Below are positions 1 through 64,000 of a DNA stretch of 64,000 nucleotides, one piece after another. The DNA comes from an uncultured Muribaculaceae bacterium (lineage in GTDB: Bacteria; Bacteroidota; Bacteroidia; Bacteroidales; Muribaculaceae). The notes below the pieces were generated by a model. It had not been told where the DNA came from. It was given only the letters and a program-made list of their open reading frames with translations, and ran no database searches. The position numbers and the translations under genes are program-made. Every line of letters begins with the position of its first letter. Within the stretch, counting starts at the first letter, position 1. The stretch lies in NCBI GenBank assembly GCA_947525975.1, contig CANNVE010000012.1, positions 1 through 64,000 on the forward strand. Reading direction: 5' to 3'.

Positions 1-141
1 AGGCTTGGCGTAGGGGTTTAGACAGGAGCACAGTAGGGACAGGAGGCTTCGCGATGTTGTTTAGACAGGGGCACAGGAGAGACAGTAGGCTTGGCGTAGG
101 GGTTTAGACAGGAGCACAGTAGGGACAGGAGGCTTCGCGAT
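1..141. repeat. 55-bp direct repeat, two copies
   Basis: Positions 1-55 and 87-141 are the same 55 bases, separated by 31 bp that hold a third, degenerate unit (64-86). The core unit resembles gacaggagcacagtag followed by acaggaggcttcgcg. Related units occur at 612-667, 13463-13488, 19336-19360, 19450-19474 and 21345-21369, so this is a dispersed intergenic repeat family. The left copy may continue beyond the window edge. Confidence 0.9.
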
Positions 142-159
142 TATGGAGCAGGCGTCTAT

Positions 160-540
160 TTATCCCTTGGTGGTGTAGGTGCGGGTTTTGCGGATTATGC
201 GGTAGTTTTCACTGCCGTAGTTGATAAGGTATCCGTACTCCAGGCCTGTAGCGCTTAAATAATTGACCAATTGTATTTCGTGTATGGCGTTTAATTCTCT
301 GACAGCTTTGATTTCGATTATTACTTTGTCGTCTACGAGGATGTCAGCTCTGAATTCGCCAACTATCACGCCCTTGTAATGCACCGCGATAGGAGTTTCT
401 TTTTCGGCCTTTATGCCCCTGCTTCTCAATTCAAAAATCAGAGCGTTTTGATATACAGATTCCAAGAATCCGTATGACAACCCCTTCCTCACCTGATACG
501 CGGCATCCTTAATGACAGCCAGCAATTCGTCAATATCCAT
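160..540 (-). CDS. GxxExxY family protein
   Basis: A 126-residue protein of the GxxExxY family, small proteins with a PD-(D/E)XK nuclease-like fold whose role is not established. The family signature is visible as GFLESVY at residues 23-29, and the nuclease-like core as RADILVDDKVIIEIKA at about 64-79 (D, then E-x-K). Length is normal for the family. The ATG at 540 is the only good start. It stands alone, with repeat-rich DNA on both sides: direct repeats at 1-141 and inverted copies of the same unit at 612-667, so it may be a recently moved accessory gene. Family assignment is firm; function is unknown. Confidence 0.85.
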   Translation of the reverse strand: MDIDELLAVIKDAAYQVRKGLSYGFLESVYQNALIFELRSRGIKAEKETPIAVHYKGVIVGEFRADILVDDKVIIEIKAVRELNAIHEIQLVNYLSATGLEYGYLINYGSENYRIIRKTRTYTTKG

Positions 541-611
541 AAAACCAACAGATTAAATAGTTTTTTAATATAGGAAAACTTTCGGCAATAAATTACCACC
601 ATCCTCACCGT

Positions 612-667
612 GAAGCCTCCTGTTTCTCCTGTGCTGCTGTCAAAACACCACTGCGAAGCCTCCTGTC
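612..667. repeat. Inverted copies of the GACAGGAG repeat family
   Basis: Reverse-complement copies of the 1-141 unit lie at 612-641 (gaagcctcc then tcctgtgctgctgtc) and 653-667 (gcgaagcctcctgtc), with a further degenerate copy near 680-693. Together with 1-141 they bracket the GxxExxY gene in inverted orientation. Confidence 0.7.
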
Positions 668-691
668 TAAATCCCAATGCGGAGCCTACTG

Positions 692-1597
692 TCAGGCGTC
701 GAAGGTGAGGCCTTCGCGGGCGAGGGTGGTGTTGGCGAATTCCTCGCGGGCCTGGTTGAGGAGGACGCTTTCGTCGGCGGCGTATTGCTTTGAGAAATGT
801 CCGATCACGAGCTTGCCGACGTTGGCGGCTGCGGCGCACTGTCCGGCCTGGCGGGCGGTGGAATGGCCCCGGTCGCGGGCCACCGAAGCTTTGTCATCGG
901 CGTAGGTGGCTTCATGAAACAGGGTGTCGACCCCGGACACGGCGCGCGTCACCGCCTGCGACTTCATCGTGTCGGAGGCGTAGGCGTAGCTGCGGGCCGG
1001 AGCCGGGTCGGTGGTGAGCCATTTGTTGGGAATCACCTTGCCGTCGGCGTCGACAAAGTCGGCGCCCTCCTTGATGGCCGCCCGCTCTCGGATGGGCACG
1101 TTGTAGTATTCGAGCATATCGCCCCGCAGCGGCCTTGGCTTCTGCTTCTCGCGGAATATGAATCCTACTGCAGGGGTGGTGTGAGGCATAGGGAAAGTCT
1201 CCACGGTGAGGGCGTCGTCTTCGTAGATCACCGTCTGCTCTATCCCGATGGGGTGGAACACGAGCGTGTATTGCGGCTCATGCGAGAACGTGTCGAGGCA
1301 AGCCTTGATCACGTCGATGCCTTTTTGCTGCATGTAGACGTGGACCGTGCCGTTGAAATCATGCAGGGCCAGGGTCGACAGCAGCCCGGGGAGCCCGAGC
1401 ACATGGTCGCCGTGGAGGTGGGAGATGAAGATGCAGCATAGGCGCGAGAATTTGAGTCCGGCCTTGCGCATGCCGAGTTGGGCGCCCTCGCCGCAGTCTA
1501 TCATATAGAGGTGGGTGTTATGCTCCACCACCTGGCATGAAGGCATGTGCTTGAGCGATGGCGTGGCCGATCCGCATCCGAGTATGTGTATCTTCAT
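692..1597 (-). CDS. rnz: Ribonuclease Z
   Basis: A 301-residue zinc-dependent endoribonuclease that removes 3' trailers from tRNA precursors. It has the metallo-beta-lactamase fold; the HxHxDH zinc motif is visible as SHLHGDHVLGLPG at about residues 59-71, followed by the long flexible arm typical of RNase Z and a late histidine in GHFSKQY near 267. Length matches bacterial RNase Z. The ATG at 1597 begins MKIHILGCGSATP, the usual N-terminus. It lies downstream of yidC on the same strand, but a strong hairpin (1613-1640) separates them, so it probably has its own promoter or depends on read-through. Confidence 0.96.
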   Translation of the reverse strand: MKIHILGCGSATPSLKHMPSCQVVEHNTHLYMIDCGEGAQLGMRKAGLKFSRLCCIFISHLHGDHVLGLPGLLSTLALHDFNGTVHVYMQQKGIDVIKACLDTFSHEPQYTLVFHPIGIEQTVIYEDDALTVETFPMPHTTPAVGFIFREKQKPRPLRGDMLEYYNVPIRERAAIKEGADFVDADGKVIPNKWLTTDPAPARSYAYASDTMKSQAVTRAVSGVDTLFHEATYADDKASVARDRGHSTARQAGQCAAAANVGKLVIGHFSKQYAADESVLLNQAREEFANTTLAREGLTFDA

Positions 1598-1612
1598 CTG
1601 GTCTTTGATTTG

Positions 1613-1640
1613 ATGGGGGCGCGAATGATCGCGCCCCCAT
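1613..1640 (-). terminator. Hairpin terminator after yidC
   Basis: A perfect 12-bp stem (atgggggcgcga / tcgcgcccccat) with a 4-nt loop lies between the yidC stop and the rnz start. There is no clear U-tract on the minus strand. The core GGGCGCGAAT/TCGCGCCC recurs in the hairpin at 56767-56790. Confidence 0.7.
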
Positions 1641-1669
1641 TGTGTAGAAAAATGCTTTGGCTTTGCGGC

Positions 1670-3757
1670 TCACTTCTTTTTGGCGCGCTGCTTTGCCTGC
1701 TCTCTCATGATGGCTTCCTGCTTCTTCTGCATCTCTTCGAGGCGAGCCATGAATCCGCCTTTCTTCTTTTTCGGATTCTTGGCGTTGGCCAGAAGCTCGG
1801 CGCGCACCTTCTTCTCGTTGATGCACTTGCGGAAGATCCATGTCTGTATGATGGTGATCAGCAGCGACAGGAAGTAGTAGTAGCTGAGGCCCGACGCGTA
1901 GTCGTTGAATATGAAGAGGAACATCACCGGCATCAGATACATCATCCACTTCATGCCGGGCATCGAGGCCGAGCCGGGCTGATTCTGCATGTTGATCTTG
2001 CTGTAGACTATGTTGGTCACGGTCATCAGCAAGCAGAATAGGCTCACGTGATTGCCATACCATGGAATGGTGAAGGGGAGGGTGAAGATGGAGTCGGGAG
2101 CGGCGAGGTCATGCGCCCATAGGAACGACTGTCCGCGCAGCTCGATGGCCGACGGGAAGAAGGCGAACATGGCGATCAGGATCGGCATCTGCAGCAGCAT
2201 AGGCAGGCAGCCCGAGAAGGGAGATGCGCCCACGCGGCTATAGAGCGACATGGTCTCCTGCTGGCGCTTCATGGCGTTTTCCTGGCCGGGATATTTGTCG
2301 TTGATCTCCTTTATCTCGGGAGCCAGGGCGCGCATCTTGGCCTGCGACATATAGCTCTTGTAGGTGAAGGGGAAGAGGATGAGCTTGATGAATATGGTCA
2401 GCAGCAGGATGATGATGCCGTAGTTGGATATGAATTTGCTCAGGAATGAGAATACGGGGATCACTATGATCTGGTTGATCCAGCGGAATAGGCTCCATCC
2501 CAGGGGCACGAGGCGGTTGAGTTCGAGGTCGTCGCCGTCGGGCGAGATCTTGTCGTCGATGCTGTTGAGCAAGGGGTAGTCGTTGGGGCCGAAGTAGAAA
2601 TCAAATGCCGCCGGGGTGGCCTCGGTGGTGGAGTAGGGCATGATCGAGTGCAGGGCCATGTCCTTGACGTATGTGTTGTTGTCCTTAAGCGGGGTGCTGG
2701 TCATCTCGGCCTGCGAGAAGGGAGTGGAGGGAATCACCACTGACGAGAAGAACTGGTTTTTGAATGCCACCCACTTCACTTGTCCGCTGATGTTCTCGAC
2801 TTCGGCGTCGGTGGTGCTGAGTTCGTCGGGAGATCCCTTTGTCATCTTGTACATCACCGAGCTGTTGCGCTCCTCAAAGGTGTTGCCCTTTTCGTTGCGC
2901 ACCATTTTCTGGCTCCAGTTGAAGGCCATGGTCGATGTGCTGGGGGGAATCACCGCATCCATGCCCTTCTGCTCTACCGACACCTTCACCAGATACTCCT
3001 CGGGGACGATGCTGTAGCGTATGCGCCAATATTGCTCCGGCCCGAAATTGAGGGCCATCACCACGCTTGAGTCGGTGACTTCGGTGGGCTGGAAATAGAG
3101 CGAGTCGGTGTGTATGTGCTGCTCCGCTGTCACAAACGAGAAGCTGTATGAGCCGGTGGCGGCGGTGAAGAGCGTGACGGGCTTCACAGGCTCGAAGCGC
3201 TCGTTCATGTATTTCTTCAGCACAACCTCCTCGACTATGCCGCCCTTGTTGGCGAAGGTGACGCGCATATTCTCGTTTTCGAGCACTGTCTTTTGGTCAT
3301 CGCCATAGAAGAAGGGCGCGAACTCGCTGTAGCGCATATGCTTGTCGAGGTTGGCGCGCAGTTTGGCATGGGCTGCGTTGAATTGCTTCTGGCTGATGCC
3401 TGAGAGGTCGGCGCGCAGCATGTTGGCCACGGCCACCTCCATGGTGTCCACCTTCACGCTGCCGGTCAGGGCGGAGTCGGCGGGCGCATACCTTAACTGC
3501 ATGGTGGGGTCGGCAAGGACGAAGCTTCCGTCGGCTTGGGCGCGGCCCTTGGCCATCACCACATTGGCTATGGCCGGGATGTCAGCCTCGGTGTAGAAAT
3601 GCTGGGCTGCCGCCGCAGAGGCTGCTTGCTCGGTGGGGGGGGCTGAGGCAGCCTTCGTGTCGGTCGGTTTCTGTTGGGGGCGGGTGCACCACATGAATAC
3701 GAGTAGCACTAAAGCCATCATCACGAAGGTGCTGGTTGTACTGTTCTTGTTATCCAC
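1670..3757 (-). CDS. yidC: Membrane protein insertase YidC
   Basis: A 695-residue inner-membrane insertase and chaperone that inserts and folds membrane proteins with or without SecYEG. An N-terminal signal-anchor helix (residues 10-25) leads into a Pro/Ala-rich linker, then a large periplasmic beta-domain (about 60-380). The conserved YidC/Oxa1 core with its transmembrane helices follows from about 430 (FLSKFISNYGIIILLLTIFIKLILFPFTYKS and later helices), and a basic tail ends KKKKGGF...KQRAKKK, as in ribosome-binding tails. The length is larger than E. coli YidC, as usual for Bacteroidetes. The start is GTG at 3757 (MDNKNS). It lies 52 bp downstream of pyrG, the usual order in Bacteroidales as far as I recall. 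Confidence 0.96.
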   Translation of the reverse strand: MDNKNSTTSTFVMMALVLLVFMWCTRPQQKPTDTKAASAPPTEQAASAAAAQHFYTEADIPAIANVVMAKGRAQADGSFVLADPTMQLRYAPADSALTGSVKVDTMEVAVANMLRADLSGISQKQFNAAHAKLRANLDKHMRYSEFAPFFYGDDQKTVLENENMRVTFANKGGIVEEVVLKKYMNERFEPVKPVTLFTAATGSYSFSFVTAEQHIHTDSLYFQPTEVTDSSVVMALNFGPEQYWRIRYSIVPEEYLVKVSVEQKGMDAVIPPSTSTMAFNWSQKMVRNEKGNTFEERNSSVMYKMTKGSPDELSTTDAEVENISGQVKWVAFKNQFFSSVVIPSTPFSQAEMTSTPLKDNNTYVKDMALHSIMPYSTTEATPAAFDFYFGPNDYPLLNSIDDKISPDGDDLELNRLVPLGWSLFRWINQIIVIPVFSFLSKFISNYGIIILLLTIFIKLILFPFTYKSYMSQAKMRALAPEIKEINDKYPGQENAMKRQQETMSLYSRVGASPFSGCLPMLLQMPILIAMFAFFPSAIELRGQSFLWAHDLAAPDSIFTLPFTIPWYGNHVSLFCLLMTVTNIVYSKINMQNQPGSASMPGMKWMMYLMPVMFLFIFNDYASGLSYYYFLSLLITIIQTWIFRKCINEKKVRAELLANAKNPKKKKGGFMARLEEMQKKQEAIMREQAKQRAKKK

Positions 3758-3809
3758 TTATCTTGATTTTTTTTAGTTTCGTAATATTTTGCGTATGATT
3801 CTGCGGGCT

Positions 3810-5408
3810 TCAGCGAGCGATGGCCGCGCGCATGAAGCTCAGGAATATGGGGTTGGGGCGGAGCACTGTGCTTGAGTATTCGGGATGATACTGCGTGCCC
3901 ACGTACCAGCGCTTCTCGGGCAGCTCCACCACCTCCACAAGGCCGGTGCGAGGGTTGCGCCCCACGCATTGCATGCCGGCCTGCTCGAATGCTTCGCGGT
4001 AAGAGTCGTTGAATTCGAAGCGGTGGCGATGGCGCTCGCGCACCATGTTGGCTCCGTATGCCTCGGCGGCCTTTGATCCGGGGCGCAGCTCGCAGTCATA
4101 TTCGCCAAGGCGCATGGTGCCTCCCATGTTTGATATGCTTTTCTGCTCCTCCATCAGGTCGATGACGGGGTGGGGAGTGGTGGGATGCATCTCGGTGGAG
4201 TTGGCGTCGGCGAGGCCGAGCACATTGCGCGCGTATTCGATCACCATGCACTGCATGCCAAGGCAGATGCCGAAGGTGGGCACGTCATGCTCGCGGCACC
4301 AGCGCAGGGCCGTGAATTTGCCTTCGATGCCGCGTTGGCCGAAGCCGGGGGCCACTACCACGCCGTCCATGCCTTCGAGCAGCGAATCTACGTTTTCCGG
4401 AGTGATTTTCTCTGAATGTATGCTCACAAGGTCGAGCTTGCGGTCGCAGTATGTGGCTGCCTGGAAGAGAGCCTCGTTGATCGATTTGTATGCGTCCTGC
4501 AGCTCCACGTATTTTCCCACCAGGCCTATGCGCACGGTCTGCTCGGCTGAGTCCATCTTGCGCAGGAATTCATTCCAGGCGTGCATGTCGGGCTCGCCGT
4601 CGGTGGGCAGGCCCATCTTGCGCAGCACTATCTCATCGAGCTTCTGCTCATGCATCGCTATGGGCACTTTGTAGATCGAAGGCAGGTCTTTCGATTGGAT
4701 GACGGCATCGGGCGATACGTTGCAGAATTGAGCTATCTTGCGGCGCATGTCGGCCGGTATGTCTTTTTCAGTGCGGAGCACCAGCACATCGGGCTGTATG
4801 CCCACCTCCTGCAGCACCTTCACGCTGTGCTGGGTGGGCTTGGTCTTCAGCTCCTTGGCGGCGTGGAGGTATGGCACGTAGGTGAGGTGGATGCAGAGGC
4901 TGTCGTCGCCCAGTTCCCATCGCAGCTGCCTCACGCTCTCGATAAACGGCTGCGACTCTATGTCGCCCACTGTGCCGCCGATCTCGGTGATCACGAAATC
5001 ATAATCGCCGGTGTTGCCGAGGGCTTTTACGTTGCGGCGTATCTCGTCGGTGATGTGTGGCACTATCTGCACCGTCTTGCCGAGGTAGTCGCCACGGCGC
5101 TCCTTTTCGATCACGGTCTTGAAGATGCGGCCAGTGGTCACATTGTTGGCGCGCGACGTGCGCATGTCGGTGAATCGCTCGTAGTGGCCCAGGTCGAGGT
5201 CGGTCTCGGTGCCGTCGGCGGTGACGTAGCATTCGCCGTGCTCGTAGGGGTTGAGCGTGCCGGGATCGATGTTGATGTAGGGGTCAAACTTCTGAATGGT
5301 CACTCTGTATCCGCGAGCCTTCAGCAGGCAGGCGAGAGATGCGGATATGATGCCCTTGCCCAGCGATGACACCACGCCTCCCGTCACGAAAATATATTTG
5401 GTTTCCAC
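3810..5408 (-). CDS. pyrG: CTP synthase
   Basis: A 532-residue enzyme that converts UTP to CTP with ATP and glutamine, the last step of de novo pyrimidine nucleotide synthesis. The N-terminal amidoligase domain opens with KYIFVTGGVVSSLGKGI (P-loop, residues 4-20). The C-terminal class I glutamine amidotransferase has the nucleophile Cys in FGICLGMQ (about 380) and the His-Glu pair in QYHPEYSS near 510. Full length. ATG at 5408. A TAnnTTTG box lies upstream at 5441-5448. It is probably transcribed with yidC. The pathway partners carA and carB are elsewhere in the window. Confidence 0.97.
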   Translation of the reverse strand: METKYIFVTGGVVSSLGKGIISASLACLLKARGYRVTIQKFDPYINIDPGTLNPYEHGECYVTADGTETDLDLGHYERFTDMRTSRANNVTTGRIFKTVIEKERRGDYLGKTVQIVPHITDEIRRNVKALGNTGDYDFVITEIGGTVGDIESQPFIESVRQLRWELGDDSLCIHLTYVPYLHAAKELKTKPTQHSVKVLQEVGIQPDVLVLRTEKDIPADMRRKIAQFCNVSPDAVIQSKDLPSIYKVPIAMHEQKLDEIVLRKMGLPTDGEPDMHAWNEFLRKMDSAEQTVRIGLVGKYVELQDAYKSINEALFQAATYCDRKLDLVSIHSEKITPENVDSLLEGMDGVVVAPGFGQRGIEGKFTALRWCREHDVPTFGICLGMQCMVIEYARNVLGLADANSTEMHPTTPHPVIDLMEEQKSISNMGGTMRLGEYDCELRPGSKAAEAYGANMVRERHRHRFEFNDSYREAFEQAGMQCVGRNPRTGLVEVVELPEKRWYVGTQYHPEYSSTVLRPNPIFLSFMRAAIAR

Positions 5409-5440
5409 TGTTGAAATGTTGTAATTGCTGTTTCAAACCG

Positions 5441-5448
5441 CAAATTTA
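5441..5448 (-). promoter_or_regulatory. Promoter -7 box of pyrG
   Basis: On the minus strand this reads TAAATTTG, matching the Bacteroidetes TAnnTTTG consensus, 33 nt before the pyrG ATG. No clean TTTG at -33 is seen. Confidence 0.6.
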
Positions 5449-5481
5449 CACATTTTCCCCGAATAAACGGGAATAAAAACA

Positions 5482-5542
5482 CAGATTGCGCCGAATCCAA
5501 CAGATAAATTTAGTGAAAAAATGTTGGATACGGTGCAATCTG
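5482..5542. repeat. Imperfect 20-bp inverted repeat
   Basis: Arms at 5482-5501 and 5523-5542 pair at 18 of 20 positions around a 21-nt AT-rich loop. The hairpin lies 26 nt after the stop of the last phage-module gene (5568) and upstream of the pyrG promoter. It could be a transcription terminator for the module or a mobile-element remnant; no flanking target duplication was recognised. Confidence 0.65.
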
Positions 5543-5567
5543 TAAAGAGGCTGTTACACGCTTATGT

Positions 5568-5984
5568 TCAAAAGGGTGGGATGGGGCGTCGGGCGGGGCA
5601 GCGGACTCGGGCCTGTCGCTTCAGGGAGGCGAGTGTTGAGAGCGCTTGCTCGTAGTGGATATCTGATGATTCATGGCCGCAGATCTGCAGCCATCGCGAT
5701 ATTATGTATCGGGCCAATGCGCCGCGCAGCAGATCTGCGTTTTCATTGCCGTCTGAGACAGTAAGGTTGACATCGTGCGCCGATGTGGACGCGGCTCCCG
5801 GCGAGAGACCTATGCCCGCGCATGCCCAGGCTTTTGCGTCGCGCCAAAGGATGTCGATAAGCTCCCTGTCGGCGTCGAGGGTGGGGAGGGTGTCGTACAT
5901 GCCGTTTTTGCCTCCGATGTAAGCCGTGATGATGTCCACTTCGGCTAATACGTCATCCCTGTTGATGGTGATAGTCGTTTTCAT
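5568..5984 (-). CDS. Hypothetical protein, last gene of phage module
   Basis: A 138-residue protein that I do not recognise. It starts MKTTITINRDDVLAEVDIITAYIGGK, is predicted soluble and mostly helical, and ends in a basic, proline-rich tail (RQARVRCPARRPIPPF). It lies 14 bp downstream of the DUF6808-like gene on the same strand and is the last gene of the phage-derived set, so it may be a small structural or connector protein; that is context only. The ATG at 5984 gives a compact start. It is followed by the 5482-5542 inverted repeat, which could end transcription. Confidence 0.6.
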   Translation of the reverse strand: MKTTITINRDDVLAEVDIITAYIGGKNGMYDTLPTLDADRELIDILWRDAKAWACAGIGLSPGAASTSAHDVNLTVSDGNENADLLRGALARYIISRWLQICGHESSDIHYEQALSTLASLKRQARVRCPARRPIPPF

Positions 5985-5998
5985 TATTCATTTTTTCA

Positions 5999-6532
5999 TT
6001 AAAAGCTTACGAAAGAGTATGTGATGCCGATGCCCACATAGGGCGAGAAGCCTCGCGGCCCGATGGCGTAGCCGGCGGTCACGCCCAGATGCCAATGCTT
6101 TGGCTTGGGCTGTATCGGGCGCGGCTGATAGATGCGTATGCTGTCGAGCGACGGCTGCCAGCCGCTCACCCATGCTGTGTAGGTGAGGCTGTCGGTGTAT
6201 TCTTTGCTGACTATCGGCACCTCGGCTTCGACGCTGTCAGGGATTTCAAGCATTGTTGAGTCGGCTGTCGGTGTCTTCGGCTTGCGGCTTGTGGCCGGCA
6301 AAGCCAATTTTGCCGTAACAGTCCTGACAGGCATGCTGTCTACAGGCATAGGCATGGTGATGCGGATGGTGTCAATGCGCGTTGTTTCCGGTGCAGGAGG
6401 CGGCTCTCTGCTGCACATCAGCGCGATGCCTACTAAGATAAGTGCGATTACGAGTACGGTCGTTAATGGTGCGGTCGTTAATGGTAGGGTCGTTCCTTGG
6501 AACGACCACTCTGCGTGTGGGCGTTTTTTCAT
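5999..6532 (-). CDS. Phage membrane protein, DUF6808-like
   Basis: A 177-residue protein with one N-terminal membrane helix (about residues 25-42, VLVIALILVGIALMC), a Pro/Thr-rich extracytoplasmic part, and a C-terminal segment (LGVTAGYAIGPRGFSPYVGIGITYSF) that looks like a short beta-hairpin. The pattern of repeated DSIRI/DTIRI motifs followed by such an end matches, from memory, the DUF6808 proteins of Bacteroidales phages; an Rz-like spanin role next to an amidase is possible. I chose the ATG at 6532 (MKKRPHAE); longer starts run through palindromic repeats. The palindrome at 6488-6507 is translated in frame as WSFQGTT at residues 9-15. Odd: the next residues LPLTTAPLTT suggest a local short duplication. 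Confidence 0.65.
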   Translation of the reverse strand: MKKRPHAEWSFQGTTLPLTTAPLTTVLVIALILVGIALMCSREPPPAPETTRIDTIRITMPMPVDSMPVRTVTAKLALPATSRKPKTPTADSTMLEIPDSVEAEVPIVSKEYTDSLTYTAWVSGWQPSLDSIRIYQPRPIQPKPKHWHLGVTAGYAIGPRGFSPYVGIGITYSFVSF

Positions 6533-6634
6533 AATAGTTAGAATTGGATTGTTGAGGTTTGGGAAGTGGTCGTTCCAAGGAACGACCGTACACATGGGAT
6601 GGGTTTCGTCAGGTGGTCGTTCCAAGGAACGACC
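6488..6634. repeat. 20-bp palindrome GGTCGTTCC..., three copies
   Basis: GGTCGTTCCTTGGAACGACC at 6488-6507 and its reverse complement (centre AA instead of TT) at 6568-6587 and 6615-6634. The first copy lies inside the N-terminal codons of the 5999-6532 gene, the second is between genes, and the third forms the last codons of the amidase gene. With the copies at 7198-7339 it makes a local family of six. Confidence 0.95.
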
Positions 6635-7241
6635 ATACTTGAAGCGACCGTACAATTGCGTTGATGTGGAGGTTGGCTATGGTCTCGATTCCGGCTTCGC
6701 TGAGCATGAAGGCGAGGTCGTCTTTGTTGTCCATAAAGAGATTTTCGGTGAGCACTGCCGGGCAGCGCGTATCACGGCAGATGGCGAGATTCTGCACCCA
6801 AAAGTCCTGACCGGGCATAGGCCTCCTCACGGTCAGCCCGAGCCGCTCGGCCTCCTTGGCGAGCAGCGAAGCCATTCGCTTTGAGTCTGCGCTCGCGTTA
6901 GGAGCCACAAATGCGCTCCAGCCGCGGGCCTGTCTCCACTCTCCCCGTCCGGCGGCATTGGCGTGTATGCTGATCAGCATACACGCGCCCTCCATAGCGT
7001 TGGCTCTCGCCGTGCGCTCACGCAGGGGCACATCCCGGTCTTCCGGCACCAGCAGCCCGGCGTCTAAGCCTTTGGCCCGAAGCCCCTCCGCGACACGGCG
7101 GGCCACCCTGCGGGTCCATTCCCATTCCAGCAGCCGCCCGTCCGGGCTCCGCTTTCCCGGCGTCTCTACCCCGTGACCGTTATCGATCAAATAGTACGGT
7201 CGTTCCTTGGAACGACCACTCTGCTTATGAGGATAATTCAT
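6609..7241 (-). CDS. N-acetylmuramoyl-L-alanine amidase (phage-type)
   Basis: A 210-residue zinc amidase (Amidase_3 fold) that cleaves the bond between muramic acid and the stem peptide, here probably a phage lysis enzyme. Zinc and catalytic residues are visible: His in YLIDNGHGVETPGKRSPDG (about 17-35), His in LISIHANAAG near 104, and the catalytic Glu in VLTENLFMDN near 170. There is no signal peptide, so export would need the neighbouring holin-like protein. I chose the ATG at 7241 (MNYPHKQ). Odd: palindromic repeats are translated at both ends, as GRSKERP at residues 9-15 and as WSFLGTT just before the stop. It lies 68 bp from the next gene, in a palindrome-rich gap. Confidence 0.85.
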   Translation of the reverse strand: MNYPHKQSGRSKERPYYLIDNGHGVETPGKRSPDGRLLEWEWTRRVARRVAEGLRAKGLDAGLLVPEDRDVPLRERTARANAMEGACMLISIHANAAGRGEWRQARGWSAFVAPNASADSKRMASLLAKEAERLGLTVRRPMPGQDFWVQNLAICRDTRCPAVLTENLFMDNKDDLAFMLSEAGIETIANLHINAIVRSLQVWSFLGTTT

Positions 7242-7339
7242 AGTAAAAAATAGATATAGGTTGGTGAAACGGTCGTTCCTTGGAACGACCGTACACATGG
7301 AAGGTTAGTTTCGTTAAGTGGTCGTTCCAAGGAACGACC
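7198..7339. repeat. 20-bp palindrome GGTCGTTCC..., three more copies
   Basis: Copies at 7198-7217, 7271-7290 (both TT-centred) and 7320-7339 (AA-centred). The first encodes the GRSKERP segment near the amidase N-terminus; the other two are in the gap between the holin-like gene and the amidase. Several are followed by the same flanking words (gtacacatgg, actctgc), so the repeated unit is longer than the palindrome itself. Confidence 0.95.
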
Positions 7340-7369
7340 CTACTATAGACCACTACTATACGACCACTG

Positions 7370-7552
7370 CTATTTGTATCGGTAGTCGATGCCGAATATG
7401 GCGCCGGCGAAGGTCATGATCTCGCCGAAGGCCACCAGCACCGACGAGTGTATCTCGCCGTTAGGAGGCACCACGAATCCCGCTATAAGCAGGCCGGCTC
7501 CTATCGCAATCAGGGCTACGGCACATTTCAATTGGGTGGCGTTTTTCTTCAT
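7370..7552 (-). CDS. Small two-helix membrane protein, holin-like
   Basis: A 60-residue protein with two hydrophobic helices (CAVALIAIGAGLLIAGFVV and VLVAFGEIMTFAGAIFGI) joined by a short polar loop and ending in DYRYK. Size, topology and position just upstream of the amidase fit a phage holin; no sequence family is recognised, so this is inference. The ATG at 7552 (MKKNATQLKC) is preferred over a TTG nine bases upstream. The capsid gene ends 16 bp before it on the same strand, so the two are probably cotranscribed. Confidence 0.65.
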   Translation of the reverse strand: MKKNATQLKCAVALIAIGAGLLIAGFVVPPNGEIHSSVLVAFGEIMTFAGAIFGIDYRYK

Positions 7553-7568
7553 CGCGGCCAATCATGAT

Positions 7569-9062
7569 TTAGATTTCGTTCCAATCGCTGCCGTCGTATT
7601 GCCAGGTGGAGCCGGGTGTGGCTCCGATGGGCAGGCAGCCCTTGATGAAGTAGTAGCTGCGGTCTTCGAGCAATTCGGCTCCTGCCGGCGCCTCGGCCTT
7701 GTCCCAAAGCACGAATGATTTCTCGGGGCTTGCCATGGCCTCGCCGTCGCCGTTGATCCAGATGTGGCAAGTGCCCTTCAGGGCCAGGGCGTCCCACACC
7801 ACCATGCCTCGGCGAGTGGCCTCCTCTCCCTCCACGCGGTCGGAGAATTCATGCTGCGTGGCGTAGGTGTAGTGCACAAGTCGGTCGTCGGCTATAAGCG
7901 CGCCGCTGTTGCTCCATCCCAGGGTGTCGAGCGTGGGCTCGCGCTTGATGTCGATGTCTCCAAATACGGTATGTATCCTCGTCACCGCCCATCCGAGCGG
8001 ATTGTGGGTGGCCATAACGTGCACCTCGGGGTGCGACGAGAAGTCGACATACTGCAGCTGCTCGAGCAGGTGCTTTCCGGCCAGCAGAGTGGCGCGCCGG
8101 GGCACATCCTCGCCTGTGTAGAAAAGTTTTGCCAGCGCCATCACCTTCTCTATCGTCCAGTTGCCGAGAGCAGTGGCCTCGCACTTGAATTGCCAGCGCA
8201 GTCCCTCGGTGAAGTACACGAGCTGGTCGCCGAGTTTAGGCACCTTCACCGACAGTTTGCCCTTGCGCCCGGCCCAGAGTGTGCGGTTGCCGGCGCGCTT
8301 GAAGTTCAGAATCGCTTGCTCTGCGATCACGCTTTGGGTGAAAGGCACATGCTTGCGCTGGGCGTCGAAATAGTCGCTCACTATCTGGTTCATGCCGCGC
8401 TTCTGCAGATAGATGGTCTCCGGCTTGGGCACGATCAGGTCAGGCTCCACTTCCTTCTGGGTCTCGTAGAGAGCGTTGGCCAGGATGCGTATGCGAGTGC
8501 CGGCAGGGATGGCAGGCGTGGTGCAGTAGAGGTCGGTGCGGCTCGTCTTGGGGCCATTGATCGCCCTCACTATCGGATTTCCCGAGGCCGAGTCAATGCC
8601 TGTGACGTAGAGCATGAGTTCCTTGCCGTAGGTGATCTCCTGGCCGTCCTCGGAGCATCCGTTCACGCCGCTCACCAGCAGCGTGTGGTTGACATGGGGT
8701 ATAGGCTGGTCATTGACCGAAAGCGGGAGCACGAACTGCGCGTTGGGGCCGGCCTTCACCTCGCCGAGGGTGTTGAATACAGAGCGCTGGCCATCGATCA
8801 TGTAATGCTCCACCTCGGGGCTGCTCACCTTCACCTTGCGGCTCTTGAGCATCATCGACATCAGCGCCGTATCCTCGCTCTGGAACATGAACAGCTGCTC
8901 GTCGATGTCAGGCTCCACAAGATTGCCCGGAGCGATGCCTCCGGTGGCAGCCGCCGCGTTGCTCACGGTGGAGGCTACGCCCGGCAGCTGGGTTTTGAGA
9001 TTGGCCGAGCCGTCGACGGCTGCGGGCTGTGTCCCGTTGGGGAATTTGAGTGTTTCTTCCAT
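7569..9062 (-). CDS. Probable phage major capsid protein
   Basis: A 497-residue soluble protein, probably the major capsid protein of the phage-derived module. This rests on position (portal, small acidic scaffold-like protein, then this gene), size, and a mixed alpha/beta sequence without signal peptide or membrane segment; I see no diagnostic motif. The N-terminal 50 residues are flexible and Ala/Gly-rich (AVDGSANLKTQLPG..., SNAAAATGGIAPGN). A middle part, YFDAQRKHVPFTQSVIAEQAILNFKRAGNRTLWAGRKG, looks helical and basic. The ATG at 9062 follows a separate promoter (9105-9149) that shares its upstream element with two other module genes. Reading frame intact. It could be another virion protein. 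Confidence 0.6.
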   Translation of the reverse strand: MEETLKFPNGTQPAAVDGSANLKTQLPGVASTVSNAAAATGGIAPGNLVEPDIDEQLFMFQSEDTALMSMMLKSRKVKVSSPEVEHYMIDGQRSVFNTLGEVKAGPNAQFVLPLSVNDQPIPHVNHTLLVSGVNGCSEDGQEITYGKELMLYVTGIDSASGNPIVRAINGPKTSRTDLYCTTPAIPAGTRIRILANALYETQKEVEPDLIVPKPETIYLQKRGMNQIVSDYFDAQRKHVPFTQSVIAEQAILNFKRAGNRTLWAGRKGKLSVKVPKLGDQLVYFTEGLRWQFKCEATALGNWTIEKVMALAKLFYTGEDVPRRATLLAGKHLLEQLQYVDFSSHPEVHVMATHNPLGWAVTRIHTVFGDIDIKREPTLDTLGWSNSGALIADDRLVHYTYATQHEFSDRVEGEEATRRGMVVWDALALKGTCHIWINGDGEAMASPEKSFVLWDKAEAPAGAELLEDRSYYFIKGCLPIGATPGSTWQYDGSDWNEI

Positions 9063-9104
9063 AGATTTTAAAGAAAAAGGTTAGTGTAAAAATTGATTGT
9101 ATCG

Positions 9105-9149
9105 CAAAATTAGTGTGCCTTTGCCCTCCGGCGCCGTTATCCTGAAAAA
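9105..9149 (-). promoter_or_regulatory. Promoter of capsid gene with shared upstream element
   Basis: Minus strand: TAATTTTG (TAnnTTTG box) at 9105-9112, then 21 nt, then TTTTTCAGGATAACGG at 9134-9149. The same upstream element at the same spacing precedes the scaffold-like and portal genes. The normal -33 TTTG is absent, so the conserved element may replace it as an activator or special sigma site. Confidence 0.7.
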
Positions 9150-9154
9150 GGCCT

Positions 9155-9661
9155 TCAGCCTCTGGCGATATCGAATATCGACGGAGGGGTGGCGGGAGCC
9201 GGAGCCGATGTGCCGAGCCTGGGCACGCCGTCGGTCCGATCCGCGGGCATCACCGATGCCCTTATGCGGGCGTTGCGCCCTCTCAATTCCGCCTCCTTCA
9301 CATCGCGGTCATAGTTCATGGCCTTGACCGCCATGCCGAAGGCGCGCTCCGAATAATTCCCCTCGCCTACAGCCGCAGCCACATCGTCGAGCCATTTGAA
9401 CGCCGCCTCAGCCAGTTCAGGCGATTGGCCAGACGCCAATGAGGCCCTTGACTGCGCGGCCTTTTGTTCGCGGAGGGCAGTTTGCTCCCGGCGTCCGCGC
9501 TCATCTTCGAGAAGGCGGGCATAGTCGGCGTAATCATCTATGATCTGCCCAAACACCGCGTTCTCGTCAGTCACGTCGATGTCAGGCCTCTCGGCGAGCA
9601 GCAGTCGCATCATGTCAGCGCGGTTGTCGCGCTGTCCCATAGCGTTTTCAGTGTTTTCCAT
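9155..9661 (-). CDS. Scaffold-like phage protein
   Basis: A 168-residue, charged, mostly helical protein with an acidic N-terminal half (TDENAVFGQIIDDYADYARLLEDERGRRE), a coiled-coil-like middle and a flexible Ala/Pro-rich end (SAPAPATPPSIFDIARG). Located between portal and capsid genes, it fits a scaffolding protein; I recognise no family, so the role is inferred. The ATG at 9661 has its own promoter (9691-9736). Its first 55 codons and promoter are duplicated at 13040-13279 with two base changes, and a diverged copy of its last 14 codons lies at 11260-11301. Its stop is 93 bp before the capsid gene, the gap being that gene's promoter. Confidence 0.6.
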   Translation of the reverse strand: MENTENAMGQRDNRADMMRLLLAERPDIDVTDENAVFGQIIDDYADYARLLEDERGRREQTALREQKAAQSRASLASGQSPELAEAAFKWLDDVAAAVGEGNYSERAFGMAVKAMNYDRDVKEAELRGRNARIRASVMPADRTDGVPRLGTSAPAPATPPSIFDIARG

Positions 9662-9736
9662 ATAAAAAGACAGTTAGTGTGTTTCCATCGCAAAGTTACT
9701 CCTCCCCGCCACCCCTTCCGCCGTTATCCTGAAAAA
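9497..9736. repeat. 240-bp direct repeat, left copy
   Basis: This 240-bp block (5' end plus promoter of the scaffold-like gene) recurs at 13040-13279 with two mismatches (c/t in the gatctgccc word, g/a in gtcaggcctc). It flanks 3.3 kb of AT-rich cargo. The copy here belongs to the intact gene. Confidence 0.95.
9691..9736 (-). promoter_or_regulatory. Promoter of scaffold-like gene with shared upstream element
   Basis: Minus strand: TAACTTTG at 9691-9698, 22 nt, then TTTTTCAGGATAACGG at 9721-9736. Same architecture as 9105-9149 and 19241-19285. It is also duplicated at 13234-13279. Confidence 0.7.
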
Positions 9737-9816
9737 ACACACGATAAACAAAACAATATCTCATCGTTAAATGTTACTTATAATAAGTAATACAAATCGT
9801 TTCAAATATAGATTTT

Positions 9817-10584
9817 ATGAGAAGAAAAGTAAGAATTTTGTCTATGATTGTTTTAATGGCTGTAGGAATCACAGTTAATGTCAGTTGTGTGGAACAGGAA
9901 GATTTCATGGATATTTCAAATGCGGTTTCATACGAACAGCTGTACAATGAATTAAGCAATGCTCCATCAGTTCTAATTGGCAAAAGTAGTCGTTCGGGTT
10001 CCGATGATGTAGGTTTTCCAACATTCGATGAAGAAACTTTAAATTACATGGCCTCACTTACTGTTGAGGAGATGGTGGCCCAAAGAGACAGTCTAATCAA
10101 TTCTTTCGGAAAAGATCTATTGGATAGTATTGAAGAATCTGAATATCAAAATTATGTTAGAATTTTTGATATTGTGGGAGGGCATGATGGTGTGGATGCA
10201 TTGAGTAGTTTTGCCATTAGGTATTTGGAATCTAAAGGAGGCTGGACAAATTTGAATAGATTGATGCCGTCTAATTTGTCAGACGAACAAGGTGAGATAT
10301 ATGTGGCAATAGCAGTCTTTGTTGATAGATTCTCTAGGCCAGTATATACTGTTATGACTGCACATGGATATTTGGAAGTGCAATCAAGGAGTAGTAAAAT
10401 ATGTGATATGGATGCTGCGGCAAAACTTGTTTTGGCTGGATTTGATATTGGAGTTGATGGAATGGTAGATGCCATGACTGGTGGAGCTGGTTTGGCTATG
10501 GCTCCGCTTGAAGGAATGGCTCTTGGTGTGGAACTCTATAGTATTTGGGTAGATTATGAGATCTGTAATGGTCGTTGGCATTGA
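9817..10584 (+). CDS. Putative lipoprotein, unknown function
   Basis: A 255-residue protein that I do not recognise. It has a signal peptide (residues 1-22) ending at Cys24 in NVSCVEQED, a likely though non-ideal lipobox, so it is probably a lipoprotein. The middle is acidic and helical. The C-terminal 60 residues include a Gly/Ala-rich hydrophobic pair of segments (LVLAGFDIGVDGMVDAMTGG, AGLAMAPLEGMALGVEL) that could insert in a membrane. It is clearly AT-richer than the phage genes around it and is on the opposite strand. A small membrane protein follows 23 bp later. A secreted toxin with its immunity protein is one possible reading, but nothing specific supports it. Confidence 0.6.
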   Translation: MRRKVRILSMIVLMAVGITVNVSCVEQEDFMDISNAVSYEQLYNELSNAPSVLIGKSSRSGSDDVGFPTFDEETLNYMASLTVEEMVAQRDSLINSFGKDLLDSIEESEYQNYVRIFDIVGGHDGVDALSSFAIRYLESKGGWTNLNRLMPSNLSDEQGEIYVAIAVFVDRFSRPVYTVMTAHGYLEVQSRSSKICDMDAAAKLVLAGFDIGVDGMVDAMTGGAGLAMAPLEGMALGVELYSIWVDYEICNGRWH

Positions 10585-10607
10585 ACCTTCGTAAAGTATA
10601 TCTGATT

Positions 10608-10898
10608 ATGAAAATGATAAAGAATCCCAGCCTTATAAAAATAAGCATTGTTTTGATACCAATTCCACTGCTTATGATATATACGGTGGTGGTTAAGGCA
10701 TTTCCTGTTTGGGCACTTGTTGTCGCGATTGTGTCGCTGGTATCGTATTTGAGTATTGCCTCATATTATTGTATCAAGCAAAAATGTTATGGTCAACTTA
10801 TTCTGAATGGTGTAATGACAATTTGGTTAATAGCGATGTTTATCCTGCGTCGTTATTACATGAACGAGTTACTTGAATATTACAAAAATCTTTCATAA
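10608..10898 (+). CDS. Small three-helix membrane protein
   Basis: A 96-residue membrane protein with about three helices (ISIVLIPIPLLMIYTVVV, VWALVVAIVSLVSYLSIASYY, LILNGVMTIWLIAMFILRRYY) and a short polar tail. No family is recognised. I chose the ATG at 10608 (MKMIKNPS); a TTG at 10575 would overlap the upstream lipoprotein gene. AT-rich like its neighbour and most likely in the same transcript. Size and topology would suit an immunity protein or a partner of the lipoprotein; this is speculation from context. Confidence 0.55.
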   Translation: MKMIKNPSLIKISIVLIPIPLLMIYTVVVKAFPVWALVVAIVSLVSYLSIASYYCIKQKCYGQLILNGVMTIWLIAMFILRRYYMNELLEYYKNLS

Positions 10899-10962
10899 AC
10901 CATTCTAAAAAACTCCAGTGACCTAAAGACTGGAGCACATAAGCAACATGAACTTAGATGCA

Positions 10963-11113
10963 GGTGGAGGTGCGTTTCTCCGAAACGCACGGGCCAGTGT
11001 TTTGGAAATCGCCAGTGGCACGAGAACACGGATTAAGACGGATTACCACGGATTACACGGATTTTTTATCTTTATAATCCGTGTGATCCGTGTTTTCCGT
11101 GAAAATCCGTGTT
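10963..11113. repeat. 151-bp repeat with hairpin and ATCCGTG words, copy 1
   Basis: Nearly identical to 13281-13431 (one mismatch). It opens with a short hairpin, gtgcgtttc-tcc-gaaacgcac (10970-10990), also found at 13288-13308, 19377-19397 and 21386-21406, and closes with a run of acggatt/aatccgtg words on both strands. The wider gap 10899-11363 contains only this repeat and a phage gene remnant. Confidence 0.92.
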
Positions 11114-11259
11114 ATTGGGCCAAGGTTGGCGTCTTCGGGCGATGGAATGTGCTACCACCCTCACACCTGCTCACCGCGGGCTTATCGGCGTCAAAAGAGC
11201 ACATATTTGTAAAAATAAATCCGTCTTAATCCGTGTTCCCATGCCAAAGCCTGCGTTAA

Positions 11260-11353
11260 GCCCCTGGCAATGTCAAATTTCAGTGGAGGTGTGGCGGGAG
11301 CCGTCACCGAGCAGGGGCAGAGCCGCCACCCTCTCCACTTCTATCCTGAAAAA
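11260..11353 (-). pseudogene. Remnant of a second, diverged scaffold-like gene
   Basis: Read on the minus strand, 11260-11301 encodes APATPPLKFDIARG, matching the scaffold-like protein's end APATPPSIFDIARG at 12 of 14 positions but diverged in DNA; the stop is lost. About 40 nt further, 11341-11353 carries ctatcctgaaaaa, a copy of the module's upstream promoter element. Most of the gene body is missing. This suggests a second related module or allele was once present here. Confidence 0.6.
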
Positions 11354-11363
11354 ACTGGTATTT

Positions 11364-11783
11364 TCAATTGATATTGACTATGTATGAATTTTGTAAGACT
11401 TCTTCTAACGACTTCCCGTCGATTTTGACTTCATCCCAAACCAAATGGTTCTCGTCGACCCAGCATAGAATCTCTCCATCTCGGAAATCGTGTGTGTCTT
11501 GGTCTCCGAGTTCAAGATAGATATATTTGGCATCCGGGACTTTCTTGAACCGGAAAACCGGTGTTGGGCACATTTCCGAATGTATGCCATAAAAATTGCC
11601 ATCTCCGAGGTAGTAAAACATCATGTTTCTTCCGAGATCTTCAATGTAGTAGTTGAAGATCTTTTTTGATACGGAAGACCTGGCTTCGCGTTTCTCTATC
11701 TCACGCCATCCTATTTGGTCAGACAGCAAATGGATTCCCTCCCAAAAGAAATCCGGAATGATTACAGAAGTCTTCTCAGTCAT
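11364..11783 (-). CDS. Hypothetical protein, possible immunity protein
   Basis: A 139-residue soluble, acidic protein that I cannot assign. The body has alternating hydrophobic strands (MMFYYLGDGNFYGIHSEM, KYIYLELGDQDTHDF, ILCWVDENHLVWDEVKIDG). It is the last gene of a three-gene, AT-rich, minus-strand cluster and overlaps the end of the upstream gene by 8 bp, indicating translational coupling. Small acidic last genes in such clusters are often immunity proteins; that is an analogy only. ATG at 11783. Confidence 0.6.
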   Translation of the reverse strand: MTEKTSVIIPDFFWEGIHLLSDQIGWREIEKREARSSVSKKIFNYYIEDLGRNMMFYYLGDGNFYGIHSEMCPTPVFRFKKVPDAKYIYLELGDQDTHDFRDGEILCWVDENHLVWDEVKIDGKSLEEVLQNSYIVNIN

Positions 11784-12267
11784 TTTTTTGCTCTTTATTG
11801 TATTTCTCTATCTTTTCTATTAACGAATGGTATTTTGTTGGTATTGGATGATGGTTGTTGTTGTCATGGGATTTGCGTCCAATTGTTCCATCCCCTTTTA
11901 TGTCAGAAAACTTATGGTAATGAGAACTTTTTTCAGTATTGGAATATGGAATGAAATTACCATTTTTGTCGAATTTTAAATCTATTTGTGCCACGCATCT
12001 GTGACGTTCATATATTCCGATTGATTTTATTTCAAACCGTATTTTGTCGAAATGATCTTTGGGGACACTTGCGCATAGGTATATAGGTGAATCTGAATTT
12101 GAGTTCATCGGGACTTTAACTTGATGAGGACTTTGTTTTTGGACAATTATTTTATGTCCGTCTATTCGGTTCCCATTTTCAAAGTGTGTACGACTCATAA
12201 GAGGTATAACTCCAAGAGTTTTATTATATGTACTATTACCTCCCATTTGCAAATCTGTTGTTATCAT
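11776..12267 (-). CDS. Hypothetical protein with His/Asn-rich C-terminus
   Basis: A 163-residue protein of unknown function. The N-terminal half looks like a beta-rich domain (KIIVQKQSPHQVKVPM, IYLCASVPKDHFDKIRFEIKSIGIY); the C-terminal part is His/Asn-rich (SSHYHKFSDIKGDG, GRKSHDNNNHHPIPTKYH) and could bind metal or form a nuclease-like active site. The start is uncertain: ATG at 12267 overlaps the upstream gene by 32 bp, ATG at 12246 by 11 bp. It overlaps the downstream gene by 8 bp. A C-terminal toxin domain with downstream immunity protein is possible but unproven. Confidence 0.55.
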   Translation of the reverse strand: MITTDLQMGGNSTYNKTLGVIPLMSRTHFENGNRIDGHKIIVQKQSPHQVKVPMNSNSDSPIYLCASVPKDHFDKIRFEIKSIGIYERHRCVAQIDLKFDKNGNFIPYSNTEKSSHYHKFSDIKGDGTIGRKSHDNNNHHPIPTKYHSLIEKIEKYNKEQKND

Positions 12268-12910
12268 TCTTGAAATATATACATTTTTTAGTATTTTCTC
12301 CAGGTATTATCGGACCATAGTGAATGATTTTAATTGGTTTTAATTCTGAATTGATTTTTTCAACAGCCTTAAGCCACGTCTTGCTATCACCATGCGATAT
12401 GACACCAACGCTATTTATTGCTATGATAGAATGTTTGGGCCAGCCTTCAATCCAATAGTCTTCCCAATATTCATTTGGGAAAGAAATGTTTGGTATGACA
12501 TTGTGTCCTCTTGACTGAAGCCAAGCGGCCCATAATTTATTAAGGAATGATGAGTAAATCTTTTGTGGACGCCCCATTTCTGTCGTTAAAGAGAAATCTA
12601 AAGAAATAGATGAATTGAACCGGCTTAGCTTTTTCTCTGTAACAAATGGTTTATTGAATAATTGACGGATGCGATTGTCGTTAAAATAGAAGTGTGGAGC
12701 TGTGTTTTCTGGAGTGTATGGGGTTGTTCTATGTAACCCGATGATATCCAGGGGTGGATCTCCTGTATATGGTGCAACAATTGGCATTTCGTTGTTAGAA
12801 GTTAAAGTGGTGGAGAGTGTCATAAATAATAAGGTTCCATCATTTGGATCTTTAGTTATATTTTTAGACTTAACGTCGTTCATCATATTGAAATCACCAA
12901 TAGTAATCAT
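12236..12910 (-). CDS. DUF4417-like protein
   Basis: A 224-residue protein resembling DUF4417 proteins, which occur in bacteria and phages and have no known activity. Features I associate with that family: a short N-terminal part, FNDNRIRQLFNKP near residues 76-88, SLDFSLTTEMGRPQKIYSSFLNKLWAAWLQ in the middle, and a Trp-rich segment followed by SIIAINSVGVISHGD, then IIHYGP near the end. ATG at 12910. First gene of the three-gene cluster 11364-12910; it is AT-rich and foreign-looking beside the GC-rich phage genes. The assignment is from memory and should be checked by profile search. Confidence 0.6.
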   Translation of the reverse strand: MITIGDFNMMNDVKSKNITKDPNDGTLLFMTLSTTLTSNNEMPIVAPYTGDPPLDIIGLHRTTPYTPENTAPHFYFNDNRIRQLFNKPFVTEKKLSRFNSSISLDFSLTTEMGRPQKIYSSFLNKLWAAWLQSRGHNVIPNISFPNEYWEDYWIEGWPKHSIIAINSVGVISHGDSKTWLKAVEKINSELKPIKIIHYGPIIPGENTKKCIYFKNDNNRFANGR

Positions 12911-13018
12911 AAAGATATCGGTTTTGCGAAGTTAGTAATTTTTTTTGTTTATATGGATGTAATTTAGGTTTATATACGATAATGTGAAAATAAGGTTTTC
13001 TACCCTTTAACAGAATGG

Positions 13019-13204
13019 TCATTTTCGTAAACAGTCATGGCGCTCATCTTCGAGAAGGCGGGCATAGTCGGCGTAATCATCTATGATTTGCCCAAACACC
13101 GCGTTCTCGTCAGTCACGTCGATGTCAAGCCTCTCGGCGAGCAGCAGTCGCATCATGTCAGCGCGGTTGTCGCGCTGTCCCATAGCGTTTTCAGTGTTTT
13201 CCAT
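13019..13204 (-). pseudogene. Truncated copy of scaffold-like gene
   Basis: An open frame of 61 codons whose first 55 match the scaffold-like protein (one substitution, P32 to L) and then runs into unrelated sequence (HDCLRK, stop). It is the duplicated 5' end of the intact gene at 9155-9661, with its promoter still in place, so a short peptide could be made. It marks the right edge of the cargo insertion. Confidence 0.85.
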
Positions 13205-13279
13205 ATAAAAAGACAGTTAGTGTGTTTCCATCGCAAAGTTACTCCTCCCCGCCACCCCTTCCGCCGTTATCCTGAAAAA
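13040..13279. repeat. 240-bp direct repeat, right copy
   Basis: Second copy of 9497-9736, offset 3543 bp, two mismatches. It starts inside codon 55 of the scaffold-like gene and ends at the last A of the upstream promoter element. Confidence 0.95.
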
Positions 13280-13280
13280 T

Positions 13281-13431
13281 GGTGGAGGTGCGTTTCTCCG
13301 AAACGCACGGGCCAGTGTTTTGGAAATCGCCAGTGGCACGAGAACACGGATTAAGACGGATTACCACGGATTACACGGATTTTTTATCTTTATAATCCGT
13401 GTAATCCGTGTTTTCCGTGAAAATCCGTGTT
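13281..13431. repeat. 151-bp repeat with hairpin and ATCCGTG words, copy 2
   Basis: Matches 10963-11113 at 150 of 151 positions. It directly abuts the right 240-bp repeat. A degenerate GACAGGAG unit follows at 13463-13488. The gap 13205-13777 otherwise holds only the sigma-operon promoter and a possible leader. Confidence 0.92.
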
Positions 13432-13564
13432 CCCTTGCCAAAATCTACGACAAAATAAAGTTCCTGTTCCTACTGTGCCCCTGTCTCGAAGTTTAGCAGT
13501 CAGGGGTTGGTCTTTGTCAATGTCTGATAAAAGCGAATAAGAGAAATGATCAAGAGACCTACTA

Positions 13565-13595
13565 TTGTGCATATCAGTAATTTTCGTTAACTTTG
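13565..13595 (+). promoter_or_regulatory. Candidate promoter of ECF sigma operon
   Basis: TTG at 13565-13567 and TAACTTTG at 13588-13595, with 20 nt between, fit the Bacteroidetes consensus. It would leave a leader of about 175 nt before the sigma gene. No clear repeat or autoregulatory site was recognised in that leader. Confidence 0.45.
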
Positions 13596-13777
13596 CCTTG
13601 CGAATCAGGAGAATCAGAGCAAAGGACATAAGAGCAAACCTTAAATGTCCAATATTCACAGTAGAACAAAGTGTAATGACCGCATTTTTGAATAGAGGTG
13701 TCTTTTGAGGTGTGAATTTTTGGAATTTTTCCGATTGTCAGGTTAGGTTTTTCACAAGATAGGTGTCTTATCTGTGT

Positions 13778-14263
13778 ATGACGAAGATTAATGACATAGA
13801 ACAGCTTTTCAAAACCCATTACACGGCGATGCACCGCCTTGCGATGCTGATACTGCGAGATGAGGATATGGCGCGAGACATTGTGCACGATGTCTTCGAG
13901 TCGCTGCTCAACGCTGGCCTGACCGATGTGTCAGCGCAGTATCTGCTTCGTGCTGTGCGAAACCGATGTCTAAACTATCTTCGCGGCCTCTCCACGCGTG
14001 ACCGCATAGTGGAATTTTACGCGGTTGACGAGCAGGAAATTGCCGATGAAGAGTGGCCCGATGATGAGACAATCGCCAAAATTCATTTCACTGTGGCTAA
14101 TGACCTTACAGATGCTTGCCGACGGGTGGTAGAATTGCGTTTCGCTGACGGGAAGAGTTATAAGGAGATTGCTTCCACATTGAGCATCAGCGAAGTTGCT
14201 GTCTATAAGCATTTGCGTCATGCGATAGATGTCTTACGCTCAAAACTATCTCAAAATGGATAA
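13778..14263 (+). CDS. ECF-type RNA polymerase sigma factor (FecI-like)
   Basis: A 161-residue sigma-70 family factor of the extracytoplasmic-function group. Region 2 is visible as AMHRLAMLILRDEDMARDIVHDVFESLL (about 14-41), and region 4 as VVELRFADGKSYKEIASTLSISEVAVYKHLRHAIDVLRSKL near the end, the helix-turn-helix that binds the -35 element. I chose the ATG at 13778 (MTKINDIEQLF). The anti-sigma gene overlaps its stop by 8 bp (ATGGATAA), so the pair is translationally coupled. It should direct transcription of the receptor gene downstream in response to a surface signal. Confidence 0.93.
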   Translation: MTKINDIEQLFKTHYTAMHRLAMLILRDEDMARDIVHDVFESLLNAGLTDVSAQYLLRAVRNRCLNYLRGLSTRDRIVEFYAVDEQEIADEEWPDDETIAKIHFTVANDLTDACRRVVELRFADGKSYKEIASTLSISEVAVYKHLRHAIDVLRSKLSQNG

Positions 14264-14906
14264 AATAGACCGACTGATTGACGCTATCGATCATCCTGAC
14301 CGCTACACTGGAAAGGAGATTGAGGCTCTGCTCGCCGATCCCGAGGTCAAGGAGGTTTATGACCTGCTTGACAAGACCAAGGCTGTCCTTACGCCAATTT
14401 CCACTTCCGATGTCGAAGCCGAATGGGAGGCATTCAAGATTGCCCATCCGGCTACACAGCGCCGCACTATGCGCATATTAAATCTATTCACCCGCAACAT
14501 GGCGGCGAGCATCGCCATCGGCATAGCCTCTCTTGCGGCTGTCGCTGCCGTGGTTGGGGTAAGCGCGAACTACGTTCTTGACAGAAAGGCAGATGCCCGG
14601 GCTACAGAGATTGTCGAGGTTGCGAAAGAAAATATTGTTGTCAACGATACAATAGCCGTCTCAGAAGAAACATCGGCAATCGCCCCCCAAACCATAGTCT
14701 TTGACAACGAACAGCTGGAAGATATTGCGAATCGTATAGCGGAATATTATGGCCATGAAGTTGTTTTCTCAACAGAAGCGCCTAAGTCTCTGCGTCTTTA
14801 TTTCCGCTGGAATCAGGCTCAGACTCTCGACGAAGTTATTGAAAGCCTCAATAATTTCGAGCAGATCCACATCTCCGTCAAGGGTGAAACTATTAAAATC
14901 GACTGA
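14256..14906 (+). CDS. FecR-like anti-sigma factor with DUF4974-type domain
   Basis: A 216-residue inner-membrane protein that would hold the ECF sigma factor inactive until the receptor signals. The cytoplasmic N-terminal part (1-75) binds sigma; one membrane helix follows (AASIAIGIASLAAVAAVVGVSANYV, about 80-104). The periplasmic C-terminus ends in a DUF4974/STN-like domain (QLEDIANRIAEYYGHEVVF...LDEVIESLNNFEQIHISVKGETIKI). The classic middle FecR domain is very short here, which is unusual for the family. The ATG at 14256 overlaps the sigma gene. The receptor gene starts 4 bp after its stop. Confidence 0.85.
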   Translation: MDKIDRLIDAIDHPDRYTGKEIEALLADPEVKEVYDLLDKTKAVLTPISTSDVEAEWEAFKIAHPATQRRTMRILNLFTRNMAASIAIGIASLAAVAAVVGVSANYVLDRKADARATEIVEVAKENIVVNDTIAVSEETSAIAPQTIVFDNEQLEDIANRIAEYYGHEVVFSTEAPKSLRLYFRWNQAQTLDEVIESLNNFEQIHISVKGETIKID

Positions 14907-14910
14907 CATC

Positions 14911-17454
14911 ATGGCTAAAGTCTTTATGCTTATCTGTGTCATGTCAGCCTTTGTCATGACAAAGGCCGAGAGTTTCTCCTATCGCTTTGACTCCACTCCG
15001 TTGCCCAAAGCAATTCAGCTGATCATGGAGAACCACCCTGACCTCAACATCAACTTCATATACAATGAACTTGAAAACTACAGCACAAGCGCGACAGTAG
15101 ATGCCGACAATCCCGGCGATGCGCTCCGCCAGGCAATCGACTTGAATCCCGTAACCGTCCTCAAAGCCAAAAACACATATTATGTCGAAGCTTTGCAGCA
15201 CGGGAAATACATCTACACCGGTCGGGCAATGGGCTCGGACAGCGAGCCTGTTGTCGCTGCCACTGTCATGCTTCTCACGCCTAAAGATTCAACTGTATTG
15301 ACCTTCGGAATAGCCGATGCGGATGGTCGATTCAGAATCCCCTGTGACCAAACCAACGTTATTGCCAAATTCTCCTGTATTGGATACAAAACTACATATC
15401 ATCTGTGCGCAGCTTTCAACATCGGTACAATCATCATGCCCGAAAATGCAGTCAAATTGAGTGAAGTTAAGGTAGAGGCCGACAATGCTCGTTTATATTC
15501 TGACCGGTCGATATACATGCCCACTGCTCGACAGAAAAATGCTGCGGCTGATGCGGTTGCCCTTTTGAGCCAAATGGCGATGCCACAACTTGATGTTGAT
15601 CCGGCCAACAAATCTGTAAAGACAATCAGTGGAGAGTCTGTAGCCATTTATATAGATTATGTATCAGCCTCCCGGCAAGATCTCGCAGGCATGAAGACAA
15701 CGGATGTCAAGAAGATTGAATATTTGCTCTATCCAAAAGACCCCCGTTTTCACGGAGCGAATTATGTTATCAATTTTATAATGCAGAAATATAAGTATGG
15801 CGGTTATACCAAAGTTAGTGCTTCCCAAAAATTTGGTGTGAATAACACTGATGCGTCTGTCTATTCAAAATTCTCATACAAGGATATGACATTCGACATA
15901 TATGCTGATGAAACATTCATGAAAGACCGACATTTTGGCACTGCGTCTACAGAGCGGTTCATATTGCCTGACTTGTATGGACGCGGTGAGAAATCATTGG
16001 AAAGAATCTCTACGCCAATAGCCTCAAAATATCGGAACAATGAAAATAATGTGACTTTTCGCGCTTTATATACAACTGAGAAGGTGCAAGTTTCCAATAC
16101 TTTGTCTCTTAACAATACTTCAACGCCTCAAAAAGACTACAAAACAGCGGTCTCTTATTCAGACGCGATTGTGCCTTCAACAACGACAAGCACTGTCACA
16201 GCGGACCATAATCTTTCATTGAATTACAAAAATGAAACTTATATCGGATTCAATGAAAATGTAGGGGCATACATAGAGGCTGTATATGAATATGGGCATA
16301 ATAAGTCTGAATCAAACTACAGTCAAGGTGAGATTCACATTGTTAATAATGCGATAGAGTATTCTCATTGCGGACGACTTACGCCAAGCATTGTTTGGAA
16401 TCCTGACAAGCATAATAGTGTAATGCCATATCTGCATGGTGAGTACACTTCTTATTCTCTTGATTATTATGGATCATCGCCCTCAAAGCAGAATTATGAT
16501 GTATTGGGTTTTGTCGGTGGTGTGAGATATACATATACCAGGGATAAATGGAGCGCAGGCACTCAATTCGGATGGACCTACGCCAGTGCAAATTTAACTG
16601 GAAACAAAATCGAGGATAATTATCCAATGGGCAATATCTTCGCGACATTCTCACCAAATAACCACAATCAATTTGAGATAAGGTATGCGTTCACAAAACA
16701 AGTGCCTGAAACTTACCAAAAGAGCCCTAATATGCTTCAACAGGACGAACTGATGTGGTATACCGGTACGCCAGGTCTCAAAAACAGTTGGAATAGTTAT
16801 GTCCACGTCGTCTACACATGGATTCCGAATAATAGATGGCAGTTTGCGGCCACCGGTAAAATGTTTATGGTTGACGATAGGGTTGTGACTCGTTATTCGC
16901 CGACGGGCCCGAATGGCACTATGCTCAGGCTATATGTAAATGATGGTAGTTTTCAGAGCAGTTCAATAGGAGTTAAGGGAACGGCAAAATTCTTTGACGG
17001 CAAATTGGTTGCCACTCTGCGTCCTGAGATGTGGTTCCGCCGGACAACAGGAGAATATGCTTTGACCCACAACGAGCTTACGTGTGTCGCGCAGTTGACG
17101 TGGTATTTCGGCAATTTTTATGTTTTTGGATGGTATGTGACTCCAAGCACATACCCCAATGAAGAGTCAGGTATCAAAGAGCGCACCCCATCTCGCTATC
17201 AAATGGAGATTGGATATGGCAAAGGCCCTTGGAGAGCATCTGCTACGGCTTATAATTTCCTGCGGTCAAGTTGGATGTCAAGCCAAGAAACTTTGTCAAG
17301 CAAATATTATGGGTTTGATCGCAACCTCTATAGCCCTGATTTGCACATGAACTTTCAAGTATCTATCTCTTATACATTCGGATATGGCAAGAAAGTGCAG
17401 CGTGGTGATGAAGTTGGCGGTGCGGGGATCGGCTCATCTGCTATTTTGAAATAA
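14911..17454 (+). CDS. Outer-membrane beta-barrel receptor with STN domain
   Basis: An 847-residue outer-membrane protein. Signal peptide (MAKVFMLICVMSAFVMTKAES), then a secretin/TonB N-terminal (STN) domain at about 20-100 that would contact the anti-sigma factor, a carboxypeptidase-like regulatory domain (YIYTGRAMGSDSEPVVAATVMLL, about 105-190), a plug-like region (ADAVALLSQMAMPQLDVDP...GESVAIYIDYV), and a long C-terminal beta-barrel ending SSAILK, an ending I recall from related Bacteroidetes barrels. I chose the ATG at 14911. The three-gene operon is a transenvelope signalling set; the substrate is unknown. No SusD partner follows, so it is not a standard polysaccharide locus. A hairpin at 17474-17514 ends the unit. 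Confidence 0.85.
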   Translation: MAKVFMLICVMSAFVMTKAESFSYRFDSTPLPKAIQLIMENHPDLNINFIYNELENYSTSATVDADNPGDALRQAIDLNPVTVLKAKNTYYVEALQHGKYIYTGRAMGSDSEPVVAATVMLLTPKDSTVLTFGIADADGRFRIPCDQTNVIAKFSCIGYKTTYHLCAAFNIGTIIMPENAVKLSEVKVEADNARLYSDRSIYMPTARQKNAAADAVALLSQMAMPQLDVDPANKSVKTISGESVAIYIDYVSASRQDLAGMKTTDVKKIEYLLYPKDPRFHGANYVINFIMQKYKYGGYTKVSASQKFGVNNTDASVYSKFSYKDMTFDIYADETFMKDRHFGTASTERFILPDLYGRGEKSLERISTPIASKYRNNENNVTFRALYTTEKVQVSNTLSLNNTSTPQKDYKTAVSYSDAIVPSTTTSTVTADHNLSLNYKNETYIGFNENVGAYIEAVYEYGHNKSESNYSQGEIHIVNNAIEYSHCGRLTPSIVWNPDKHNSVMPYLHGEYTSYSLDYYGSSPSKQNYDVLGFVGGVRYTYTRDKWSAGTQFGWTYASANLTGNKIEDNYPMGNIFATFSPNNHNQFEIRYAFTKQVPETYQKSPNMLQQDELMWYTGTPGLKNSWNSYVHVVYTWIPNNRWQFAATGKMFMVDDRVVTRYSPTGPNGTMLRLYVNDGSFQSSSIGVKGTAKFFDGKLVATLRPEMWFRRTTGEYALTHNELTCVAQLTWYFGNFYVFGWYVTPSTYPNEESGIKERTPSRYQMEIGYGKGPWRASATAYNFLRSSWMSSQETLSSKYYGFDRNLYSPDLHMNFQVSISYTFGYGKKVQRGDEVGGAGIGSSAILK

Positions 17455-17473
17455 AAAACAGTTTATCATACAA

Positions 17474-17514
17474 GAGCATCCGGCTTTCGGCGTGATGTCG
17501 GTGGCCGGATGTTC
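17474..17514. terminator. Hairpin between receptor and portal genes
   Basis: gagcatccggc (17474-17484) pairs with gccggatgttc (17504-17514) with one G-U pair and a 19-nt loop. It lies between converging genes and could serve both. U-tracts are weak. Confidence 0.55.
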
Positions 17515-17529
17515 TTCATGCGTCATGGG

Positions 17530-19227
17530 CTATGCCTGCGGCTTGCGTCTGCGGGCGGCGAGCAGGGCGTCGGCAAATGGGAATTCGCCCGCGCTCAAGA
17601 GTTCTTCGAGCGTGATCTGCCCCGATTTCCATATTTCAAGCAGCAGGGCGTTGGTGCTTTGACGGCTCGCCGATGTGGCTATGTCAGAAGTCACGCTCAA
17701 GTCAAGCGCCACATCGCTCGCATTGCCGGCATCATCAGCGAAGCCGTGCGCCTGCGAGCCGGTGATGGCCTCCACGGTGCGCGCGTCATAGAATTGGCGC
17801 ATATTGCGCACATCGATGCCGGCGGCGTCGCGCACAAACTCGGCGAACGTGTTGAGCACGTCCATCAGCGCCATCGAGGCATTGTGCGTCTGCTGGCCGT
17901 ATAGCTCGGCGCTCATGGCGCTGTTGGTCAGATTGCCCTGCAAGGCGCCGTTCACACCCGAAATGTCCTCAAAAAATTTCAGTTGCGTCTCAAGCAGGCG
18001 CGTGATGCCGGCATGGTCGACACTGCCCTGCACTTGGCGCGGAGAATCGCCGCGCACCGACGGCGAGTATACTATCACACCGTTGTGGCGGCTCCAGGCG
18101 TCGACCATCGTCTCTGCCGAGCCCCCGTCGGGGATGCAGTCCTCCGGCACCAGCAGCACGCCCTTGGCGCTCGCCCTCAGCATCCAGTCATGGAGCGTGA
18201 CAAGGCGGTTGGTGTATCGCTGCTGGTCGATCACATCGCCCACAAAAGAGTGTATCTCGCCGTCGATTAGCGGATAGGCCTTCACAGCGTAGGGATGAGA
18301 GCCGTGGGCGTATGGCGTGTCGCCCGATGCCAGCACATGGCCAAGCGGCGAGAGGAAATAATATCGCCAGCGCTCTTCCATCACCCATCTTGCCGTCACA
18401 TTCTCCCGGACGATAGCCTCATATTCCTCGCGACTCAGCCGGTAGGCCTCTCCGCGCGCCTCGTCATGGCATAGGTAATGCCCAGCCGTCTCGCGTCGCC
18501 ACACCTCCACCACGCGGCACATCCCCGGGCGCGACGCCGTCAGGAAGTCCATGCCCGGAGCACGGCCATATCCGAAATCCTCCCATGCGCGTGAGATGCC
18601 CTCGCGCGACGATGCCTGGCCGTAGATCTCACGCAGGGCGTCGCAGTCGGCAGGCGATGAGGCGAATTGGTGGCATACGTCGTCGAAGCTCACATCGTGC
18701 ACCTCGCCGATGTAGGCGCAGTCCCAGCCTCTGACATCGTGCATGGTCGTGTCTATGAAGAAATTGTCGGCGCTGACCATATCGGTCCAGCAGTCGGTGC
18801 GGCCTCCGCGCGTGCCGTACCATTTGCGGTGCACGGCGAGCCCGCTGATCAGGAATTCCTCAAGAGTGCGGGCGTAGATCGCCGACAGGCGGTTGAGTTC
18901 GCCATTGTATTTCAGCAGCGAGGTCATGGTGTCGGCCAGAGGCTTCTCCGCCGGGTCGCGCGCCAGGCATTTGGGCGCGTTGGCCTGCGCCGAGTATACG
19001 CCGATCACATTGCGCACCAATCGGCGTATCAGATTATTCTTCAGCGGCTCCGATCCGTTTTCGCTTATGTGCTCCTCCTCGGTGATGCGGCGTCCGTCCA
19101 CAGTGATGCGGTCGCCCCATTGGTCGCCATAATTATATCGCTTGTTTCGCTCGCGCTCGCGGCGGAAGCGGGCCATGCCGTCATGGCATCTCTGCGCCAA
19201 CAGCAAAAGTTCAAAATTCTTCTCCAT
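17530..19227 (-). CDS. Phage portal protein (P22-like)
   Basis: A 565-residue protein that looks like a phage portal, the ring at the capsid vertex through which DNA enters. Family-like features: NKRYNYGDQW near residues 29-38, NNLIRRLVRNVIGVYSAQANAPKCLARD (about 65-92), a mixed alpha/beta body with YTNRLVTLHDWMLRASAKGVLLVPED, and the conserved turn FFEDISGVNGALQGNLTNSAMSAELYGQQ near 430. No signal peptide. ATG at 19227; its own promoter is at 19241-19285. The frame is intact. No terminase gene is nearby, which is the striking point: a portal without its DNA-packaging motor. Its first nine codons and promoter are duplicated at 21211-21416. Confidence 0.75.
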   Translation of the reverse strand: MEKNFELLLLAQRCHDGMARFRRERERNKRYNYGDQWGDRITVDGRRITEEEHISENGSEPLKNNLIRRLVRNVIGVYSAQANAPKCLARDPAEKPLADTMTSLLKYNGELNRLSAIYARTLEEFLISGLAVHRKWYGTRGGRTDCWTDMVSADNFFIDTTMHDVRGWDCAYIGEVHDVSFDDVCHQFASSPADCDALREIYGQASSREGISRAWEDFGYGRAPGMDFLTASRPGMCRVVEVWRRETAGHYLCHDEARGEAYRLSREEYEAIVRENVTARWVMEERWRYYFLSPLGHVLASGDTPYAHGSHPYAVKAYPLIDGEIHSFVGDVIDQQRYTNRLVTLHDWMLRASAKGVLLVPEDCIPDGGSAETMVDAWSRHNGVIVYSPSVRGDSPRQVQGSVDHAGITRLLETQLKFFEDISGVNGALQGNLTNSAMSAELYGQQTHNASMALMDVLNTFAEFVRDAAGIDVRNMRQFYDARTVEAITGSQAHGFADDAGNASDVALDLSVTSDIATSASRQSTNALLLEIWKSGQITLEELLSAGEFPFADALLAARRRKPQA

Positions 19228-19407
19228 AGTCTTTTTCCCGCAAAAATACCGCCCCCAACCGCCCCGCCGCCGTTATCCCGAAAAATACGCAATAATACTA
19301 TGTAAGCTGTCGCACAAAACTTTAGAGACTGCAAAGACAGGAGCACAGTAGCAACAGGAGTTTAGAAGAGGTGGAGGTGCGTTTCTCCGAAACGCACGGG
19401 CAAACTC
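19202..19407. repeat. 206-bp perfect direct repeat, left copy
   Basis: Identical base for base to 21211-21416 (offset 2009). It contains the first nine codons and promoter of the portal gene, a GACAGGAG-family unit and the gtgcgtttctccgaaacgcac hairpin. The pair flanks the DUF234 ATPase gene. Confidence 0.97.
19241..19285 (-). promoter_or_regulatory. Promoter of portal gene with shared upstream element
   Basis: Minus strand: TATTTTTG at 19241-19248, 21 nt, then TTTTTCGGGATAACGG at 19270-19285 (one base different from the other two copies). Same layout as 9105-9149 and 9691-9736. The gap 19286-19597 otherwise holds repeats only. Confidence 0.7.
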
Positions 19408-19597
19408 CTGCACACATACACATTGATTGATAGGTAATTATTTGTAAACTTGCATGATTTCTGCTGTGCTCCTGCCTCTATGCTTTACAATCTTTGGTTT
19501 GGCCATTGATCGTAGTTCTAATCTGTCATCCTTCTTGAGATGATTAGTTCTTCATAATCGGATAAATGGAATATCTGGGTTCACACTCTGATTATTA

Positions 19598-21019
19598 TCA
19601 GATATCGACAAACAAATCATCACTCGTTATCTGAGAGTTGACATTCATGGAGTATGCGTTTGGAGTCAATCCATAGCTGGTAATCATCGTTGCAATTACT
19701 CCTTTTCTTGTTTTTGTGATTCTTCTGAACTGCGTTATCTTATTCCTTAAGTTCTCCGCATATTTCTTATCAATGGTGAATGGGCCATCAGTATATTTGA
19801 TTTCACAAATATTGATTGATTTGTCGCTACGGTCGATGAGCAAATCTATCTGAGCGCCCGGTTCGCCATCTGATGGGGGTGTCCTCCACGAATACTCATT
19901 TGTGATGACTCCGCTAATCCCCAATGCTTTCTTTATTTGTTCAGAGTGTAAAAGGCAGACTCTTTCAAAGGCAAGCCCGCACCAGTTAGAATAGACGGAG
20001 GCTGTCTGAATCTTTGACCAATAATTTTTGTCAGTGACGTTTTTCCCGTCAATAAAACGGAAATGAAATAGAGTGAAGTTGTCTATCAGCTGGAAAAGAG
20101 CATTCTTTGTCTTTGCGCCAATGGCTTGATAGCGCCTGATGAAACCGCAGTTCTCCAGATCTTGAATATATTTTGAAATTTGACCGCTCGTCTTCAGTTT
20201 TGCTGTTGAAATAATCTCATCACGAGTCATCCCCGCCTTCTTTTTTCCAAGCGCTGTTATTATTTCAACATAGATTTCCGGTTTTTTGAACAATGAGGCG
20301 TATAATTCTTGAAACTCATTCTTTAATTTTGCATTACGGCCAAAAAACAGAGAGTCTACGTTTTGGGCAAAACTCATTCTTCTGTCGAGCAATGACCAGT
20401 AGAATGGTATGCCTCCAAATACCATATAGGCTTCCATCATTTCATATCTCGACATCGGCAAATTAAGCCTTTCGGTGTACAGTTCGCATTCATGTAGATT
20501 GAATGGCTGTAGATGAATTTGATTGTTAAGCCTGTTATGCAGTCCTGCTTTATTCTTTAAAATATTTTTTATCATCCAAGAAGTCGCTGACCCACATACT
20601 ATAAGGAGTATATCTTTCCTTGCAGATGCCCACCCATTCCAAAAATTCTCGAATGCTGGCAGAAAACTTGACTGCGGACCATCCATCCAGGGAAGTTCAT
20701 CTAAAAAAACCACTTTTTTACCATCGCCTATGGTTTTAAGAAGTTTTTCGAGCATGTAAAACGCCTCAATCCAATTTCGTGGGACTGCGTCTCCTTCATA
20801 TCCGGTGTCTTTAAGTGTCAGATAAAATCGTTGGAGTTGTTCTTTTGTCGTCACATTAGCCATTCCGGAATATGCAAAAGAGAATCTGTCGGCAAAAACC
20901 TCCCGTACCAAGAATGTTTTGCCGATTCTTCTGCGACCGAATATTGCCACAAATTTTGATTCATCTGAGGCGTAAGCCTGTTCCAACTCTTCTATTTCTC
21001 GTTTCCTGCCTATAATCAT
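19598..21019 (-). CDS. ATPase_2/DUF234 family ATP-binding protein
   Basis: A 473-residue protein with an N-terminal AAA-like ATPase domain (ATPase_2) and a C-terminal DUF234 nuclease-like domain. Walker A is FGRRRIGKTFLVREV (about 26-40); Walker B is KKVVFLDELPWMD near 106. The end carries a PD-(D/E)XK-like pattern: QIDLLIDRSDKSINICEIKYTDGPF at about 400-424. Such proteins are common and often multicopy in Bacteroidales genomes; their role is unknown, with mobile or defence functions suggested. I chose the ATG at 21019 (MIIGRKREIEELEQ). It sits alone between 206-bp direct repeats and is AT-richer than the phage genes. Confidence 0.88.
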   Translation of the reverse strand: MIIGRKREIEELEQAYASDESKFVAIFGRRRIGKTFLVREVFADRFSFAYSGMANVTTKEQLQRFYLTLKDTGYEGDAVPRNWIEAFYMLEKLLKTIGDGKKVVFLDELPWMDGPQSSFLPAFENFWNGWASARKDILLIVCGSATSWMIKNILKNKAGLHNRLNNQIHLQPFNLHECELYTERLNLPMSRYEMMEAYMVFGGIPFYWSLLDRRMSFAQNVDSLFFGRNAKLKNEFQELYASLFKKPEIYVEIITALGKKKAGMTRDEIISTAKLKTSGQISKYIQDLENCGFIRRYQAIGAKTKNALFQLIDNFTLFHFRFIDGKNVTDKNYWSKIQTASVYSNWCGLAFERVCLLHSEQIKKALGISGVITNEYSWRTPPSDGEPGAQIDLLIDRSDKSINICEIKYTDGPFTIDKKYAENLRNKITQFRRITKTRKGVIATMITSYGLTPNAYSMNVNSQITSDDLFVDI

Positions 21020-21210
21020 TTTTTTGTGTCTTTTGATGGTGCAAAGATAATAAAATTTTGCACACGACATTACCAAATCGTGTATTTTTATCGTACATTT
21101 GGAATCGCCGTGTGTATCAGATGCACATTTATCTATCCTAATAGTATTTCGATATGTAGGGCGAAATCATCAATTTTGTGTTGACGAAGGTAAATGTCGA
21201 TGACTGTAGT

Positions 21211-21236
21211 AGCAAAAGTTCAAAATTCTTCTCCAT
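21211..21236 (-). pseudogene. 5' fragment of portal gene
   Basis: The first codons of the portal gene (MEKNFELLL) with the intact promoter upstream (TATTTTTG at 21250-21257, element at 21279-21294), then unrelated sequence. It is the duplicated end created by the cargo insertion and would encode a peptide of about 33 residues if translated. Confidence 0.85.
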
Positions 21237-21416
21237 AGTCTTTTTCCCGCAAAAATACCGCCCCCAACCGCCCCGCCGCCGTTATCCCGAAAAATACGCA
21301 ATAATACTATGTAAGCTGTCGCACAAAACTTTAGAGACTGCAAAGACAGGAGCACAGTAGCAACAGGAGTTTAGAAGAGGTGGAGGTGCGTTTCTCCGAA
21401 ACGCACGGGCAAACTC
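21211..21416. repeat. 206-bp perfect direct repeat, right copy
   Basis: Exact second copy of 19202-19407. The gap from 21020 to 21627 contains this repeat, a short ATCCGT-word cluster (21428-21460) and the promoter of the next gene; no other gene is seen. Confidence 0.97.
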
Positions 21417-21552
21417 TCACCACCATCATAAAAAAATCCGTCACAATCCGTATTCCCCGTTCACCCTTACGGTAATCCTTGCTCCGAATATGAGAAATTG
21501 AGACGTTTGCTTTGGAAATTCTTCAAATTTTTAAGATAAATCCTGCTTAAAA

Positions 21553-21584
21553 TTTGGAAATGTTGGTGTCAGCGTGTAATTTTG
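21553..21584 (+). promoter_or_regulatory. Promoter of leucine-rich repeat protein gene
   Basis: TTTG at 21553-21556 and TAATTTTG at 21577-21584, separated by exactly 20 nt, match the Bacteroidetes -33/-7 consensus. The start codon is 44 nt downstream. Confidence 0.75.
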
Positions 21585-21627
21585 CGGATGTTAACCCTAT
21601 TTATCTAACCAAAATCCTACAATAGGT

Positions 21628-23997
21628 ATGAAGAAATTTCTACTCTCTGTCTTTGGTCTGCTGTCATCTGTGGCTTTTTCGGCCAACGCAGCCGCCGTGG
21701 GCGAGGAATTCACCATCGGCGACCTCACCTACACCGTGCTGACAGCATCCACCGTAAGCGTCTCTGATGTGGCCAGCGCGGCCACCGCTGTCGAGCTCAC
21801 TCCCACTGTGTCATACGAAGGCGTCGACTACTCGCTCACCGAGATCGGGCGTGACGCATTCTATTGGTCAAAGGTGGCCTCTGTGGCTGTGCCCGAGGGT
21901 GTCACCACCCTCGGTTACGGCGCATTCCGCTCTAGCTCGCTGGCCACTGTCAGCCTGCCGTCATCACTGCGCACAATCGGCGACTATGCGTTCAGCTCTA
22001 CCAAGCTCTCATCGATCGCAATTCCCGAAGGTGTCGAGTCAATCGGCGCGAGCTGCTTCTTCACATGCTCGACTCTTACCTCTATCACTCTTCCCTCCAC
22101 ACTCAAGTCGATTGGCTCGTCGTGCTTCTACAAGGTGCCCATCACCGAAATCAAGCTTCCCGCCGGCCTGACCGACCTCGGAGCTAAGGCATTCCTGCGT
22201 TGCGACAAGCTCAAGTCAGTGGAGGTGCCCGCTTCGGTCACAGTGATTGGTGACGGCACGTTCGCTGAATGCAAGGCGCTGACCTCCGTCACCCTTCCTG
22301 ACGGCATCACCTCGATTGGCGATGAGGCATTCCTTCATACAGGACTCTCTGGAGCGTTCACCCTCCCCGCAGCCCTTGAAAAGATAGGCTCCGGCGCTTT
22401 CGCCCACACAGCCATAACTGAGTTTGTGCTCCCCGCAGGCTCAAAGATGGTGAAGGACGGAGAATGCGTCTACGATGCCACTAAGACACTGCTTCTGGCC
22501 TTCCCGCCCAAAGCCGCCAACACCACGGTCAACGTCCTTCCCTCGTGCGTGGGCATCGGTGAGGGCGCATTTTGGGCTACCAACGTGCAGAAGGTGACTC
22601 TCGGCTCGAAGGTGCGCGCCATCGGTGAATACGCTTTCGTCGAGAGCTCGCTCTCTGAGATCAATCTGCCTAATACCATCGTATTCATCGGCGAGCAGGG
22701 CTTCGCCGGCACTAAGCTCCAATCAGTGGTGCTTCCGGCCAATCTCCCTGAACTGCAGGACGCCGTCTTCGCGCAGTGCCCCTCGCTCACATCCGTCACC
22801 ATCCCGTCGAGCGTAAACTATCTCGACATCCGCGTGTTCACAGGCTGCAACGCCCTCGCCGATGTATATTGCCAGGGCGCTGTTCCGCCGGTGCTCGAAG
22901 AGGTTTATGAAAGCTACGAGGATCAATTCTATCAGATTGCATCAAACAGTACGCTCCATATCCCCGCCGGCACCACCGCCGCTTACAAGAAAGCCGGCTG
23001 GAACTCGAGCTTCAAGAATGTGGTCGAGGATATGCCTGCCATCGCGGAGGTAGTGTCATTCGACCCCGCCGACGGCTCGGCCATCGCCTCTTTCGATGGC
23101 GTCACCATGGAGTTCGCTTCTGCTCCCTCAGTAGTGATCAAGAATCCCGAAGTGCTCGTGCAGCAAGGCCCGCTCGTAGCCGGCACTCCCAACGGCAAAG
23201 TAGTGGCTGTCACCGGCTGGAACGCTATCATCACCGGCGGCAAGGCCCGTCTCTATCCCGAGGATTATGACGAATACACCGAGCCCTTCAACCTCGAAGA
23301 CGGCAAGGACTATTACATCACCATCCCGCAGGGTGTGTTCAAGACCGCCGACGGTGCCATCAACGACCGCATCATGCTCCATTACGTAGGCGCGCAGCCC
23401 AAGTTCGAGCCGGTGAAGTTCGATCCGGCTGATGACGCCAAGATATCTGCCTTTGACGGCGTCACCATCTATTTCTCTGAAAAGCCAACCGTCATGGCAT
23501 CGACTCTGTCTGGCGCCAAATTCCTGAAAGGCACGCTCGTCGACGGGAAGGTGGAAGGCACCGACGCCATTGGCTATGACTTCGATTCATGGCGCACCAC
23601 GGCCAATTCAGCCAACAATGGCATAAGGGTATGGCCCGCCGATATGGATCAGTTTACTGTCAGCGTGAATCTCGACACAAAGTCAGATTACTACATGGTG
23701 ATTCCCGCCAAGTCGTTCCGCAACAGCAGCTGGGTGTACTCTGAAGAGATCATCCTCCACTATTCAAACAAGACCGAGGGCATCGTCTCTGTAGGCTCTG
23801 CCGATGACGAGGCTATAGTCATCGAGACCGCTCCCGGCTCGATCATCATCGATGCCGACACTGCCGAGATCTACACTGTGTCAGGCGTGAAGGTAGCATC
23901 TGTCAACGGCAAGGCTTCTGTCGACCTCCCCGCCGGCGTTTACATCGTCAGCGCCAAGAAAGGCTCTGCCTTCAAAAACGCTAAGGTGGCTCTCTGA
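21628..23997 (+). CDS. Secreted BspA-type leucine-rich repeat protein
   Basis: A 789-residue secreted or surface protein. The signal peptide is MKKFLLSVFGLLSSVAFSANA. From about 60 to 430 it consists of BspA-type (LRR_5) repeats of roughly 22 residues of the form IPEGVESIGASCFF, each with a 'tsIGdyAF' word. Then come two similar beta-domains (about 470-590 and 595-715, each with FDPADGSAIASFDGVTMEF or FDPADDAKISAFDGVTIYF). The last 60 residues (IYTVSGVKVASVNGKASVDLPAGVYIV) look like a type IX secretion sorting domain. BspA-type proteins bind host or bacterial surfaces in other species; the ligand here is unknown. Followed by a strong terminator. Confidence 0.88.
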   Translation: MKKFLLSVFGLLSSVAFSANAAAVGEEFTIGDLTYTVLTASTVSVSDVASAATAVELTPTVSYEGVDYSLTEIGRDAFYWSKVASVAVPEGVTTLGYGAFRSSSLATVSLPSSLRTIGDYAFSSTKLSSIAIPEGVESIGASCFFTCSTLTSITLPSTLKSIGSSCFYKVPITEIKLPAGLTDLGAKAFLRCDKLKSVEVPASVTVIGDGTFAECKALTSVTLPDGITSIGDEAFLHTGLSGAFTLPAALEKIGSGAFAHTAITEFVLPAGSKMVKDGECVYDATKTLLLAFPPKAANTTVNVLPSCVGIGEGAFWATNVQKVTLGSKVRAIGEYAFVESSLSEINLPNTIVFIGEQGFAGTKLQSVVLPANLPELQDAVFAQCPSLTSVTIPSSVNYLDIRVFTGCNALADVYCQGAVPPVLEEVYESYEDQFYQIASNSTLHIPAGTTAAYKKAGWNSSFKNVVEDMPAIAEVVSFDPADGSAIASFDGVTMEFASAPSVVIKNPEVLVQQGPLVAGTPNGKVVAVTGWNAIITGGKARLYPEDYDEYTEPFNLEDGKDYYITIPQGVFKTADGAINDRIMLHYVGAQPKFEPVKFDPADDAKISAFDGVTIYFSEKPTVMASTLSGAKFLKGTLVDGKVEGTDAIGYDFDSWRTTANSANNGIRVWPADMDQFTVSVNLDTKSDYYMVIPAKSFRNSSWVYSEEIILHYSNKTEGIVSVGSADDEAIVIETAPGSIIIDADTAEIYTVSGVKVASVNGKASVDLPAGVYIVSAKKGSAFKNAKVAL

Positions 23998-24023
23998 ATC
24001 AGTCATTGATCCCTGACCGCAAT

Positions 24024-24056
24024 AAAAGCGTCGTTGCCTGTGGCAGCGACGCTTTT
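24024..24056 (+). terminator. Rho-independent terminator
   Basis: AAAAGCGTCGTTGCC (24024-24038) pairs with GGCAGCGACGCTTTT (24042-24056), one G-U pair, 3-nt loop, followed by Ts. It ends the leucine-rich repeat gene. Confidence 0.88.
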
Positions 24057-24091
24057 TCACGATTTTCAGCCGGTTTGCCAAAAAATTACGC

Positions 24092-24099
24092 TATATTTG
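24092..24099 (+). promoter_or_regulatory. Promoter -7 box of tricorn-like protease gene
   Basis: TATATTTG fits TAnnTTTG, 38 nt before the ATG. A TTTG at 24074-24077 is too close (14 nt) for a normal -33 box. Confidence 0.55.
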
Positions 24100-24137
24100 C
24101 AGTGAAAATTAGAGTATTTAACCATCCACGTTTAGAT

Positions 24138-27100
24138 ATGAAAAAACTATTTTTAGCAATGGCTGCCGCCGTGGGAGCGATGTCTGTCCAGGCGGCGTCT
24201 CCGCTATGGATGCGCGACGTTGCCATCTCGCCCGATGGCTCCGCCGTGGCTTTCACCTACAAGGGCGATGTCTACACAGTCAGTTCCAAAGGCGGCGCTG
24301 CCAGGCAGATCACCTCTGACGAGGCTTTTGATTCAAGGCCTATGTGGACCCCCGATGGCAAGCGCATCGTATTCAACAGCACCCGCGAAGGCTCGCGCGA
24401 CATCTTCATAGCCGATGCCAATGGTGGCGGTGTGCGCCGCATCACCACCCATTCCGGCACCGAAACCCCTATGGGATTCGCCAACGATAGCACCCTGCTT
24501 TTCACCGCAGCCCTTCAGCCTTCGCGCTCTGCCATCCAGGGGCCCTTCCAGACCCAGCTCTACAAGGTCGACATCAACCGTGAGCAGCCCCGCCCGCTGA
24601 TGGTGGCATCTGTGCAGATGCGCAATCTTAGCGTCAACTCCGCGGGCGATATGCTCTATGAAGACAAGAAGGGATTTGAGGATGCCCTGCGCAAACATGA
24701 GCGCTCATCTGGCACGTCTGACATCTGGCTCGTGAGCGACGGCAAATACCGCAAGCTCACATCGTTCAATGGCCACGACCTAAACCCGCAGTGGGCCCCT
24801 GACGGAAAGTCATTCTTCTACGTGAGCGAGGCCGACGGCACGCTCAATGTCTACAAGAGCGCTGTCGACGGCAAGCCCGTGCAGCTCACAAAGTTTGAGA
24901 AGCATCCCGTGCGCTCGCTCTCTGCCGCCAACGACGGCACCCTGGCCTTCAGCTGGGACGGCGAGATCTATACCCTGCGAGAAGGCGGCGAGCCCCGTAA
25001 GCTTGAAATAGATATCGTAAATGATGACTACGACTCTGACATCGTGAAGAGATTCGTCAGCTACGGAGCCACCAACATGGATGTCGCTCCCTCTGGCGAT
25101 GAGATCGCTTTCGTGATTCGCGGCGATGTCTACGTCACATCCACCAAATATAAGACCACGAAGCGCGTCACCAACACCGCCGGCCAGGAGCGTTGCATCG
25201 ATTTCTCTGACGATGGTCGGTCCATCGTCTACGACAGCGAGCGCGACGGCGTGTGGGGTCTCTACATAGCCAAGATCAAGAATCCTGACGAGAAGAGCTT
25301 CACCTACGCTTCTGAAATAGTGGAAGAGCCCCTCTACAGCTGCGCCACGGCAGCACAGCAGCCATCATTCAGCCCCGACGGCAAGAAGGTGGCTTTCCTT
25401 GAAGACCGCTGCACGCTTCGTGTCATAGACCTCGACACGAAAGAGGTGACCACGGCCCTTGACGGGAAATACAACTATTCCTATGCCGACGGCGACATTT
25501 CGTTTGAATGGAGCCCCGACAGCCGCTGGTTCCTCATTGACTACATCGGCGTGGGCGGTTGGAACAACTCTGACATAGCCCTCGTCAAGGCCGACGGCTC
25601 GGAAGTGGTCGACCTCACCGAGAGCGGATACGCCGACGCCAATCCCAAATGGGCGCTCGGCGGAAAGGCCCTCACATACGAGAGCGGAAAATATGGCATG
25701 CGCAGCCACGGCAGCTGGGGAAACACCTACGATGTCTTCCTCATGGTGCTCGATGGCGAGGCATGGGACGAATTCAACATGACAGAGGAGGAAGCAGCCT
25801 TGGCCGAGAAGGAGAAAAAGGCCAAGGAAGAGGCCGAGGCTGAAGCCAATGACAAGAAAAAAGATAAGAAAGGCAAGAAAAAAGACAAGAAAGGCGTAAA
25901 AGAGGATGAGGACGCGAAAGCCCTCAAGTTTGATCTCGCCAACCGCAAGTACCGCTCGCGCCGCCTCACATCGAGCTCTTCGAGCGTAGGAGATTATTTC
26001 CTCTCTCCCAAGGGCGACAAACTCTATTACACTGCCACAGCCACCGAAGGCGGACGCAACCTGCTGGTGCGCGACCTTCGCAAGGGCGACACCAAGGTGC
26101 TCTCTAAAGGCGTCAGCGGAGGATTCATCGCCGACAAGGACGGCGAGAACCTCTTCGTGCTCAGCGAATCGGGAATGAAGAAGATCGAGCTTCCCGGCGG
26201 CGACTCTGAAGATATCGAATTCGAGGCTCCATACGACCGTAAGCCCTCGAAGGAGCGCGAATACATCTACGACCACGCCTGGAAGCAGGTCAAGGATAAA
26301 TTCTACGACAAGGATCTCCATGGCGTAGACTGGGACTACTATGGCGAGCACTACAAGCGCTTCCTGCCCCATATCAGCAACAACCATGATTTCGCCACCC
26401 TCCTGAGCGAGCTCCTCGGCGAGCTCAACGCCTCGCACACCGGCGGCAGATATTACGCCGACGGCGCCGACCTGCCCACAGCCGACCTTGGAGCGTTCTT
26501 CGATGAGACATACGATGGCGACGGCCTCCTTATCGAGGAGATACTGCCCCGCGGACCCCTCGCCCCGCAGAAATTCGGCCTGAAGGCCGGCGACGTGATC
26601 CTCGCTATAGACGGCCAGGCCATCGAGGCCGGAAAAGACTATTTCCCCCTGCTGCAAGGCAAGGCCGGAAAGAAGACAGAGCTCACGGTGCGCCGCGCCG
26701 GAGGCCAGACCGACCGCATCCTCGTGAAGCCACGCTATGACAGCGACAATGATCTCTACGCCCGCTGGATAGAGCGCAACGAGGCCATGGTCGACAGCCT
26801 CTCGGGTGGCCGCATAGGCTATGTGCACGTGAGCGGAATGGACAGCCCCAGCTTCCGCGAGGTCTACGACCGCATCCTCGGAAAATACCGCAACCGCGAC
26901 GCCGTCATCGTCGACACGCGCTGGAACGGCGGCGGATGGCTCCACAACGACCTCGCCATCCTCCTCGGCGGAAAGGAATACGTGCGCTATGTGCCACGTG
27001 GCCGCTACATCGGCAGCGACCCCTTCTCGCAGTGGACAAAGCCATCGGTGATGCTCGTCAACGAGAGCAACTACAGCGACGCCCACGGATCGCCCTACAC

Positions 27101-27368
27101 CTATCAGACACTCGGCCTCGGCAAGGTGGTGGGCGCTCCCATCCCCGGCACCATGACAGCCGTGTGGTGGGAAACGCAGATCGACCCCACCATCGTGTTC
27201 GGCATCCCGCAGGTAACATCGATCGACACAAAGGGCAAAGTGCTCGAAAACCAGCAGCTCAACCCCGACGTCATCGTCTATAACCAGCCCGACGACGTGG
27301 CCAACGGCCGCGATGACCAGATAGCCGCCGCCGTAAAAACCCTCCTCGACCAGCTCAACAAAAAATAA
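24138..27368 (+). CDS. Secreted tricorn-like S41 peptidase
   Basis: A 1076-residue exported protease of the tricorn type. After a signal peptide (MKKLFLAMAAAVGAMSVQA) come beta-propeller repeats (PD40/WD-like, ISPDGSAVAF, WTPDGKRIVF, WAPDGKSFFY, FSPDGKKVAF), an acidic/lysine-rich linker at about 549-592, more propeller, a tricorn C1-like helical domain, a PDZ domain (about 790-870, LLIEEILPRGPLAPQKFGLKAGDVILAIDG) and the S41 catalytic domain. Likely active-site residues are His in NASHTGG (about 764) and Ser in NYSDAHGSP (about 980). I chose the ATG at 24138, which gives the signal peptide. It probably degrades peptides in the periplasm. Confidence 0.9.
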   Translation: MKKLFLAMAAAVGAMSVQAASPLWMRDVAISPDGSAVAFTYKGDVYTVSSKGGAARQITSDEAFDSRPMWTPDGKRIVFNSTREGSRDIFIADANGGGVRRITTHSGTETPMGFANDSTLLFTAALQPSRSAIQGPFQTQLYKVDINREQPRPLMVASVQMRNLSVNSAGDMLYEDKKGFEDALRKHERSSGTSDIWLVSDGKYRKLTSFNGHDLNPQWAPDGKSFFYVSEADGTLNVYKSAVDGKPVQLTKFEKHPVRSLSAANDGTLAFSWDGEIYTLREGGEPRKLEIDIVNDDYDSDIVKRFVSYGATNMDVAPSGDEIAFVIRGDVYVTSTKYKTTKRVTNTAGQERCIDFSDDGRSIVYDSERDGVWGLYIAKIKNPDEKSFTYASEIVEEPLYSCATAAQQPSFSPDGKKVAFLEDRCTLRVIDLDTKEVTTALDGKYNYSYADGDISFEWSPDSRWFLIDYIGVGGWNNSDIALVKADGSEVVDLTESGYADANPKWALGGKALTYESGKYGMRSHGSWGNTYDVFLMVLDGEAWDEFNMTEEEAALAEKEKKAKEEAEAEANDKKKDKKGKKKDKKGVKEDEDAKALKFDLANRKYRSRRLTSSSSSVGDYFLSPKGDKLYYTATATEGGRNLLVRDLRKGDTKVLSKGVSGGFIADKDGENLFVLSESGMKKIELPGGDSEDIEFEAPYDRKPSKEREYIYDHAWKQVKDKFYDKDLHGVDWDYYGEHYKRFLPHISNNHDFATLLSELLGELNASHTGGRYYADGADLPTADLGAFFDETYDGDGLLIEEILPRGPLAPQKFGLKAGDVILAIDGQAIEAGKDYFPLLQGKAGKKTELTVRRAGGQTDRILVKPRYDSDNDLYARWIERNEAMVDSLSGGRIGYVHVSGMDSPSFREVYDRILGKYRNRDAVIVDTRWNGGGWLHNDLAILLGGKEYVRYVPRGRYIGSDPFSQWTKPSVMLVNESNYSDAHGSPYTYQTLGLGKVVGAPIPGTMTAVWWETQIDPTIVFGIPQVTSIDTKGKVLENQQLNPDVIVYNQPDDVANGRDDQIAAAVKTLLDQLNKK

Positions 27369-27385
27369 ACCCCCAATCCATAAGT

Positions 27386-27432
27386 AAATTAAGTGGAGGC
27401 GCGCCCCTATGAGGCACGCCTCCACTTAATTT
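27386..27432. terminator. Bidirectional hairpin terminator
   Basis: A perfect 16-bp stem, aaattaagtggaggcg (27386-27401) with cgcctccacttaattt (27417-27432), between two converging genes. The rest of the gap to 27602 holds a small hairpin (27463-27481) and ATCCGT words. Confidence 0.8.
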
Positions 27433-27462
27433 ATGGGGCTTCCGCAAGAAGCAGCCATGGAT

Positions 27463-27481
27463 GGGCGATTTTCAATCGCCC
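27463..27481. repeat. Small hairpin GGGCGATT-TTC-AATCGCCC
   Basis: A 19-nt hairpin found again at 59806-59826 (loop tcc) and, imperfectly, near 59856-59875 (gggtgattgaaaatcgcccc). All are between genes and may belong to a genome-wide intergenic repeat. Confidence 0.8.
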
Positions 27482-27602
27482 GATAGCGTAATTTTAAACC
27501 GAATAATGCGTATTTGGTTGAGTAACATGGATTTCGAAGATTTTCTTAATCCGTGAAAATCCGTCTTTGTCCGTGTTCTTTTCGCATCCTTCGCGTGCAC
27601 GC

Positions 27603-29876
27603 TTATCTCCGGTGGAGGGCGTAGTCGATGTATTTGTCGCAGTGGCCGCGCACGTAGGCGGCGGCTTTGGTTGAGCCGTATTTTTCGACCACGGTTTTGA
27701 AATTCAGCATTTCGAGATTGGCCTGCGCCGCGATCTCCGGATCGAGTATTCCCTTAAGAGCGTTCTCTATCAGCCTGTCGGCGCGGGCGTATGCTCGCTG
27801 GGCGTGGGGATTGTCGGCGAAGGCCTTGCGGTCAGCCGATGTGTAGTATGCCCAATCGCTCCAGTCGTCAGGATTGACGCTGCAGTTAGAAAATCCATAT
27901 TGCGTCAGGTACCAGCATCTGCCGAAAGAATTGCGCAGCCCGGTGGCATAGCGTATCCTGTACATCGCCTCACGGTCGGGGTCTGTGTTTGCGTACATGT
28001 TCCTTTCATAGCCGAGCATTCTTTCGGCGAAATCCAGTTTGTAGTTTCTGTTGTCGGCGATAAGGTGCTCTTTATCCTGCATCCGGAAGGGATCCCTCTT
28101 GAGATAGCCCATTTTAGCCAGGTTGGTGCGCGCCTGATATGAACCGGATACTTTTGATAGCCAGGATTTAGCCTCGGCGTAGTCCATCTCGCGCAGATAG
28201 AGGGTGCCCACTATCTCGTTGATGTAATCCTTGTCAGTGAATCCGCGCTCATTGAGGAATCCCGCGAATCCTTTATGCTGATGCTCGATGCTGCGCGCGT
28301 ATGCCGCCGCGTCAGATGCGGATGCGGCATCAATCATGTTGAAAAACTGGTTGCTGTAGTCAAACGAGTTGAATTCCGACTGCGAATTGCGATATTCGTC
28401 AAAGGTGATGATGGTGCGGTATGACCGGGCATCTTCGTCGTCCTGTCTGTATGTCACGAATCTCGGCGAGAGCTGATGCGCCCTGTTTGACGCGTAGTTG
28501 GCCAGCTGCAGGGCCGTCACAGTCTTGCCCTCTTTCAGCAGGGCGGGGCATGCGCCTCCGAGAAGCGCCTTGCGGGTGACATCCTGCCAATATTCCACGG
28601 GCCAATTCAGTTTGTTGCCGTATTCCCAGTCTTCGCGCATGTCAGCTGGCATGGATTCGGTCATTTTCGTGTCGAGCCATCTCACTCCCGCCTCAAGGCG
28701 TTTCAGATATCCAGGATCGCCGGCCGGGCCTTCAGCGTCGGTCAATATGCGCAATGCCCTCACCGATTCCTTTGTCAGCGGCGAGCCGGGCTGCTGCTCG
28801 GCCATGGCCAGGCTTGAAATCGACCGGGCGTGGTTGCCGTCGAGCCGGTGCATGTAGGCAAGGGCGTAGTGCCAGATGGCCTTGTCTTTGGTGCGCGGCG
28901 ACGATGCCGCCATGCGTGCGAAAGCCATCAATTCGGGATACAGCGTCGCGCTCAACGAGTCGATGTCCTCGCCGTAGTATGCGTTGCGGTCGTCGCCCCA
29001 CTCATCGGCTATGTACGTCATCCGCTCCTTCTCCCTCATCAGCCGTTGCAGCTTTATGTGCAGCAGCGGCGAGTTGGGAAACCGATGGAAGATGTATTCA
29101 AGTTCCCTCACCTGCGGGGTGCGGTAGGCGGATGTCGCCTCGGCATCGGCCCATACTTTCAGGCTCATCAGCGAGCCGATGTCCTGGCTGCGCGTGTAGA
29201 ACTCGATGGCTCTTTTGCGGTCGCCTTTGCGCAGGCAGGCGCCGGCCACGTAGCTGGCGGTCATGTCGGTCACGATGTCTTGCGGCAGCTTGTCGATGCC
29301 GCCGTCCCAAAGGTCGATGCAGTCCTGATAATTCTTTTGGGCGAAAAATAGCCTCGCCATCTGCAGCGCGTAGCGGCTCTTGTGGCGCGAGCCTTGGTAT
29401 GACCGGCATTTTTCGAGTAGGCGGTCGAGTGTCTGGTGCTCCTGGTCGCCTTCGTAGGGATAGTACCACGGGTCGTTGATGTACCGGCGTATGTCCTCGA
29501 TCTCCTTGGCTGTCATCAGGTATTCGTAGTCTTCGTCATGGCCGAGCAGCCACTTGGCGAATTTGTTGTCTTCGAAATAGCCCTCTTTCAGGAATACGAA
29601 GTCGCGCATCGGCGTGTCGTAGACCAGGCGCTCGATGTCGCGCAGGGGGATGTCGGGCGAAGTCAGCTGCTGCCACAGCAGGCAATTCTCAGCCTTCTCA
29701 TAGTCCTGGAGTCGGCATCCCTCCTGCCATTGGCGCTCGGCTTCAGGGGAGCATGCCCTGAACATCTTGATGTGCATCGGGTTGTCGGGGCCGTAAGGGC
29801 CGCAGGCGCGTATCTCCGTGATCGCGCCCGCTATCAGGGCTATGCTAATGGCTGCTATATATCTTATCGATTTCAT
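27603..29876 (-). CDS. Conserved exported protein with TPR-like repeats
   Basis: A 757-residue exported protein without a named family that I know. Signal peptide MKSIRYIAAISIALIAGAITEIRA is followed directly by CGPYGPDNP; a Cys right after the cleavage region could mean a lipoprotein, though the lipobox is poor. Much of the body is helical with TPR-like stretches (SRYALQMARLFFAQKNYQDCIDLWD, GDRKRAIEFYTRSQDIG, KAIWHYALAYMHRLDGNHARS). It overlaps the upstream gene's end by 32 bp and is transcribed with it. I believe such pairs occur in other Bacteroidetes, from memory. The role is unknown. Confidence 0.7.
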   Translation of the reverse strand: MKSIRYIAAISIALIAGAITEIRACGPYGPDNPMHIKMFRACSPEAERQWQEGCRLQDYEKAENCLLWQQLTSPDIPLRDIERLVYDTPMRDFVFLKEGYFEDNKFAKWLLGHDEDYEYLMTAKEIEDIRRYINDPWYYPYEGDQEHQTLDRLLEKCRSYQGSRHKSRYALQMARLFFAQKNYQDCIDLWDGGIDKLPQDIVTDMTASYVAGACLRKGDRKRAIEFYTRSQDIGSLMSLKVWADAEATSAYRTPQVRELEYIFHRFPNSPLLHIKLQRLMREKERMTYIADEWGDDRNAYYGEDIDSLSATLYPELMAFARMAASSPRTKDKAIWHYALAYMHRLDGNHARSISSLAMAEQQPGSPLTKESVRALRILTDAEGPAGDPGYLKRLEAGVRWLDTKMTESMPADMREDWEYGNKLNWPVEYWQDVTRKALLGGACPALLKEGKTVTALQLANYASNRAHQLSPRFVTYRQDDEDARSYRTIITFDEYRNSQSEFNSFDYSNQFFNMIDAASASDAAAYARSIEHQHKGFAGFLNERGFTDKDYINEIVGTLYLREMDYAEAKSWLSKVSGSYQARTNLAKMGYLKRDPFRMQDKEHLIADNRNYKLDFAERMLGYERNMYANTDPDREAMYRIRYATGLRNSFGRCWYLTQYGFSNCSVNPDDWSDWAYYTSADRKAFADNPHAQRAYARADRLIENALKGILDPEIAAQANLEMLNFKTVVEKYGSTKAAAYVRGHCDKYIDYALHRR

Positions 29877-30891
29877 TGTCGGAATAGTGCTTTAATTGTG
29901 ATTCGTCGAGGTGATAGAGTATGTTGCCGTGGGGACGTCTTTTGAGCCGTGAATCGATCATGCGCTTGACGGCGATGATCTCCCGGGCCGATGGCCGCTC
30001 CGTCCTTATCAGGTCGCCTTGGTAGGCATGATCTTGGGGGCTTTCCGGAGTGAAATACACGGCTTCCGTCACCTCATACAGGTTATCTTTCTTCTTTTCC
30101 ACTTGAGGGAACTCCGAGAAGTCGGTGCGGCGCATGATGCGCTTGAATCGCGGCTCATCATCCCCGTTTGCCTCAAACAGCAGGCTCCAGCCGTAGGCCG
30201 GATAGGCTATGTCGAGCGGGAGGGGATAGTCGGTCAGTCGGTCGTCCCGCAGGTAAGGCTCAATGTCGCGGCGCGAGAAGATGGAGTTGTCGGTGGTCAT
30301 CCTTTGCAGATTGCCGGTGTTGTATACCATCAGCACTCCGCAGTCCACGGGCGGCGGATCTTGCGTCAGTTGGTGGAGCCTTATGGTCGAGCTCAGCCGC
30401 TTGCCGTCGCCCAGACGGCGCTTCACCTCCTCGCAGAGCCTGTAGTATGTGTCGCGGGTGAGGCGGGCCCAGTCGCAGTCGAGCTGTAGCTCTTCGAAAT
30501 CGATGCCGTGGCGGAGCGACATGGCCGTGACGCGGCGCAGTATCTTGTCGGCGTATTCATCCTCGCGCATCTGCATGTTCTCTATGGCGTCAGGCGTGAT
30601 GTAGACCACCGGCACTATCTCCGCCCCCTGTGGCAGTGAGTCATTGAATATGATTGTGGCCTTCGGCACAGGAGCGTAGTTGTCCGCGTTCCAGTCCATG
30701 TCTACGTCGAAATATCGCAGATACAGCCAGTCGATGTCGTGATCTTTCAGGAAATCGCGCTCGGCTTGTGTCAGATCGAGAGTGGTGCGCCAGTAGTAAA
30801 TGGCATTATGCGACGTCTCATGCCTGCTGGTGCATCCGCAGATAGCCAGCAAAATCGCGCATGCGATCGCCGCGCATTTAAGGTTTGGCAT
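29845..30891 (-). CDS. Putative lipoprotein with TIM-barrel-like domain
   Basis: A 348-residue lipoprotein: signal peptide with lipobox LAICGC (Cys19), then a domain with the pattern of a glycoside-hydrolase-like barrel: DIDWLYLRYFDVDMDWN (about 53-69), IVPVVYITPDA, GIDFEELQLDCDWARLTRDTYYRL, SSTIRLHQL, GVLMVYNTGN, LPLDIAYPAYGWSLLF. This resembles DUF3142-type proteins in general plan; I am not certain of that family. The Asp/Glu residues in EELQLDCDW could be catalytic. It is upstream of, and overlaps, the 757-residue gene, so the two probably act together at the cell envelope. ATG at 30891. Confidence 0.65.
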   Translation of the reverse strand: MPNLKCAAIACAILLAICGCTSRHETSHNAIYYWRTTLDLTQAERDFLKDHDIDWLYLRYFDVDMDWNADNYAPVPKATIIFNDSLPQGAEIVPVVYITPDAIENMQMREDEYADKILRRVTAMSLRHGIDFEELQLDCDWARLTRDTYYRLCEEVKRRLGDGKRLSSTIRLHQLTQDPPPVDCGVLMVYNTGNLQRMTTDNSIFSRRDIEPYLRDDRLTDYPLPLDIAYPAYGWSLLFEANGDDEPRFKRIMRRTDFSEFPQVEKKKDNLYEVTEAVYFTPESPQDHAYQGDLIRTERPSAREIIAVKRMIDSRLKRRPHGNILYHLDESQLKHYSDNEIDKIYSSH

Positions 30892-30918
30892 TTGTGTGTT
30901 GAGGTTATTGATTGAGGT

Positions 30919-31362
30919 TCAATTATTGGAAGTCTGTTTCGTGAATGTCACGAATTTGTTGTATGCGAAGTTGCAGGCCGTGTACACCACATTGCCCAGC
31001 AGCGTGGCCACGCCGTAGCCCGAGATTGTGAATACGCCCAGGATGTCATGCTCCGTGTCTCCGAACCATGATTGGTTGATGGCCCACACCACCGCCAGCT
31101 GCGCGCAGTAGCACACCAGGAAGCCTATGCAGAATTTCACGCCTTCGCCCACATATCCGCCCTTGGAGCGGAACACCCACTTCTTGTTGAAGAAGAATGA
31201 GTTGACGAATCCCACGGTGTATCCCAGCGCATTGCTCGCGTATTCGTTCACGCCCATCACCGATTTGCACAGGAAGATCACGAACAGCGTCAGGAAGGTG
31301 TTGAGCACTCCCACCGCGCCGTATTTCACTATCTGCTCCAGGGTCTTGCTTTCGATTCTCAT
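30919..31362 (-). CDS. GtrA family membrane protein
   Basis: A 147-residue protein with four membrane helices (VGVLNTFLTLFVIFLC, ASNALGYTVGFVNSFFFNKKWVF, GVKFCIGFLVCYCAQLAVVWAI, ISGYGVATLLGNVVYTACNFAYNKFVTF). The NSFFFNKKWVF and NFAYNKFVTF words are typical of GtrA proteins, which are thought to help move lipid-linked sugars across the membrane for surface polysaccharide or teichoic-acid modification. I chose the ATG at 31362, which overlaps the nth stop by 4 bp (ATGA), so it is translationally coupled to endonuclease III; functionally the two are unrelated. Confidence 0.9.
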   Translation of the reverse strand: MRIESKTLEQIVKYGAVGVLNTFLTLFVIFLCKSVMGVNEYASNALGYTVGFVNSFFFNKKWVFRSKGGYVGEGVKFCIGFLVCYCAQLAVVWAINQSWFGDTEHDILGVFTISGYGVATLLGNVVYTACNFAYNKFVTFTKQTSNN

Positions 31363-32009
31363 TCCGCCTTCTTGTTTTGATCTTGGTAATATCTGCACAC
31401 TTCGGTGAGCCGGCATTCGCCGCACAGCGGCTTGCGGGCCTTGCACACGTAGCGCCCGTGGAGTATCAGCCAATGATGGGCCTTGGGCAGCACATCGGCC
31501 GGGATGTGCCTGACGAGGGCTTTCTCGGTCTGCAGGGGAGTCTTGCTGCCGCGTGTGAGGCCGATGCGCTCCGACACGCGGAATACGTGGGTATCAACAG
31601 CCATGGCCGGCAGCCCGTAGGCCACGGCCAGTATCACATTGGCTGTCTTGCGGCCCACGCCGGGCAGCGTCAGCAGCTTGTCGATGTCGGCGGGCACTTC
31701 GCCGCCGTATTCATCCACAAGGCGCTTGGCCATGCCCAGCAGCAGGCGCGTCTTGTTGTTGGGGTAAGAGACCGATTTGATGTAGGGAAACACCTCTTCG
31801 GCGGTGGCGCCGGCCAAAGCCTGCGGGGTGGGGAAGGCCTCGAAAAGGGCCGGCGTGACCATGTTGACGCGCTTGTCGGTGCATTGCGCCGACAAGATCA
31901 CAGCCACGATCAGCTGATAGTTGTCGCCGAATCTCAGCTCTGTGTCAGCCTCCGGCATCTCCTCGCGCCATACCTCCAGCGCGCGTTCATATCGTTGCTT
32001 AAGTGTCAT
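31359..32009 (-). CDS. nth: Endonuclease III
   Basis: A 216-residue DNA glycosylase/AP lyase for oxidised pyrimidines in base excision repair. The helix-hairpin-helix LPGVGRKTANVIL is near residue 115, the catalytic Lys is in the same motif (GRK), and the Asp is in AVDTHVFRV near 138. The four cysteines of the [4Fe-4S] cluster follow the C-x6-C-x2-C-x5-C pattern in CKARKPLCGECRLTEVC at the end. I chose the ATG at 32009 (MTLKQRYERAL) by comparison with known N-termini; an in-frame ATG at 32042 is possible and would overlap the upstream gene. Four-base overlap with the GtrA gene. Confidence 0.95.
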   Translation of the reverse strand: MTLKQRYERALEVWREEMPEADTELRFGDNYQLIVAVILSAQCTDKRVNMVTPALFEAFPTPQALAGATAEEVFPYIKSVSYPNNKTRLLLGMAKRLVDEYGGEVPADIDKLLTLPGVGRKTANVILAVAYGLPAMAVDTHVFRVSERIGLTRGSKTPLQTEKALVRHIPADVLPKAHHWLILHGRYVCKARKPLCGECRLTEVCRYYQDQNKKAE

Positions 32010-32038
32010 TTCGCGCCTATAAGTAGGCACCAAAGATA

Positions 32039-32737
32039 TCATTCACCACTCACATCAAACATAAAGTAGTTCCATTTGAAATTTTGGGGTTCCGCAGGTA
32101 AACTCTGATTATATACTATACCCGATATGTCACAATTTACAAACATTATTTGTGTTATTCCATTGTATGTATATGGGTCAGAGGTTGATTCTGCGGCAAA
32201 GCCAAGTTCCCCAAAGACGTTAGAAGATATCTTCCATCCCATATCTTTTTCACTTGCATGATATATGTTATTAATGGGAGAGACAAAGGCATTTTTTGCA
32301 CATGGAAGTTTCTTGTAAACGTATTCTGGACGTGCAATGTAAATTGTGGTCCGGCTTAATCCATAGTCTTCTGCTGCGGCAAAAGTACATTTCTTATAAT
32401 CAGATTGAGCCTTTTTTGAATCAAAGCCATAAGTTACCATTTGCTCTGCGACACCTACTTTATTTATAGGTAGATTTGTGGCGTTTGACAGATTATTTTC
32501 TTGTGAATCATTGAACGCAATGAGTTGTGTAGTGTCGATATTATACACTACAGAGTCTGTTATGACTATTTCTGTTCCATCTTGTAGTTGTATAATTTCT
32601 TTGTACGGTTCTGAGTCCGGCTGAGTTTGAGGTTCGTGTGATAATGAATCATATTCATTATCACACGAAGAAAGAACCATTAGCATCGAAATCGTGCAAA
32701 GGTTCAATCCTTTTTTGAAGTGATTAAAAAGTTCCAT
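32039..32737 (-). CDS. Hypothetical lipoprotein
   Basis: A 232-residue lipoprotein of unknown function. Signal peptide with lipobox LSSC (Cys25), then an acidic linker (DNEYDSLSHEPQTQPDSEPYKE) and a domain with some beta structure ending in NFKWNYFMFDVSGE. It is AT-rich, unlike the nth and CLC genes around it. Its start overlaps the end of the upstream lipoprotein gene by 34 bp, so the two are probably coupled. No domain recognised. Confidence 0.7.
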   Translation of the reverse strand: MELFNHFKKGLNLCTISMLMVLSSCDNEYDSLSHEPQTQPDSEPYKEIIQLQDGTEIVITDSVVYNIDTTQLIAFNDSQENNLSNATNLPINKVGVAEQMVTYGFDSKKAQSDYKKCTFAAAEDYGLSRTTIYIARPEYVYKKLPCAKNAFVSPINNIYHASEKDMGWKISSNVFGELGFAAESTSDPYTYNGITQIMFVNCDISGIVYNQSLPAEPQNFKWNYFMFDVSGE

Positions 32738-33318
32738 ATGATTTTTTTGTTTATTAAGGGAATACTATTGAAGACAGGATTGTGGAAATTGTCATATCCG
32801 ATCGTTCTGGTTAAAGTGGTGAATATAAATTGTCCGTCCACACCATAATCGATGGAGTATCCAATGTCTGTTAGACCCGGATTTATGCCCATTTCATATT
32901 CTATGGATTTGTACGGGACAATTGCACAATCCTTCGGGAGCGGGGGCATGACCTTTTGATATATAGACGTACAGACGAAATAAACTTCATTAGGATTAAG
33001 GCCAAAATCGATGCACCAATCCCCAAATGTAGATTTCTCCCAATTTCCCGAGTATTCTAAATCGTATCCTTCGACTTGATCGATTTTGTCTATTCTGTAG
33101 TTAAAGTTGATGGAGGAAATTAGACCTATATTCATCAATCCGTGGAAATTAGAAGCGGATATGAATTCTTTGTAAGTATCGTAATGCCCAACTTTTGATG
33201 GTAGATAAATCGTTTTCCCATCATTCATTGTGATTTTATCCACGCTCTCTGGCCCATCGTCGCATGATATTGCAAGAAGTGAAATCATAATTATGTGAAA
33301 CAAGGCTTTGAGGTTCAT
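32704..33318 (-). CDS. Hypothetical lipoprotein
   Basis: A 204-residue lipoprotein (signal peptide MNLKALFHIIMISLLAIS, then Cys19-Asp-Asp). The mature part is acidic and aromatic-rich (FHGLMNIGLISSINFNYRI, WEKSTFGDWCIDFGLNPNEVYFV). Unknown family. AT-rich like its partner 32039-32737 and overlapping it; together they look like an acquired two-gene unit placed upstream of nth. ATG at 33318. Confidence 0.7.
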   Translation of the reverse strand: MNLKALFHIIMISLLAISCDDGPESVDKITMNDGKTIYLPSKVGHYDTYKEFISASNFHGLMNIGLISSINFNYRIDKIDQVEGYDLEYSGNWEKSTFGDWCIDFGLNPNEVYFVCTSIYQKVMPPLPKDCAIVPYKSIEYEMGINPGLTDIGYSIDYGVDGQFIFTTLTRTIGYDNFHNPVFNSIPLINKKIIWNFLITSKKD

Positions 33319-33422
33319 CGTTTGAGAAGAATTATCTTTGAGTATTAAGTTTATGGTATATAAACGAGTTTGGAATAATATTATTGTGTTAAATATGGAT
33401 TAATTGTACTGTATGGGAAAAA

Positions 33423-34736
33423 TCATCTTGCAGTGGGTGTAGTCTGTGGCTTGGAGGGAGTGCAGAGGCGCTTCATGCCCATGGATATGGCCACGCAGAT
33501 GGCCACGGGCAGGAAGTATCCGAATGATCCTGACATTTCGCAAACGAGGAATATGGCCATCAGCGGGGCGCCGATGATGCCGCCCATGGCTCCGGCCATG
33601 CCGAAGAAGGCGAAATGGCCCACGATCAGGTGGGCGTCAAAGAGTGCGTTGACCGTCAGAGCGTAGAAGAGGCCCACAAAGCAGCCGGCGAATAGGGTGG
33701 GGGCGAATGTGCCGGCCACGCCGCCGCCATTGTTGGTGGCCGAGCAGGCGAATGCCTTCAGCAGCATGGTGAGGGCGGCCAGGGATATCAAGGCCCATGC
33801 ACCGTGGAGCGAGTTGAGCACGCTTCCGCTCAGCACCCTGTCGATGTCGCTGTTGATGATGTGGCCTATCACGTCGTATCCCTCGCCGAAGAGGGCGGGG
33901 CAGAGCACCACGCAGGCCGAGATGATGCACCCCGAGGTCACGGCGCGCACCCAGATGTTGCCGATCTTGGCGAGCAAGCGGGCGAGCCAAGCCATTGAAA
34001 ATTCGTAATATCTCGAATACAGGCCGCAAATGATGCCGAGAAGCGCTATCCACCCAAGCCAGTGCCAATCGAAAGGCACGCTCTGGTCCATCAGGATGTC
34101 GAATGTGAATCCTGACATCACGTAGGCCGTGAGCGACGCCACCACCACTGCCAGGAACAGGGCCAGGATGGCCGGATTGGTGAGTTCGATGTGAAGCACC
34201 TCGATCGAATAGAGCGCGCCGGCGAACGGAGCCTTGAAAATGCCTGCGATACCGGCTCCAGCTCCGCATCCTACCATCACGCGCATCAGGTCGGGCCCGA
34301 GCCCGAGCCTCTGCGCTATGTTGCTGCCGATGGCCGCTCCGGTGTAGGCTATCGGGCCTTCGCCGCCGGCTGAGCCGCCGAAGCCGAGGGTGATGCTGCC
34401 GGTCAATACCGATGAGTACATCAGCGAGCGGCGCATCTTCAGGTTGCCCTCTTTGAGAGCGTCCTCCACCTTCTTGGTGCCGTGGGCCGGGCTGTAGCCG
34501 AGTATGTATTTGCACACGGCTACAGTGAGCACGATGCCTATGATCGGGAGCACTACCAGGGGCCAGTGGAAGCCGGCGTGGAGATATTCCATCACAAGTT
34601 TGGCCACGAAATTGATGCAGTATTTCAGCACGCAGGCCGATAGGCCGCACAGCACGCCCACAAGAGCGGCTATAATATTGGCGAGGGCCACCTGCGACAG
34701 GTGGCCCTTTTCCCTTTGCAGGAGTTCGCTCAGCAT
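33423..34736 (-). CDS. CLC family chloride channel/transporter
   Basis: A 437-residue membrane protein with the CLC fold. The selectivity motif GSAGGEGP is at 121-128 and retains the gating glutamate (E127 area). A second conserved stretch is GIFKAPFAGALYSIEVLHIEL near 165-185. By alignment with the E. coli exchanger motif APLAGILFIIEEM, the internal proton glutamate (E203) is Val here, as in the animal CLC channels, so this member may conduct chloride without proton coupling. A third motif, NNGGGVAGTFAPTLFAG, is near 335. No CBS domains. ATG at 34736. It lies 22 bp downstream of pheS, so it is probably cotranscribed. Confidence 0.93.
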   Translation of the reverse strand: MLSELLQREKGHLSQVALANIIAALVGVLCGLSACVLKYCINFVAKLVMEYLHAGFHWPLVVLPIIGIVLTVAVCKYILGYSPAHGTKKVEDALKEGNLKMRRSLMYSSVLTGSITLGFGGSAGGEGPIAYTGAAIGSNIAQRLGLGPDLMRVMVGCGAGAGIAGIFKAPFAGALYSIEVLHIELTNPAILALFLAVVVASLTAYVMSGFTFDILMDQSVPFDWHWLGWIALLGIICGLYSRYYEFSMAWLARLLAKIGNIWVRAVTSGCIISACVVLCPALFGEGYDVIGHIINSDIDRVLSGSVLNSLHGAWALISLAALTMLLKAFACSATNNGGGVAGTFAPTLFAGCFVGLFYALTVNALFDAHLIVGHFAFFGMAGAMGGIIGAPLMAIFLVCEMSGSFGYFLPVAICVAISMGMKRLCTPSKPQTTPTAR

Positions 34737-34758
34737 ATTTTCAGTGTGTTATGGCGTG

Positions 34759-35778
34759 TCAGCGTGCCGACTCGAACTCTTCGAGGAAGCGCACGTCGTT
34801 CTCCGAGAATAGGCGCAGGTCGCTCACGCGGTATTTCAGGTTGGTGATGCGCTCTATGCCCATGCCGAGGGCAAAGCCGCTGTATACCTTCGAGTCGATG
34901 CCGCAGGCTTCGAGCACATTGGGGTCGACCATGCCGCACCCGAGGATTTCCACCCAGCCGGTGTGCTTGCAGAATCCGCATCCCTTGCCGCCGCAGAGGT
35001 CGCAGCTGATGTCCATTTCGGCCGATGGCTCGGTGAAGGGGAAATAGCTGGGGCGCAGACGTATTTTCGTGTCTTTGCCAAACATCTCCTGTGCGAAATA
35101 CAGCAAGGTCTGGCGCAGGTCGGCGAATGTCACGTTCTTGTCCACGTAAAGGGCCTCCACCTGGTGGAAGAAGCAGTGGGCGCGCGCCGAGATGGCCTCG
35201 TTGCGGTATACGCGGCCCGGGCAGATGATGCGTATCGGGGGCTGTCCGGCCTCCATGACGCGGCTCTGCACCGACGAGGTGTGGGTGCGAAGCAGCACGT
35301 CGGGCTCGCGCTTGATGAAGAATGTATCCTGCATATCGCGGGCCGGATGGTCAGCGGCGAAGTTGAGCGATGAGAACACGTGCCAGTCGTCCTCCACCTC
35401 CGGGCCTTCGGCCACGGTGAATCCAAGGCGGCGGAATATGTCGATGATCTCCTCGCGCACCAGCGACAGCGGGTGGCGGGTGCCGATCTTCCACGGAGCG
35501 GCTGTGCGGCTCAGGTCGATGCCCTCGCAGCCCGTGGATTTACTCTCGGCGGCCTCCTTGAGCGAGTTGATCTTGTCGGTGGCGAGATTCTTGAGCTCGT
35601 TGAGGGCCTGTCCGATGGCGCGCTTCATTTCTGCCGGCACGGTGCGGAAATCGTTCATGAGCAGCGATATTTCGCCCTTCTTGCTCAGGTATCTTATGCG
35701 CAGGGCCTCTGCCTCGGCGGCTGTCGAGGCGGTGGCGCTTTCGATTTCTGCTTTTAATGCATTGATTTTTTCAATCAT
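34759..35778 (-). CDS. pheS: Phenylalanine-tRNA ligase alpha subunit
   Basis: A 339-residue catalytic subunit of phenylalanyl-tRNA synthetase (alpha2beta2 with PheT). The N-terminal coiled-coil arm (1-85) contacts tRNA; the class II core follows with motif 2 around GRVYRNEAISARAHCFFHQVE (about 190-210) and motif 3 GFALGMGIERI near 310. FTEPSAEMDISCDLCGGKGCGFC contains Cys residues common in this subunit. ATG at 35778. The pheT gene is not in the window. A TAnnTTTG box at 35838-35845 precedes it. Confidence 0.97.
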   Translation of the reverse strand: MIEKINALKAEIESATASTAAEAEALRIRYLSKKGEISLLMNDFRTVPAEMKRAIGQALNELKNLATDKINSLKEAAESKSTGCEGIDLSRTAAPWKIGTRHPLSLVREEIIDIFRRLGFTVAEGPEVEDDWHVFSSLNFAADHPARDMQDTFFIKREPDVLLRTHTSSVQSRVMEAGQPPIRIICPGRVYRNEAISARAHCFFHQVEALYVDKNVTFADLRQTLLYFAQEMFGKDTKIRLRPSYFPFTEPSAEMDISCDLCGGKGCGFCKHTGWVEILGCGMVDPNVLEACGIDSKVYSGFALGMGIERITNLKYRVSDLRLFSENDVRFLEEFESAR

Positions 35779-35837
35779 TTCGCAGTCTATGTTTGTTATA
35801 TTGGTTGTTATATATTTGTGACTTGATATTTAATTGG

Positions 35838-35845
35838 CAAATTTA
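35838..35845 (-). promoter_or_regulatory. Promoter -7 box of pheS
   Basis: Minus strand TAAATTTG, about 60 nt before the pheS ATG. It lies back to back with the plus-strand box at 35900-35907. Confidence 0.55.
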
Positions 35846-35899
35846 CTAAAATTTCGCGACTTTTCCCCCAGGCGCATACCAAAATAAAATAAAAATCTG

Positions 35900-35907
35900 T
35901 AAATTTG
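35900..35907 (+). promoter_or_regulatory. Promoter -7 box of DUF389 gene
   Basis: TAAATTTG, 28 nt before the ATG at 35935. No clear -33 TTTG. Confidence 0.55.
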
Positions 35908-35934
35908 TGGATACCCACGTTTCAATAGCATTCT

Positions 35935-37305
35935 ATGGCCTCACAATTTCTCACCACGCTCAACAATCAGCTCAGGCAATATTTCCGCCTCACCCCATAT
36001 CTCGAAGACGAGAACGAAGCCAAGCAGTCGATCATCGACGGCGTTTCTTTCCGCGGCCCCAACATCCTGATCCTCATCCTGGCCATATTCGTGGCCTCGC
36101 TCGGCCTCAACACCAATTCCGCCGCCGTCATCATCGGCGCCATGCTCATTTCCCCCCTTATGGGCCCCATCATAGGCATCGGCCTTGGAGTGGGCATATA
36201 TGATTTCGCCCTGATCAAGCGCTCGGCCCGCAACCTCGCCGCCGCCGCGCTATTCTCGGTCATAGCCTCTACCATCTTCTTCCTCATCTCGCCTGTGAGC
36301 GAAGGACGCAGCGAGCTCCTGGCGCGCACATCGCCCACCATCTACGATGTGCTGATAGGCTTCTTCGGCGGAGCCGCCGGCATTGTGGCCATCGCCTGCA
36401 AGCAGAAGGGCAACGTGATTCCGGGCGTGGCCATAGCCACCGCCCTCATGCCGCCCCTGTGCACAGCCGGATACGGCCTGGCCACGTGGCAGCTGCAATA
36501 TTTCACCGGAGCGTTCTATCTCTTCCTCATCAATTCCATCTTCATCTCCCTCGCCACCCTTATAGGCGTGAAGCTGTTCCGCTTCAAGGAGGTCGCCTTC
36601 GTCAATCCCGAGAGACGCACACGCATCAAGCGCATCATCACCTGCGTGGTGGTCGCCACCCTGCTGCCGAGCGTCTATCTCACTGTGCAGATGCTGCGCG
36701 AGAGCTTCTTCGTCACCAACGCCAACAATTTCGTAGACGAGGAACTCAGCTTCCCCAACACCCAGGTATTCAGCAAGGACGCATACATAAAGAAATGGCA
36801 TAAATATCTAAATGTCACCCTTATAGGGCAATACGTAGACATCGACTCCCTGAAGGTGGCCATGACCTCGCAGATGGAAAAAGATCCCTGGCTGCGCGGC
36901 ACCACGGTCAACATCAAGCAAGGCTTCTCCACGGGCCTTGCCGCCGATGCGCGCACAAAGTCGGAAAGCCTCAGCGATATGTTCTCGTCGGTCGTGAGCC
37001 AGATTGAGGCCCAAAAGGCCGACATCGACTCGCTGCGGCAGGTGATCGCCGCCCGCAAGCAGTTCGACTCCCTGTCATACGCCATCGCCCCCGAGATCAA
37101 GGCCCTGTATCCCGACATCACCTTCATCTCGCTCAGCCGTGCCTACGTATGCAACATCGAGTCGCGCAAGATCGACACCCTCAACCTCGCCCTTATCGAA
37201 AGCAAAAAGCGCCTCGGCGACCTGCCCAAAATCAAGCAATACCTCGAAGCCCGCACCGGCATGCCCGGCATCCGCATAATCCAGACCGACATGAAACTCC
37301 CCTGA
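35935..37305 (+). CDS. DUF389 domain membrane protein
   Basis: A 456-residue membrane protein of the DUF389 family, whose function is not established. The conserved membrane block (about 35-235) includes ASLGLNTNSAAVIIGAMLISPLMGPIIGIGLGVGIYD and KQKGNVIPGVAIATALMPPLCTAGYGLA, then a further helix near 230-245. The remaining 200 residues are soluble and probably periplasmic, with a helical stretch (DMFSSVVSQIEAQKADIDSLRQVIAARKQ) and an end resembling an OsmY-like or related binding domain. ATG at 35935. Divergent from pheS; followed by a strong terminator. Confidence 0.9.
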   Translation: MASQFLTTLNNQLRQYFRLTPYLEDENEAKQSIIDGVSFRGPNILILILAIFVASLGLNTNSAAVIIGAMLISPLMGPIIGIGLGVGIYDFALIKRSARNLAAAALFSVIASTIFFLISPVSEGRSELLARTSPTIYDVLIGFFGGAAGIVAIACKQKGNVIPGVAIATALMPPLCTAGYGLATWQLQYFTGAFYLFLINSIFISLATLIGVKLFRFKEVAFVNPERRTRIKRIITCVVVATLLPSVYLTVQMLRESFFVTNANNFVDEELSFPNTQVFSKDAYIKKWHKYLNVTLIGQYVDIDSLKVAMTSQMEKDPWLRGTTVNIKQGFSTGLAADARTKSESLSDMFSSVVSQIEAQKADIDSLRQVIAARKQFDSLSYAIAPEIKALYPDITFISLSRAYVCNIESRKIDTLNLALIESKKRLGDLPKIKQYLEARTGMPGIRIIQTDMKLP

Positions 37306-37365
37306 CGCCCCCCCGCCTTTATTTCGGGGAGGGGGCAAACAATGGGGGGCGTTTTTAGGTTATAT

Positions 37366-37394
37366 ATGAGGGCGGGGACGCCCTCATGTTTTTT
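37366..37394 (+). terminator. Rho-independent terminator after DUF389 gene
   Basis: ATGAGGGCG (37366-37374), loop GGGA, CGCCCTCAT (37379-37387), followed by gttttttc. It ends just before the malic enzyme gene. Confidence 0.85.
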
Positions 37395-37422
37395 CTAACC
37401 AGACAAACCCTGTTTCACGATT

Positions 37423-38772
37423 ATGTCAAAGACTATTACGAAAGAAGCCGCGCTCGATTATCATGAATATCCGCAGCCCGGAAAGATAGAGGTGGTGCCC
37501 ACCAAACCTTATTTCACGCAGTACGATCTCGGCTTGGCCTATTCGCCCGGCGTGGCGTACCCATGCGAGGAGATAGAGGCAGACAAGGCTGCCGCATACC
37601 GATACACAAATAAGAGCAACCTTGTGGCCGTCATCAGCAACGGCACAGCAGTGCTGGGCCTCGGCAACATCGGTGCCCAGGCCGCAAAGCCGGTGATGGA
37701 AGGCAAGGCTTTGCTGTTCAAGATTTTCGCCGGCATAGACAGTTTTGACATTGAGGTCAACGAGACTGATCCCGATAAGTTTGTCGAGATTGTCAAGGCC
37801 ATCGCTCCCACATTCGGAGGCATCAATCTCGAGGACATCGGCGCGCCGGCATGCTTTGAGATCGAGCGGAGGCTGAAGCAGGAATGCGATGTGCCCGTGA
37901 TGCACGATGACCAGCACGGCACGGCCATCATCTCCTCGGCCGGCCTGCTCAACGCGGCCCTGCTGCAGGGAAAGGAGATTGAGGATCTGCGTGTGGTGGT
38001 GAGCGGCGCCGGAGCCGCCGCTATCATGTGCGCCCGCATGTACAAACTATTGGGAGTCAAGGCTGAAAACATCGTGATGTGTGACAGCAAGGGCGTGATC
38101 CGCGCCGACCGCGCAGGCCTGTCGCCCGAAAAGGAAGAGTTCGCCACCGTCCGAGATATCCACACTCTGTCTGACGCCATAGCGGGCGCCGACGTGCTGC
38201 TCGGCCTGTCGGTGGGCGGAGCCGTCACGCCGGAAATGCTCATGTCGATGGCTCCGAAGCCCATAATCTTCGCCCTCGCTAATCCTGACCCTGAGATCAC
38301 CTATGACGAGGCCATGCGCGCGCGTCCCGACGCTATCGTGGCCACGGGCCGCAGCGATTATCCCAACCAGGTCAATAACGTACTGGGCTTTCCGTTCATA
38401 TTCCGCGGCGCGCTCGATTGCGGAGCCACCGACATCAACGACGCCATGAAGCTGGCCGCAGCGAGAGCTATAGCGGATCTTGCAAAGCAGCCTGTGCCGC
38501 AGAGCGTGCTGAAGGCTTACGGCCTGCGCAAGCTCGTGTTCGGCCCTGAATATATCCTGCCGAAGCCCTTTGACCACCGGTTGCTCTTCAATGTGAGCTC
38601 TGCTGTGGCCAAGGCGGCCCGCGAGAGCGGCGTGGCCACACGGCCCATCGCCGACCCCAAGGCCTACCATGACCGCCTGTGGAATCTTGTAGACAGTGGG
38701 CGCCACTTCATCTGCCAAGTGCCGCGCAGCATAGGCAGCGATGAGCAGACCGGGGTGGTGATGTCGTTTTAG
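37423..38772 (+). CDS. NAD(P)-dependent malic enzyme, short form
   Basis: A 449-residue malic enzyme converting malate to pyruvate and CO2 with NAD(P)+. Visible motifs: [18 protein letters not shown]-type N-terminus, [24 protein letters not shown] (about 72-95), [17 protein letters not shown] (metal and substrate site, about 162-178), and the Rossmann glycines in [21 protein letters not shown] near 190. It closely follows the N-terminal part of MaeB-type enzymes but stops where the phosphotransacetylase-like domain of those (about 760 residues) would begin; no remnant of that domain follows. So it is a natural short form or a clean truncation. ATG at 37423. Confidence 0.92.
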
Positions 38773-38904
38773 GCATTGGGCCTCCGCGTCATGCGCTGAT
38801 TCACAGCCTGATGCGGAGGGTGCCAAGGATGTGGGCGGCTTTGCGTCACGATGGAATTCTAATATTTTTTCATCCATACACCTTATTATATAGAAAAAAA
38901 TGTG

Positions 38905-38912
38905 TAATTTTG
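38905..38912 (+). promoter_or_regulatory. Promoter -7 box of topA
   Basis: TAATTTTG, 27 nt before the ATG at 38940. Confidence 0.6.
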
Positions 38913-38939
38913 GCGTCTGAAATAAAATTGATAGGCAGA

Positions 38940-41252
38940 ATGCTAAAAAATCTCGTTATAGTCGAGTCTCCAGCCAAGGCAAAGACGATTGAAAAATTTC
39001 TCGGCCCCGACTACAAGGTGATGTCGAGCTACGGACATATACGCGACCTCAAGAAGAAAAATTTCAGCATCGACATTGATGCCGGCTTCGCGCCCATTTA
39101 TGAAATACCGGAAGACAAGCGTCAGCTTGTGCAGGAATTAAAGAAAGCCGCCGCACAGGCCCAGACCGTATGGCTCGCTTCCGATGAGGACCGCGAGGGA
39201 GAGGCCATAGCCTGGCACCTTTTCGAGGTGCTTGGGCTGGACCCGTCGCGCACGAAGCGCATAGTATTCCACGAAATCACCAAGCCGGCCATCATCAACG
39301 CCATCGAGCATCCGCGTGAGATAGACATCAACCTCGTCGACGCCCAGCAGGCGCGCCGCGTGCTCGACCGCATAGTCGGCTTCGAACTCTCGCCTGTGCT
39401 GTGGCGCAAGATCAAGCCGGCTCTGTCAGCCGGGCGTGTGCAGTCGGTGGCTGTGCGCCTCATAGTGGAGAGGGAAAAAGAGATCAAGAATTTCGTCAGC
39501 GAGCCGTACTATCGCGTCACGGCTGTCTTCGCCTCGGCTGAAGGCCACGCCGTGAAGGCCGAGCTGTCGCGCCGCCTGCCCGACGAGAAGGCTGTGGCCG
39601 ATTTCCTCGACGATTGCAAGAAGGCCGATTTCAAGGTGACCGACGTGGTGGCTCGCGACCTTAAGAAGTCGCCTGCTCCTCCCTTCACCACATCCACCCT
39701 GCAGCAGGAGGCTTCGCGAAAACTCGGATTCACCGTCACGCAGACCATGCTCGTGGCCCAGAAGCTCTACGAGGCCGGCCACATCACATACATGCGTACT
39801 GACTCCACCAACCTGTCATCCCTGGCCATAGCGGCAATCTCGGAAGAAATCAAGAGCGGAATCGGAGACCGGTACCTGAAGGTGCGCCATTACCATACCA
39901 GCGCCAAAGGTGCCCAGGAGGCCCACGAGGCAATTCGCCCCACCTACATCAGCAATCACGACATCGACGGCACTCCGCAGGAGAAGCGCCTCTACAACCT
40001 GATATGGAAGCGCACCATAGCCTCGCAGATGGCCGACGCTGAGATCGAAAAGACAACGATCGACATACAGCCGTCGACCCGCCCCGAGCATTTCACGGCC
40101 ACGGGCGAGGTGATCAAATTCGACGGTTTCCTGCGCGTGTACATCGAAAGCACCGACGACGAAGCTGCTTCCGAGTCTGACAGCCTCCTCCCGGCCCTTT
40201 CAAAAGGCGAGGAGCTGAAGGCGCGCGACATCGAGGCAGCGCAGCGATATACCCAGCAGCCGCCGCGATACACCGAGGCGTCGCTGGTCAAGAAGATGGA
40301 AGAGCTCGGCATCGGACGCCCCTCTACCTATGCCCCCACAATCTCCACCATACAGCAGCGCGAATACGTGGAGAAGGGCGAGAAGCCCGGCGTGGAGCGC
40401 GAACTGAAGATATTCACCCTCAAAGGCGGAAAGGTCACATCGAAGACGAAGACCGAGACGGCGGGCGCCGAGCGCGGCAAGCTCATACCCACCGACACCG
40501 GCATGATCGTCAACGAATTTCTTGAAGAATACTTCGCCTCTGTGGTCGACTACAATTTCACCGCCAACATCGAGCATAAATTCGACAGCATAGCCGAAGG
40601 CCGCCTGCAGTGGCCGTCGGTGATGCAGGATTTCTACGGCATGTTCCATCCGTCGGTCGACTCGGCCATGAATATGCGCATGGAGCACAAGGTGGGCGAG
40701 CGCTCTCTCGGCGTAGACCCGCGCACGGGCAAGCCCGTGACCGTGAAGATTGGCCGCTTCGGGCCTCTCGTGCAGATAGGCGTGGCCACCGACGAGGAGA
40801 AGCCGCAGTTCGCCTCGCTGCAGAAGGGCCAGTCGCTATCCACGATCACCCTTGAAGAGGCTCTGAAACTCTTTGAATTTCCCCGTCAGCTTGGCGAATA
40901 CGAGGGCAAGGACGTGAGCGTGGGCATAGGCCGCTTCGGCCCCTACGTGCGCCACGACGGTAAATACGTATCCATCCCCAAGGACATCGCGCCCGCGGCG
41001 CTCACCCTCGAGGAGGCCATCAGTCTCATAATGCAGAAGCGGGAGGCCGAGAGCAAGAAGCTGGTGAAAGCATTTGACCAGGATGCCGACCTGCAGATAC
41101 TCAACGGCCGATACGGCGTCTACATATCATACAAGAAGGGAAACTACAAGATTCCGAAGACTGTGGAGAACCCATCCGACCTCACCTACGAGCAGGCCAT
41201 GGAGATCGTCAACAGCCAGGAGGCCAAGCCAAAGGCACGCCGGTCAAAGTAG
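38940..41252 (+). CDS. topA: DNA topoisomerase I
   Basis: A 770-residue type IA topoisomerase that relaxes negative supercoils. It opens with the TOPRIM domain (MLKNLVIVESPAKAKTIEKFLG; acidic metal site ASDEDREGEAIAWHL near 78-92). The catalytic Tyr is in HITYMRTDSTNLS (about Y284). Instead of zinc fingers, the C-terminus has three repeats of the topo_C type: KIGRFGPLVQIG, GIGRFGPYVRHDGKYVSIP and ILNGRYGVYISYKKGNYKIP, usual in Bacteroidetes, then a basic tail KPKARRSK. I chose the ATG at 38940, right where homologues begin. It probably shares a transcript with the pseudouridine synthase gene 52 bp downstream. Confidence 0.97.
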   Translation: MLKNLVIVESPAKAKTIEKFLGPDYKVMSSYGHIRDLKKKNFSIDIDAGFAPIYEIPEDKRQLVQELKKAAAQAQTVWLASDEDREGEAIAWHLFEVLGLDPSRTKRIVFHEITKPAIINAIEHPREIDINLVDAQQARRVLDRIVGFELSPVLWRKIKPALSAGRVQSVAVRLIVEREKEIKNFVSEPYYRVTAVFASAEGHAVKAELSRRLPDEKAVADFLDDCKKADFKVTDVVARDLKKSPAPPFTTSTLQQEASRKLGFTVTQTMLVAQKLYEAGHITYMRTDSTNLSSLAIAAISEEIKSGIGDRYLKVRHYHTSAKGAQEAHEAIRPTYISNHDIDGTPQEKRLYNLIWKRTIASQMADAEIEKTTIDIQPSTRPEHFTATGEVIKFDGFLRVYIESTDDEAASESDSLLPALSKGEELKARDIEAAQRYTQQPPRYTEASLVKKMEELGIGRPSTYAPTISTIQQREYVEKGEKPGVERELKIFTLKGGKVTSKTKTETAGAERGKLIPTDTGMIVNEFLEEYFASVVDYNFTANIEHKFDSIAEGRLQWPSVMQDFYGMFHPSVDSAMNMRMEHKVGERSLGVDPRTGKPVTVKIGRFGPLVQIGVATDEEKPQFASLQKGQSLSTITLEEALKLFEFPRQLGEYEGKDVSVGIGRFGPYVRHDGKYVSIPKDIAPAALTLEEAISLIMQKREAESKKLVKAFDQDADLQILNGRYGVYISYKKGNYKIPKTVENPSDLTYEQAMEIVNSQEAKPKARRSK

Positions 41253-41304
41253 AAATAAGCCTGCGCCCAAACCCATTGAAACCAATTAATACACCCACAT
41301 CCAC

Positions 41305-42231
41305 TTGAAGCCATTAGCAAGAAAGCCGGGAGCAGAAAAATCCCGCTTCGTACCCGATACGATCATCGACCTCCCCGTAGAGGCCGAAACCACGCTGTTG
41401 CCGCATCTGTTCGACAGCCTGCCGCAATGCAAGAAACAGACAGTAAAAGACTATCTGAAGCATAACCAGGTGATGGTCAACGGCAATGTCTCGCGCCAGT
41501 TTGACCAGCCGCTTAAGCCCGGCGATGACGTGAAAGTCAATCAGAGCCGTGAATTCCAGGTGTTCTACCATCCGCGCATGAAGATTTACTACGAAGATGA
41601 TGACATAATCGTGGCCTATAAAGGCTACGGCCTCCTGAGCATGTCGTCTGACCGACGCAGCAAAAAAGAGGAAATCACGGCCTACTCCATCCTCCGCGAC
41701 TACCTTAAGCGCAAAGATCCGCGCAACAAGCTCTTCATCGTGCACCGCCTCGATCAGCAGACATCGGGCCTGATGATGTTCGCCAAGAATCTGCAGGCCA
41801 AGGAGACGATGCAGCACAACTGGAACAACATGGTGATCGAGCGCAAATACGTGGCCGTTGTTGAGGGCTGCCTCGAACAGCCCGAGGGCGAGGTGCGCAG
41901 CTACCTGGCCGAGAATTCGGCCCATGAAGTCTACTCCACCAAGAATCCCGAGGAAGGAAAACTCTCCGTGACACGCTACCGCACCATCAAGGCCTCCCGC
42001 AAGCGCACCATGGTGGAACTCTCGCTCGACACCGGGCGCAAGAATCAGATCCGCGTGCACATGAAGGATCTCGGCCACCCCATCAGCGGCGACCGTCGCT
42101 ACGGTGCAGGCGTCAGCCCCATCCACCGCCTGGCGCTCCATGCCCAGACCCTGCGGTTTGTGCATCCGGTCACCCGCAAGGACATGAACTTCTCAAGCGA
42201 TATCCCACAGGCATTCCAGAAGCTCCTTTGA
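41305..42231 (+). CDS. RluA family pseudouridine synthase
   Basis: A 308-residue enzyme that converts uridine to pseudouridine in rRNA or tRNA. An N-terminal S4-like RNA-binding segment (LPQCKKQTVKDYLKHNQVMVNGNVSRQFDQPLKPGD, about 40-75) precedes the catalytic domain; the signature HRLDQQTSGLMMFA, with catalytic Asp, is near residue 150, and RKNQIRVHMKDLGHPISGDRRYG near 245. Which RNA it modifies cannot be read from the sequence. The start is TTG at 41305 (MKPLARKPG); no ATG lies in a better place. The DUF3822 gene follows after 4 bp. Confidence 0.93.
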   Translation: MKPLARKPGAEKSRFVPDTIIDLPVEAETTLLPHLFDSLPQCKKQTVKDYLKHNQVMVNGNVSRQFDQPLKPGDDVKVNQSREFQVFYHPRMKIYYEDDDIIVAYKGYGLLSMSSDRRSKKEEITAYSILRDYLKRKDPRNKLFIVHRLDQQTSGLMMFAKNLQAKETMQHNWNNMVIERKYVAVVEGCLEQPEGEVRSYLAENSAHEVYSTKNPEEGKLSVTRYRTIKASRKRTMVELSLDTGRKNQIRVHMKDLGHPISGDRRYGAGVSPIHRLALHAQTLRFVHPVTRKDMNFSSDIPQAFQKLL

Positions 42232-42235
42232 GCCA

Positions 42236-43111
42236 ATGCCCCAATCATCCCTCCACGATAAACCTCTCAAATTGTCACAGCTCACAAAGGATATGATAGA
42301 GGCGCCCGAAATGTGGCGCCTTTCAGTCGAGGCTCATCAAGGCTCCGTCGATGTAGTCATGTATTCGCCCGTAGAGGAGAATTCGCTCATCCACGAGCGC
42401 CTGCCTCTCGACTCGGCCTTGTCGCCCCTGGCTGCTTTCGAAGAGCTCGTCTATGAAAATCCGCTGCTGCTCTCTGACTTCCGCAAGGTCGACATCATCA
42501 TCGACACACCGCGATACACATTCCTGCCCTCGGACTGCGCCACAGACGAAGTCTGCGAGCAGGCCGTACGCACCCTTTGGCCGCAGGTCACTCTATCGGC
42601 CCGCGCCATCCCCGTCCCCGATACGCCCGACACCCTGGTGATGGGCATAGATCCGGGCATGGCCGCCTTCATCTCGCGCACATTTCTCGATGCCGTCCCC
42701 TCTCACCCGATGGCCGTCCTCGCCAAATATTTCAGGCGCATCAGCGCCCAGGGCAACACCGGCAAGATCTATGCGCGCCTTGCTCCGGGCGCGGTCGACG
42801 TCATAGCCTTCAGGGCAGCCGAAGCCCGCAGCGGAGCCTCTCCCCTCCGCGTGGCCTGCTCTTATCCGGCTCCCACGCCCGACGATGCGGCATATTTCAT
42901 CCTGGCCTCGGCCCGGCAGGCCGGATTCGACCTCGATGTCGATGAGATCATGCTTTGCGGCGACGCCCGCATCAGAGAGCAGGTGGCTCCCAAGCTCCGC
43001 GCCTTCGCCCGATTCGTGATGCCCGTGATTTTCCCGTCAGAAATATTCAAGGCCGGGAAGGCTGCCCTCGAGGCCCCATTCGAACTCGTAATTCTACCCC
43101 TATGCGAATAA
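42236..43111 (+). CDS. DUF3822 family protein
   Basis: A 291-residue protein of the DUF3822 family, found in Bacteroidetes next to rsmD and without a proven function. The sequence has an actin-like/ASKHA-like alternation of strands and helices (VDVVMYSPVEENSLIHERLPLD, DTLVMGIDPGMAAFISRTFLDAVPSHPMAVLAKYF, DVDEIMLCGDARIREQVAPKL). ATG at 42236. It overlaps the rsmD start by 10 bp and lies 4 bp after the pseudouridine synthase, so the three form an RNA-modification operon; this suggests a role tied to ribosome maturation, but that is inference. Confidence 0.88.
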   Translation: MPQSSLHDKPLKLSQLTKDMIEAPEMWRLSVEAHQGSVDVVMYSPVEENSLIHERLPLDSALSPLAAFEELVYENPLLLSDFRKVDIIIDTPRYTFLPSDCATDEVCEQAVRTLWPQVTLSARAIPVPDTPDTLVMGIDPGMAAFISRTFLDAVPSHPMAVLAKYFRRISAQGNTGKIYARLAPGAVDVIAFRAAEARSGASPLRVACSYPAPTPDDAAYFILASARQAGFDLDVDEIMLCGDARIREQVAPKLRAFARFVMPVIFPSEIFKAGKAALEAPFELVILPLCE

Positions 43112-43650
43112 TCAGAGGAAAATACGGACGCCGCCGGTTCGACGTCCCCAAGAACATAACCGCGAGGCCTACAACCGACTTCGCCCGCGAAAACCTTTTC
43201 AATGTGCTCGAAAACATCGTCGACTTCGAGGGCGCAAAGGCGCTTGACCTCTTCGCCGGCACGGGCGCCATATCATTCGAGCTCCTGTCGCGCGGATGCC
43301 TGTCGGTCACCTCGGTAGAGAAGGCCGAGACCCAGCACCGCTTCATCCACAAAGTCTCGCGCGAGCTCGGGGCCGACAACCATCGGGTGATACGCGGCGA
43401 TGCCATCAAATTCATCTCAGCCGCCCGGCCCGACGCCGGATTCGACATCGTATTCGCCGACCCCCCTTACGATTTGCCCGGATTTGAAGAAATCCCCCCC
43501 GCAGTCCTCGCATCAAGCCTTATAGCCCCCGGCGGCATATTCATCATCGAGCACAGCGCCAAGCGCGACTTCTCCCACCTCCCCGGCTACATCGACCACC
43601 GCGCCTACGGCTCAGTCAACTTCACCATCTTCCGCCGTCCCGCCCCCTGA
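43102..43650 (+). CDS. rsmD: 16S rRNA (guanine966-N2)-methyltransferase RsmD
   Basis: A 182-residue S-adenosylmethionine-dependent methyltransferase for G966 of 16S rRNA. N-terminus MRIIRGKYGRRRFDVPKNITARPTTDFARENLFNVLEN is typical. The SAM site is KALDLFAGTGAISFELLSRG (about 46-65), and the catalytic DPPY motif is in VFADPPYDLPGF near 118. ATG at 43102 overlaps DUF3822 by 10 bp, showing coupling. The coaD gene that often follows rsmD in other bacteria is not here; the next gene is on the other strand. Confidence 0.95.
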   Translation: MRIIRGKYGRRRFDVPKNITARPTTDFARENLFNVLENIVDFEGAKALDLFAGTGAISFELLSRGCLSVTSVEKAETQHRFIHKVSRELGADNHRVIRGDAIKFISAARPDAGFDIVFADPPYDLPGFEEIPPAVLASSLIAPGGIFIIEHSAKRDFSHLPGYIDHRAYGSVNFTIFRRPAP

Positions 43651-43661
43651 CCGCCTAAGGG

Positions 43662-44144
43662 TTATGGGATTGTGGGGTCGTCTACATCGAAGTCTATGAT
43701 GTCTATGTCTCCCGGATCGTCGGGGTATGTGGGACCGGCGTAGACGCATTCGATCTCCCATGGGTCAATATCCCACGGTTCAATCGGGCCTCCGTATTCG
43801 CAAGGTTCAATCGGATCAACCGGATATGGAGGTGTCGGCGGGGCGTAAATGGCGGTCACGGGGGCTGCTGTCACAGCTATGTCTCCGATGGTGACGGCGA
43901 TCTCGTTGATGTCGATTGGGTTGTCCGGATCGGCGATAACGTCGATTGGCTGCTCAGACTTTTCCGGCTCGGGCTGTGGCTTGGCTGGCTGATGCTCGGG
44001 CTTAGGCTCCACGGGTTCGGGGGTTTCCGGCTCGGGAATTGGCGCCGGATTCACGGGCATTCCTGCGCCTGTGCCGGCCGACGCGCCTATGGCTGCTCCT
44101 GCGGCCGCTGTGCGCAGGCCGTCGTTTTTCTTCTTCTTATCCAT
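43662..44144 (-). CDS. Pro/Asp/Glu-rich protein next to radical SAM enzyme
   Basis: A 160-residue protein that I do not recognise. It begins with a lysine cluster and a Gly/Ala stretch (MDKKKKNDGLRTAAAGAA...GASAGTGAGMP), then a Pro/Glu-rich linker (residues 30-70), a short beta-like part (DINEIAVTIGDIAVTAAP), and an acidic C-terminus rich in Pro, Asp, Tyr and Trp (PIEPCEYGGPIEPWDIDPW, PDDPGDIDIIDFDVDDP). It has no signal peptide. It starts 23 bp after the radical SAM gene stop on the same strand, so it is a candidate substrate or partner of that enzyme. Composition resembles a modified-peptide precursor more than an enzyme. Speculative; ATG at 44144. Confidence 0.6.
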   Translation of the reverse strand: MDKKKKNDGLRTAAAGAAIGASAGTGAGMPVNPAPIPEPETPEPVEPKPEHQPAKPQPEPEKSEQPIDVIADPDNPIDINEIAVTIGDIAVTAAPVTAIYAPPTPPYPVDPIEPCEYGGPIEPWDIDPWEIECVYAGPTYPDDPGDIDIIDFDVDDPTIP

Positions 44145-44167
44145 ATATTATAGTAGTGTAGATTTGT

Positions 44168-45229
44168 CTATGCCTCTTTGAGTGTGTGTAGGTGGCAGAG
44201 CATGAGCTCGCCGTCATCGTCGCGCAGATGGAATCCGTTGCCCTCGCAGTGGCGCCACATCTCGCAGTCGGCGCATTGGCCTTTGCGCATCCATTCCCGG
44301 TCGCGGAAGGGGCGGAACCTGTTTTGCCACACATCCCAGAAATCGTCGCGGTAGATGTTGCCTTGCGAGTATTGGCTGCGTATGCTCAGGCATCCAGATA
44401 TGTCGCCGTTGGCCCTGACCGAAGCCACGGTGAGGCCGGCTATGCACGTATATATGCTTCCGCGCGCGCGTCCTTCGTAATCCCCGAGAAATCCCTCGCA
44501 GGCGTATGAAAGCGAGATCTTGCCCTCGGCCCTTGTGCGGGCGATGAAATCCATCAGGGAGCGCATCTGCGCCGGCGACAGGCTCATGCCGCTGTCCTTG
44601 GCTCTGCCCATGGGCACGATGGTGAAGCATCTCCATTTCCTGACACCGGCTTCTATGAGCATGCGCCGCAGCTCGGGCAGTGATGCGATGTTGCCGGGAT
44701 GCACGCATGTGATCACGTCCCACACTATCCCCGGCGTGTCGCGCAGGGCGCCGATGGCATCGTATGCGCGGTCGAAGCTTGCCGGATTGCGGCGGAGCCA
44801 CGTGTGCTCATCGCGCAGCCCGTCTATGTCGATGGCTATCGACCGCAAGCCTGCGTCGGCGAGGTACCGCATCATGGCCCGGTCGATGAGCATGGCGTTG
44901 CTCACCATGCCCCACAAGAATCCTTTCTCGGTGATTTTGCGCCCGCACTCGGCGATGTCCTCCCTCACCAGGGGCTCGCCGCCCACTGTCCACACATAGG
45001 TGCGCTGGCGGGGCTGATGGCTGCGCACCGAATCGAGCACCGGGGCGAAATCGTCAAAAGGCATGTCGGGGGCGTCGGCCACGGCCAGACAGTCGCTTCC
45101 GCAATGGCGGCAGGCAAGATTGCACCGCAGGGTGCATTCCCAGAAGAGTTGGTTGAGCGGATGTGTCAGTTTCAGCCGCTCGCGCCTCCAATAGGCCTCT
45201 TCGAGTATGATTTTTTGCAGTTGGTTCAT
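44168..45229 (-). CDS. Radical SAM/SPASM domain protein
   Basis: A 353-residue radical S-adenosylmethionine enzyme. The cluster-binding motif C-x3-C-x2-C is at Cys36, Cys40, Cys43 (CNLACRHC), with more cysteines at 32 and 47. The barrel continues with VWTVGGEPLVREDIAECG (GGEP motif) and SIAIDIDGLRDEHTWLRR. The C-terminal SPASM region has several Cys (CIAG, SGCLS, GQCADCEMWRHCEGN, LMLCH) for extra 4Fe-4S clusters. It resembles the Bacteroidetes TIGR04133 group, from memory. SPASM enzymes mostly modify ribosomal peptides, so the Pro/Asp-rich neighbour downstream may be its substrate. The usual partner lipoprotein of that group is not seen. I chose the ATG at 45229. Confidence 0.85.
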   Translation of the reverse strand: MNQLQKIILEEAYWRRERLKLTHPLNQLFWECTLRCNLACRHCGSDCLAVADAPDMPFDDFAPVLDSVRSHQPRQRTYVWTVGGEPLVREDIAECGRKITEKGFLWGMVSNAMLIDRAMMRYLADAGLRSIAIDIDGLRDEHTWLRRNPASFDRAYDAIGALRDTPGIVWDVITCVHPGNIASLPELRRMLIEAGVRKWRCFTIVPMGRAKDSGMSLSPAQMRSLMDFIARTRAEGKISLSYACEGFLGDYEGRARGSIYTCIAGLTVASVRANGDISGCLSIRSQYSQGNIYRDDFWDVWQNRFRPFRDREWMRKGQCADCEMWRHCEGNGFHLRDDDGELMLCHLHTLKEA

Positions 45230-45708
45230 GATGCAAAGAAAACAAAAAAAGGACGAACGCACAAGAAATCAATGCCCAAATGCGCGGACAGCGTGGATTA
45301 TTTGACGAAAATGCGCCGGATAATTTGGTGTAATGTCATTTTGTGTGTATATTTGCATGTATTTCGGGCGGTTAATGTGCCCGAGACGTCACGGCAGAGG
45401 CTGTGGCCACATATCGAAAAGCGTTTTTGCTAGTCCTTGAATGGAAATTTCGCCAAACTTTTTCAAATAACGGAGGACAAGCAGCTGCAAACGCTCATGC
45501 GTGTCTGTATCCCACCCCCCACGCTCTGGGAGGTGCCGATCATAGGCAAGGCGTGGGGGTGGGCTGTGTTTGTATCCGTTATGGCCTTTGGCGAGGCCTC
45601 CATTCATGCATCGCAGCAAACATCGTCCTACGCCTTTTTGTATACATACCGATCGACATTCACTTATGCCTATGAGGGGACGACGTGGCAGACTAACAGG
45701 CCACAGCA
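45230..45708. other. Intergenic region with plus-strand promoter
   Basis: A 479-bp gap between divergent genes. It contains a good plus-strand promoter (45324-45355) and then about 350 nt before the lipoprotein gene start. Short open frames on both strands have no recognisable features and mixed codon use, so I do not call them genes. A long leader, a small RNA or a small unrecognised peptide gene are all possible. Confidence 0.5.
45324..45355 (+). promoter_or_regulatory. Promoter with consensus -33 and -7 boxes
   Basis: TTTG at 45324-45327, 20 nt, TATATTTG at 45348-45355. A consensus match on the plus strand; the next plus-strand gene starts 354 nt downstream. Confidence 0.6.
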
Positions 45709-48705
45709 ATGAAATCAAAGTGTTTCTTACCCATTGTTGCCGTGTGCGCGGTTTTCGCGCTCTTGGCGTTTGCTTCGTGCGGCAAAGGCGACTCGCCGTC
45801 TCCGTCACCCACTCCTAATCCACCCGACCCGCCTGTGGTGGCCGAATCCCTCGAATTCGCAGGGCAATACTCCTCGGGGCGCGCCGACGTCTCTTCCGAC
45901 GCGGCGTCCTTCGTCGTCGAATTCAATTCATCGGGAAGCTGGGCGGTCAATGTCCCTGCGGCCTGCGCCGCATGGTGCAAGGTGAGCCCGGCGAGCGGAG
46001 ACGGCGGCAAAAAATCGGAAGTGCGGGTGAGCGTATCCGGAAATGACGGATACGATGAGCGCAACGCATCGCTCACGTTTTCTTGCGGAAAAGCGCGAAA
46101 AACCTTCGTCGTGGCGCAGAAGCAGCGCGATGCCATGCTTTTGGCCTCTTCGTCAAAGGTTGAGGTGGATGAGGACGGAGGCACATTCGCCGTGAAAATC
46201 CGCTCAAATGTGGAGGTGAAGTGCGAGGTGCCGGCTCAATACGCCGGTTGGCTGCGCCTTAACGGAAAGGCCGGCGGACGCGCTCTGTCAGATCTGCAAT
46301 ATTCGTTCACAGCCGATGCCAACGACACTGCGGCTCCGCGCGAGGGGGTGATCACGTTCTCGGGCGCCGACGTGGTCGAAGAGGTGCGTGTGCTCCAGTT
46401 CGGCGGCAACTCTCTGGTGCTCACGGAGCCTGTCGTATACGTCAATCCCCTTGGAGGGCGTTTCGGCGTAGAGCTTAAGTCAAACTGCGATTACACTTTC
46501 GCGATAACCGAGGGCTCGGAATGGCTTCGCGAGGATGTGTCAAGAGCCATGTCGAGCCATACGGTGTATTTCATCGCGGATGCCAATTCACAGCCGTCCG
46601 AACGCCGGGCAGCCGTGACATTCACCTCCGCTGACGGCTCGGTGTCTGACCGGCTCACGGTGGTGCAGCGTGAGAAAGGCGCTCTGGTCTGCGGCGAGAG
46701 GCAGATCGACGTTGATTGCGCCGGAGGCGCGTTTCATATAGAATATGCATCTACGGAGGGGGAAATCACGTATTCGTCGCCTTATTGGATAGGTGTGTTC
46801 CCCGATGCTCCCGACTCCAGGGCGATGGCTGACCACAGGTTGCAGATAAAGGTTTCACCAAATATCGTCAAGGAGGAGCGTAGTGGCTACGTGGTGCTGG
46901 CTCTGGCCGACGGCTCGGCCAAAGACTCGGTGCTTGTGACGCAAGATGCTCTTGAATATACTATCGTCACATCGCTTGAAGATGGAGATTTCGCTGATGC
47001 CCGCAGCCATGAATTCACTATTTCTGTCACCTCTCCGCTCGAATCGACTCTGAAAGCGTCTGCCCCGCTCAAAAAGATGTCAGACAATACGTTTGTTATG
47101 CCTGCCAACTATGCTCCCGGCACCATGGGATCGGCCTCTGTAGAAGTCAGAATCGCCGATGTGCTTATGGAGATGGTGTCGGTCAGCTACGACGAGCCGA
47201 TATTGCCGGAGATAAAAGACCGGGAATTGGACGTGGCGGCAGTGGCTTCATCCGTCAAGGTCAATATAATGACAAATACTGATATTGCGCCCTCAATCCA
47301 AAGCTCGGCGTCATGGATATCGCTTCGCGAGGCCAAAGTGTGCGAGCGCGGATACGCCATTGACACGTGGGTGTTCGATGTTAAGGAAAATACGTCTGAC
47401 CAGCCGCGGCAGGCCACGATCCGATTCTCGGCAGGGGCCTTCTGGAGCGGCGATGTTGTCGTGACGCAGGCTGGAGCGGCGCCGCCCATAGACAAAGAGC
47501 AGGAGGTGGAGGTGCCGGCGGGAGGATCTCTCGGAGACGAACTCGGAGATGAGAAGATGGCAATACAGAAGCTGACCGTCAAAGGCGAGATCAACGGAGC
47601 GGATGTGGCCACGCTGCGCGAGATGGCTACGGATGGCGAGCTTGTGGAGATAGACCTGTCGAATACGTCCCTGCGGAAAGATTTGCAGCATCAATATTAT
47701 CCGGGCGGCTGGCGTCCGGGCAAAATCACTGATGACGACATGGTGGGGCACTATATGTTCTATAGGACAAATGTCAGGGCTGTCACGCTGCCTGGTACAC
47801 TTAAGAAAATCGGTTATTACGCATTCCGGGAGTCGAAGGTGGAGGAGATGGAGATTCCCGCCGGTGTGGCTGAAATAGAGGAGTCGGCGTTTTTCGGATG
47901 CAAGAATTTGCGCCGCGTGTCGGTTCCCGGCACCGTCAAGGATCTGCCTCTCGGATGCTTCGAAGGCGCTGTCAGCCTGAGCGATGTGGCTCTGGGTGAT
48001 GGCGTGCGCTCTATCGGCGACTTCGCTTTCGCTCCCTATGAGGCTTACACCACTCAAGGCGCGCTCACAGAGATCTCCCTGCCCGCTTCCCTTGAAAAAA
48101 TCGGAAAGGGGGCGTTCTTGTCGACCAAGCTGACTGAGGTCACTGTCCCGGCGTCGGTAGAAAGGATAGGAGAGGCGGCTTTTTCGGAATGCCGCCGCCT
48201 CAACCGGGTGGTGTTTGAGTGCAGCATGGATACGCTTCCTGCCCGAGTGCTCCACAATACTCTTGGCATAAATGAAATCGTATTTCCGCGCGGGCTGAAA
48301 GTGATCGGCGAGTACGCCCTCGACCACGTGGGCATGGACTATCTGACGATTCCCGACGGGGTGACCGAGCTGATGAAGGGCGCTTGCAACGGCTCTGGAA
48401 AGAAAGGGCTCACATTGCCCGAATCTCTTGAGGTCATCGGGGCGTATGCGCTCGGCTACCAATCGATGTCGAGCACATTCACCATTCCGTCGAAGGTGCG
48501 CTACATAGGCGCCAGGGCTTTCGACGGAGCCTGCTACATAAAGGAGCTTCACATGAAAAATCCGGTCCCGCCCCAAAGAGACGGCGACATATTCTTCTCG
48601 ACATTCAAATACGAAGAGTGCACTTTGTATGTGCCCCGCGGTTCGGCCCGGGCGTATTCGGCAGATTCCTATTGGCTGAAATTCAAAGCCATTGTCGAAG
48701 AGTGA
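45709..48705 (+). CDS. BACON-domain lipoprotein with leucine-rich repeats
   Basis: A 998-residue surface lipoprotein. Signal peptide with lipobox ending at Cys24 (FASCGKGD), a Pro/Ser linker, then about five or six BACON-type beta-domains (residues 45-600; each with a 'sWlkvs' or 'seWL' word and a 'v.Q' end, for example SGSWAVNVPAACAAWCKVSP and FVVAQKQRDA). The C-terminal third (about 660-990) is BspA-type leucine-rich repeats (LKKIGYYAFRESKVEEMEIPAGVAEIEESAFFGC). BACON domains are thought to bind mucin or carbohydrate, so an adhesin role is plausible. ATG at 45709. Another secreted protein gene follows 38 bp downstream. Confidence 0.88.
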   Translation: MKSKCFLPIVAVCAVFALLAFASCGKGDSPSPSPTPNPPDPPVVAESLEFAGQYSSGRADVSSDAASFVVEFNSSGSWAVNVPAACAAWCKVSPASGDGGKKSEVRVSVSGNDGYDERNASLTFSCGKARKTFVVAQKQRDAMLLASSSKVEVDEDGGTFAVKIRSNVEVKCEVPAQYAGWLRLNGKAGGRALSDLQYSFTADANDTAAPREGVITFSGADVVEEVRVLQFGGNSLVLTEPVVYVNPLGGRFGVELKSNCDYTFAITEGSEWLREDVSRAMSSHTVYFIADANSQPSERRAAVTFTSADGSVSDRLTVVQREKGALVCGERQIDVDCAGGAFHIEYASTEGEITYSSPYWIGVFPDAPDSRAMADHRLQIKVSPNIVKEERSGYVVLALADGSAKDSVLVTQDALEYTIVTSLEDGDFADARSHEFTISVTSPLESTLKASAPLKKMSDNTFVMPANYAPGTMGSASVEVRIADVLMEMVSVSYDEPILPEIKDRELDVAAVASSVKVNIMTNTDIAPSIQSSASWISLREAKVCERGYAIDTWVFDVKENTSDQPRQATIRFSAGAFWSGDVVVTQAGAAPPIDKEQEVEVPAGGSLGDELGDEKMAIQKLTVKGEINGADVATLREMATDGELVEIDLSNTSLRKDLQHQYYPGGWRPGKITDDDMVGHYMFYRTNVRAVTLPGTLKKIGYYAFRESKVEEMEIPAGVAEIEESAFFGCKNLRRVSVPGTVKDLPLGCFEGAVSLSDVALGDGVRSIGDFAFAPYEAYTTQGALTEISLPASLEKIGKGAFLSTKLTEVTVPASVERIGEAAFSECRRLNRVVFECSMDTLPARVLHNTLGINEIVFPRGLKVIGEYALDHVGMDYLTIPDGVTELMKGACNGSGKKGLTLPESLEVIGAYALGYQSMSSTFTIPSKVRYIGARAFDGACYIKELHMKNPVPPQRDGDIFFSTFKYEECTLYVPRGSARAYSADSYWLKFKAIVEE

Positions 48706-48743
48706 TAAACCAAATGACTATCAATCAAATAAAACCCCAAATT

Positions 48744-51125
48744 ATGATCAAACCATTATCAAAGTTGATCCTTGCCTCGGCGTGCGCTTTGTCATGCACT
48801 GTCGCTTTGGCTCAGGAGCCTACCCCCGGAGAGGAAATAGACCTTGGCCTCAGCGTCAACTGGCGCGCTTACAACATAGGCGCATCCGCTCCGGAAGAAA
48901 AAGGGACAGTCTACGCCTATGCCTCAACCAAGGCCGGCGGATATTCGATGCAGTACAGTTATCCCTACTTCGACAATCTGACCTGGACCTGCAAGCTCCC
49001 CGAGGGCAACCTCGCCGGAAACGTGCAATATGACGCCGCAGCCCTGGAGACGGATGGCCGCTGGCGCATGGCCACCAAGGAGCAGTGGGAAGAGCTGCTC
49101 AACGGATGCGACATCACAGCCTATCAATACAACAATGTGGCCGGCGCTCTGCTCACATCCAAGACCAACGGCAATTCGATATTCCTGCCTTCGGCCACTC
49201 TGGGCTACAATGCCTCGTGCAGCTACTACACATCTGAGTCTGACGGCGAGCTCCCATACGTGGCCAAAATGGCCGCCAACCAGTATCAGACCTCAACGGT
49301 GTCGCTGATGCAGACGCAAGGCACCACCGGCCCGTGGAGCGGCCTGCCCCTCCGCGCTGTCTGCGACAGATACGAGGGAAAGCCTCTCGAGGCCATAAAT
49401 CTCACCGCTGCCCTCACCGAGATTTTCGCCGGCACCTCCACCGCCGTCACGGCCACATCAGTGCCCGCCGATGTGCCTATGAGCCTTAAATACGCCTCCA
49501 GCGACGAATCCATAGCCACAGTGTCTGACAAAGGCGTGGTCCGCTCATCCTACGGATCCAAGGGAGGCAAAGTGACCATCACGGCCACCAGCGGAAATGT
49601 ATCGGCAAGCGTGGACATCATCGTGACAGCAGTCGAGACCGACCCCGCAGCCGAGGTCGTGGACCTCGGATTGAGCGTGGACTGGTGCACCGCCGATCTT
49701 GGCGCCGCCGACTGCTCGGTCAACGGTTCGCTGTTCCCCTTCTGCTATCTGACATCCACCACTCTCGCCAACGCATTCGCCTACAAGTATTACCGCAATG
49801 GATCATACGTTTTCCCGGAGGAGTATTTCTGCGGAGACAAGAATTATGACGCCATCGCCTACTACAACGCTCCCGGCAAGGCATACGCCGGAGACCGCCT
49901 GCCGTCGAAGGCTGAGGTGGAGGAGCTTATAGCGAATTGCGAACTGACGTATACATTCGCCGGCGATGAAGCCGCTCCGGATAGCCGGACCATGATCTTC
50001 GTGTCGAAGGTCAACGGCAAAGCCATACGCTTCCCGATGTCGGCCTCCACGCAGGTGTTTTACACCGGCTCGACCACTCCCGAGAAGAATGACGCCTATT
50101 CGTTGTACATCGATTCAAAAAACGTCACGGCCTCGCTTGAGACATACGTCTCTGCATGGAAGTCTTATCCTCTGCGCGGCGTAGTGGAGCACTCTACCGT
50201 GCCTGATCTCGAAAAAATAGAGCTTGATGTGGCCGAAGCCGAGATTTACGTGGAAAACACGATCCGACTGACGCCTTCGCCGCTGCCGGTGGGAGCTCTG
50301 CTGGTGAATCTCGCATGGGAATCTGACAACGAAGATGTAGCCACCGTCGGAGCCGACGGCGTAGTCAAGGGCGTAGGAGAAGGCAAAGCCGTGATTACAG
50401 TCTCTTCGGGGAAGATCTCGGCTTCAGCCACCATCGCAGTCAAGGCTGTCAACCTCTCGCAAGGCGAGACTGTGGATATGGGCAGCGGCATCCTATGGGC
50501 GTCGCGCGAATTGAACGCCCCGTCGCAGGCCGAAAACGGCAGCTACTATATGTTTGGCAACCTTACGCCGATGAGGTCAGCCACTTCGTTCCAGTCGCAG
50601 TGGGTGGATCCGGAAGTTGACATCATCGGTGGCACCCAATTCGACCCGGCTCATGCCGAACTTGGCGGCAATTGGCGCATGCCCACCAACAGCGAATTGT
50701 TGGCCATGGCCTCTAATTGTGAAATCGAATGGATCACGTATGGCGGAAAGCGCGGAGTGCTCCTGTCATCGACAGTCACCGACGGCAAGATATTCTGCCC
50801 GCTGCCTTCAGGCACGACATACATATTCTACATGGGCGACAAGCTGCAGCGCGGAGGCTCGTCAGACGGTTCGCCTACGGTCGAGGGCCTGTACATCGCC
50901 CCCACGCAGGCGGCCATGAACGCAGTGCGCGCTTGGAGGGCATGTCCCATCCTGCCGGTCTACGACTCCACTCTCGGCATAGACGCGCCGGAGGTGTCTG
51001 ACGATCAAATCGTAGAGGTCATTGCTCTTGACGGGCGCATCCTGCCGGCTTCGGCATCGCTCTCGCCGGGTGTCTACATACTGCGTTACGCCAGCGGCAA
51101 GACAGTGAAGCGAATCGTGAAATAA
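48744..51125 (+). CDS. Secreted FISUMP/Ig-like repeat protein
   Basis: A 793-residue exported protein. Signal peptide MIKPLSKLILASACALSCTVALAQ. Three copies of a fibrobacter-type (FISUMP) unit, each starting VDLGLSVNWRAYNIGA-like and containing a 'WRMaTkeqWeEL' or 'WRMPTNSELLAM' word (near residues 20, 310 and 580), alternate with bacterial Ig-like group 2 domains (ASSDESIATVSDKGVV, WESDNEDVATVGADGVVKGVGEGKAVITV). The end (ASLSPGVYILRYASGKTVKRIVK) is a type IX secretion sorting signal. I chose the ATG at 48744, which gives the signal peptide. Likely surface-attached; coexpressed with the BACON lipoprotein upstream. Confidence 0.85.
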   Translation: MIKPLSKLILASACALSCTVALAQEPTPGEEIDLGLSVNWRAYNIGASAPEEKGTVYAYASTKAGGYSMQYSYPYFDNLTWTCKLPEGNLAGNVQYDAAALETDGRWRMATKEQWEELLNGCDITAYQYNNVAGALLTSKTNGNSIFLPSATLGYNASCSYYTSESDGELPYVAKMAANQYQTSTVSLMQTQGTTGPWSGLPLRAVCDRYEGKPLEAINLTAALTEIFAGTSTAVTATSVPADVPMSLKYASSDESIATVSDKGVVRSSYGSKGGKVTITATSGNVSASVDIIVTAVETDPAAEVVDLGLSVDWCTADLGAADCSVNGSLFPFCYLTSTTLANAFAYKYYRNGSYVFPEEYFCGDKNYDAIAYYNAPGKAYAGDRLPSKAEVEELIANCELTYTFAGDEAAPDSRTMIFVSKVNGKAIRFPMSASTQVFYTGSTTPEKNDAYSLYIDSKNVTASLETYVSAWKSYPLRGVVEHSTVPDLEKIELDVAEAEIYVENTIRLTPSPLPVGALLVNLAWESDNEDVATVGADGVVKGVGEGKAVITVSSGKISASATIAVKAVNLSQGETVDMGSGILWASRELNAPSQAENGSYYMFGNLTPMRSATSFQSQWVDPEVDIIGGTQFDPAHAELGGNWRMPTNSELLAMASNCEIEWITYGGKRGVLLSSTVTDGKIFCPLPSGTTYIFYMGDKLQRGGSSDGSPTVEGLYIAPTQAAMNAVRAWRACPILPVYDSTLGIDAPEVSDDQIVEVIALDGRILPASASLSPGVYILRYASGKTVKRIVK

Positions 51126-51275
51126 ACTACCGGAACCTATGGTTTGGGTCGGGCGCGGGCATCATTGCGATGACACGTCCGGCTTTCATGTATTCAGGAA
51201 GTCGCGGGCCATGCTGATTTTATCGGACAAAGAGTCTCAATCGGCGCGCGTATGGTGGTTTTTTTCACAGTGGGG

Positions 51276-51306
51276 TTGTGCCTTTGCGGGAAATTTCGTA
51301 ACTTTG
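51276..51306 (+). promoter_or_regulatory. Promoter of carA
   Basis: TTG at 51276-51278, 20 nt, TAACTTTG at 51299-51306; the carA ATG is 41 nt downstream. The gap 51126-51347 has no other feature. Confidence 0.65.
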
Positions 51307-51347
51307 CGAAAATTATTTCACACGTCAAAAAAAGCCTTTTTCTGCGT

Positions 51348-52424
51348 ATGCGAAAGTCCGTAAAGGCCGTGCTTCTGCTTGAAGACGGTACAGAATTCCA
51401 CGGATACTCCTTTGGCAGTGACAAGAGCACTGCCGGCGAGGTGGTGTTCAACACCGCCATGACGGGCTATCCCGAAAGTCTCACTGACCCTTCTTACGAA
51501 GGCCAAATCCTCGTCACAACATTCCCATTGCTTGGCAATTACGGTGTGCCGCCGCAGCAAAGCCAGGGCGACCTCAGCAAATACTACGAGGGAGACCGCA
51601 TCCACTGCCGCGCCATAATAGCCCAGGACTATTCATGGGAGCACAGCCACTGGCTCGCCACACGCTCCCTCTCTGACTGGCTTAAGGAGCAGGGCGTGGC
51701 CGGCATCTACGGCATCGACACCCGCGCCCTGGCCAAGCATCTGCGCGAGAAGGGGTCTATGCTCGGCAAGGTCATCATCGGCGATGACAAAGCCGAAGAC
51801 ATCGACTGGTATGACCCCAACAAGGAAAACCTCGTGGCCAAGACATCGTGCACCGCAGTCGAGGAATACGGCCAGGGCGACAAGACCGTGGTGCTCGTGG
51901 ACTGCGGCGTGAAGCACAACATAGTGCGCTGCCTCTCGAAGCGCGGCGTGAAGGTGGTGAGAGTGCCCTGGGACTACGACTTCACCACAATCCCCTACGA
52001 CGGACTGTTCATATCAAACGGCCCCGGCAACCCCGATATGGCCCAGGCCACTGTCGACAACCTGCGCAAGGCCATGGAAATCGGCAAGCCTATCTGCGGC
52101 ATCTGCATGGGCAACCAGCTCCTGGCTAAAGCCGCAGGAGCCACCACCTACAAGCTCAAATACGGCCACCGCAGCCACAATCAGCCCGTGCAGCGCGTGG
52201 GCACGAACACCTGCTTCGTGACCTCGCAGAATCACGGATTCGCAGTCGACGGAGACACCCTCCCCGCCGACTGGGAGCCGCTATTCATCAACATGAACGA
52301 CGGCACGAACGAAGGCATACGCCACAAGTCAAAGCCCTTCTTCTCGGCTCAGTTCCACCCCGAGGCCTCAAGCGGCCCCAAGGACACTGAGTTCCTTTTC
52401 GACGAATTCATAGCTATGCTCTGA
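51348..52424 (+). CDS. carA: Carbamoyl-phosphate synthase small subunit
   Basis: A 358-residue glutaminase subunit that supplies ammonia to CarB for carbamoyl phosphate, used for pyrimidines and arginine. N-terminal domain MRKSVKAVLLLEDGTEFHGYSFG; C-terminal class I amidotransferase with the nucleophile Cys in CGICMGNQL (about 250) where most amidotransferases have GICLGHQ, and the His-Glu pair in FSAQFHPEASSGP near 335. I chose the ATG at 51348. carB starts 80 bp downstream. Confidence 0.96.
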   Translation: MRKSVKAVLLLEDGTEFHGYSFGSDKSTAGEVVFNTAMTGYPESLTDPSYEGQILVTTFPLLGNYGVPPQQSQGDLSKYYEGDRIHCRAIIAQDYSWEHSHWLATRSLSDWLKEQGVAGIYGIDTRALAKHLREKGSMLGKVIIGDDKAEDIDWYDPNKENLVAKTSCTAVEEYGQGDKTVVLVDCGVKHNIVRCLSKRGVKVVRVPWDYDFTTIPYDGLFISNGPGNPDMAQATVDNLRKAMEIGKPICGICMGNQLLAKAAGATTYKLKYGHRSHNQPVQRVGTNTCFVTSQNHGFAVDGDTLPADWEPLFINMNDGTNEGIRHKSKPFFSAQFHPEASSGPKDTEFLFDEFIAML

Positions 52425-52504
52425 TTGGGAGCCGCCGCTCTTCGGCCCATGGCAGAAAGCCCCTCCCCAATCACTAATTACTCATTACTAATTGCTAATT
52501 GTCA

Positions 52505-55500
52505 ATGACTGACCATAACATAAAGAAAGTGCTGCTGCTGGGCAGCGGAGCCCTTAAGATAGGCGAGGCCGGCGAATTCGACTATTCAGGATCGCAGGCC
52601 CTGAAAGCTATGAAAGAGGAAGGCATCACCACCGTCCTCATCAACCCGAACATCGCCACCGTGCAGACTTCTGACGGCTTTGCCGATCAGATCTACTTCC
52701 TGCCCGTGACGCCATATTTCGTGGAAAAGGTGATTTCGAAGGAGCGCCCCGACGGCATCCTGCTCGCATTCGGCGGCCAGACGGCTCTCAACTGCGGCGT
52801 GGAGTTGCAGCGCTCGGGCGTGCTTGAGAAATACGGCGTGAAAGTGCTCGGCACTCCGGTGCGCGCCATCGAGGAGACCGAGGACCGCGAGCTCTTCGTG
52901 AAGAAGCTCGACGAAATCGATGTCAAGACCATCAAGAGTCAGGCAGTAGACACCGTGGATCAGGCCATCGAGGTGGCCAATACGCTCGGATACCCCGTGA
53001 TCGTGCGCGCCGCATACGCCCTTGGCGGCCTCGGCAGCGGATTCTGCGACAATGACCAGCAGCTGCGCACCCTGGTGGAGAAGGCTCTGTCGTTCTCGCC
53101 CCAGGTGCTCGTGGAGAAATCTCTGAAAGGCTGGAAAGAAGTGGAATACGAAGTGGTGCGCGACTGCTATGACAACTGCATCACCGTCTGCAACATGGAG
53201 AACTTCGACCCGCTGGGCATACACACCGGCGAGAGCATCGTGGTGGCTCCCTCGCAGACCCTCAGCAACGAAGACTACCACTATCTGCGCGCCCTCGCCA
53301 TAAAGATCGTGCGCCACATCGGCATCGTGGGCGAGTGCAACGTGCAGTATGCCTTCGACCCCGAGTCAATGGACTACCGAGTGATTGAGGTCAACGCCCG
53401 TCTGAGCCGCTCTTCGGCCCTGGCGTCGAAGGCCACCGGATATCCCCTGGCTTTCGTTGCCGCCAAGCTTGGCCTGGGCTATGGCCTGATGGAGCTGCGC
53501 AATTCGGTCACTAAGGACACTTCCGCATTCTTCGAACCGGCTCTTGACTATATCGTGGTCAAGATACCGCGTTGGGACCTCGGAAAATTCCACAACGTCA
53601 GCCGCGAGATCGGTTCGTCGATGAAATCGGTGGGCGAGGTCATGGCTATCGGACGCACATTCGAGGAAGCCATACAGAAGGGCCTGCGCATGATAGGCCA
53701 GGGCATGCACGGCTTCGTCGAAAACAAGAATTTTGAAATCAAGGACATCGACCATGCCCTGCAGGCGCCTACCGACAAGCGCATATTCGTCATCGCCAAG
53801 GCCATGCAGCAGGGATACACCGTCGACCGCATACACGATCTGACGAAGATCGACAAATGGTTCCTCTATCGCCTGCAGGCCATCATCAACACCTCGCGCG
53901 AGCTCGAGGGATACGACACTCTCGAATCCCTTCCCGTGGAGCTCCTGCGCCAGGCCAAGCAGCAGGGATTCAGCGACTTCCAGGTTGCGCGCTCGGTGCT
54001 CAAAGACAATATGGGCACAGGCGAGGACGCCAACCTGCTGGTGCGCGCCCTGCGCAAGAAGCTCGGCGTGGTGCCTGTGGTGAAGCAGATCGACACCCTC
54101 GCCGCCGAATATCCGGCCCGCACCAATTATCTCTATCTCACATACAACGGCTCGGAGAATGACGTGCAGTATCTCCATGACCACCGCTCTATCATAGTGC
54201 TCGGCTCGGGTGCTTACCGCATAGGCAGCTCGGTGGAGTTTGACTGGTGCTCGGTCAACGCCCTGCTCACCGTCAAGGAGCAAGGCTGGCGCTCGGTCAT
54301 GATCAACTACAACCCCGAGACCGTATCGACCGACTACGACATCTGCGACCGCCTCTACTTCGACGAGCTCACATTCGAGCGCGTGATGGACATCTACGAC
54401 CTCGAGCAGCCCCACGGCGCGATCGTGTCGGTGGGCGGCCAGATACCCAACAACCTGGCCATGCGTCTCGACCAGGAGGGCGTGAACATACTCGGCACAT
54501 CGGCAAAGTGCATCGACAACGCCGAAGACCGCCACAAATTCTCGGCCATGCTCGACCGTCTCGGCATCGACCAGCCCCGCTGGCGCGAGCTGACATCGCT
54601 CGAAGACATCGAGGACTTCATCGACGAGGTGGGATACCCCGTGCTCGTGCGCCCCAGCTATGTGCTCAGCGGCGCGGCCATGAATGTATGCCACAACGAC
54701 GATGAGCTCAAGCGCTTCCTGCGCATGGCCGCAAACGTCTCAAAGCAGCACCCCGTGGTGGTGTCGGCCTTCATACAGAATGCCAAGGAAATCGAGATGG
54801 ACGCCGTGGCCAAAGATGGTGAGATCGTGGCCTACGCCATATCGGAGCACATCGAGTTCGCCGGCGTGCACAGCGGCGACGCCACCATCCAGTTCCCCGC
54901 GCAGAAGCTCTATGTCGAGACCATGCGCCGCATCAAGAAGGTGTCTTCGCATATAGCCAAGGCGCTGCAGATCACCGGCCCCTTCAACATACAGTTCCTC
55001 GCCAAGAACAACGATATCAAGGTGATCGAGTGCAACCTGCGCGCATCGCGCAGTTTCCCCTTCGTGTCGAAGGTGCTCAAGATAAATTTCATCGACCTCG
55101 CCACCCGCGCCATGCTCGGCCTCGATGTGCAGAAGCCCGCTAAAAATGCCTTCGACCTCGATTATGTAGGCATCAAGGCCTCGCAGTTCTCATTCCAGCG
55201 TCTGCAGGGCGCCGATCCGGTGCTCGGCGTTGACATGACCTCTACCGGCGAGGTTGGCTGCATCGGCATCGACAGCCAGGAAGCGATCCTGAAGTCGATG
55301 CTCGCCGTGGGCCAGCGCATACCGAAGCATTCGGTGCTGCTCTCAACGGGCACTCCGCGCCAGAAAGCCGCCATGCTCGATGCCGCCCACATGCTCCACA
55401 ACCACGGATACACGATCTACGCCACATCGGGCACATGCCAGTTCCTCAATGACAACGGCATCCCCGCCATCCGCGTATACTGGCCTTCGCAGCCCGATAT

Positions 55501-55729
55501 GCACCCGCAGGCGCTCGAGCTGCTTCACAGCCGCAAGATCGACATGGTGGTCAACATCCCCAAGAATCAGTCGAGCACCGAGCTCTCCAACGGCTACAAG
55601 ATACGCCGCGCCGCGATCGACCTCAACATCCCCCTGCTCACCAACGCACGCCTGGCATCGGCATTCATCGAGGCTTTCTGCTCGATGACGCTCGACGACA
55701 TCGAGATCAAGAGTTGGCAGGAATATTAA
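52505..55729 (+). CDS. carB: Carbamoyl-phosphate synthase large subunit
   Basis: A 1074-residue synthetase that makes carbamoyl phosphate from bicarbonate, ammonia from CarA, and two ATP. Two homologous ATP-grasp halves are visible: the first with KKVLLLGSGALKIGEAGEFDYSGSQALKA (about 6-34) and the second with SIIVLGSGAYRIGSSVEFDWCSVNAL near 565. Conserved words such as VRAAYALGGLGSGF and VRPSYVLSGAAMNV mark the ATP sites. The C-terminal methylglyoxal-synthase-like allosteric domain is at about 940-1074. Full length. The ATG at 52505 is preferred to a TTG six bases earlier. Confidence 0.97.
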   Translation: MTDHNIKKVLLLGSGALKIGEAGEFDYSGSQALKAMKEEGITTVLINPNIATVQTSDGFADQIYFLPVTPYFVEKVISKERPDGILLAFGGQTALNCGVELQRSGVLEKYGVKVLGTPVRAIEETEDRELFVKKLDEIDVKTIKSQAVDTVDQAIEVANTLGYPVIVRAAYALGGLGSGFCDNDQQLRTLVEKALSFSPQVLVEKSLKGWKEVEYEVVRDCYDNCITVCNMENFDPLGIHTGESIVVAPSQTLSNEDYHYLRALAIKIVRHIGIVGECNVQYAFDPESMDYRVIEVNARLSRSSALASKATGYPLAFVAAKLGLGYGLMELRNSVTKDTSAFFEPALDYIVVKIPRWDLGKFHNVSREIGSSMKSVGEVMAIGRTFEEAIQKGLRMIGQGMHGFVENKNFEIKDIDHALQAPTDKRIFVIAKAMQQGYTVDRIHDLTKIDKWFLYRLQAIINTSRELEGYDTLESLPVELLRQAKQQGFSDFQVARSVLKDNMGTGEDANLLVRALRKKLGVVPVVKQIDTLAAEYPARTNYLYLTYNGSENDVQYLHDHRSIIVLGSGAYRIGSSVEFDWCSVNALLTVKEQGWRSVMINYNPETVSTDYDICDRLYFDELTFERVMDIYDLEQPHGAIVSVGGQIPNNLAMRLDQEGVNILGTSAKCIDNAEDRHKFSAMLDRLGIDQPRWRELTSLEDIEDFIDEVGYPVLVRPSYVLSGAAMNVCHNDDELKRFLRMAANVSKQHPVVVSAFIQNAKEIEMDAVAKDGEIVAYAISEHIEFAGVHSGDATIQFPAQKLYVETMRRIKKVSSHIAKALQITGPFNIQFLAKNNDIKVIECNLRASRSFPFVSKVLKINFIDLATRAMLGLDVQKPAKNAFDLDYVGIKASQFSFQRLQGADPVLGVDMTSTGEVGCIGIDSQEAILKSMLAVGQRIPKHSVLLSTGTPRQKAAMLDAAHMLHNHGYTIYATSGTCQFLNDNGIPAIRVYWPSQPDMHPQALELLHSRKIDMVVNIPKNQSSTELSNGYKIRRAAIDLNIPLLTNARLASAFIEAFCSMTLDDIEIKSWQEY

Positions 55730-55743
55730 ACATCTGACCTATT

Positions 55744-56757
55744 ATGGACCAATATTCAAATCAGAGGCCTTCGCCGTTTGGCCAGCCTGCCCCCGGCGCA
55801 TCGGGCCAGCAGGCGCCTCGTCCGCGCAAGCCTCGCCAGGACAAGAGCAAGCGCACCATGCTCGGCGTGATAGCCGTGCTGCTGGTGATCATACTCGGCG
55901 CCGGCGTGTGGTTCGCCATCTCCATGGCCGCCAAAGACAAGGCGATAGCCGTGGAGCGTCAGGCCCGTGAGCAAGCTGAGCTTGACAAGGAGCAAGCGCT
56001 GATGAACGCCGATTTCGACGATCTCAACCGCCAGTTCACTGCTCTCGAGGGCCAGCGCATAGAGATACGCAATGACTCTCTCAAGCGCGAGCTTTCGGAG
56101 AAATACCAGGCCGCCAAGATGAAGGTGGAGAAGCTGCAGCAGGAGCTGAAGAACCAAAAATCGAAAAGCTCGGCCGAGATCAAGAAACTCAAGGACGAGA
56201 TAGCCACCCTGCGCGCGATCCTGAAGGACTACGTGGCGCAGATAGCCAAGCTCAACGAGGAGAACAAGGCCCTGCGAGCCGAGAACGAGCAGATAAAGAG
56301 CGAAAATTCGCGCCTGACATCGCAGGTGGAGCAGACCTCGAAAGAGAATGAGAAGCTCAACGAGCGCATGAATCTGGCCGAAAAGCTCAATGTCACCGGC
56401 GTCTCCCTCACCCCTCTCAACAAGAAGGGCAAGAGAGAGAAGAAGGTGTCGAAGGCGAAGCAGATGATGGTGACATTCACCATCCCGCAGAATAACTCCA
56501 CCCCGGTGGGCGAGAAGGTTATCTATCTGCGCCTGATATCGCCATCGGGCCAGCTGCTGGGCGGTGCCGGAGTCTTCCCCTTCGAAGGGGCCAAGGTAGA
56601 GTGCAGCGCCAAAAAAGCCATCGAATACGCCGGCGAGGAAATCGGAGGCATCACCATCTATTGGGACGTCACCACAGCCCTCACCCCGGGCTCCTACACA
56701 GTGGAGCTCTTCACCGAAGGCTATCGGCTCACAAGCCGCTCGTTTGATCTGAAATAA
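55744..56757 (+). CDS. Coiled-coil membrane protein
   Basis: A 337-residue protein with a Pro/Gln-rich cytoplasmic N-terminus (1-38), one membrane helix (LGVIAVLLVIILGAGVWFAI, about 40-59), a long coiled coil (residues 65-215, heptad-rich, many E/K/Q) and a C-terminal beta-domain (KAKQMMVTFTIPQNNSTPVGEKVIYLRLISPSGQLLGG, to the end). Similar chromosome-encoded proteins occur in Bacteroidales, but I know no function. The topology suggests a periplasmic spacer or scaffold. ATG at 55744, 14 bp after carB, so cotranscription is likely. A hairpin (56767-56790) follows. Confidence 0.75.
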   Translation: MDQYSNQRPSPFGQPAPGASGQQAPRPRKPRQDKSKRTMLGVIAVLLVIILGAGVWFAISMAAKDKAIAVERQAREQAELDKEQALMNADFDDLNRQFTALEGQRIEIRNDSLKRELSEKYQAAKMKVEKLQQELKNQKSKSSAEIKKLKDEIATLRAILKDYVAQIAKLNEENKALRAENEQIKSENSRLTSQVEQTSKENEKLNERMNLAEKLNVTGVSLTPLNKKGKREKKVSKAKQMMVTFTIPQNNSTPVGEKVIYLRLISPSGQLLGGAGVFPFEGAKVECSAKKAIEYAGEEIGGITIYWDVTTALTPGSYTVELFTEGYRLTSRSFDLK

Positions 56758-56766
56758 TCATGCGGC

Positions 56767-56797
56767 GCGGGCGCGAATATTCGCGCCCGCCCCATTT
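56767..56797 (+). terminator. Hairpin terminator
   Basis: A perfect 24-nt palindrome (56767-56790, core GGGCGCGAATATTCGCGCCC) followed by gccccattttt. It lies just before the MgtC-family gene and shares its core with the hairpin at 1613-1640. Confidence 0.75.
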
Positions 56798-56807
56798 TTC
56801 CATTGTG

Positions 56808-57521
56808 ATGCAGAATATATTCGACATAATCAACGCTCCGGAGGTCACGGTGGCCTCATCTGTGTTCAAGCTCCTGCTGTCGATGCTGCTGGGCAGCGTC
56901 ATCGGCTATGAGCGCAAGCTCAAGGGGCAGATAGCCGGCGTGCGCACCTTCTCGCTCATTTGCATGGGCGCCACCTTGGCCATGATTCTGTCTATCTATG
57001 TGCCGCAGGTGTATCTTGGCCTCAAGAACGGAGACCCGAGCCGCATCGCCGCCCAGGTGGTGAGCGGCATAGGCTTCCTCGGAGCCGGAGCCATCATACA
57101 GATGAAGGGCTCGGTGCGCGGCCTCACCACGGCGGCGGGTATCTGGATGGTGGCCACCCTGGGCCTGGCCATAGGCGTGGGCATGTACGCCATAGCCTGC
57201 GTGGCCACGCTGCTCATCCTCTTCATCCTGATGCAGCTCGAGCGCATCGAGCATCGTGTCACCCTCGGCAACGAAGCCCGCATCATACGCATCGAGATTT
57301 CGCAGATCATCGACGACATAGCCCCCTACCGCGAGGTGCTGAAGCAGAAAGACGTGGTGCTCACAAATTATTACCTCGCCTTCGACTACGAATCCACCAC
57401 CACCCGCCTAAACCTCATGATACTGGCCAATGAGTCGATATCTTTCGTCAAGCTCTTCGACGCCTTGCATGAGGTCTATCCCACGCGCAACATCTCCATG
57501 ACCAATCAAGTCAGCTTCTGA
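56808..57521 (+). CDS. MgtC/SapB family protein
   Basis: A 237-residue inner-membrane protein of the MgtC/SapB family. The N-terminal half has about four or five helices with the family words LLSMLLGSVIGYERKLKGQIAGVRTFSLICMGATL and VVSGIGFLGAGAIIQMKGSVRGLTTAAGIWMVATLGLAIGVG. The last 90 residues form an ACT-like soluble domain. Family members affect adaptation to low magnesium or ATP synthase activity in pathogens; the role here is unknown. I chose the ATG at 56808 (MQNIFDII), which begins after the terminator. Confidence 0.92.
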   Translation: MQNIFDIINAPEVTVASSVFKLLLSMLLGSVIGYERKLKGQIAGVRTFSLICMGATLAMILSIYVPQVYLGLKNGDPSRIAAQVVSGIGFLGAGAIIQMKGSVRGLTTAAGIWMVATLGLAIGVGMYAIACVATLLILFILMQLERIEHRVTLGNEARIIRIEISQIIDDIAPYREVLKQKDVVLTNYYLAFDYESTTTRLNLMILANESISFVKLFDALHEVYPTRNISMTNQVSF

Positions 57522-57588
57522 CGCTTGTACGCGAAGCCATCATATTTCAGGCCGCAGCCTTATTCACTGTCAATCATATCCGAATCTA

Positions 57589-59787
57589 ATGAACGTTGAA
57601 AGCCTAATTTCAGATCTGGCGTTTATCCTGCTCCTGGGAGCGATAGTCACCATCCTTTTCAAGTGGATCAAGCAGCCCGTGGTGCTCGGATACATCGTGG
57701 CCGGATTCCTCGCAAGCCCTAATTTCGAATATCTGCCCTCAGTCACCGATGAGCAGAACATCGACTTCTGGGCGCAGATAGGCATCATAGTCCTTCTCTT
57801 CTCGCTCGGCCTTGAATTCAGTTTCAAGAAACTCATGAACAGTGGCGGATCAGCCGCAGTCACAGCCCTAATCATCGTGCTCGGCATGATGGGAGCGGGT
57901 TTCGCAGCCGGTCAGATGATGCATTTCACCCTGATCAACAGCCTGTTCCTTGGCGGCATGCTCTCGATGTCGTCCACCACCATCATCATAAAGGCCTTCA
58001 ATGACCTCGGGCTGCGGCAGAAGAAGTTCACGTCGCTCGTGCTTGCCGTGCTCATTGTCGAGGACCTTTTCGCTGTGGTGATGATGGTGCTCCTGTCGTC
58101 GATCGCCATCAACAACAGCGTGGCGGGGGGCGACCTCCTCTTCAGCGTGGCCAAGCTCGTTTTCTTCCTCGTGATCTGGTTTCTGGTGGGCGTGTTTGTG
58201 CTCCCGTCGCTCTTCAATCTCTGGCGTCCGTTCCTCAACAGCGAGACGCTGCTTGTGGTGTCGATGGGCCTTTGCCTGGGCATGGCCGTCTTTTCTGTCT
58301 ATTGCGGCTTCTCGCTTGCCCTTGGCGCGTTTGTCATGGGTTCTATCCTTGCCGGCACCAGCTATGCCGAGCGCATAGAGCATGTGGTCAATCCGGTCAA
58401 GGATCTCTTCGGAGCCGTATTCTTCATCTCTGTGGGCATGATGGTGCAGCCGGCCATCATAGCCGAGTATTGGGGGCCCATACTCATGCTTTCGGCTGTG
58501 GTGGTCGTGGGCATGATTCTCTTCGGCACATTCGGCATGCTCGTCACAGGCCAGAGCCTCAGGGTAGCCATCGAATCGGGCTTCTCCCTGACGCAGATCG
58601 GCGAGTTTGCCTTCATCATCGCCACTCTCGGCATGAGCCTCGGCGTGCTTGAGCCCACCATCTATCCTATCGTGGTGGCCGTGTCGGTGCTCACCACCTT
58701 CGGCACGCCATATTTCATCAAGATGGCTCCCGGAGCATACTCTTTTGCCGAGAGGCACCTGCCAAAGAAATTGCACTTCCTCATCGACCGCTATCAGAAG
58801 GAAGCCACGAAAAGCAATGCCGTGAAGAGCGCTTGGGTGGCCACCTTGCGGCGGTATCTCTCGAGCACGCTGCTCTATTCGGTGATACTGATCGCCATCA
58901 TCCTTGTTTCCCACAAATTCCTTTATCCCTGGCTGTCGCAGCTTATGCCCGCCCAAAGCCGTCTGCTGTCGCTTGTGGTCACTCTCGTGGCTCTTGCCCC
59001 CTTCCTGATGGCCCTTCTCCAGCCCATAAAGGGGATGTCGGCTGATTCCGGCCGCAAGACTTCGGCCAATGTGCCGAGGGTGGTGATGACCATTTTCCGC
59101 TTTGTCATTGCCATCGCCTTCGTGGTCTATGTGGTGTCATGGCACTATAGCAAGGGAGCCGGCCTCGTCACCGGCATTGTCACTATCCTGCTCATAGTGC
59201 TTGTGCTCTCCCGCAGGCTCAGCAATTCGGTGTCAAACATCGAGCAGAAATTTTTTGACAATCTCAATGAGCGTGAGCTGCGCCGCAGCGGAAAGAACAA
59301 CAATGTGGTCAATGACCTTCACCTCGCCTATATGACAGTGGGCAGCGCGTGCGACTTCATCGGGCAGAAGCTGCTCGACTCAAACCTGCGCCGCCGATAT
59401 GGCGTCAACGTGGTCAGCATACAGCGCGGGCAAGAGATGATTCCCATCCCATCGGCGAAGGAACGCATATTCCCCGGCGATGTTATCGGCGTGATAGGCA
59501 CCGACGAGCAGATTGCCGGCATTCTTCCGGTGGTTGAGGTCAACAAGGAGGCGACGGCCGGCATGTCGCCCAATGACTTCAAGCTCACGTCGATCATGCT
59601 CTCCGAGTCATCTCCGTTGGTGGGGAAAACGCCGCTCACTTCAAATCTGCGCGACAAATATGAAGTGCTCGTGGTGGCCGTGCAGCGCGGTGACCAATAC
59701 ATCGACACCGACCCCAACCTTAAGTTCGCCCCCTCCGACATCCTCTGGCTCGTGGGCCGCACATCGCGCCTCTCGTCCATATCCTGA
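57589..59787 (+). CDS. CPA2-type cation/proton antiporter with RCK-C domains
   Basis: A 732-residue membrane antiporter of the KefB/CPA2 type. About 12 or 13 helices up to residue 550 (for example PVVLGYIVAGFLASPN, MLSMSSTTIIIKAFNDLGL, LVLAVLIVEDLFAVVMMVLL, LGAFVMGSILAGTSYAERIEHVVNPVKDLFGAVFFISVGMMV), with conserved charged membrane residues. Two TrkA_C (RCK-C) domains follow at about 580-650 and 660-732 and probably sense a ligand. No TrkA_N domain is present. The ion (K+ or Na+) cannot be told from sequence. ATG at 57589. Likely a stress or pH homeostasis role. Confidence 0.93.
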   Translation: MNVESLISDLAFILLLGAIVTILFKWIKQPVVLGYIVAGFLASPNFEYLPSVTDEQNIDFWAQIGIIVLLFSLGLEFSFKKLMNSGGSAAVTALIIVLGMMGAGFAAGQMMHFTLINSLFLGGMLSMSSTTIIIKAFNDLGLRQKKFTSLVLAVLIVEDLFAVVMMVLLSSIAINNSVAGGDLLFSVAKLVFFLVIWFLVGVFVLPSLFNLWRPFLNSETLLVVSMGLCLGMAVFSVYCGFSLALGAFVMGSILAGTSYAERIEHVVNPVKDLFGAVFFISVGMMVQPAIIAEYWGPILMLSAVVVVGMILFGTFGMLVTGQSLRVAIESGFSLTQIGEFAFIIATLGMSLGVLEPTIYPIVVAVSVLTTFGTPYFIKMAPGAYSFAERHLPKKLHFLIDRYQKEATKSNAVKSAWVATLRRYLSSTLLYSVILIAIILVSHKFLYPWLSQLMPAQSRLLSLVVTLVALAPFLMALLQPIKGMSADSGRKTSANVPRVVMTIFRFVIAIAFVVYVVSWHYSKGAGLVTGIVTILLIVLVLSRRLSNSVSNIEQKFFDNLNERELRRSGKNNNVVNDLHLAYMTVGSACDFIGQKLLDSNLRRRYGVNVVSIQRGQEMIPIPSAKERIFPGDVIGVIGTDEQIAGILPVVEVNKEATAGMSPNDFKLTSIMLSESSPLVGKTPLTSNLRDKYEVLVVAVQRGDQYIDTDPNLKFAPSDILWLVGRTSRLSSIS

Positions 59788-59805
59788 TTTTTGCATTAGG
59801 TAGGA

Positions 59806-59826
59806 AGGGCGATTTCCAATCGCCCT
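59806..59826. repeat. Small hairpin AGGGCGATT-TCC-AATCGCCCT
   Basis: Same family as 27463-27481; a weaker version lies near 59856-59875. Placed between converging genes. Confidence 0.8.
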
Positions 59827-59898
59827 CTCTTTCTCGCATATAAGCCGCAACATGGTGGCATCGGGTGATTGAAAATCGCCCCTTCATATAAAACGAAA

Positions 59899-59930
59899 AA
59901 ATCCGCGCGCCAACCAAGGCGCGCGGATTT
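59899..59930. terminator. Bidirectional terminator
   Basis: AAATCCGCGCGCC (59899-59911) and GGCGCGCGGATTT (59918-59930), 6-nt loop, with A and T runs outside on both sides. It serves the antiporter gene and tkt. Confidence 0.88.
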
Positions 59931-59953
59931 CTTATGATGGGATGCGCAGCGGC

Positions 59954-61984
59954 TTATTTGCCGAGCATGTGCTTCACCTGGAGCAGGATGTTGGTGGCGG
60001 TGAAGCCGAATTTCTCATCGAGCACCTTGTAGGGGGCTGATGCGCCGAAGCGCTCCATGCCGTAGACCTTGCCGTTGAAGCCGTCGATCATCTTCAGCGT
60101 TGTGGGCAGGCCGGCGGTGAGGCCGAACATGGGCACGCCAGCGGGAAGCACTTCCTTGCGGTAGGCCTCGGGCTGCTCGTTGAATGTGCCGATAGAGGGC
60201 ATCGACACCACGCGGGCGGGGATGTTCTCGGCGTCGAGGAGGGTGGCAACCTCGCAGAGGAGCGACACTTCAGAGCCGTTGGCCACGAGGGTCACCTGCG
60301 GGTTGGCGGGGTTCATCACCACGTATCCGCCCTTGTATGCGCCTTGAGCCTCGGCGTAGCGGTCGCCGCTCGCAGCGGGCAGGTCGGGGATGTTCTGGCG
60401 GCTGAGGATGAGGGCCGAGGGGGTGCTGTTGTTCTCCATAGCCATCTTCCAGCATACGGTTGTCTCCACGGCGTCGGCGGGGCGCAGGGCCAGCAGCGAG
60501 GGCTTGCCCGAGAAGTTGTGCACGGCCTCAAGCAGGCGTATCTGTGCTTCCTGCTCGATAGGCTCGTGGGTGGGGCCGTCTTCGCCCACGCGGAATGCGT
60601 CGTGTGTGAGGATGTACTTCACGGGGAGCTCCATGAGGGCAGCCATGCGCATTGCGGGCTTCATGTAGTCAGAGAATACGAAGAATGTGCCGCAGGCGGC
60701 GATCATGCCTCCGTGGAGCACGATGCCGTTCATCAGGCAGGCCATGGTGAGCTCTGCCACGCCGGCCTGCAGGAATGCGCCAGAGAAGTCGCCGTGGGTA
60801 AGAGCGTGGGTCTTCTTGAGGAAGCCGTCGGTCTTGTCGCTGTTGGCGAGGTCGGCCGATGAGCAGATCATGTTGCCCACCTTCTCGGCCAGGACGCCGA
60901 GCACAGTGGCTGAAGCGGCGCGGGTGGCGCTGTTGGGCTTCTGGGTGATAGCGGCCCAGTCGATTTCGGGGAGCTTGCCTGCGAAGTAGTCGTTGAGCAG
61001 CTTCACCTGGTCGGGGTTAGCGTCGGCCCAAGCCTGGTATGCGGCGCGGCGCTCCTTGACGATGGCGCGGAGCTCTTCGGCGCGCTGGGCGTAGAGGGCT
61101 TCCACTTCGGGAGCGATGGCCCAGGGATTCTCGGGGTCGAAGCCGAGATTCTTGATTGTGGCAGCATAGTCGGCGCCGCTTGCGCTCAGGGGCTGTCCGT
61201 GGGTAGAGCATTTGCCCTCGAAGTTTTGGCCGTCGGCTGTGACGCATCCGCGTCCCATCACGGTGTGGCCGATGATGAGGGTGGGCTTTTCGGTCTCGGC
61301 CTGGGCCTTGGCGATGGCGTCGGCTATCTGCACGGGATCGGTGCCGTCGATTTCGATCACGTTCCAGTTCCAAGCGCGGTATTTCGCTGCTACGTCTTCC
61401 TTGTCAACAGCGTCGACATAGGTAGAGAGCTGCACCTTGTTGCTGTCATAGAACATGATGAGGTTCGACAGTCCGAGGTATCCGGCTATGCGGCCTGCGC
61501 CCTGCGAGATTTCCTCCTGGATGCCGCCGTCGCTGATGAAAGCGTAGGTCTTGTGCTCGATCCAGTTGCCGAAACGGGCCTGCAGGAAGCGCTCGGCGAT
61601 GGCTGCGCCCACGGCCATGGTGTGGCCCTGGCCCAGGGGACCTGATGTGTTCTCGATGCCGCGCTCCACCTCGAGCTCGGGGTGGCCGGGAGTGGGGCTG
61701 CCCCACTGGCGGAATTGCTTGAGTTCGTCGAGGGTGAAGTGGCCCTGTAGGGCGAGCACGCTGTAGAGCATGGGCGACATGTGGCCGGGATCGAGGAAGA
61801 ATCGGTCGCGGGCTATCCAGTGAGCGTCATCGGGGTCGACAACGAGGAATTTAGAGAAAAGTACGTTGACAAAGTCAGCGCCGCCCATGGCTCCGCCGGG
61901 GTGGCCTGAATTGGCTTTCTCAACCATTGAGGCAGCCAGCACGCGGATGTTGTTGGCTGCGCGGTTCATGAGATCTGTATTCAT
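59954..61984 (-). CDS. tkt: Transketolase
   Basis: A 676-residue thiamine-diphosphate enzyme that moves two-carbon units in the pentose phosphate pathway. The N-terminal half has GHPGGAMGGADFVNVLFSKFL (about 26-46) and the cofactor region YAFISDGGIQEEISQGAGRIAGYLGLSNLIMFYDSN near 145-180. The middle pyrimidine domain includes the conserved His/Glu words MPVKYILTHDAF-like and EDGPTHEPIEQ (near 470). Full length. ATG at 61984. No strong TAnnTTTG box was seen in the 50 bp upstream, so the promoter is not assigned. Confidence 0.97.
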   Translation of the reverse strand: MNTDLMNRAANNIRVLAASMVEKANSGHPGGAMGGADFVNVLFSKFLVVDPDDAHWIARDRFFLDPGHMSPMLYSVLALQGHFTLDELKQFRQWGSPTPGHPELEVERGIENTSGPLGQGHTMAVGAAIAERFLQARFGNWIEHKTYAFISDGGIQEEISQGAGRIAGYLGLSNLIMFYDSNKVQLSTYVDAVDKEDVAAKYRAWNWNVIEIDGTDPVQIADAIAKAQAETEKPTLIIGHTVMGRGCVTADGQNFEGKCSTHGQPLSASGADYAATIKNLGFDPENPWAIAPEVEALYAQRAEELRAIVKERRAAYQAWADANPDQVKLLNDYFAGKLPEIDWAAITQKPNSATRAASATVLGVLAEKVGNMICSSADLANSDKTDGFLKKTHALTHGDFSGAFLQAGVAELTMACLMNGIVLHGGMIAACGTFFVFSDYMKPAMRMAALMELPVKYILTHDAFRVGEDGPTHEPIEQEAQIRLLEAVHNFSGKPSLLALRPADAVETTVCWKMAMENNSTPSALILSRQNIPDLPAASGDRYAEAQGAYKGGYVVMNPANPQVTLVANGSEVSLLCEVATLLDAENIPARVVSMPSIGTFNEQPEAYRKEVLPAGVPMFGLTAGLPTTLKMIDGFNGKVYGMERFGASAPYKVLDEKFGFTATNILLQVKHMLGK

Positions 61985-62035
61985 TTCGGTATTTTGGGGA
62001 AAATTGGTATAAGACGTAAGATTGCGGGGTGGGGG

Positions 62036-62650
62036 TCAGAATAGGTAGGCTGCGGTCACTGTCCAGCAGTTATTGCGCCCGAGGTCTACTGTCTGATTGT
62101 TGGCCCCAGTGTATTCGGCCACCTTGTTGATGCCCCAGCCGTATGACGCGCTCACCTGCACATGGCTCAGCACCTCAAGGCCGAGGCCGAGGTTCCAGGC
62201 GATGTCAACCGATTTGTTGCGCCATGCCTGCGACACCGCTTTGCTCGACACCAGGAATGCGAAGCTCGGGCCGGTGTAGACGTATGGGGTAAGGAAATTC
62301 CCTATCACGGGAAAGTCGAATTTCTTCTTGATGTTGATAGGGATTTCGATGTAGTCGTTATTGTATGTGCGCACATCGGCGTTCTCGCTCTTCATATTGT
62401 TGACGCGGTGGGTATACATCAGCGATGCGTCAACGCACCAGCCGAATAGCGGCATCCTGAACTCGGTCATGAGGCCGCCGGTGAATCCGGCCCGGTTGTC
62501 GCTCGACGTAACGTCGTCGATGACGCCGCTGAAATGGAGTGAATTGACGTTGACGCCGGCTTTGACGCCCCAGCGGAATTGCGCGCTTGCCGTGGCCGAG
62601 CAAGCCAGAATGGCTGCGATTAACGCTATGACGCGTATGGCTCTTTTCAT
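62036..62650 (-). CDS. PorT-like outer-membrane beta-barrel protein
   Basis: A 204-residue outer-membrane protein with a signal peptide (MKRAIRVIALIAAILACSATASA) followed by an eight-stranded type barrel of alternating hydrophobic strands (FRWGVKAGVNVNSLHF, RAGFTGGLMTEFRMP, DYIEIPINIKKKFDF, TPYVYTGPSFAFLV, DIAWNLGLGLEVLSHVQVSASYGWGINKV) ending in ...TAAYLF with a terminal Phe, the usual outer-membrane insertion signal. It belongs to the porin/PorT-like group of Bacteroidetes. I chose the ATG at 62650 over longer GTG starts. The promoter box is at 62690-62697. Confidence 0.9.
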   Translation of the reverse strand: MKRAIRVIALIAAILACSATASAQFRWGVKAGVNVNSLHFSGVIDDVTSSDNRAGFTGGLMTEFRMPLFGWCVDASLMYTHRVNNMKSENADVRTYNNDYIEIPINIKKKFDFPVIGNFLTPYVYTGPSFAFLVSSKAVSQAWRNKSVDIAWNLGLGLEVLSHVQVSASYGWGINKVAEYTGANNQTVDLGRNNCWTVTAAYLF

Positions 62651-62689
62651 AAATAGTAGTGTGTTAAGATTATTTCGTGTATTTATGCG

Positions 62690-62697
62690 CAAATATA
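62690..62697 (-). promoter_or_regulatory. Promoter -7 box of PorT-like gene
   Basis: Minus strand TATATTTG, 39 nt before the ATG; paired divergently with 62744-62751. Confidence 0.6.
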
Positions 62698-62743
62698 ACA
62701 CTTTTTGTTTATAAATCAGGTGGACGAATCGAAATAAAATGTT

Positions 62744-62751
62744 TAAATTTG
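62744..62751 (+). promoter_or_regulatory. Promoter -7 box of DUF59 gene
   Basis: TAAATTTG, 34 nt before the ATG at 62786. Confidence 0.55.
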
Positions 62752-62785
62752 CACTTTAAGACTCGTGAAACGTGATAATACGAAA

Positions 62786-63106
62786 ATGAACCAAGAGAAG
62801 AAACTTGCGCTCGAAGAAAAGGTGATAGAGATGCTCAGCACCGTCTATGACCCTGAGATACCTGTCAACATATACAGCCTCGGGCTGATCTACAAGATAG
62901 ACATTGACGATGACGCCAACCTGAATGTGGACATGACGCTCACGGCCCCAAACTGCCCGATGGCCGACTTCATCGTGAGCGACGCGTATGACAAGCTTCG
63001 CTCGATCGATGACCTAAAGTCGGTCAACGTCAATCTCGTCTACGAGCCTCAGTGGACTCAGGACATGATGAGCGAGGAGGCCAAGCTCGAACTCGGATTT
63101 CTTTGA
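62786..63106 (+). CDS. DUF59 (MIP18-like) Fe-S assembly protein
   Basis: A 106-residue protein of the DUF59/MIP18 family, involved in iron-sulfur cluster assembly or transfer (SufT/PaaD-like). Family words are YDPEIPVNIYSLGLIYKIDID (about 22-42) and MTLTAPNCPMADFI with the conserved Cys. I chose the ATG at 62786 (MNQEKKLALEEK); a GTG at 62765 would add seven residues. It is not in a suf operon; the lpxH gene follows 20 bp downstream. The family placement is firm, the specific target is not. Confidence 0.92.
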   Translation: MNQEKKLALEEKVIEMLSTVYDPEIPVNIYSLGLIYKIDIDDDANLNVDMTLTAPNCPMADFIVSDAYDKLRSIDDLKSVNVNLVYEPQWTQDMMSEEAKLELGFL

Positions 63107-63126
63107 TAGTCGAAGCCGCGACAGAG

Positions 63127-63885
63127 ATGCCCCAATCAGAGAAACTCACATATTTCATCAGCGACGTACACCTCGGAGCGCGATACATCGCCGACCGCAA
63201 GGCCGCCGAGAGGCGCGTCGTGGGCTTTCTGCGCTCGATAGCCCCGAAGGCCGAGGCGGTGTATCTGATGGGCGACATCCTCGACTTCTGGTTTGAATAC
63301 GCCACGGTGGTGCCCAGGGGCTATGTGCGCTTCTTCGGGCAGATAGCCGAGATGGCCGATGCCGGGGTGAGGATAGTGTGGTTCACCGGCAATCATGACA
63401 TTTGGCTCTTCGACTATCTGCGCGACGAGCTCGGCATAGAGGTAGTGACCGGGCCGAGGGTGGAGATCATCGGCGGAAAGAAGTTCTTCCTTGCGCATGG
63501 CGATGGCCTCGGGCCGCAGAAGGCCGGATTCAGGTTTATCAGCTGGCTTTTCCACAATCGTCTTTGCCAGCGGCTTTTCGCCGCCGTGCATCCCCGCTGG
63601 ACCGTGCCTTTGGGCTACGGATGCAGCAGCGCCTCGCGCGGAGTGCCGAGGGTCGATCCCTTCATGGGTGTCGATCAGGAGCCGCAGGCCATATTCGCTG
63701 CGCGCTATCTGCGCGAGGTGGATCCCGAGGTGAATTTCTTCGTGTTTGGCCATCGGCATGTGGTGGTCGACGAGAAATTGTCTGATAATTGCCGCCTTGT
63801 GATCCTCGGAGACTGGATTTTGCACTATTCTTACGCTGTTTTTGACGGTGAAGACATCAAATTACTACAATATGAGAGTGTCTAA
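63127..63885 (+). CDS. lpxH: UDP-2,3-diacylglucosamine diphosphatase
   Basis: A 252-residue calcineurin-like phosphoesterase that removes UMP from UDP-2,3-diacylglucosamine to give lipid X in lipid A synthesis. Metal motifs are visible: ISDVHLG (about 11-17), GDILDFW (48-54), TGNHDIW (near 83), AHGDGLGP (near 125) and FGHRHVVV near 210. Length and motifs fit LpxH. I chose the ATG at 63127 (MPQSEKLTYF). It lies 20 bp after the DUF59 gene and is probably in the same transcript. Confidence 0.93.
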   Translation: MPQSEKLTYFISDVHLGARYIADRKAAERRVVGFLRSIAPKAEAVYLMGDILDFWFEYATVVPRGYVRFFGQIAEMADAGVRIVWFTGNHDIWLFDYLRDELGIEVVTGPRVEIIGGKKFFLAHGDGLGPQKAGFRFISWLFHNRLCQRLFAAVHPRWTVPLGYGCSSASRGVPRVDPFMGVDQEPQAIFAARYLREVDPEVNFFVFGHRHVVVDEKLSDNCRLVILGDWILHYSYAVFDGEDIKLLQYESV

Positions 63886-63977
63886 ACCCCTATTTAACAT
63901 ATTTTAACGTAGTTTAAAGCCCAACTACTTACAATTTGTAAATGCACTAATTGACTATGTCATAGCGGTTTGCGGCG

Positions 63978-64000
63978 ATGAATGTCAAAATAATCGGAAA
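63978..64000 (+). CDS. Possible start of next gene (partial)
   Basis: An ATG at 63978 opens a frame MNVKIIG that runs off the window. The 90 bp before it are AT-rich and intergenic in look. Too short to identify; it may not be a gene. Confidence 0.3.

Follow-up and report, generated by a model that had tools for sequence, protein, structure and literature searches.

The window, a stretch of 64,000 nucleotides on contig C12 of an uncultured Muribaculaceae genome (G000), carries a module of minus-strand phage genes bordered, as the original prediction had it, by pyrG and a BspA leucine-rich-repeat gene. The genes named in that prediction proved intact, all of their frames being open at the predicted positions, and they are collected in Table 1 with the related genes found elsewhere in the genome.

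Table 1. Features of the module in the window and of the related loci in the same genome, with the matches on which each assignment rests.
Feature	Location	Strand	Evidence
gp23-like small gene, 138 aa	5568..5984	-	blastp to BS-TP4 gp23, 3e-10; phrog_35482, 1e-4
DUF6808 protein, BS-TP4 gp22 homologue	5999..6655	-	Pfam DUF6808, 3.2e-25; gp22, 33% over 174 aa, 1e-21
N-acetylmuramoyl-L-alanine amidase (endolysin)	6609..7298	-	Amidase_3, 4.6e-28; phrog_435 endolysin, 9e-40
Holin-like protein, 63 aa	7370..7561	-	77% identity in G036; relatives in G006 and G013
Predicted major capsid protein, 497 aa	7569..9062	-	profile matches (see text); 80% identity in G036
Putative scaffold, 168 aa	9155..9661	-	BS-TP4 gp10 homologue; 67% in G036, blastp
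139-aa gene	11364..11783	-	69% identity in G036
DUF4417 protein, in inserted AT-rich stretch	12236..12910	-	Pfam DUF4417, 4e-23; phrog_8680, 6e-32
Truncated scaffold copy (5' end), 55 aa, 98% identity	13019..13204	-	240-nt repeat, 99%
Inserted host-type operon: ECF-sigma-like, FecR-like and outer-membrane CarboxypepD_reg proteins	13763..17454	+	
Portal protein, 565 aa	17530..19227	-	P22_portal, 3.3e-39; phrog_156, 2e-73
AAA ATPase gene, upstream of portal	19598..21076	-	Pfam ATPase_2, 3e-15
TerL and gp9-like gene	contig C26 of G000		
gp26-like gene	contig C21 of G000		
gp13 homologue	contig C49 of G000		

The strong matches to Pfam P22_portal and to phrog_156 confirm the identity of the portal protein, which is 51% identical to the portal of the Bacteroides temperate phage BS-TP4 and 77% identical to that encoded at the same locus in a sister species (G036). 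At the opposite end of the module the gp23-like gene has relatives in L047, L048 and L094, and the DUF6808 gene, whose real start is probably downstream of the listed TTG, may by virtue of its position encode a spanin. DNA homologous to the amidase gene (295 bases, 71%) was found at the extreme end of a G036 contig. The 63-aa protein may have a holin-like role, and the 168-aa protein is a putative scaffold from its position upstream of the capsid gene. The 139-aa gene gave no family match in the Pfam and PHROG profile scans; in G036 it is located between the scaffold and the capsid gene.

The module is not a single tidy operon. Between the scaffold and portal genes lie 7.9 kb of other DNA, including a plus-strand operon, the DUF4417 gene and partial duplications, and the AAA ATPase gene is flanked by a perfect 206-bp direct repeat within which the portal start falls. 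From their translations, two of the products of the plus-strand operon read as an ECF sigma factor and a FecR-like protein; the Pfam match to CarboxypepD_reg (0.002) is below the cut-off.

The 497-aa capsid candidate matched Pfam SU10_MCP at 8.5e-5 (22.6 bits), just below the cut-off of 24.1. Its profile aligned with the capsid profile of its relatives over 402 columns (hhalign probability 100), and the solved phage capsid chain 9in6 was matched by the relatives' profile at 1.5e-9 and by the window's own profile at 0.0013. These comparisons of sequence profiles, on which the capsid role rests, agree with one another, and the protein is a candidate for a capsid protein of the SU10/HK97 type.

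Terminase, integrase and replication genes had been reported missing, and the frames scanned in the window gave none either; the same genome does, however, encode a large terminase subunit (TerL) on contig C26. In all, the set of genes to which the module belongs (hereafter the newer set) occupies at least four loci on four contigs of G000. Every one of the ten neighbour genes scanned on C26, C21 and C49 matches a host-type Pfam family (serpin, MatE and Na:Ala symporter among them) and none a phage-type family, and no integrase or replication gene was seen among the frames scanned in the stretches near the loci. The stretches around the four loci thus show the dispersal expected of a gene transfer agent, and the module is not a complete temperate prophage, since its scanned frames hold no integrase or replication gene and TerL lies on a separate contig. 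TerL of the same kind occurs in all five genomes that carry the newer set, and the sequences KARQWGxSx, ESTANG and D-E-D, which we take to be its packaging and nuclease motifs, are retained in 23 of 23 aligned rows, so that it is predicted to be a competent terminase large subunit.

Homologues of the phage genes gp14 (2645 aa), gp12 and the giant gp3 were not present in the loci read, and the tail may therefore be incomplete. The gp26-like proteins evolve fast, having 19-33% identity to the first row of their alignment. Sequence searches of solved structures with the phage gp26 profile returned no relative, and the profile from the older set described below gave a chance-level match (0.037); nozzle or propeller would thus be no more than a guess at its role. 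The idea that C26 and C21 adjoin in G000 was rejected, given that the contig ends have no overlap and that gp26 has different neighbours in the sister species. Contig C24 carries a separate portal fragment adjoining a 3482-aa protein.

The closest described phages belong to one family of Bacteroides temperate phages of 64-68 kb, represented by BS-TP4 (PQ571277), BKO1-TP3 (PQ571269) and BF1-TP2 (PQ571263), whose portals are 51%, 51% and 39% identical to that of the window. The module is collinear with gp4-gp23 of BS-TP4. No counterpart of this phage's integrase, replication genes, reverse transcriptase or giant proteins was found in the window module, and the capsid protein of BS-TP4 is only about 22% identical to the window's, viral contigs being nearer (L264, for example, at 65%).

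The capsid locus has the same host neighbours in G000 and G036, as have the gp13 and gp26 loci. For the TerL locus there is no synteny between these genomes. Between these species dN/dS was 0.12 for portal, 0.10 for capsid, 0.18 for scaffold, 0.08 for TerL (dS about 2.2), 0.17 for gp13 and 0.16 for gp26, as against 0.05-0.11 for three host neighbours, and between G006 and G013 it was 0.02 for capsid and 0.06 for portal; these values, to be read with dS of 1.4-2.5 and hence near saturation, indicate purifying selection, at about 0.1-0.2 for the G000-G036 pair. The portal and capsid frames are open in all copies that can be read whole. With all branch supports being SH-aLRT values, the five carriers form one clade within the phages in the capsid tree (99) and in the portal tree, which came from a quick tree search (100), and a branch of the host YidC tree has them together on one side (94). 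G015 forms a long branch in the YidC tree.

The TerL tree splits the five carriers from 19 phage or prophage rows (100, in a group test that leaves phage rows uncounted). When the root is put on the side of the older set, G006 and G013 stand beside the phages (97), and TerL therefore gives no clade of five; the long branch that leads to the older rows attaches among the five carriers, a pattern that could reflect a misplaced root or a separate source of TerL. Vertical fixation in the host lineage is thus found for the head and portal genes, the TerL tree being indecisive. A single capture followed by inheritance fits best, with the capsid and portal genes apparently taken once, in the ancestor of the five species, from a temperate relative of BS-TP4. 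The suggestion that the capsid is a domesticated one is supported by the shared locus in the sister species, the purifying selection and the grouping of carriers in the portal, capsid and host trees.

A second, diverged set, which we call the older set, comprises the same eight gene families as the newer set and is likewise dispersed. At least one of its components was found in 32 of 32 other genomes of the genus and in none of the five carriers of the newer set, and the best reading is that in the window's clade the older set gave way to the newer one. Across Muribaculaceae, TerL of either version is present in 227 of 247 genomes and capsid in 217 of 247, 10 of these weakly. The absence of TerL from the other 20, together with a broken portal and a truncated gp26 in G031, implies that genomes can lose the system. 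Within the older set, TerL distances track those of YidC weakly (Mantel r 0.28, p 0.014; YidC-capsid 0.44, YidC-portal 0.62); among the components themselves the correlations were 0.33 for TerL-capsid (p 0.028), 0.41 for TerL-portal and 0.71 for capsid-portal. No relative of the older gp26 was confirmed in a profile scan of viral contigs, and lysis genes are known for the newer set only. We put it at an even chance that an ancient gene transfer agent of Bacteroidales, present in Muribaculaceae and several related families, was lost in the window's clade and replaced by a second, with the same eight genes, derived from a separate infection by a temperate phage.

On the genes, their dispersal and the selection observed on them, we consider it reasonably probable that the window holds part of a domesticated phage whose genes are spread over at least four places in the chromosome, and which would most likely function as a gene transfer agent. 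Under this proposal the capsid protein would assemble on the scaffold around the portal, all encoded on C12; TerL and its gp9-like partner (C26) would pump in DNA with headful cutting; closure of the head and provision of its tail would fall to gp13 (C49) and the gp26-like protein (C21); and the holin-like, amidase and DUF6808 genes of the window would release the particle through lysis. The genes are scattered among genes of host type, and the frames scanned next to them include neither an integrase nor a replication gene, so that such a particle would be unable to carry the whole set together; its cargo would be mostly host DNA. Assembly, the packaging of random DNA, release and the delivery of genes are inferred steps.

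The same gene evidence would be expected of a bacteriocin- or PBSX-like particle, with host DNA or none inside, that kills or signals to neighbours without gene delivery, and the fast evolution of gp26 is what a receptor- or tail-facing part might show. TerL, however, is both widespread in the family and conserved in its motifs, and would be superfluous in a DNA-free particle; we regard such a particle as unlikely. Less probable again is a prophage remnant in slow decay, retained by chance, even though most of the BS-TP4 gene set is missing at the locus, insertions and partial duplications separate portal from scaffold, a portal fragment accompanies the 3482-aa protein on C24, and the five carriers form no clade in the TerL tree. 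Decay is difficult to square with dN/dS of about 0.02-0.18, with portal and capsid frames open wherever a copy can be read whole, or with three loci common to two species and a grouping of carriers that agrees with the host tree.

A capsid repurposed to house protein or RNA is contradicted directly by nothing observed, if the capsid alone is considered. Homologues of portal, TerL and gp26 are nevertheless retained in both sets, and to our knowledge encapsulin-type compartments do without a portal or packaging motor. The earlier suggestion of a capsid for other cargo is thus still compatible with the data, but has become less likely because the DNA motor has been kept too, and we hold it to be very improbable. 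To a PICI-like satellite, which would make its capsid and depend on a helper phage, we attach almost no weight. A capsid-portal module with no adjoining replication or tail genes would suit it, but no integrase was found in the module, and the parts occupy separate host loci, three of them common to two species. The proposal that such a satellite borrows another phage's motor finds no support, given the genome's own TerL, which has intact motifs, as it does in the four other carriers.

A gene transfer agent, the reading that we prefer, can be compared with several known systems. RcGTA and other alphaproteobacterial gene transfer agents resemble the window set in having phage-derived packaging genes that are inherited vertically, and differ from it in the type of capsid and tail and in having a single main cluster. 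PBSX-like defective prophages, which package host DNA, share with it host-fixed particle genes, but PBSX is a single contiguous prophage with a contractile tail, whereas the window set is dispersed. In a published account (PMC12946183), the operons of alphaproteobacterial agents are described as dispersed, as are the genes of the newer set, and the agents studied in detail as limited in number and mostly from Alphaproteobacteria. The same account describes FpGTA of Faecalibacterium prausnitzii as most likely podovirus-like and as packaging short host DNA fragments. Its genes form two operons, which in one strain are separated by about 125 kb: the first, of ten genes, has TerL, portal, scaffold and capsid genes and a possible TerS, and the second serves tail and lysis (PMC12946183). 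By that description FpGTA is like the Muribaculaceae set in its gut host and in its TerL, portal, scaffold and capsid genes, but it has a Firmicute host and two operons, against at least four loci for the newer set plus a family-wide older set, and its particles, proteomics and DNA have been shown, whereas the Muribaculaceae set is described here from its genes.

If two captures did converge on the same eight genes, they would, together with the lack of the older set in the five genomes with the newer one, open a direct way to ask what phage functions a particle of this kind requires and whether selection makes hosts keep one. Muribaculaceae is a major family of the mouse gut, and an agent common to most of its members, if that is what these genes encode, would be a standing route of DNA exchange there. 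Some members may be in culture, for example the one recorded as Isolate-002 (NCI), L209.

The scaffold of the older set was at first sought in a gene of ~187 aa in the capsid-portal interval, which profile comparison placed instead as gp13-like (P 99.9). The scaffold is a gene of ~129 aa upstream of the capsid gene (profile comparison, P 96.3). It occurs at 69 of 109 loci, a count in which some genomes figure twice.

Translation of the window bore out the original prediction that the frames of the module are open, for all named frames, and family searches of these frames gave strong support for the portal, the amidase and DUF6808. The capsid protein taken alone had weak family-search support, and its assignment becomes firm, at the level of sequence profiles, through its relatives: the profile of the window capsid and 26 viral homologues (A4) aligns at an hhalign probability of 100 with that of 25 capsids (A1) from an older set, a diverged version of the same gene families found across Muribaculaceae, and A1 matches the solved phage capsid 9in6 at 1.5e-9. 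pyrG and YidC flank the module at one end, and at its other end come genes for an AAA ATPase, a leucine-rich-repeat protein and a tricorn-like protease.

In the phage collection the window portal matched the records of three Bacteroides phages only (51%, 51% and 39% identity), and a portal search found relatives encoded at 190 viral contig loci, 80 of which were kept. One temperate Bacteroides phage, BS-TP4, has the order giant protein gp3, portal gp4, gp7 and gp9 on the opposite strand, scaffold gp10, capsid gp11, gp12, gp13, the 2645-aa gp14, a reverse transcriptase, endolysin gp21, gp22, gp23-25 and gp26. The window genes are collinear with it from the portal through gp23; the window module yielded no gp12, gp13, gp14, TerL or reverse transcriptase. 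The closest matches to the window capsid come from viral contigs, L264 among them (65%), and the BS-TP4 capsid (compared through L307, whose portal is identical) shares only ~22% identity with it; the donor phage was hence related to BS-TP4 without being BS-TP4 itself. On another contig of the same genome, C24, a portal fragment adjoins a large protein; the pair is probably what is left of a second phage of the BS-TP4-related family.

While the packaging motor had originally been thought missing, the same genome (2.9 Mb in 56 contigs) carries TerL, with a gp9 homologue, on contig C26, and homologues of gp26 and gp13 on C21 and C49, respectively. TerL, gp26 and gp13 homologues are present in all five genomes that carry this newer set (G000, which holds the window at C12:1-64000, its sister species G036, and G015, G006 and G013). 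At C26, C21 and C49, every one of the ten neighbours scanned matches a host-type Pfam family (serpin, penicillinase-repressor and BlaR-like, TonB plug, MatE, EamA, Na:Ala symporter and others), and none a phage-type family. The capsid, gp13 and gp26 loci of G036 have the same host neighbours as those of G000, 62-98% identical (for capsid and gp26 a contig end limits this to one flank), and dispersal therefore predates the split of the two species; the TerL loci showed no synteny on the one comparable side.

Between G000 and G036, dN and dS (NG86) were 0.169 and 1.46 for the portal, 0.135 and 1.36 for the capsid, 0.326 and 1.80 for the scaffold, 0.184 and 2.20 for TerL, 0.327 and 1.95 for gp13, and 0.395 and 2.49 for gp26 (partial, at a contig end); the 139-aa unknown gene had a dN of 0.259, its dS not being estimable, and three host neighbours gave 0.137/1.33, 0.078/1.58 and 0.158/1.47. 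In the more closely related pair G006-G013 the values were 0.0065 and 0.35 (capsid) and 0.030 and 0.48 (portal). A contig break splits the G015 capsid gene, the larger piece of which is open across window residues 146-439 and then stops earlier than the window's. We concur with the original view that the module is intact and kept, and that domestication deserves consideration; the newer set is very probably maintained as a domesticated set.

The five carriers form one clade (100) nested in phages in a portal tree built by a quick method from 62 rows, and this clade divides into (G006,G013) and (G015,(G000,G036)). In the capsid tree they group together at 99, again within phages. In a host YidC tree (30 genomes) a branch with support of 94 sets the five apart, subdivided as in the portal tree, and one capture followed by vertical descent would explain the grouping in all three. 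Agreement is poorer for TerL: although the five are separated at 100 from 19 rows of phages and prophages in its tree, the older set attaches within the five, which leaves G006 and G013 next to phages (97).

Coordinates of features in the window and in related stretches
Feature	Stretch	Coordinates	Observation
Adjacent direct repeats	window	9497-9736 / 13040-13279 and 10963-11113 / 13281-13431	99%
Perfect direct repeat	window	19202-19407 / 21211-21416	206 bp, with portal start; either side of AAA ATPase gene
Palindromes	window	6465-7353	several, near-identical, based on GGTCGTTCCAAGGAACGACC; around amidase and DUF6808 genes
Intergenic repeats, CACGGATTACACGGATT type	window	11016-11255 and 13334-13449	similar repeats at end of L085, the end of C26
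3482-aa protein and portal fragment	L045 (G000:C24)	42-11093	
BS-TP4 gp7	L348	20340-22436	annotated 'tail spike', yet hits the TerL profile and falls with TerL in the tree
Compact gp26-portal-TerL/gp9-scaffold-capsid-gp13 stretch	L431 (G388:C32, another family)	4070-14476	

The adjacent repeats, which place a truncated scaffold 5' end and adjoining DNA beside a DUF4417 stretch, read as a recent segmental duplication within the module, and the AAA ATPase gene looks as if inserted through duplication of the portal upstream region. Since the palindromes overlap the annotated starts of both the amidase and DUF6808 genes, these starts may be wrong.

The older set was followed in 37 genomes of the genus, 5 of them inside the window's group, with identity and length used to tell older from newer copies. 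All 32 genomes outside the group have one component or more, and in the five inside it, among which G015 has a completeness of just 78%, none was found. Older capsid or portal was found in 28 of the 37, TerL in 28 and gp26 in 29; four of the 32 (G007, G024, G026 and G029) have TerL and gp26, with capsid and portal not found. One cassette comprises scaffold, capsid, gp13-like gene and portal, often then gp9- and gp23-like genes, a second comprises a gp26-like gene and TerL, and many of the genes overlap their neighbours by a few bases. Among 81 loci that hold the two genes, with some genomes entering twice, 71 have the portal after the capsid on the same strand at 300-1500 bases, and 7 more have it ~3.3 kb ahead of the capsid gene. 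TerL and capsid share a contig in 4 of the 21 genus genomes having both, at 9, 16 and 49 kb, and at ~7 kb in G001, where TerL is broken between two contigs. Five of eight neighbours scanned in G019 are host enzymes and the like, three being without match. Decay of the older set is shown by G031, which has a broken portal and a truncated gp26, TerL not being found.

Eight families are common to both sets (scaffold, capsid, gp13, portal, gp9, TerL, gp23 and gp26), older and newer profiles aligning at an hhalign probability of 87 for gp23 and at least 96 for gp26 and the remaining small proteins. Together these make up a head, a DNA motor and components whose gene order suggests that they close and tail the head. 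A motif of Walker A type, ESTANG and three acidic residues of the nuclease are conserved across all 23 aligned TerL rows. The product would most likely be a particle with a short tail, packed with host DNA, where we infer every step after gene expression; the holin-like protein, the amidase and the DUF6808 gene of the window set would serve lysis. On balance we favor a gene-transfer-agent function, with some reserve.

A literature search that was thin on subscription papers and preprints found no paper on a gene transfer agent in Muribaculaceae or on the BS-TP4 phage names, and titles and abstract openings among the matches listed reported no such system in Bacteroidales. FpGTA is described in Faecalibacterium in the part of PMC12946183 consulted, where lateral transduction is what is reported for Bacteroidota; its main text has no word starting with 'Muribacul'.

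By profile, TerL occurs in 227 of 247 family genomes and capsid in 217, each in 29 of 30 genera. Some of the TerL matches are phage copies, because the profile includes four newer-type rows, and ten weak capsid matches (E 2e-4 to 6e-15), all within one genus, may be phage copies too. In two genomes of genus g46, TerL, capsid and gp26 lie within ~12-14 kb. Viral contigs hold the older capsid at 7 loci only, 5 of them strong, a count not like for like with the 190 portal-search loci. TerL was found in 15 of 198 genomes of the order, 12 of them in seven other families, and 7 of 10 TerL stretches examined from other families had no other gene of the set. Genome G388, which has the compact stretch, also has TerL on C6 without other set genes nearby. 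In G057, from another family, homologues of portal, capsid, TerL and gp26 sit on four separate contigs (L101, L051, L425 and L426), and the dispersed state may therefore extend past the window's family.
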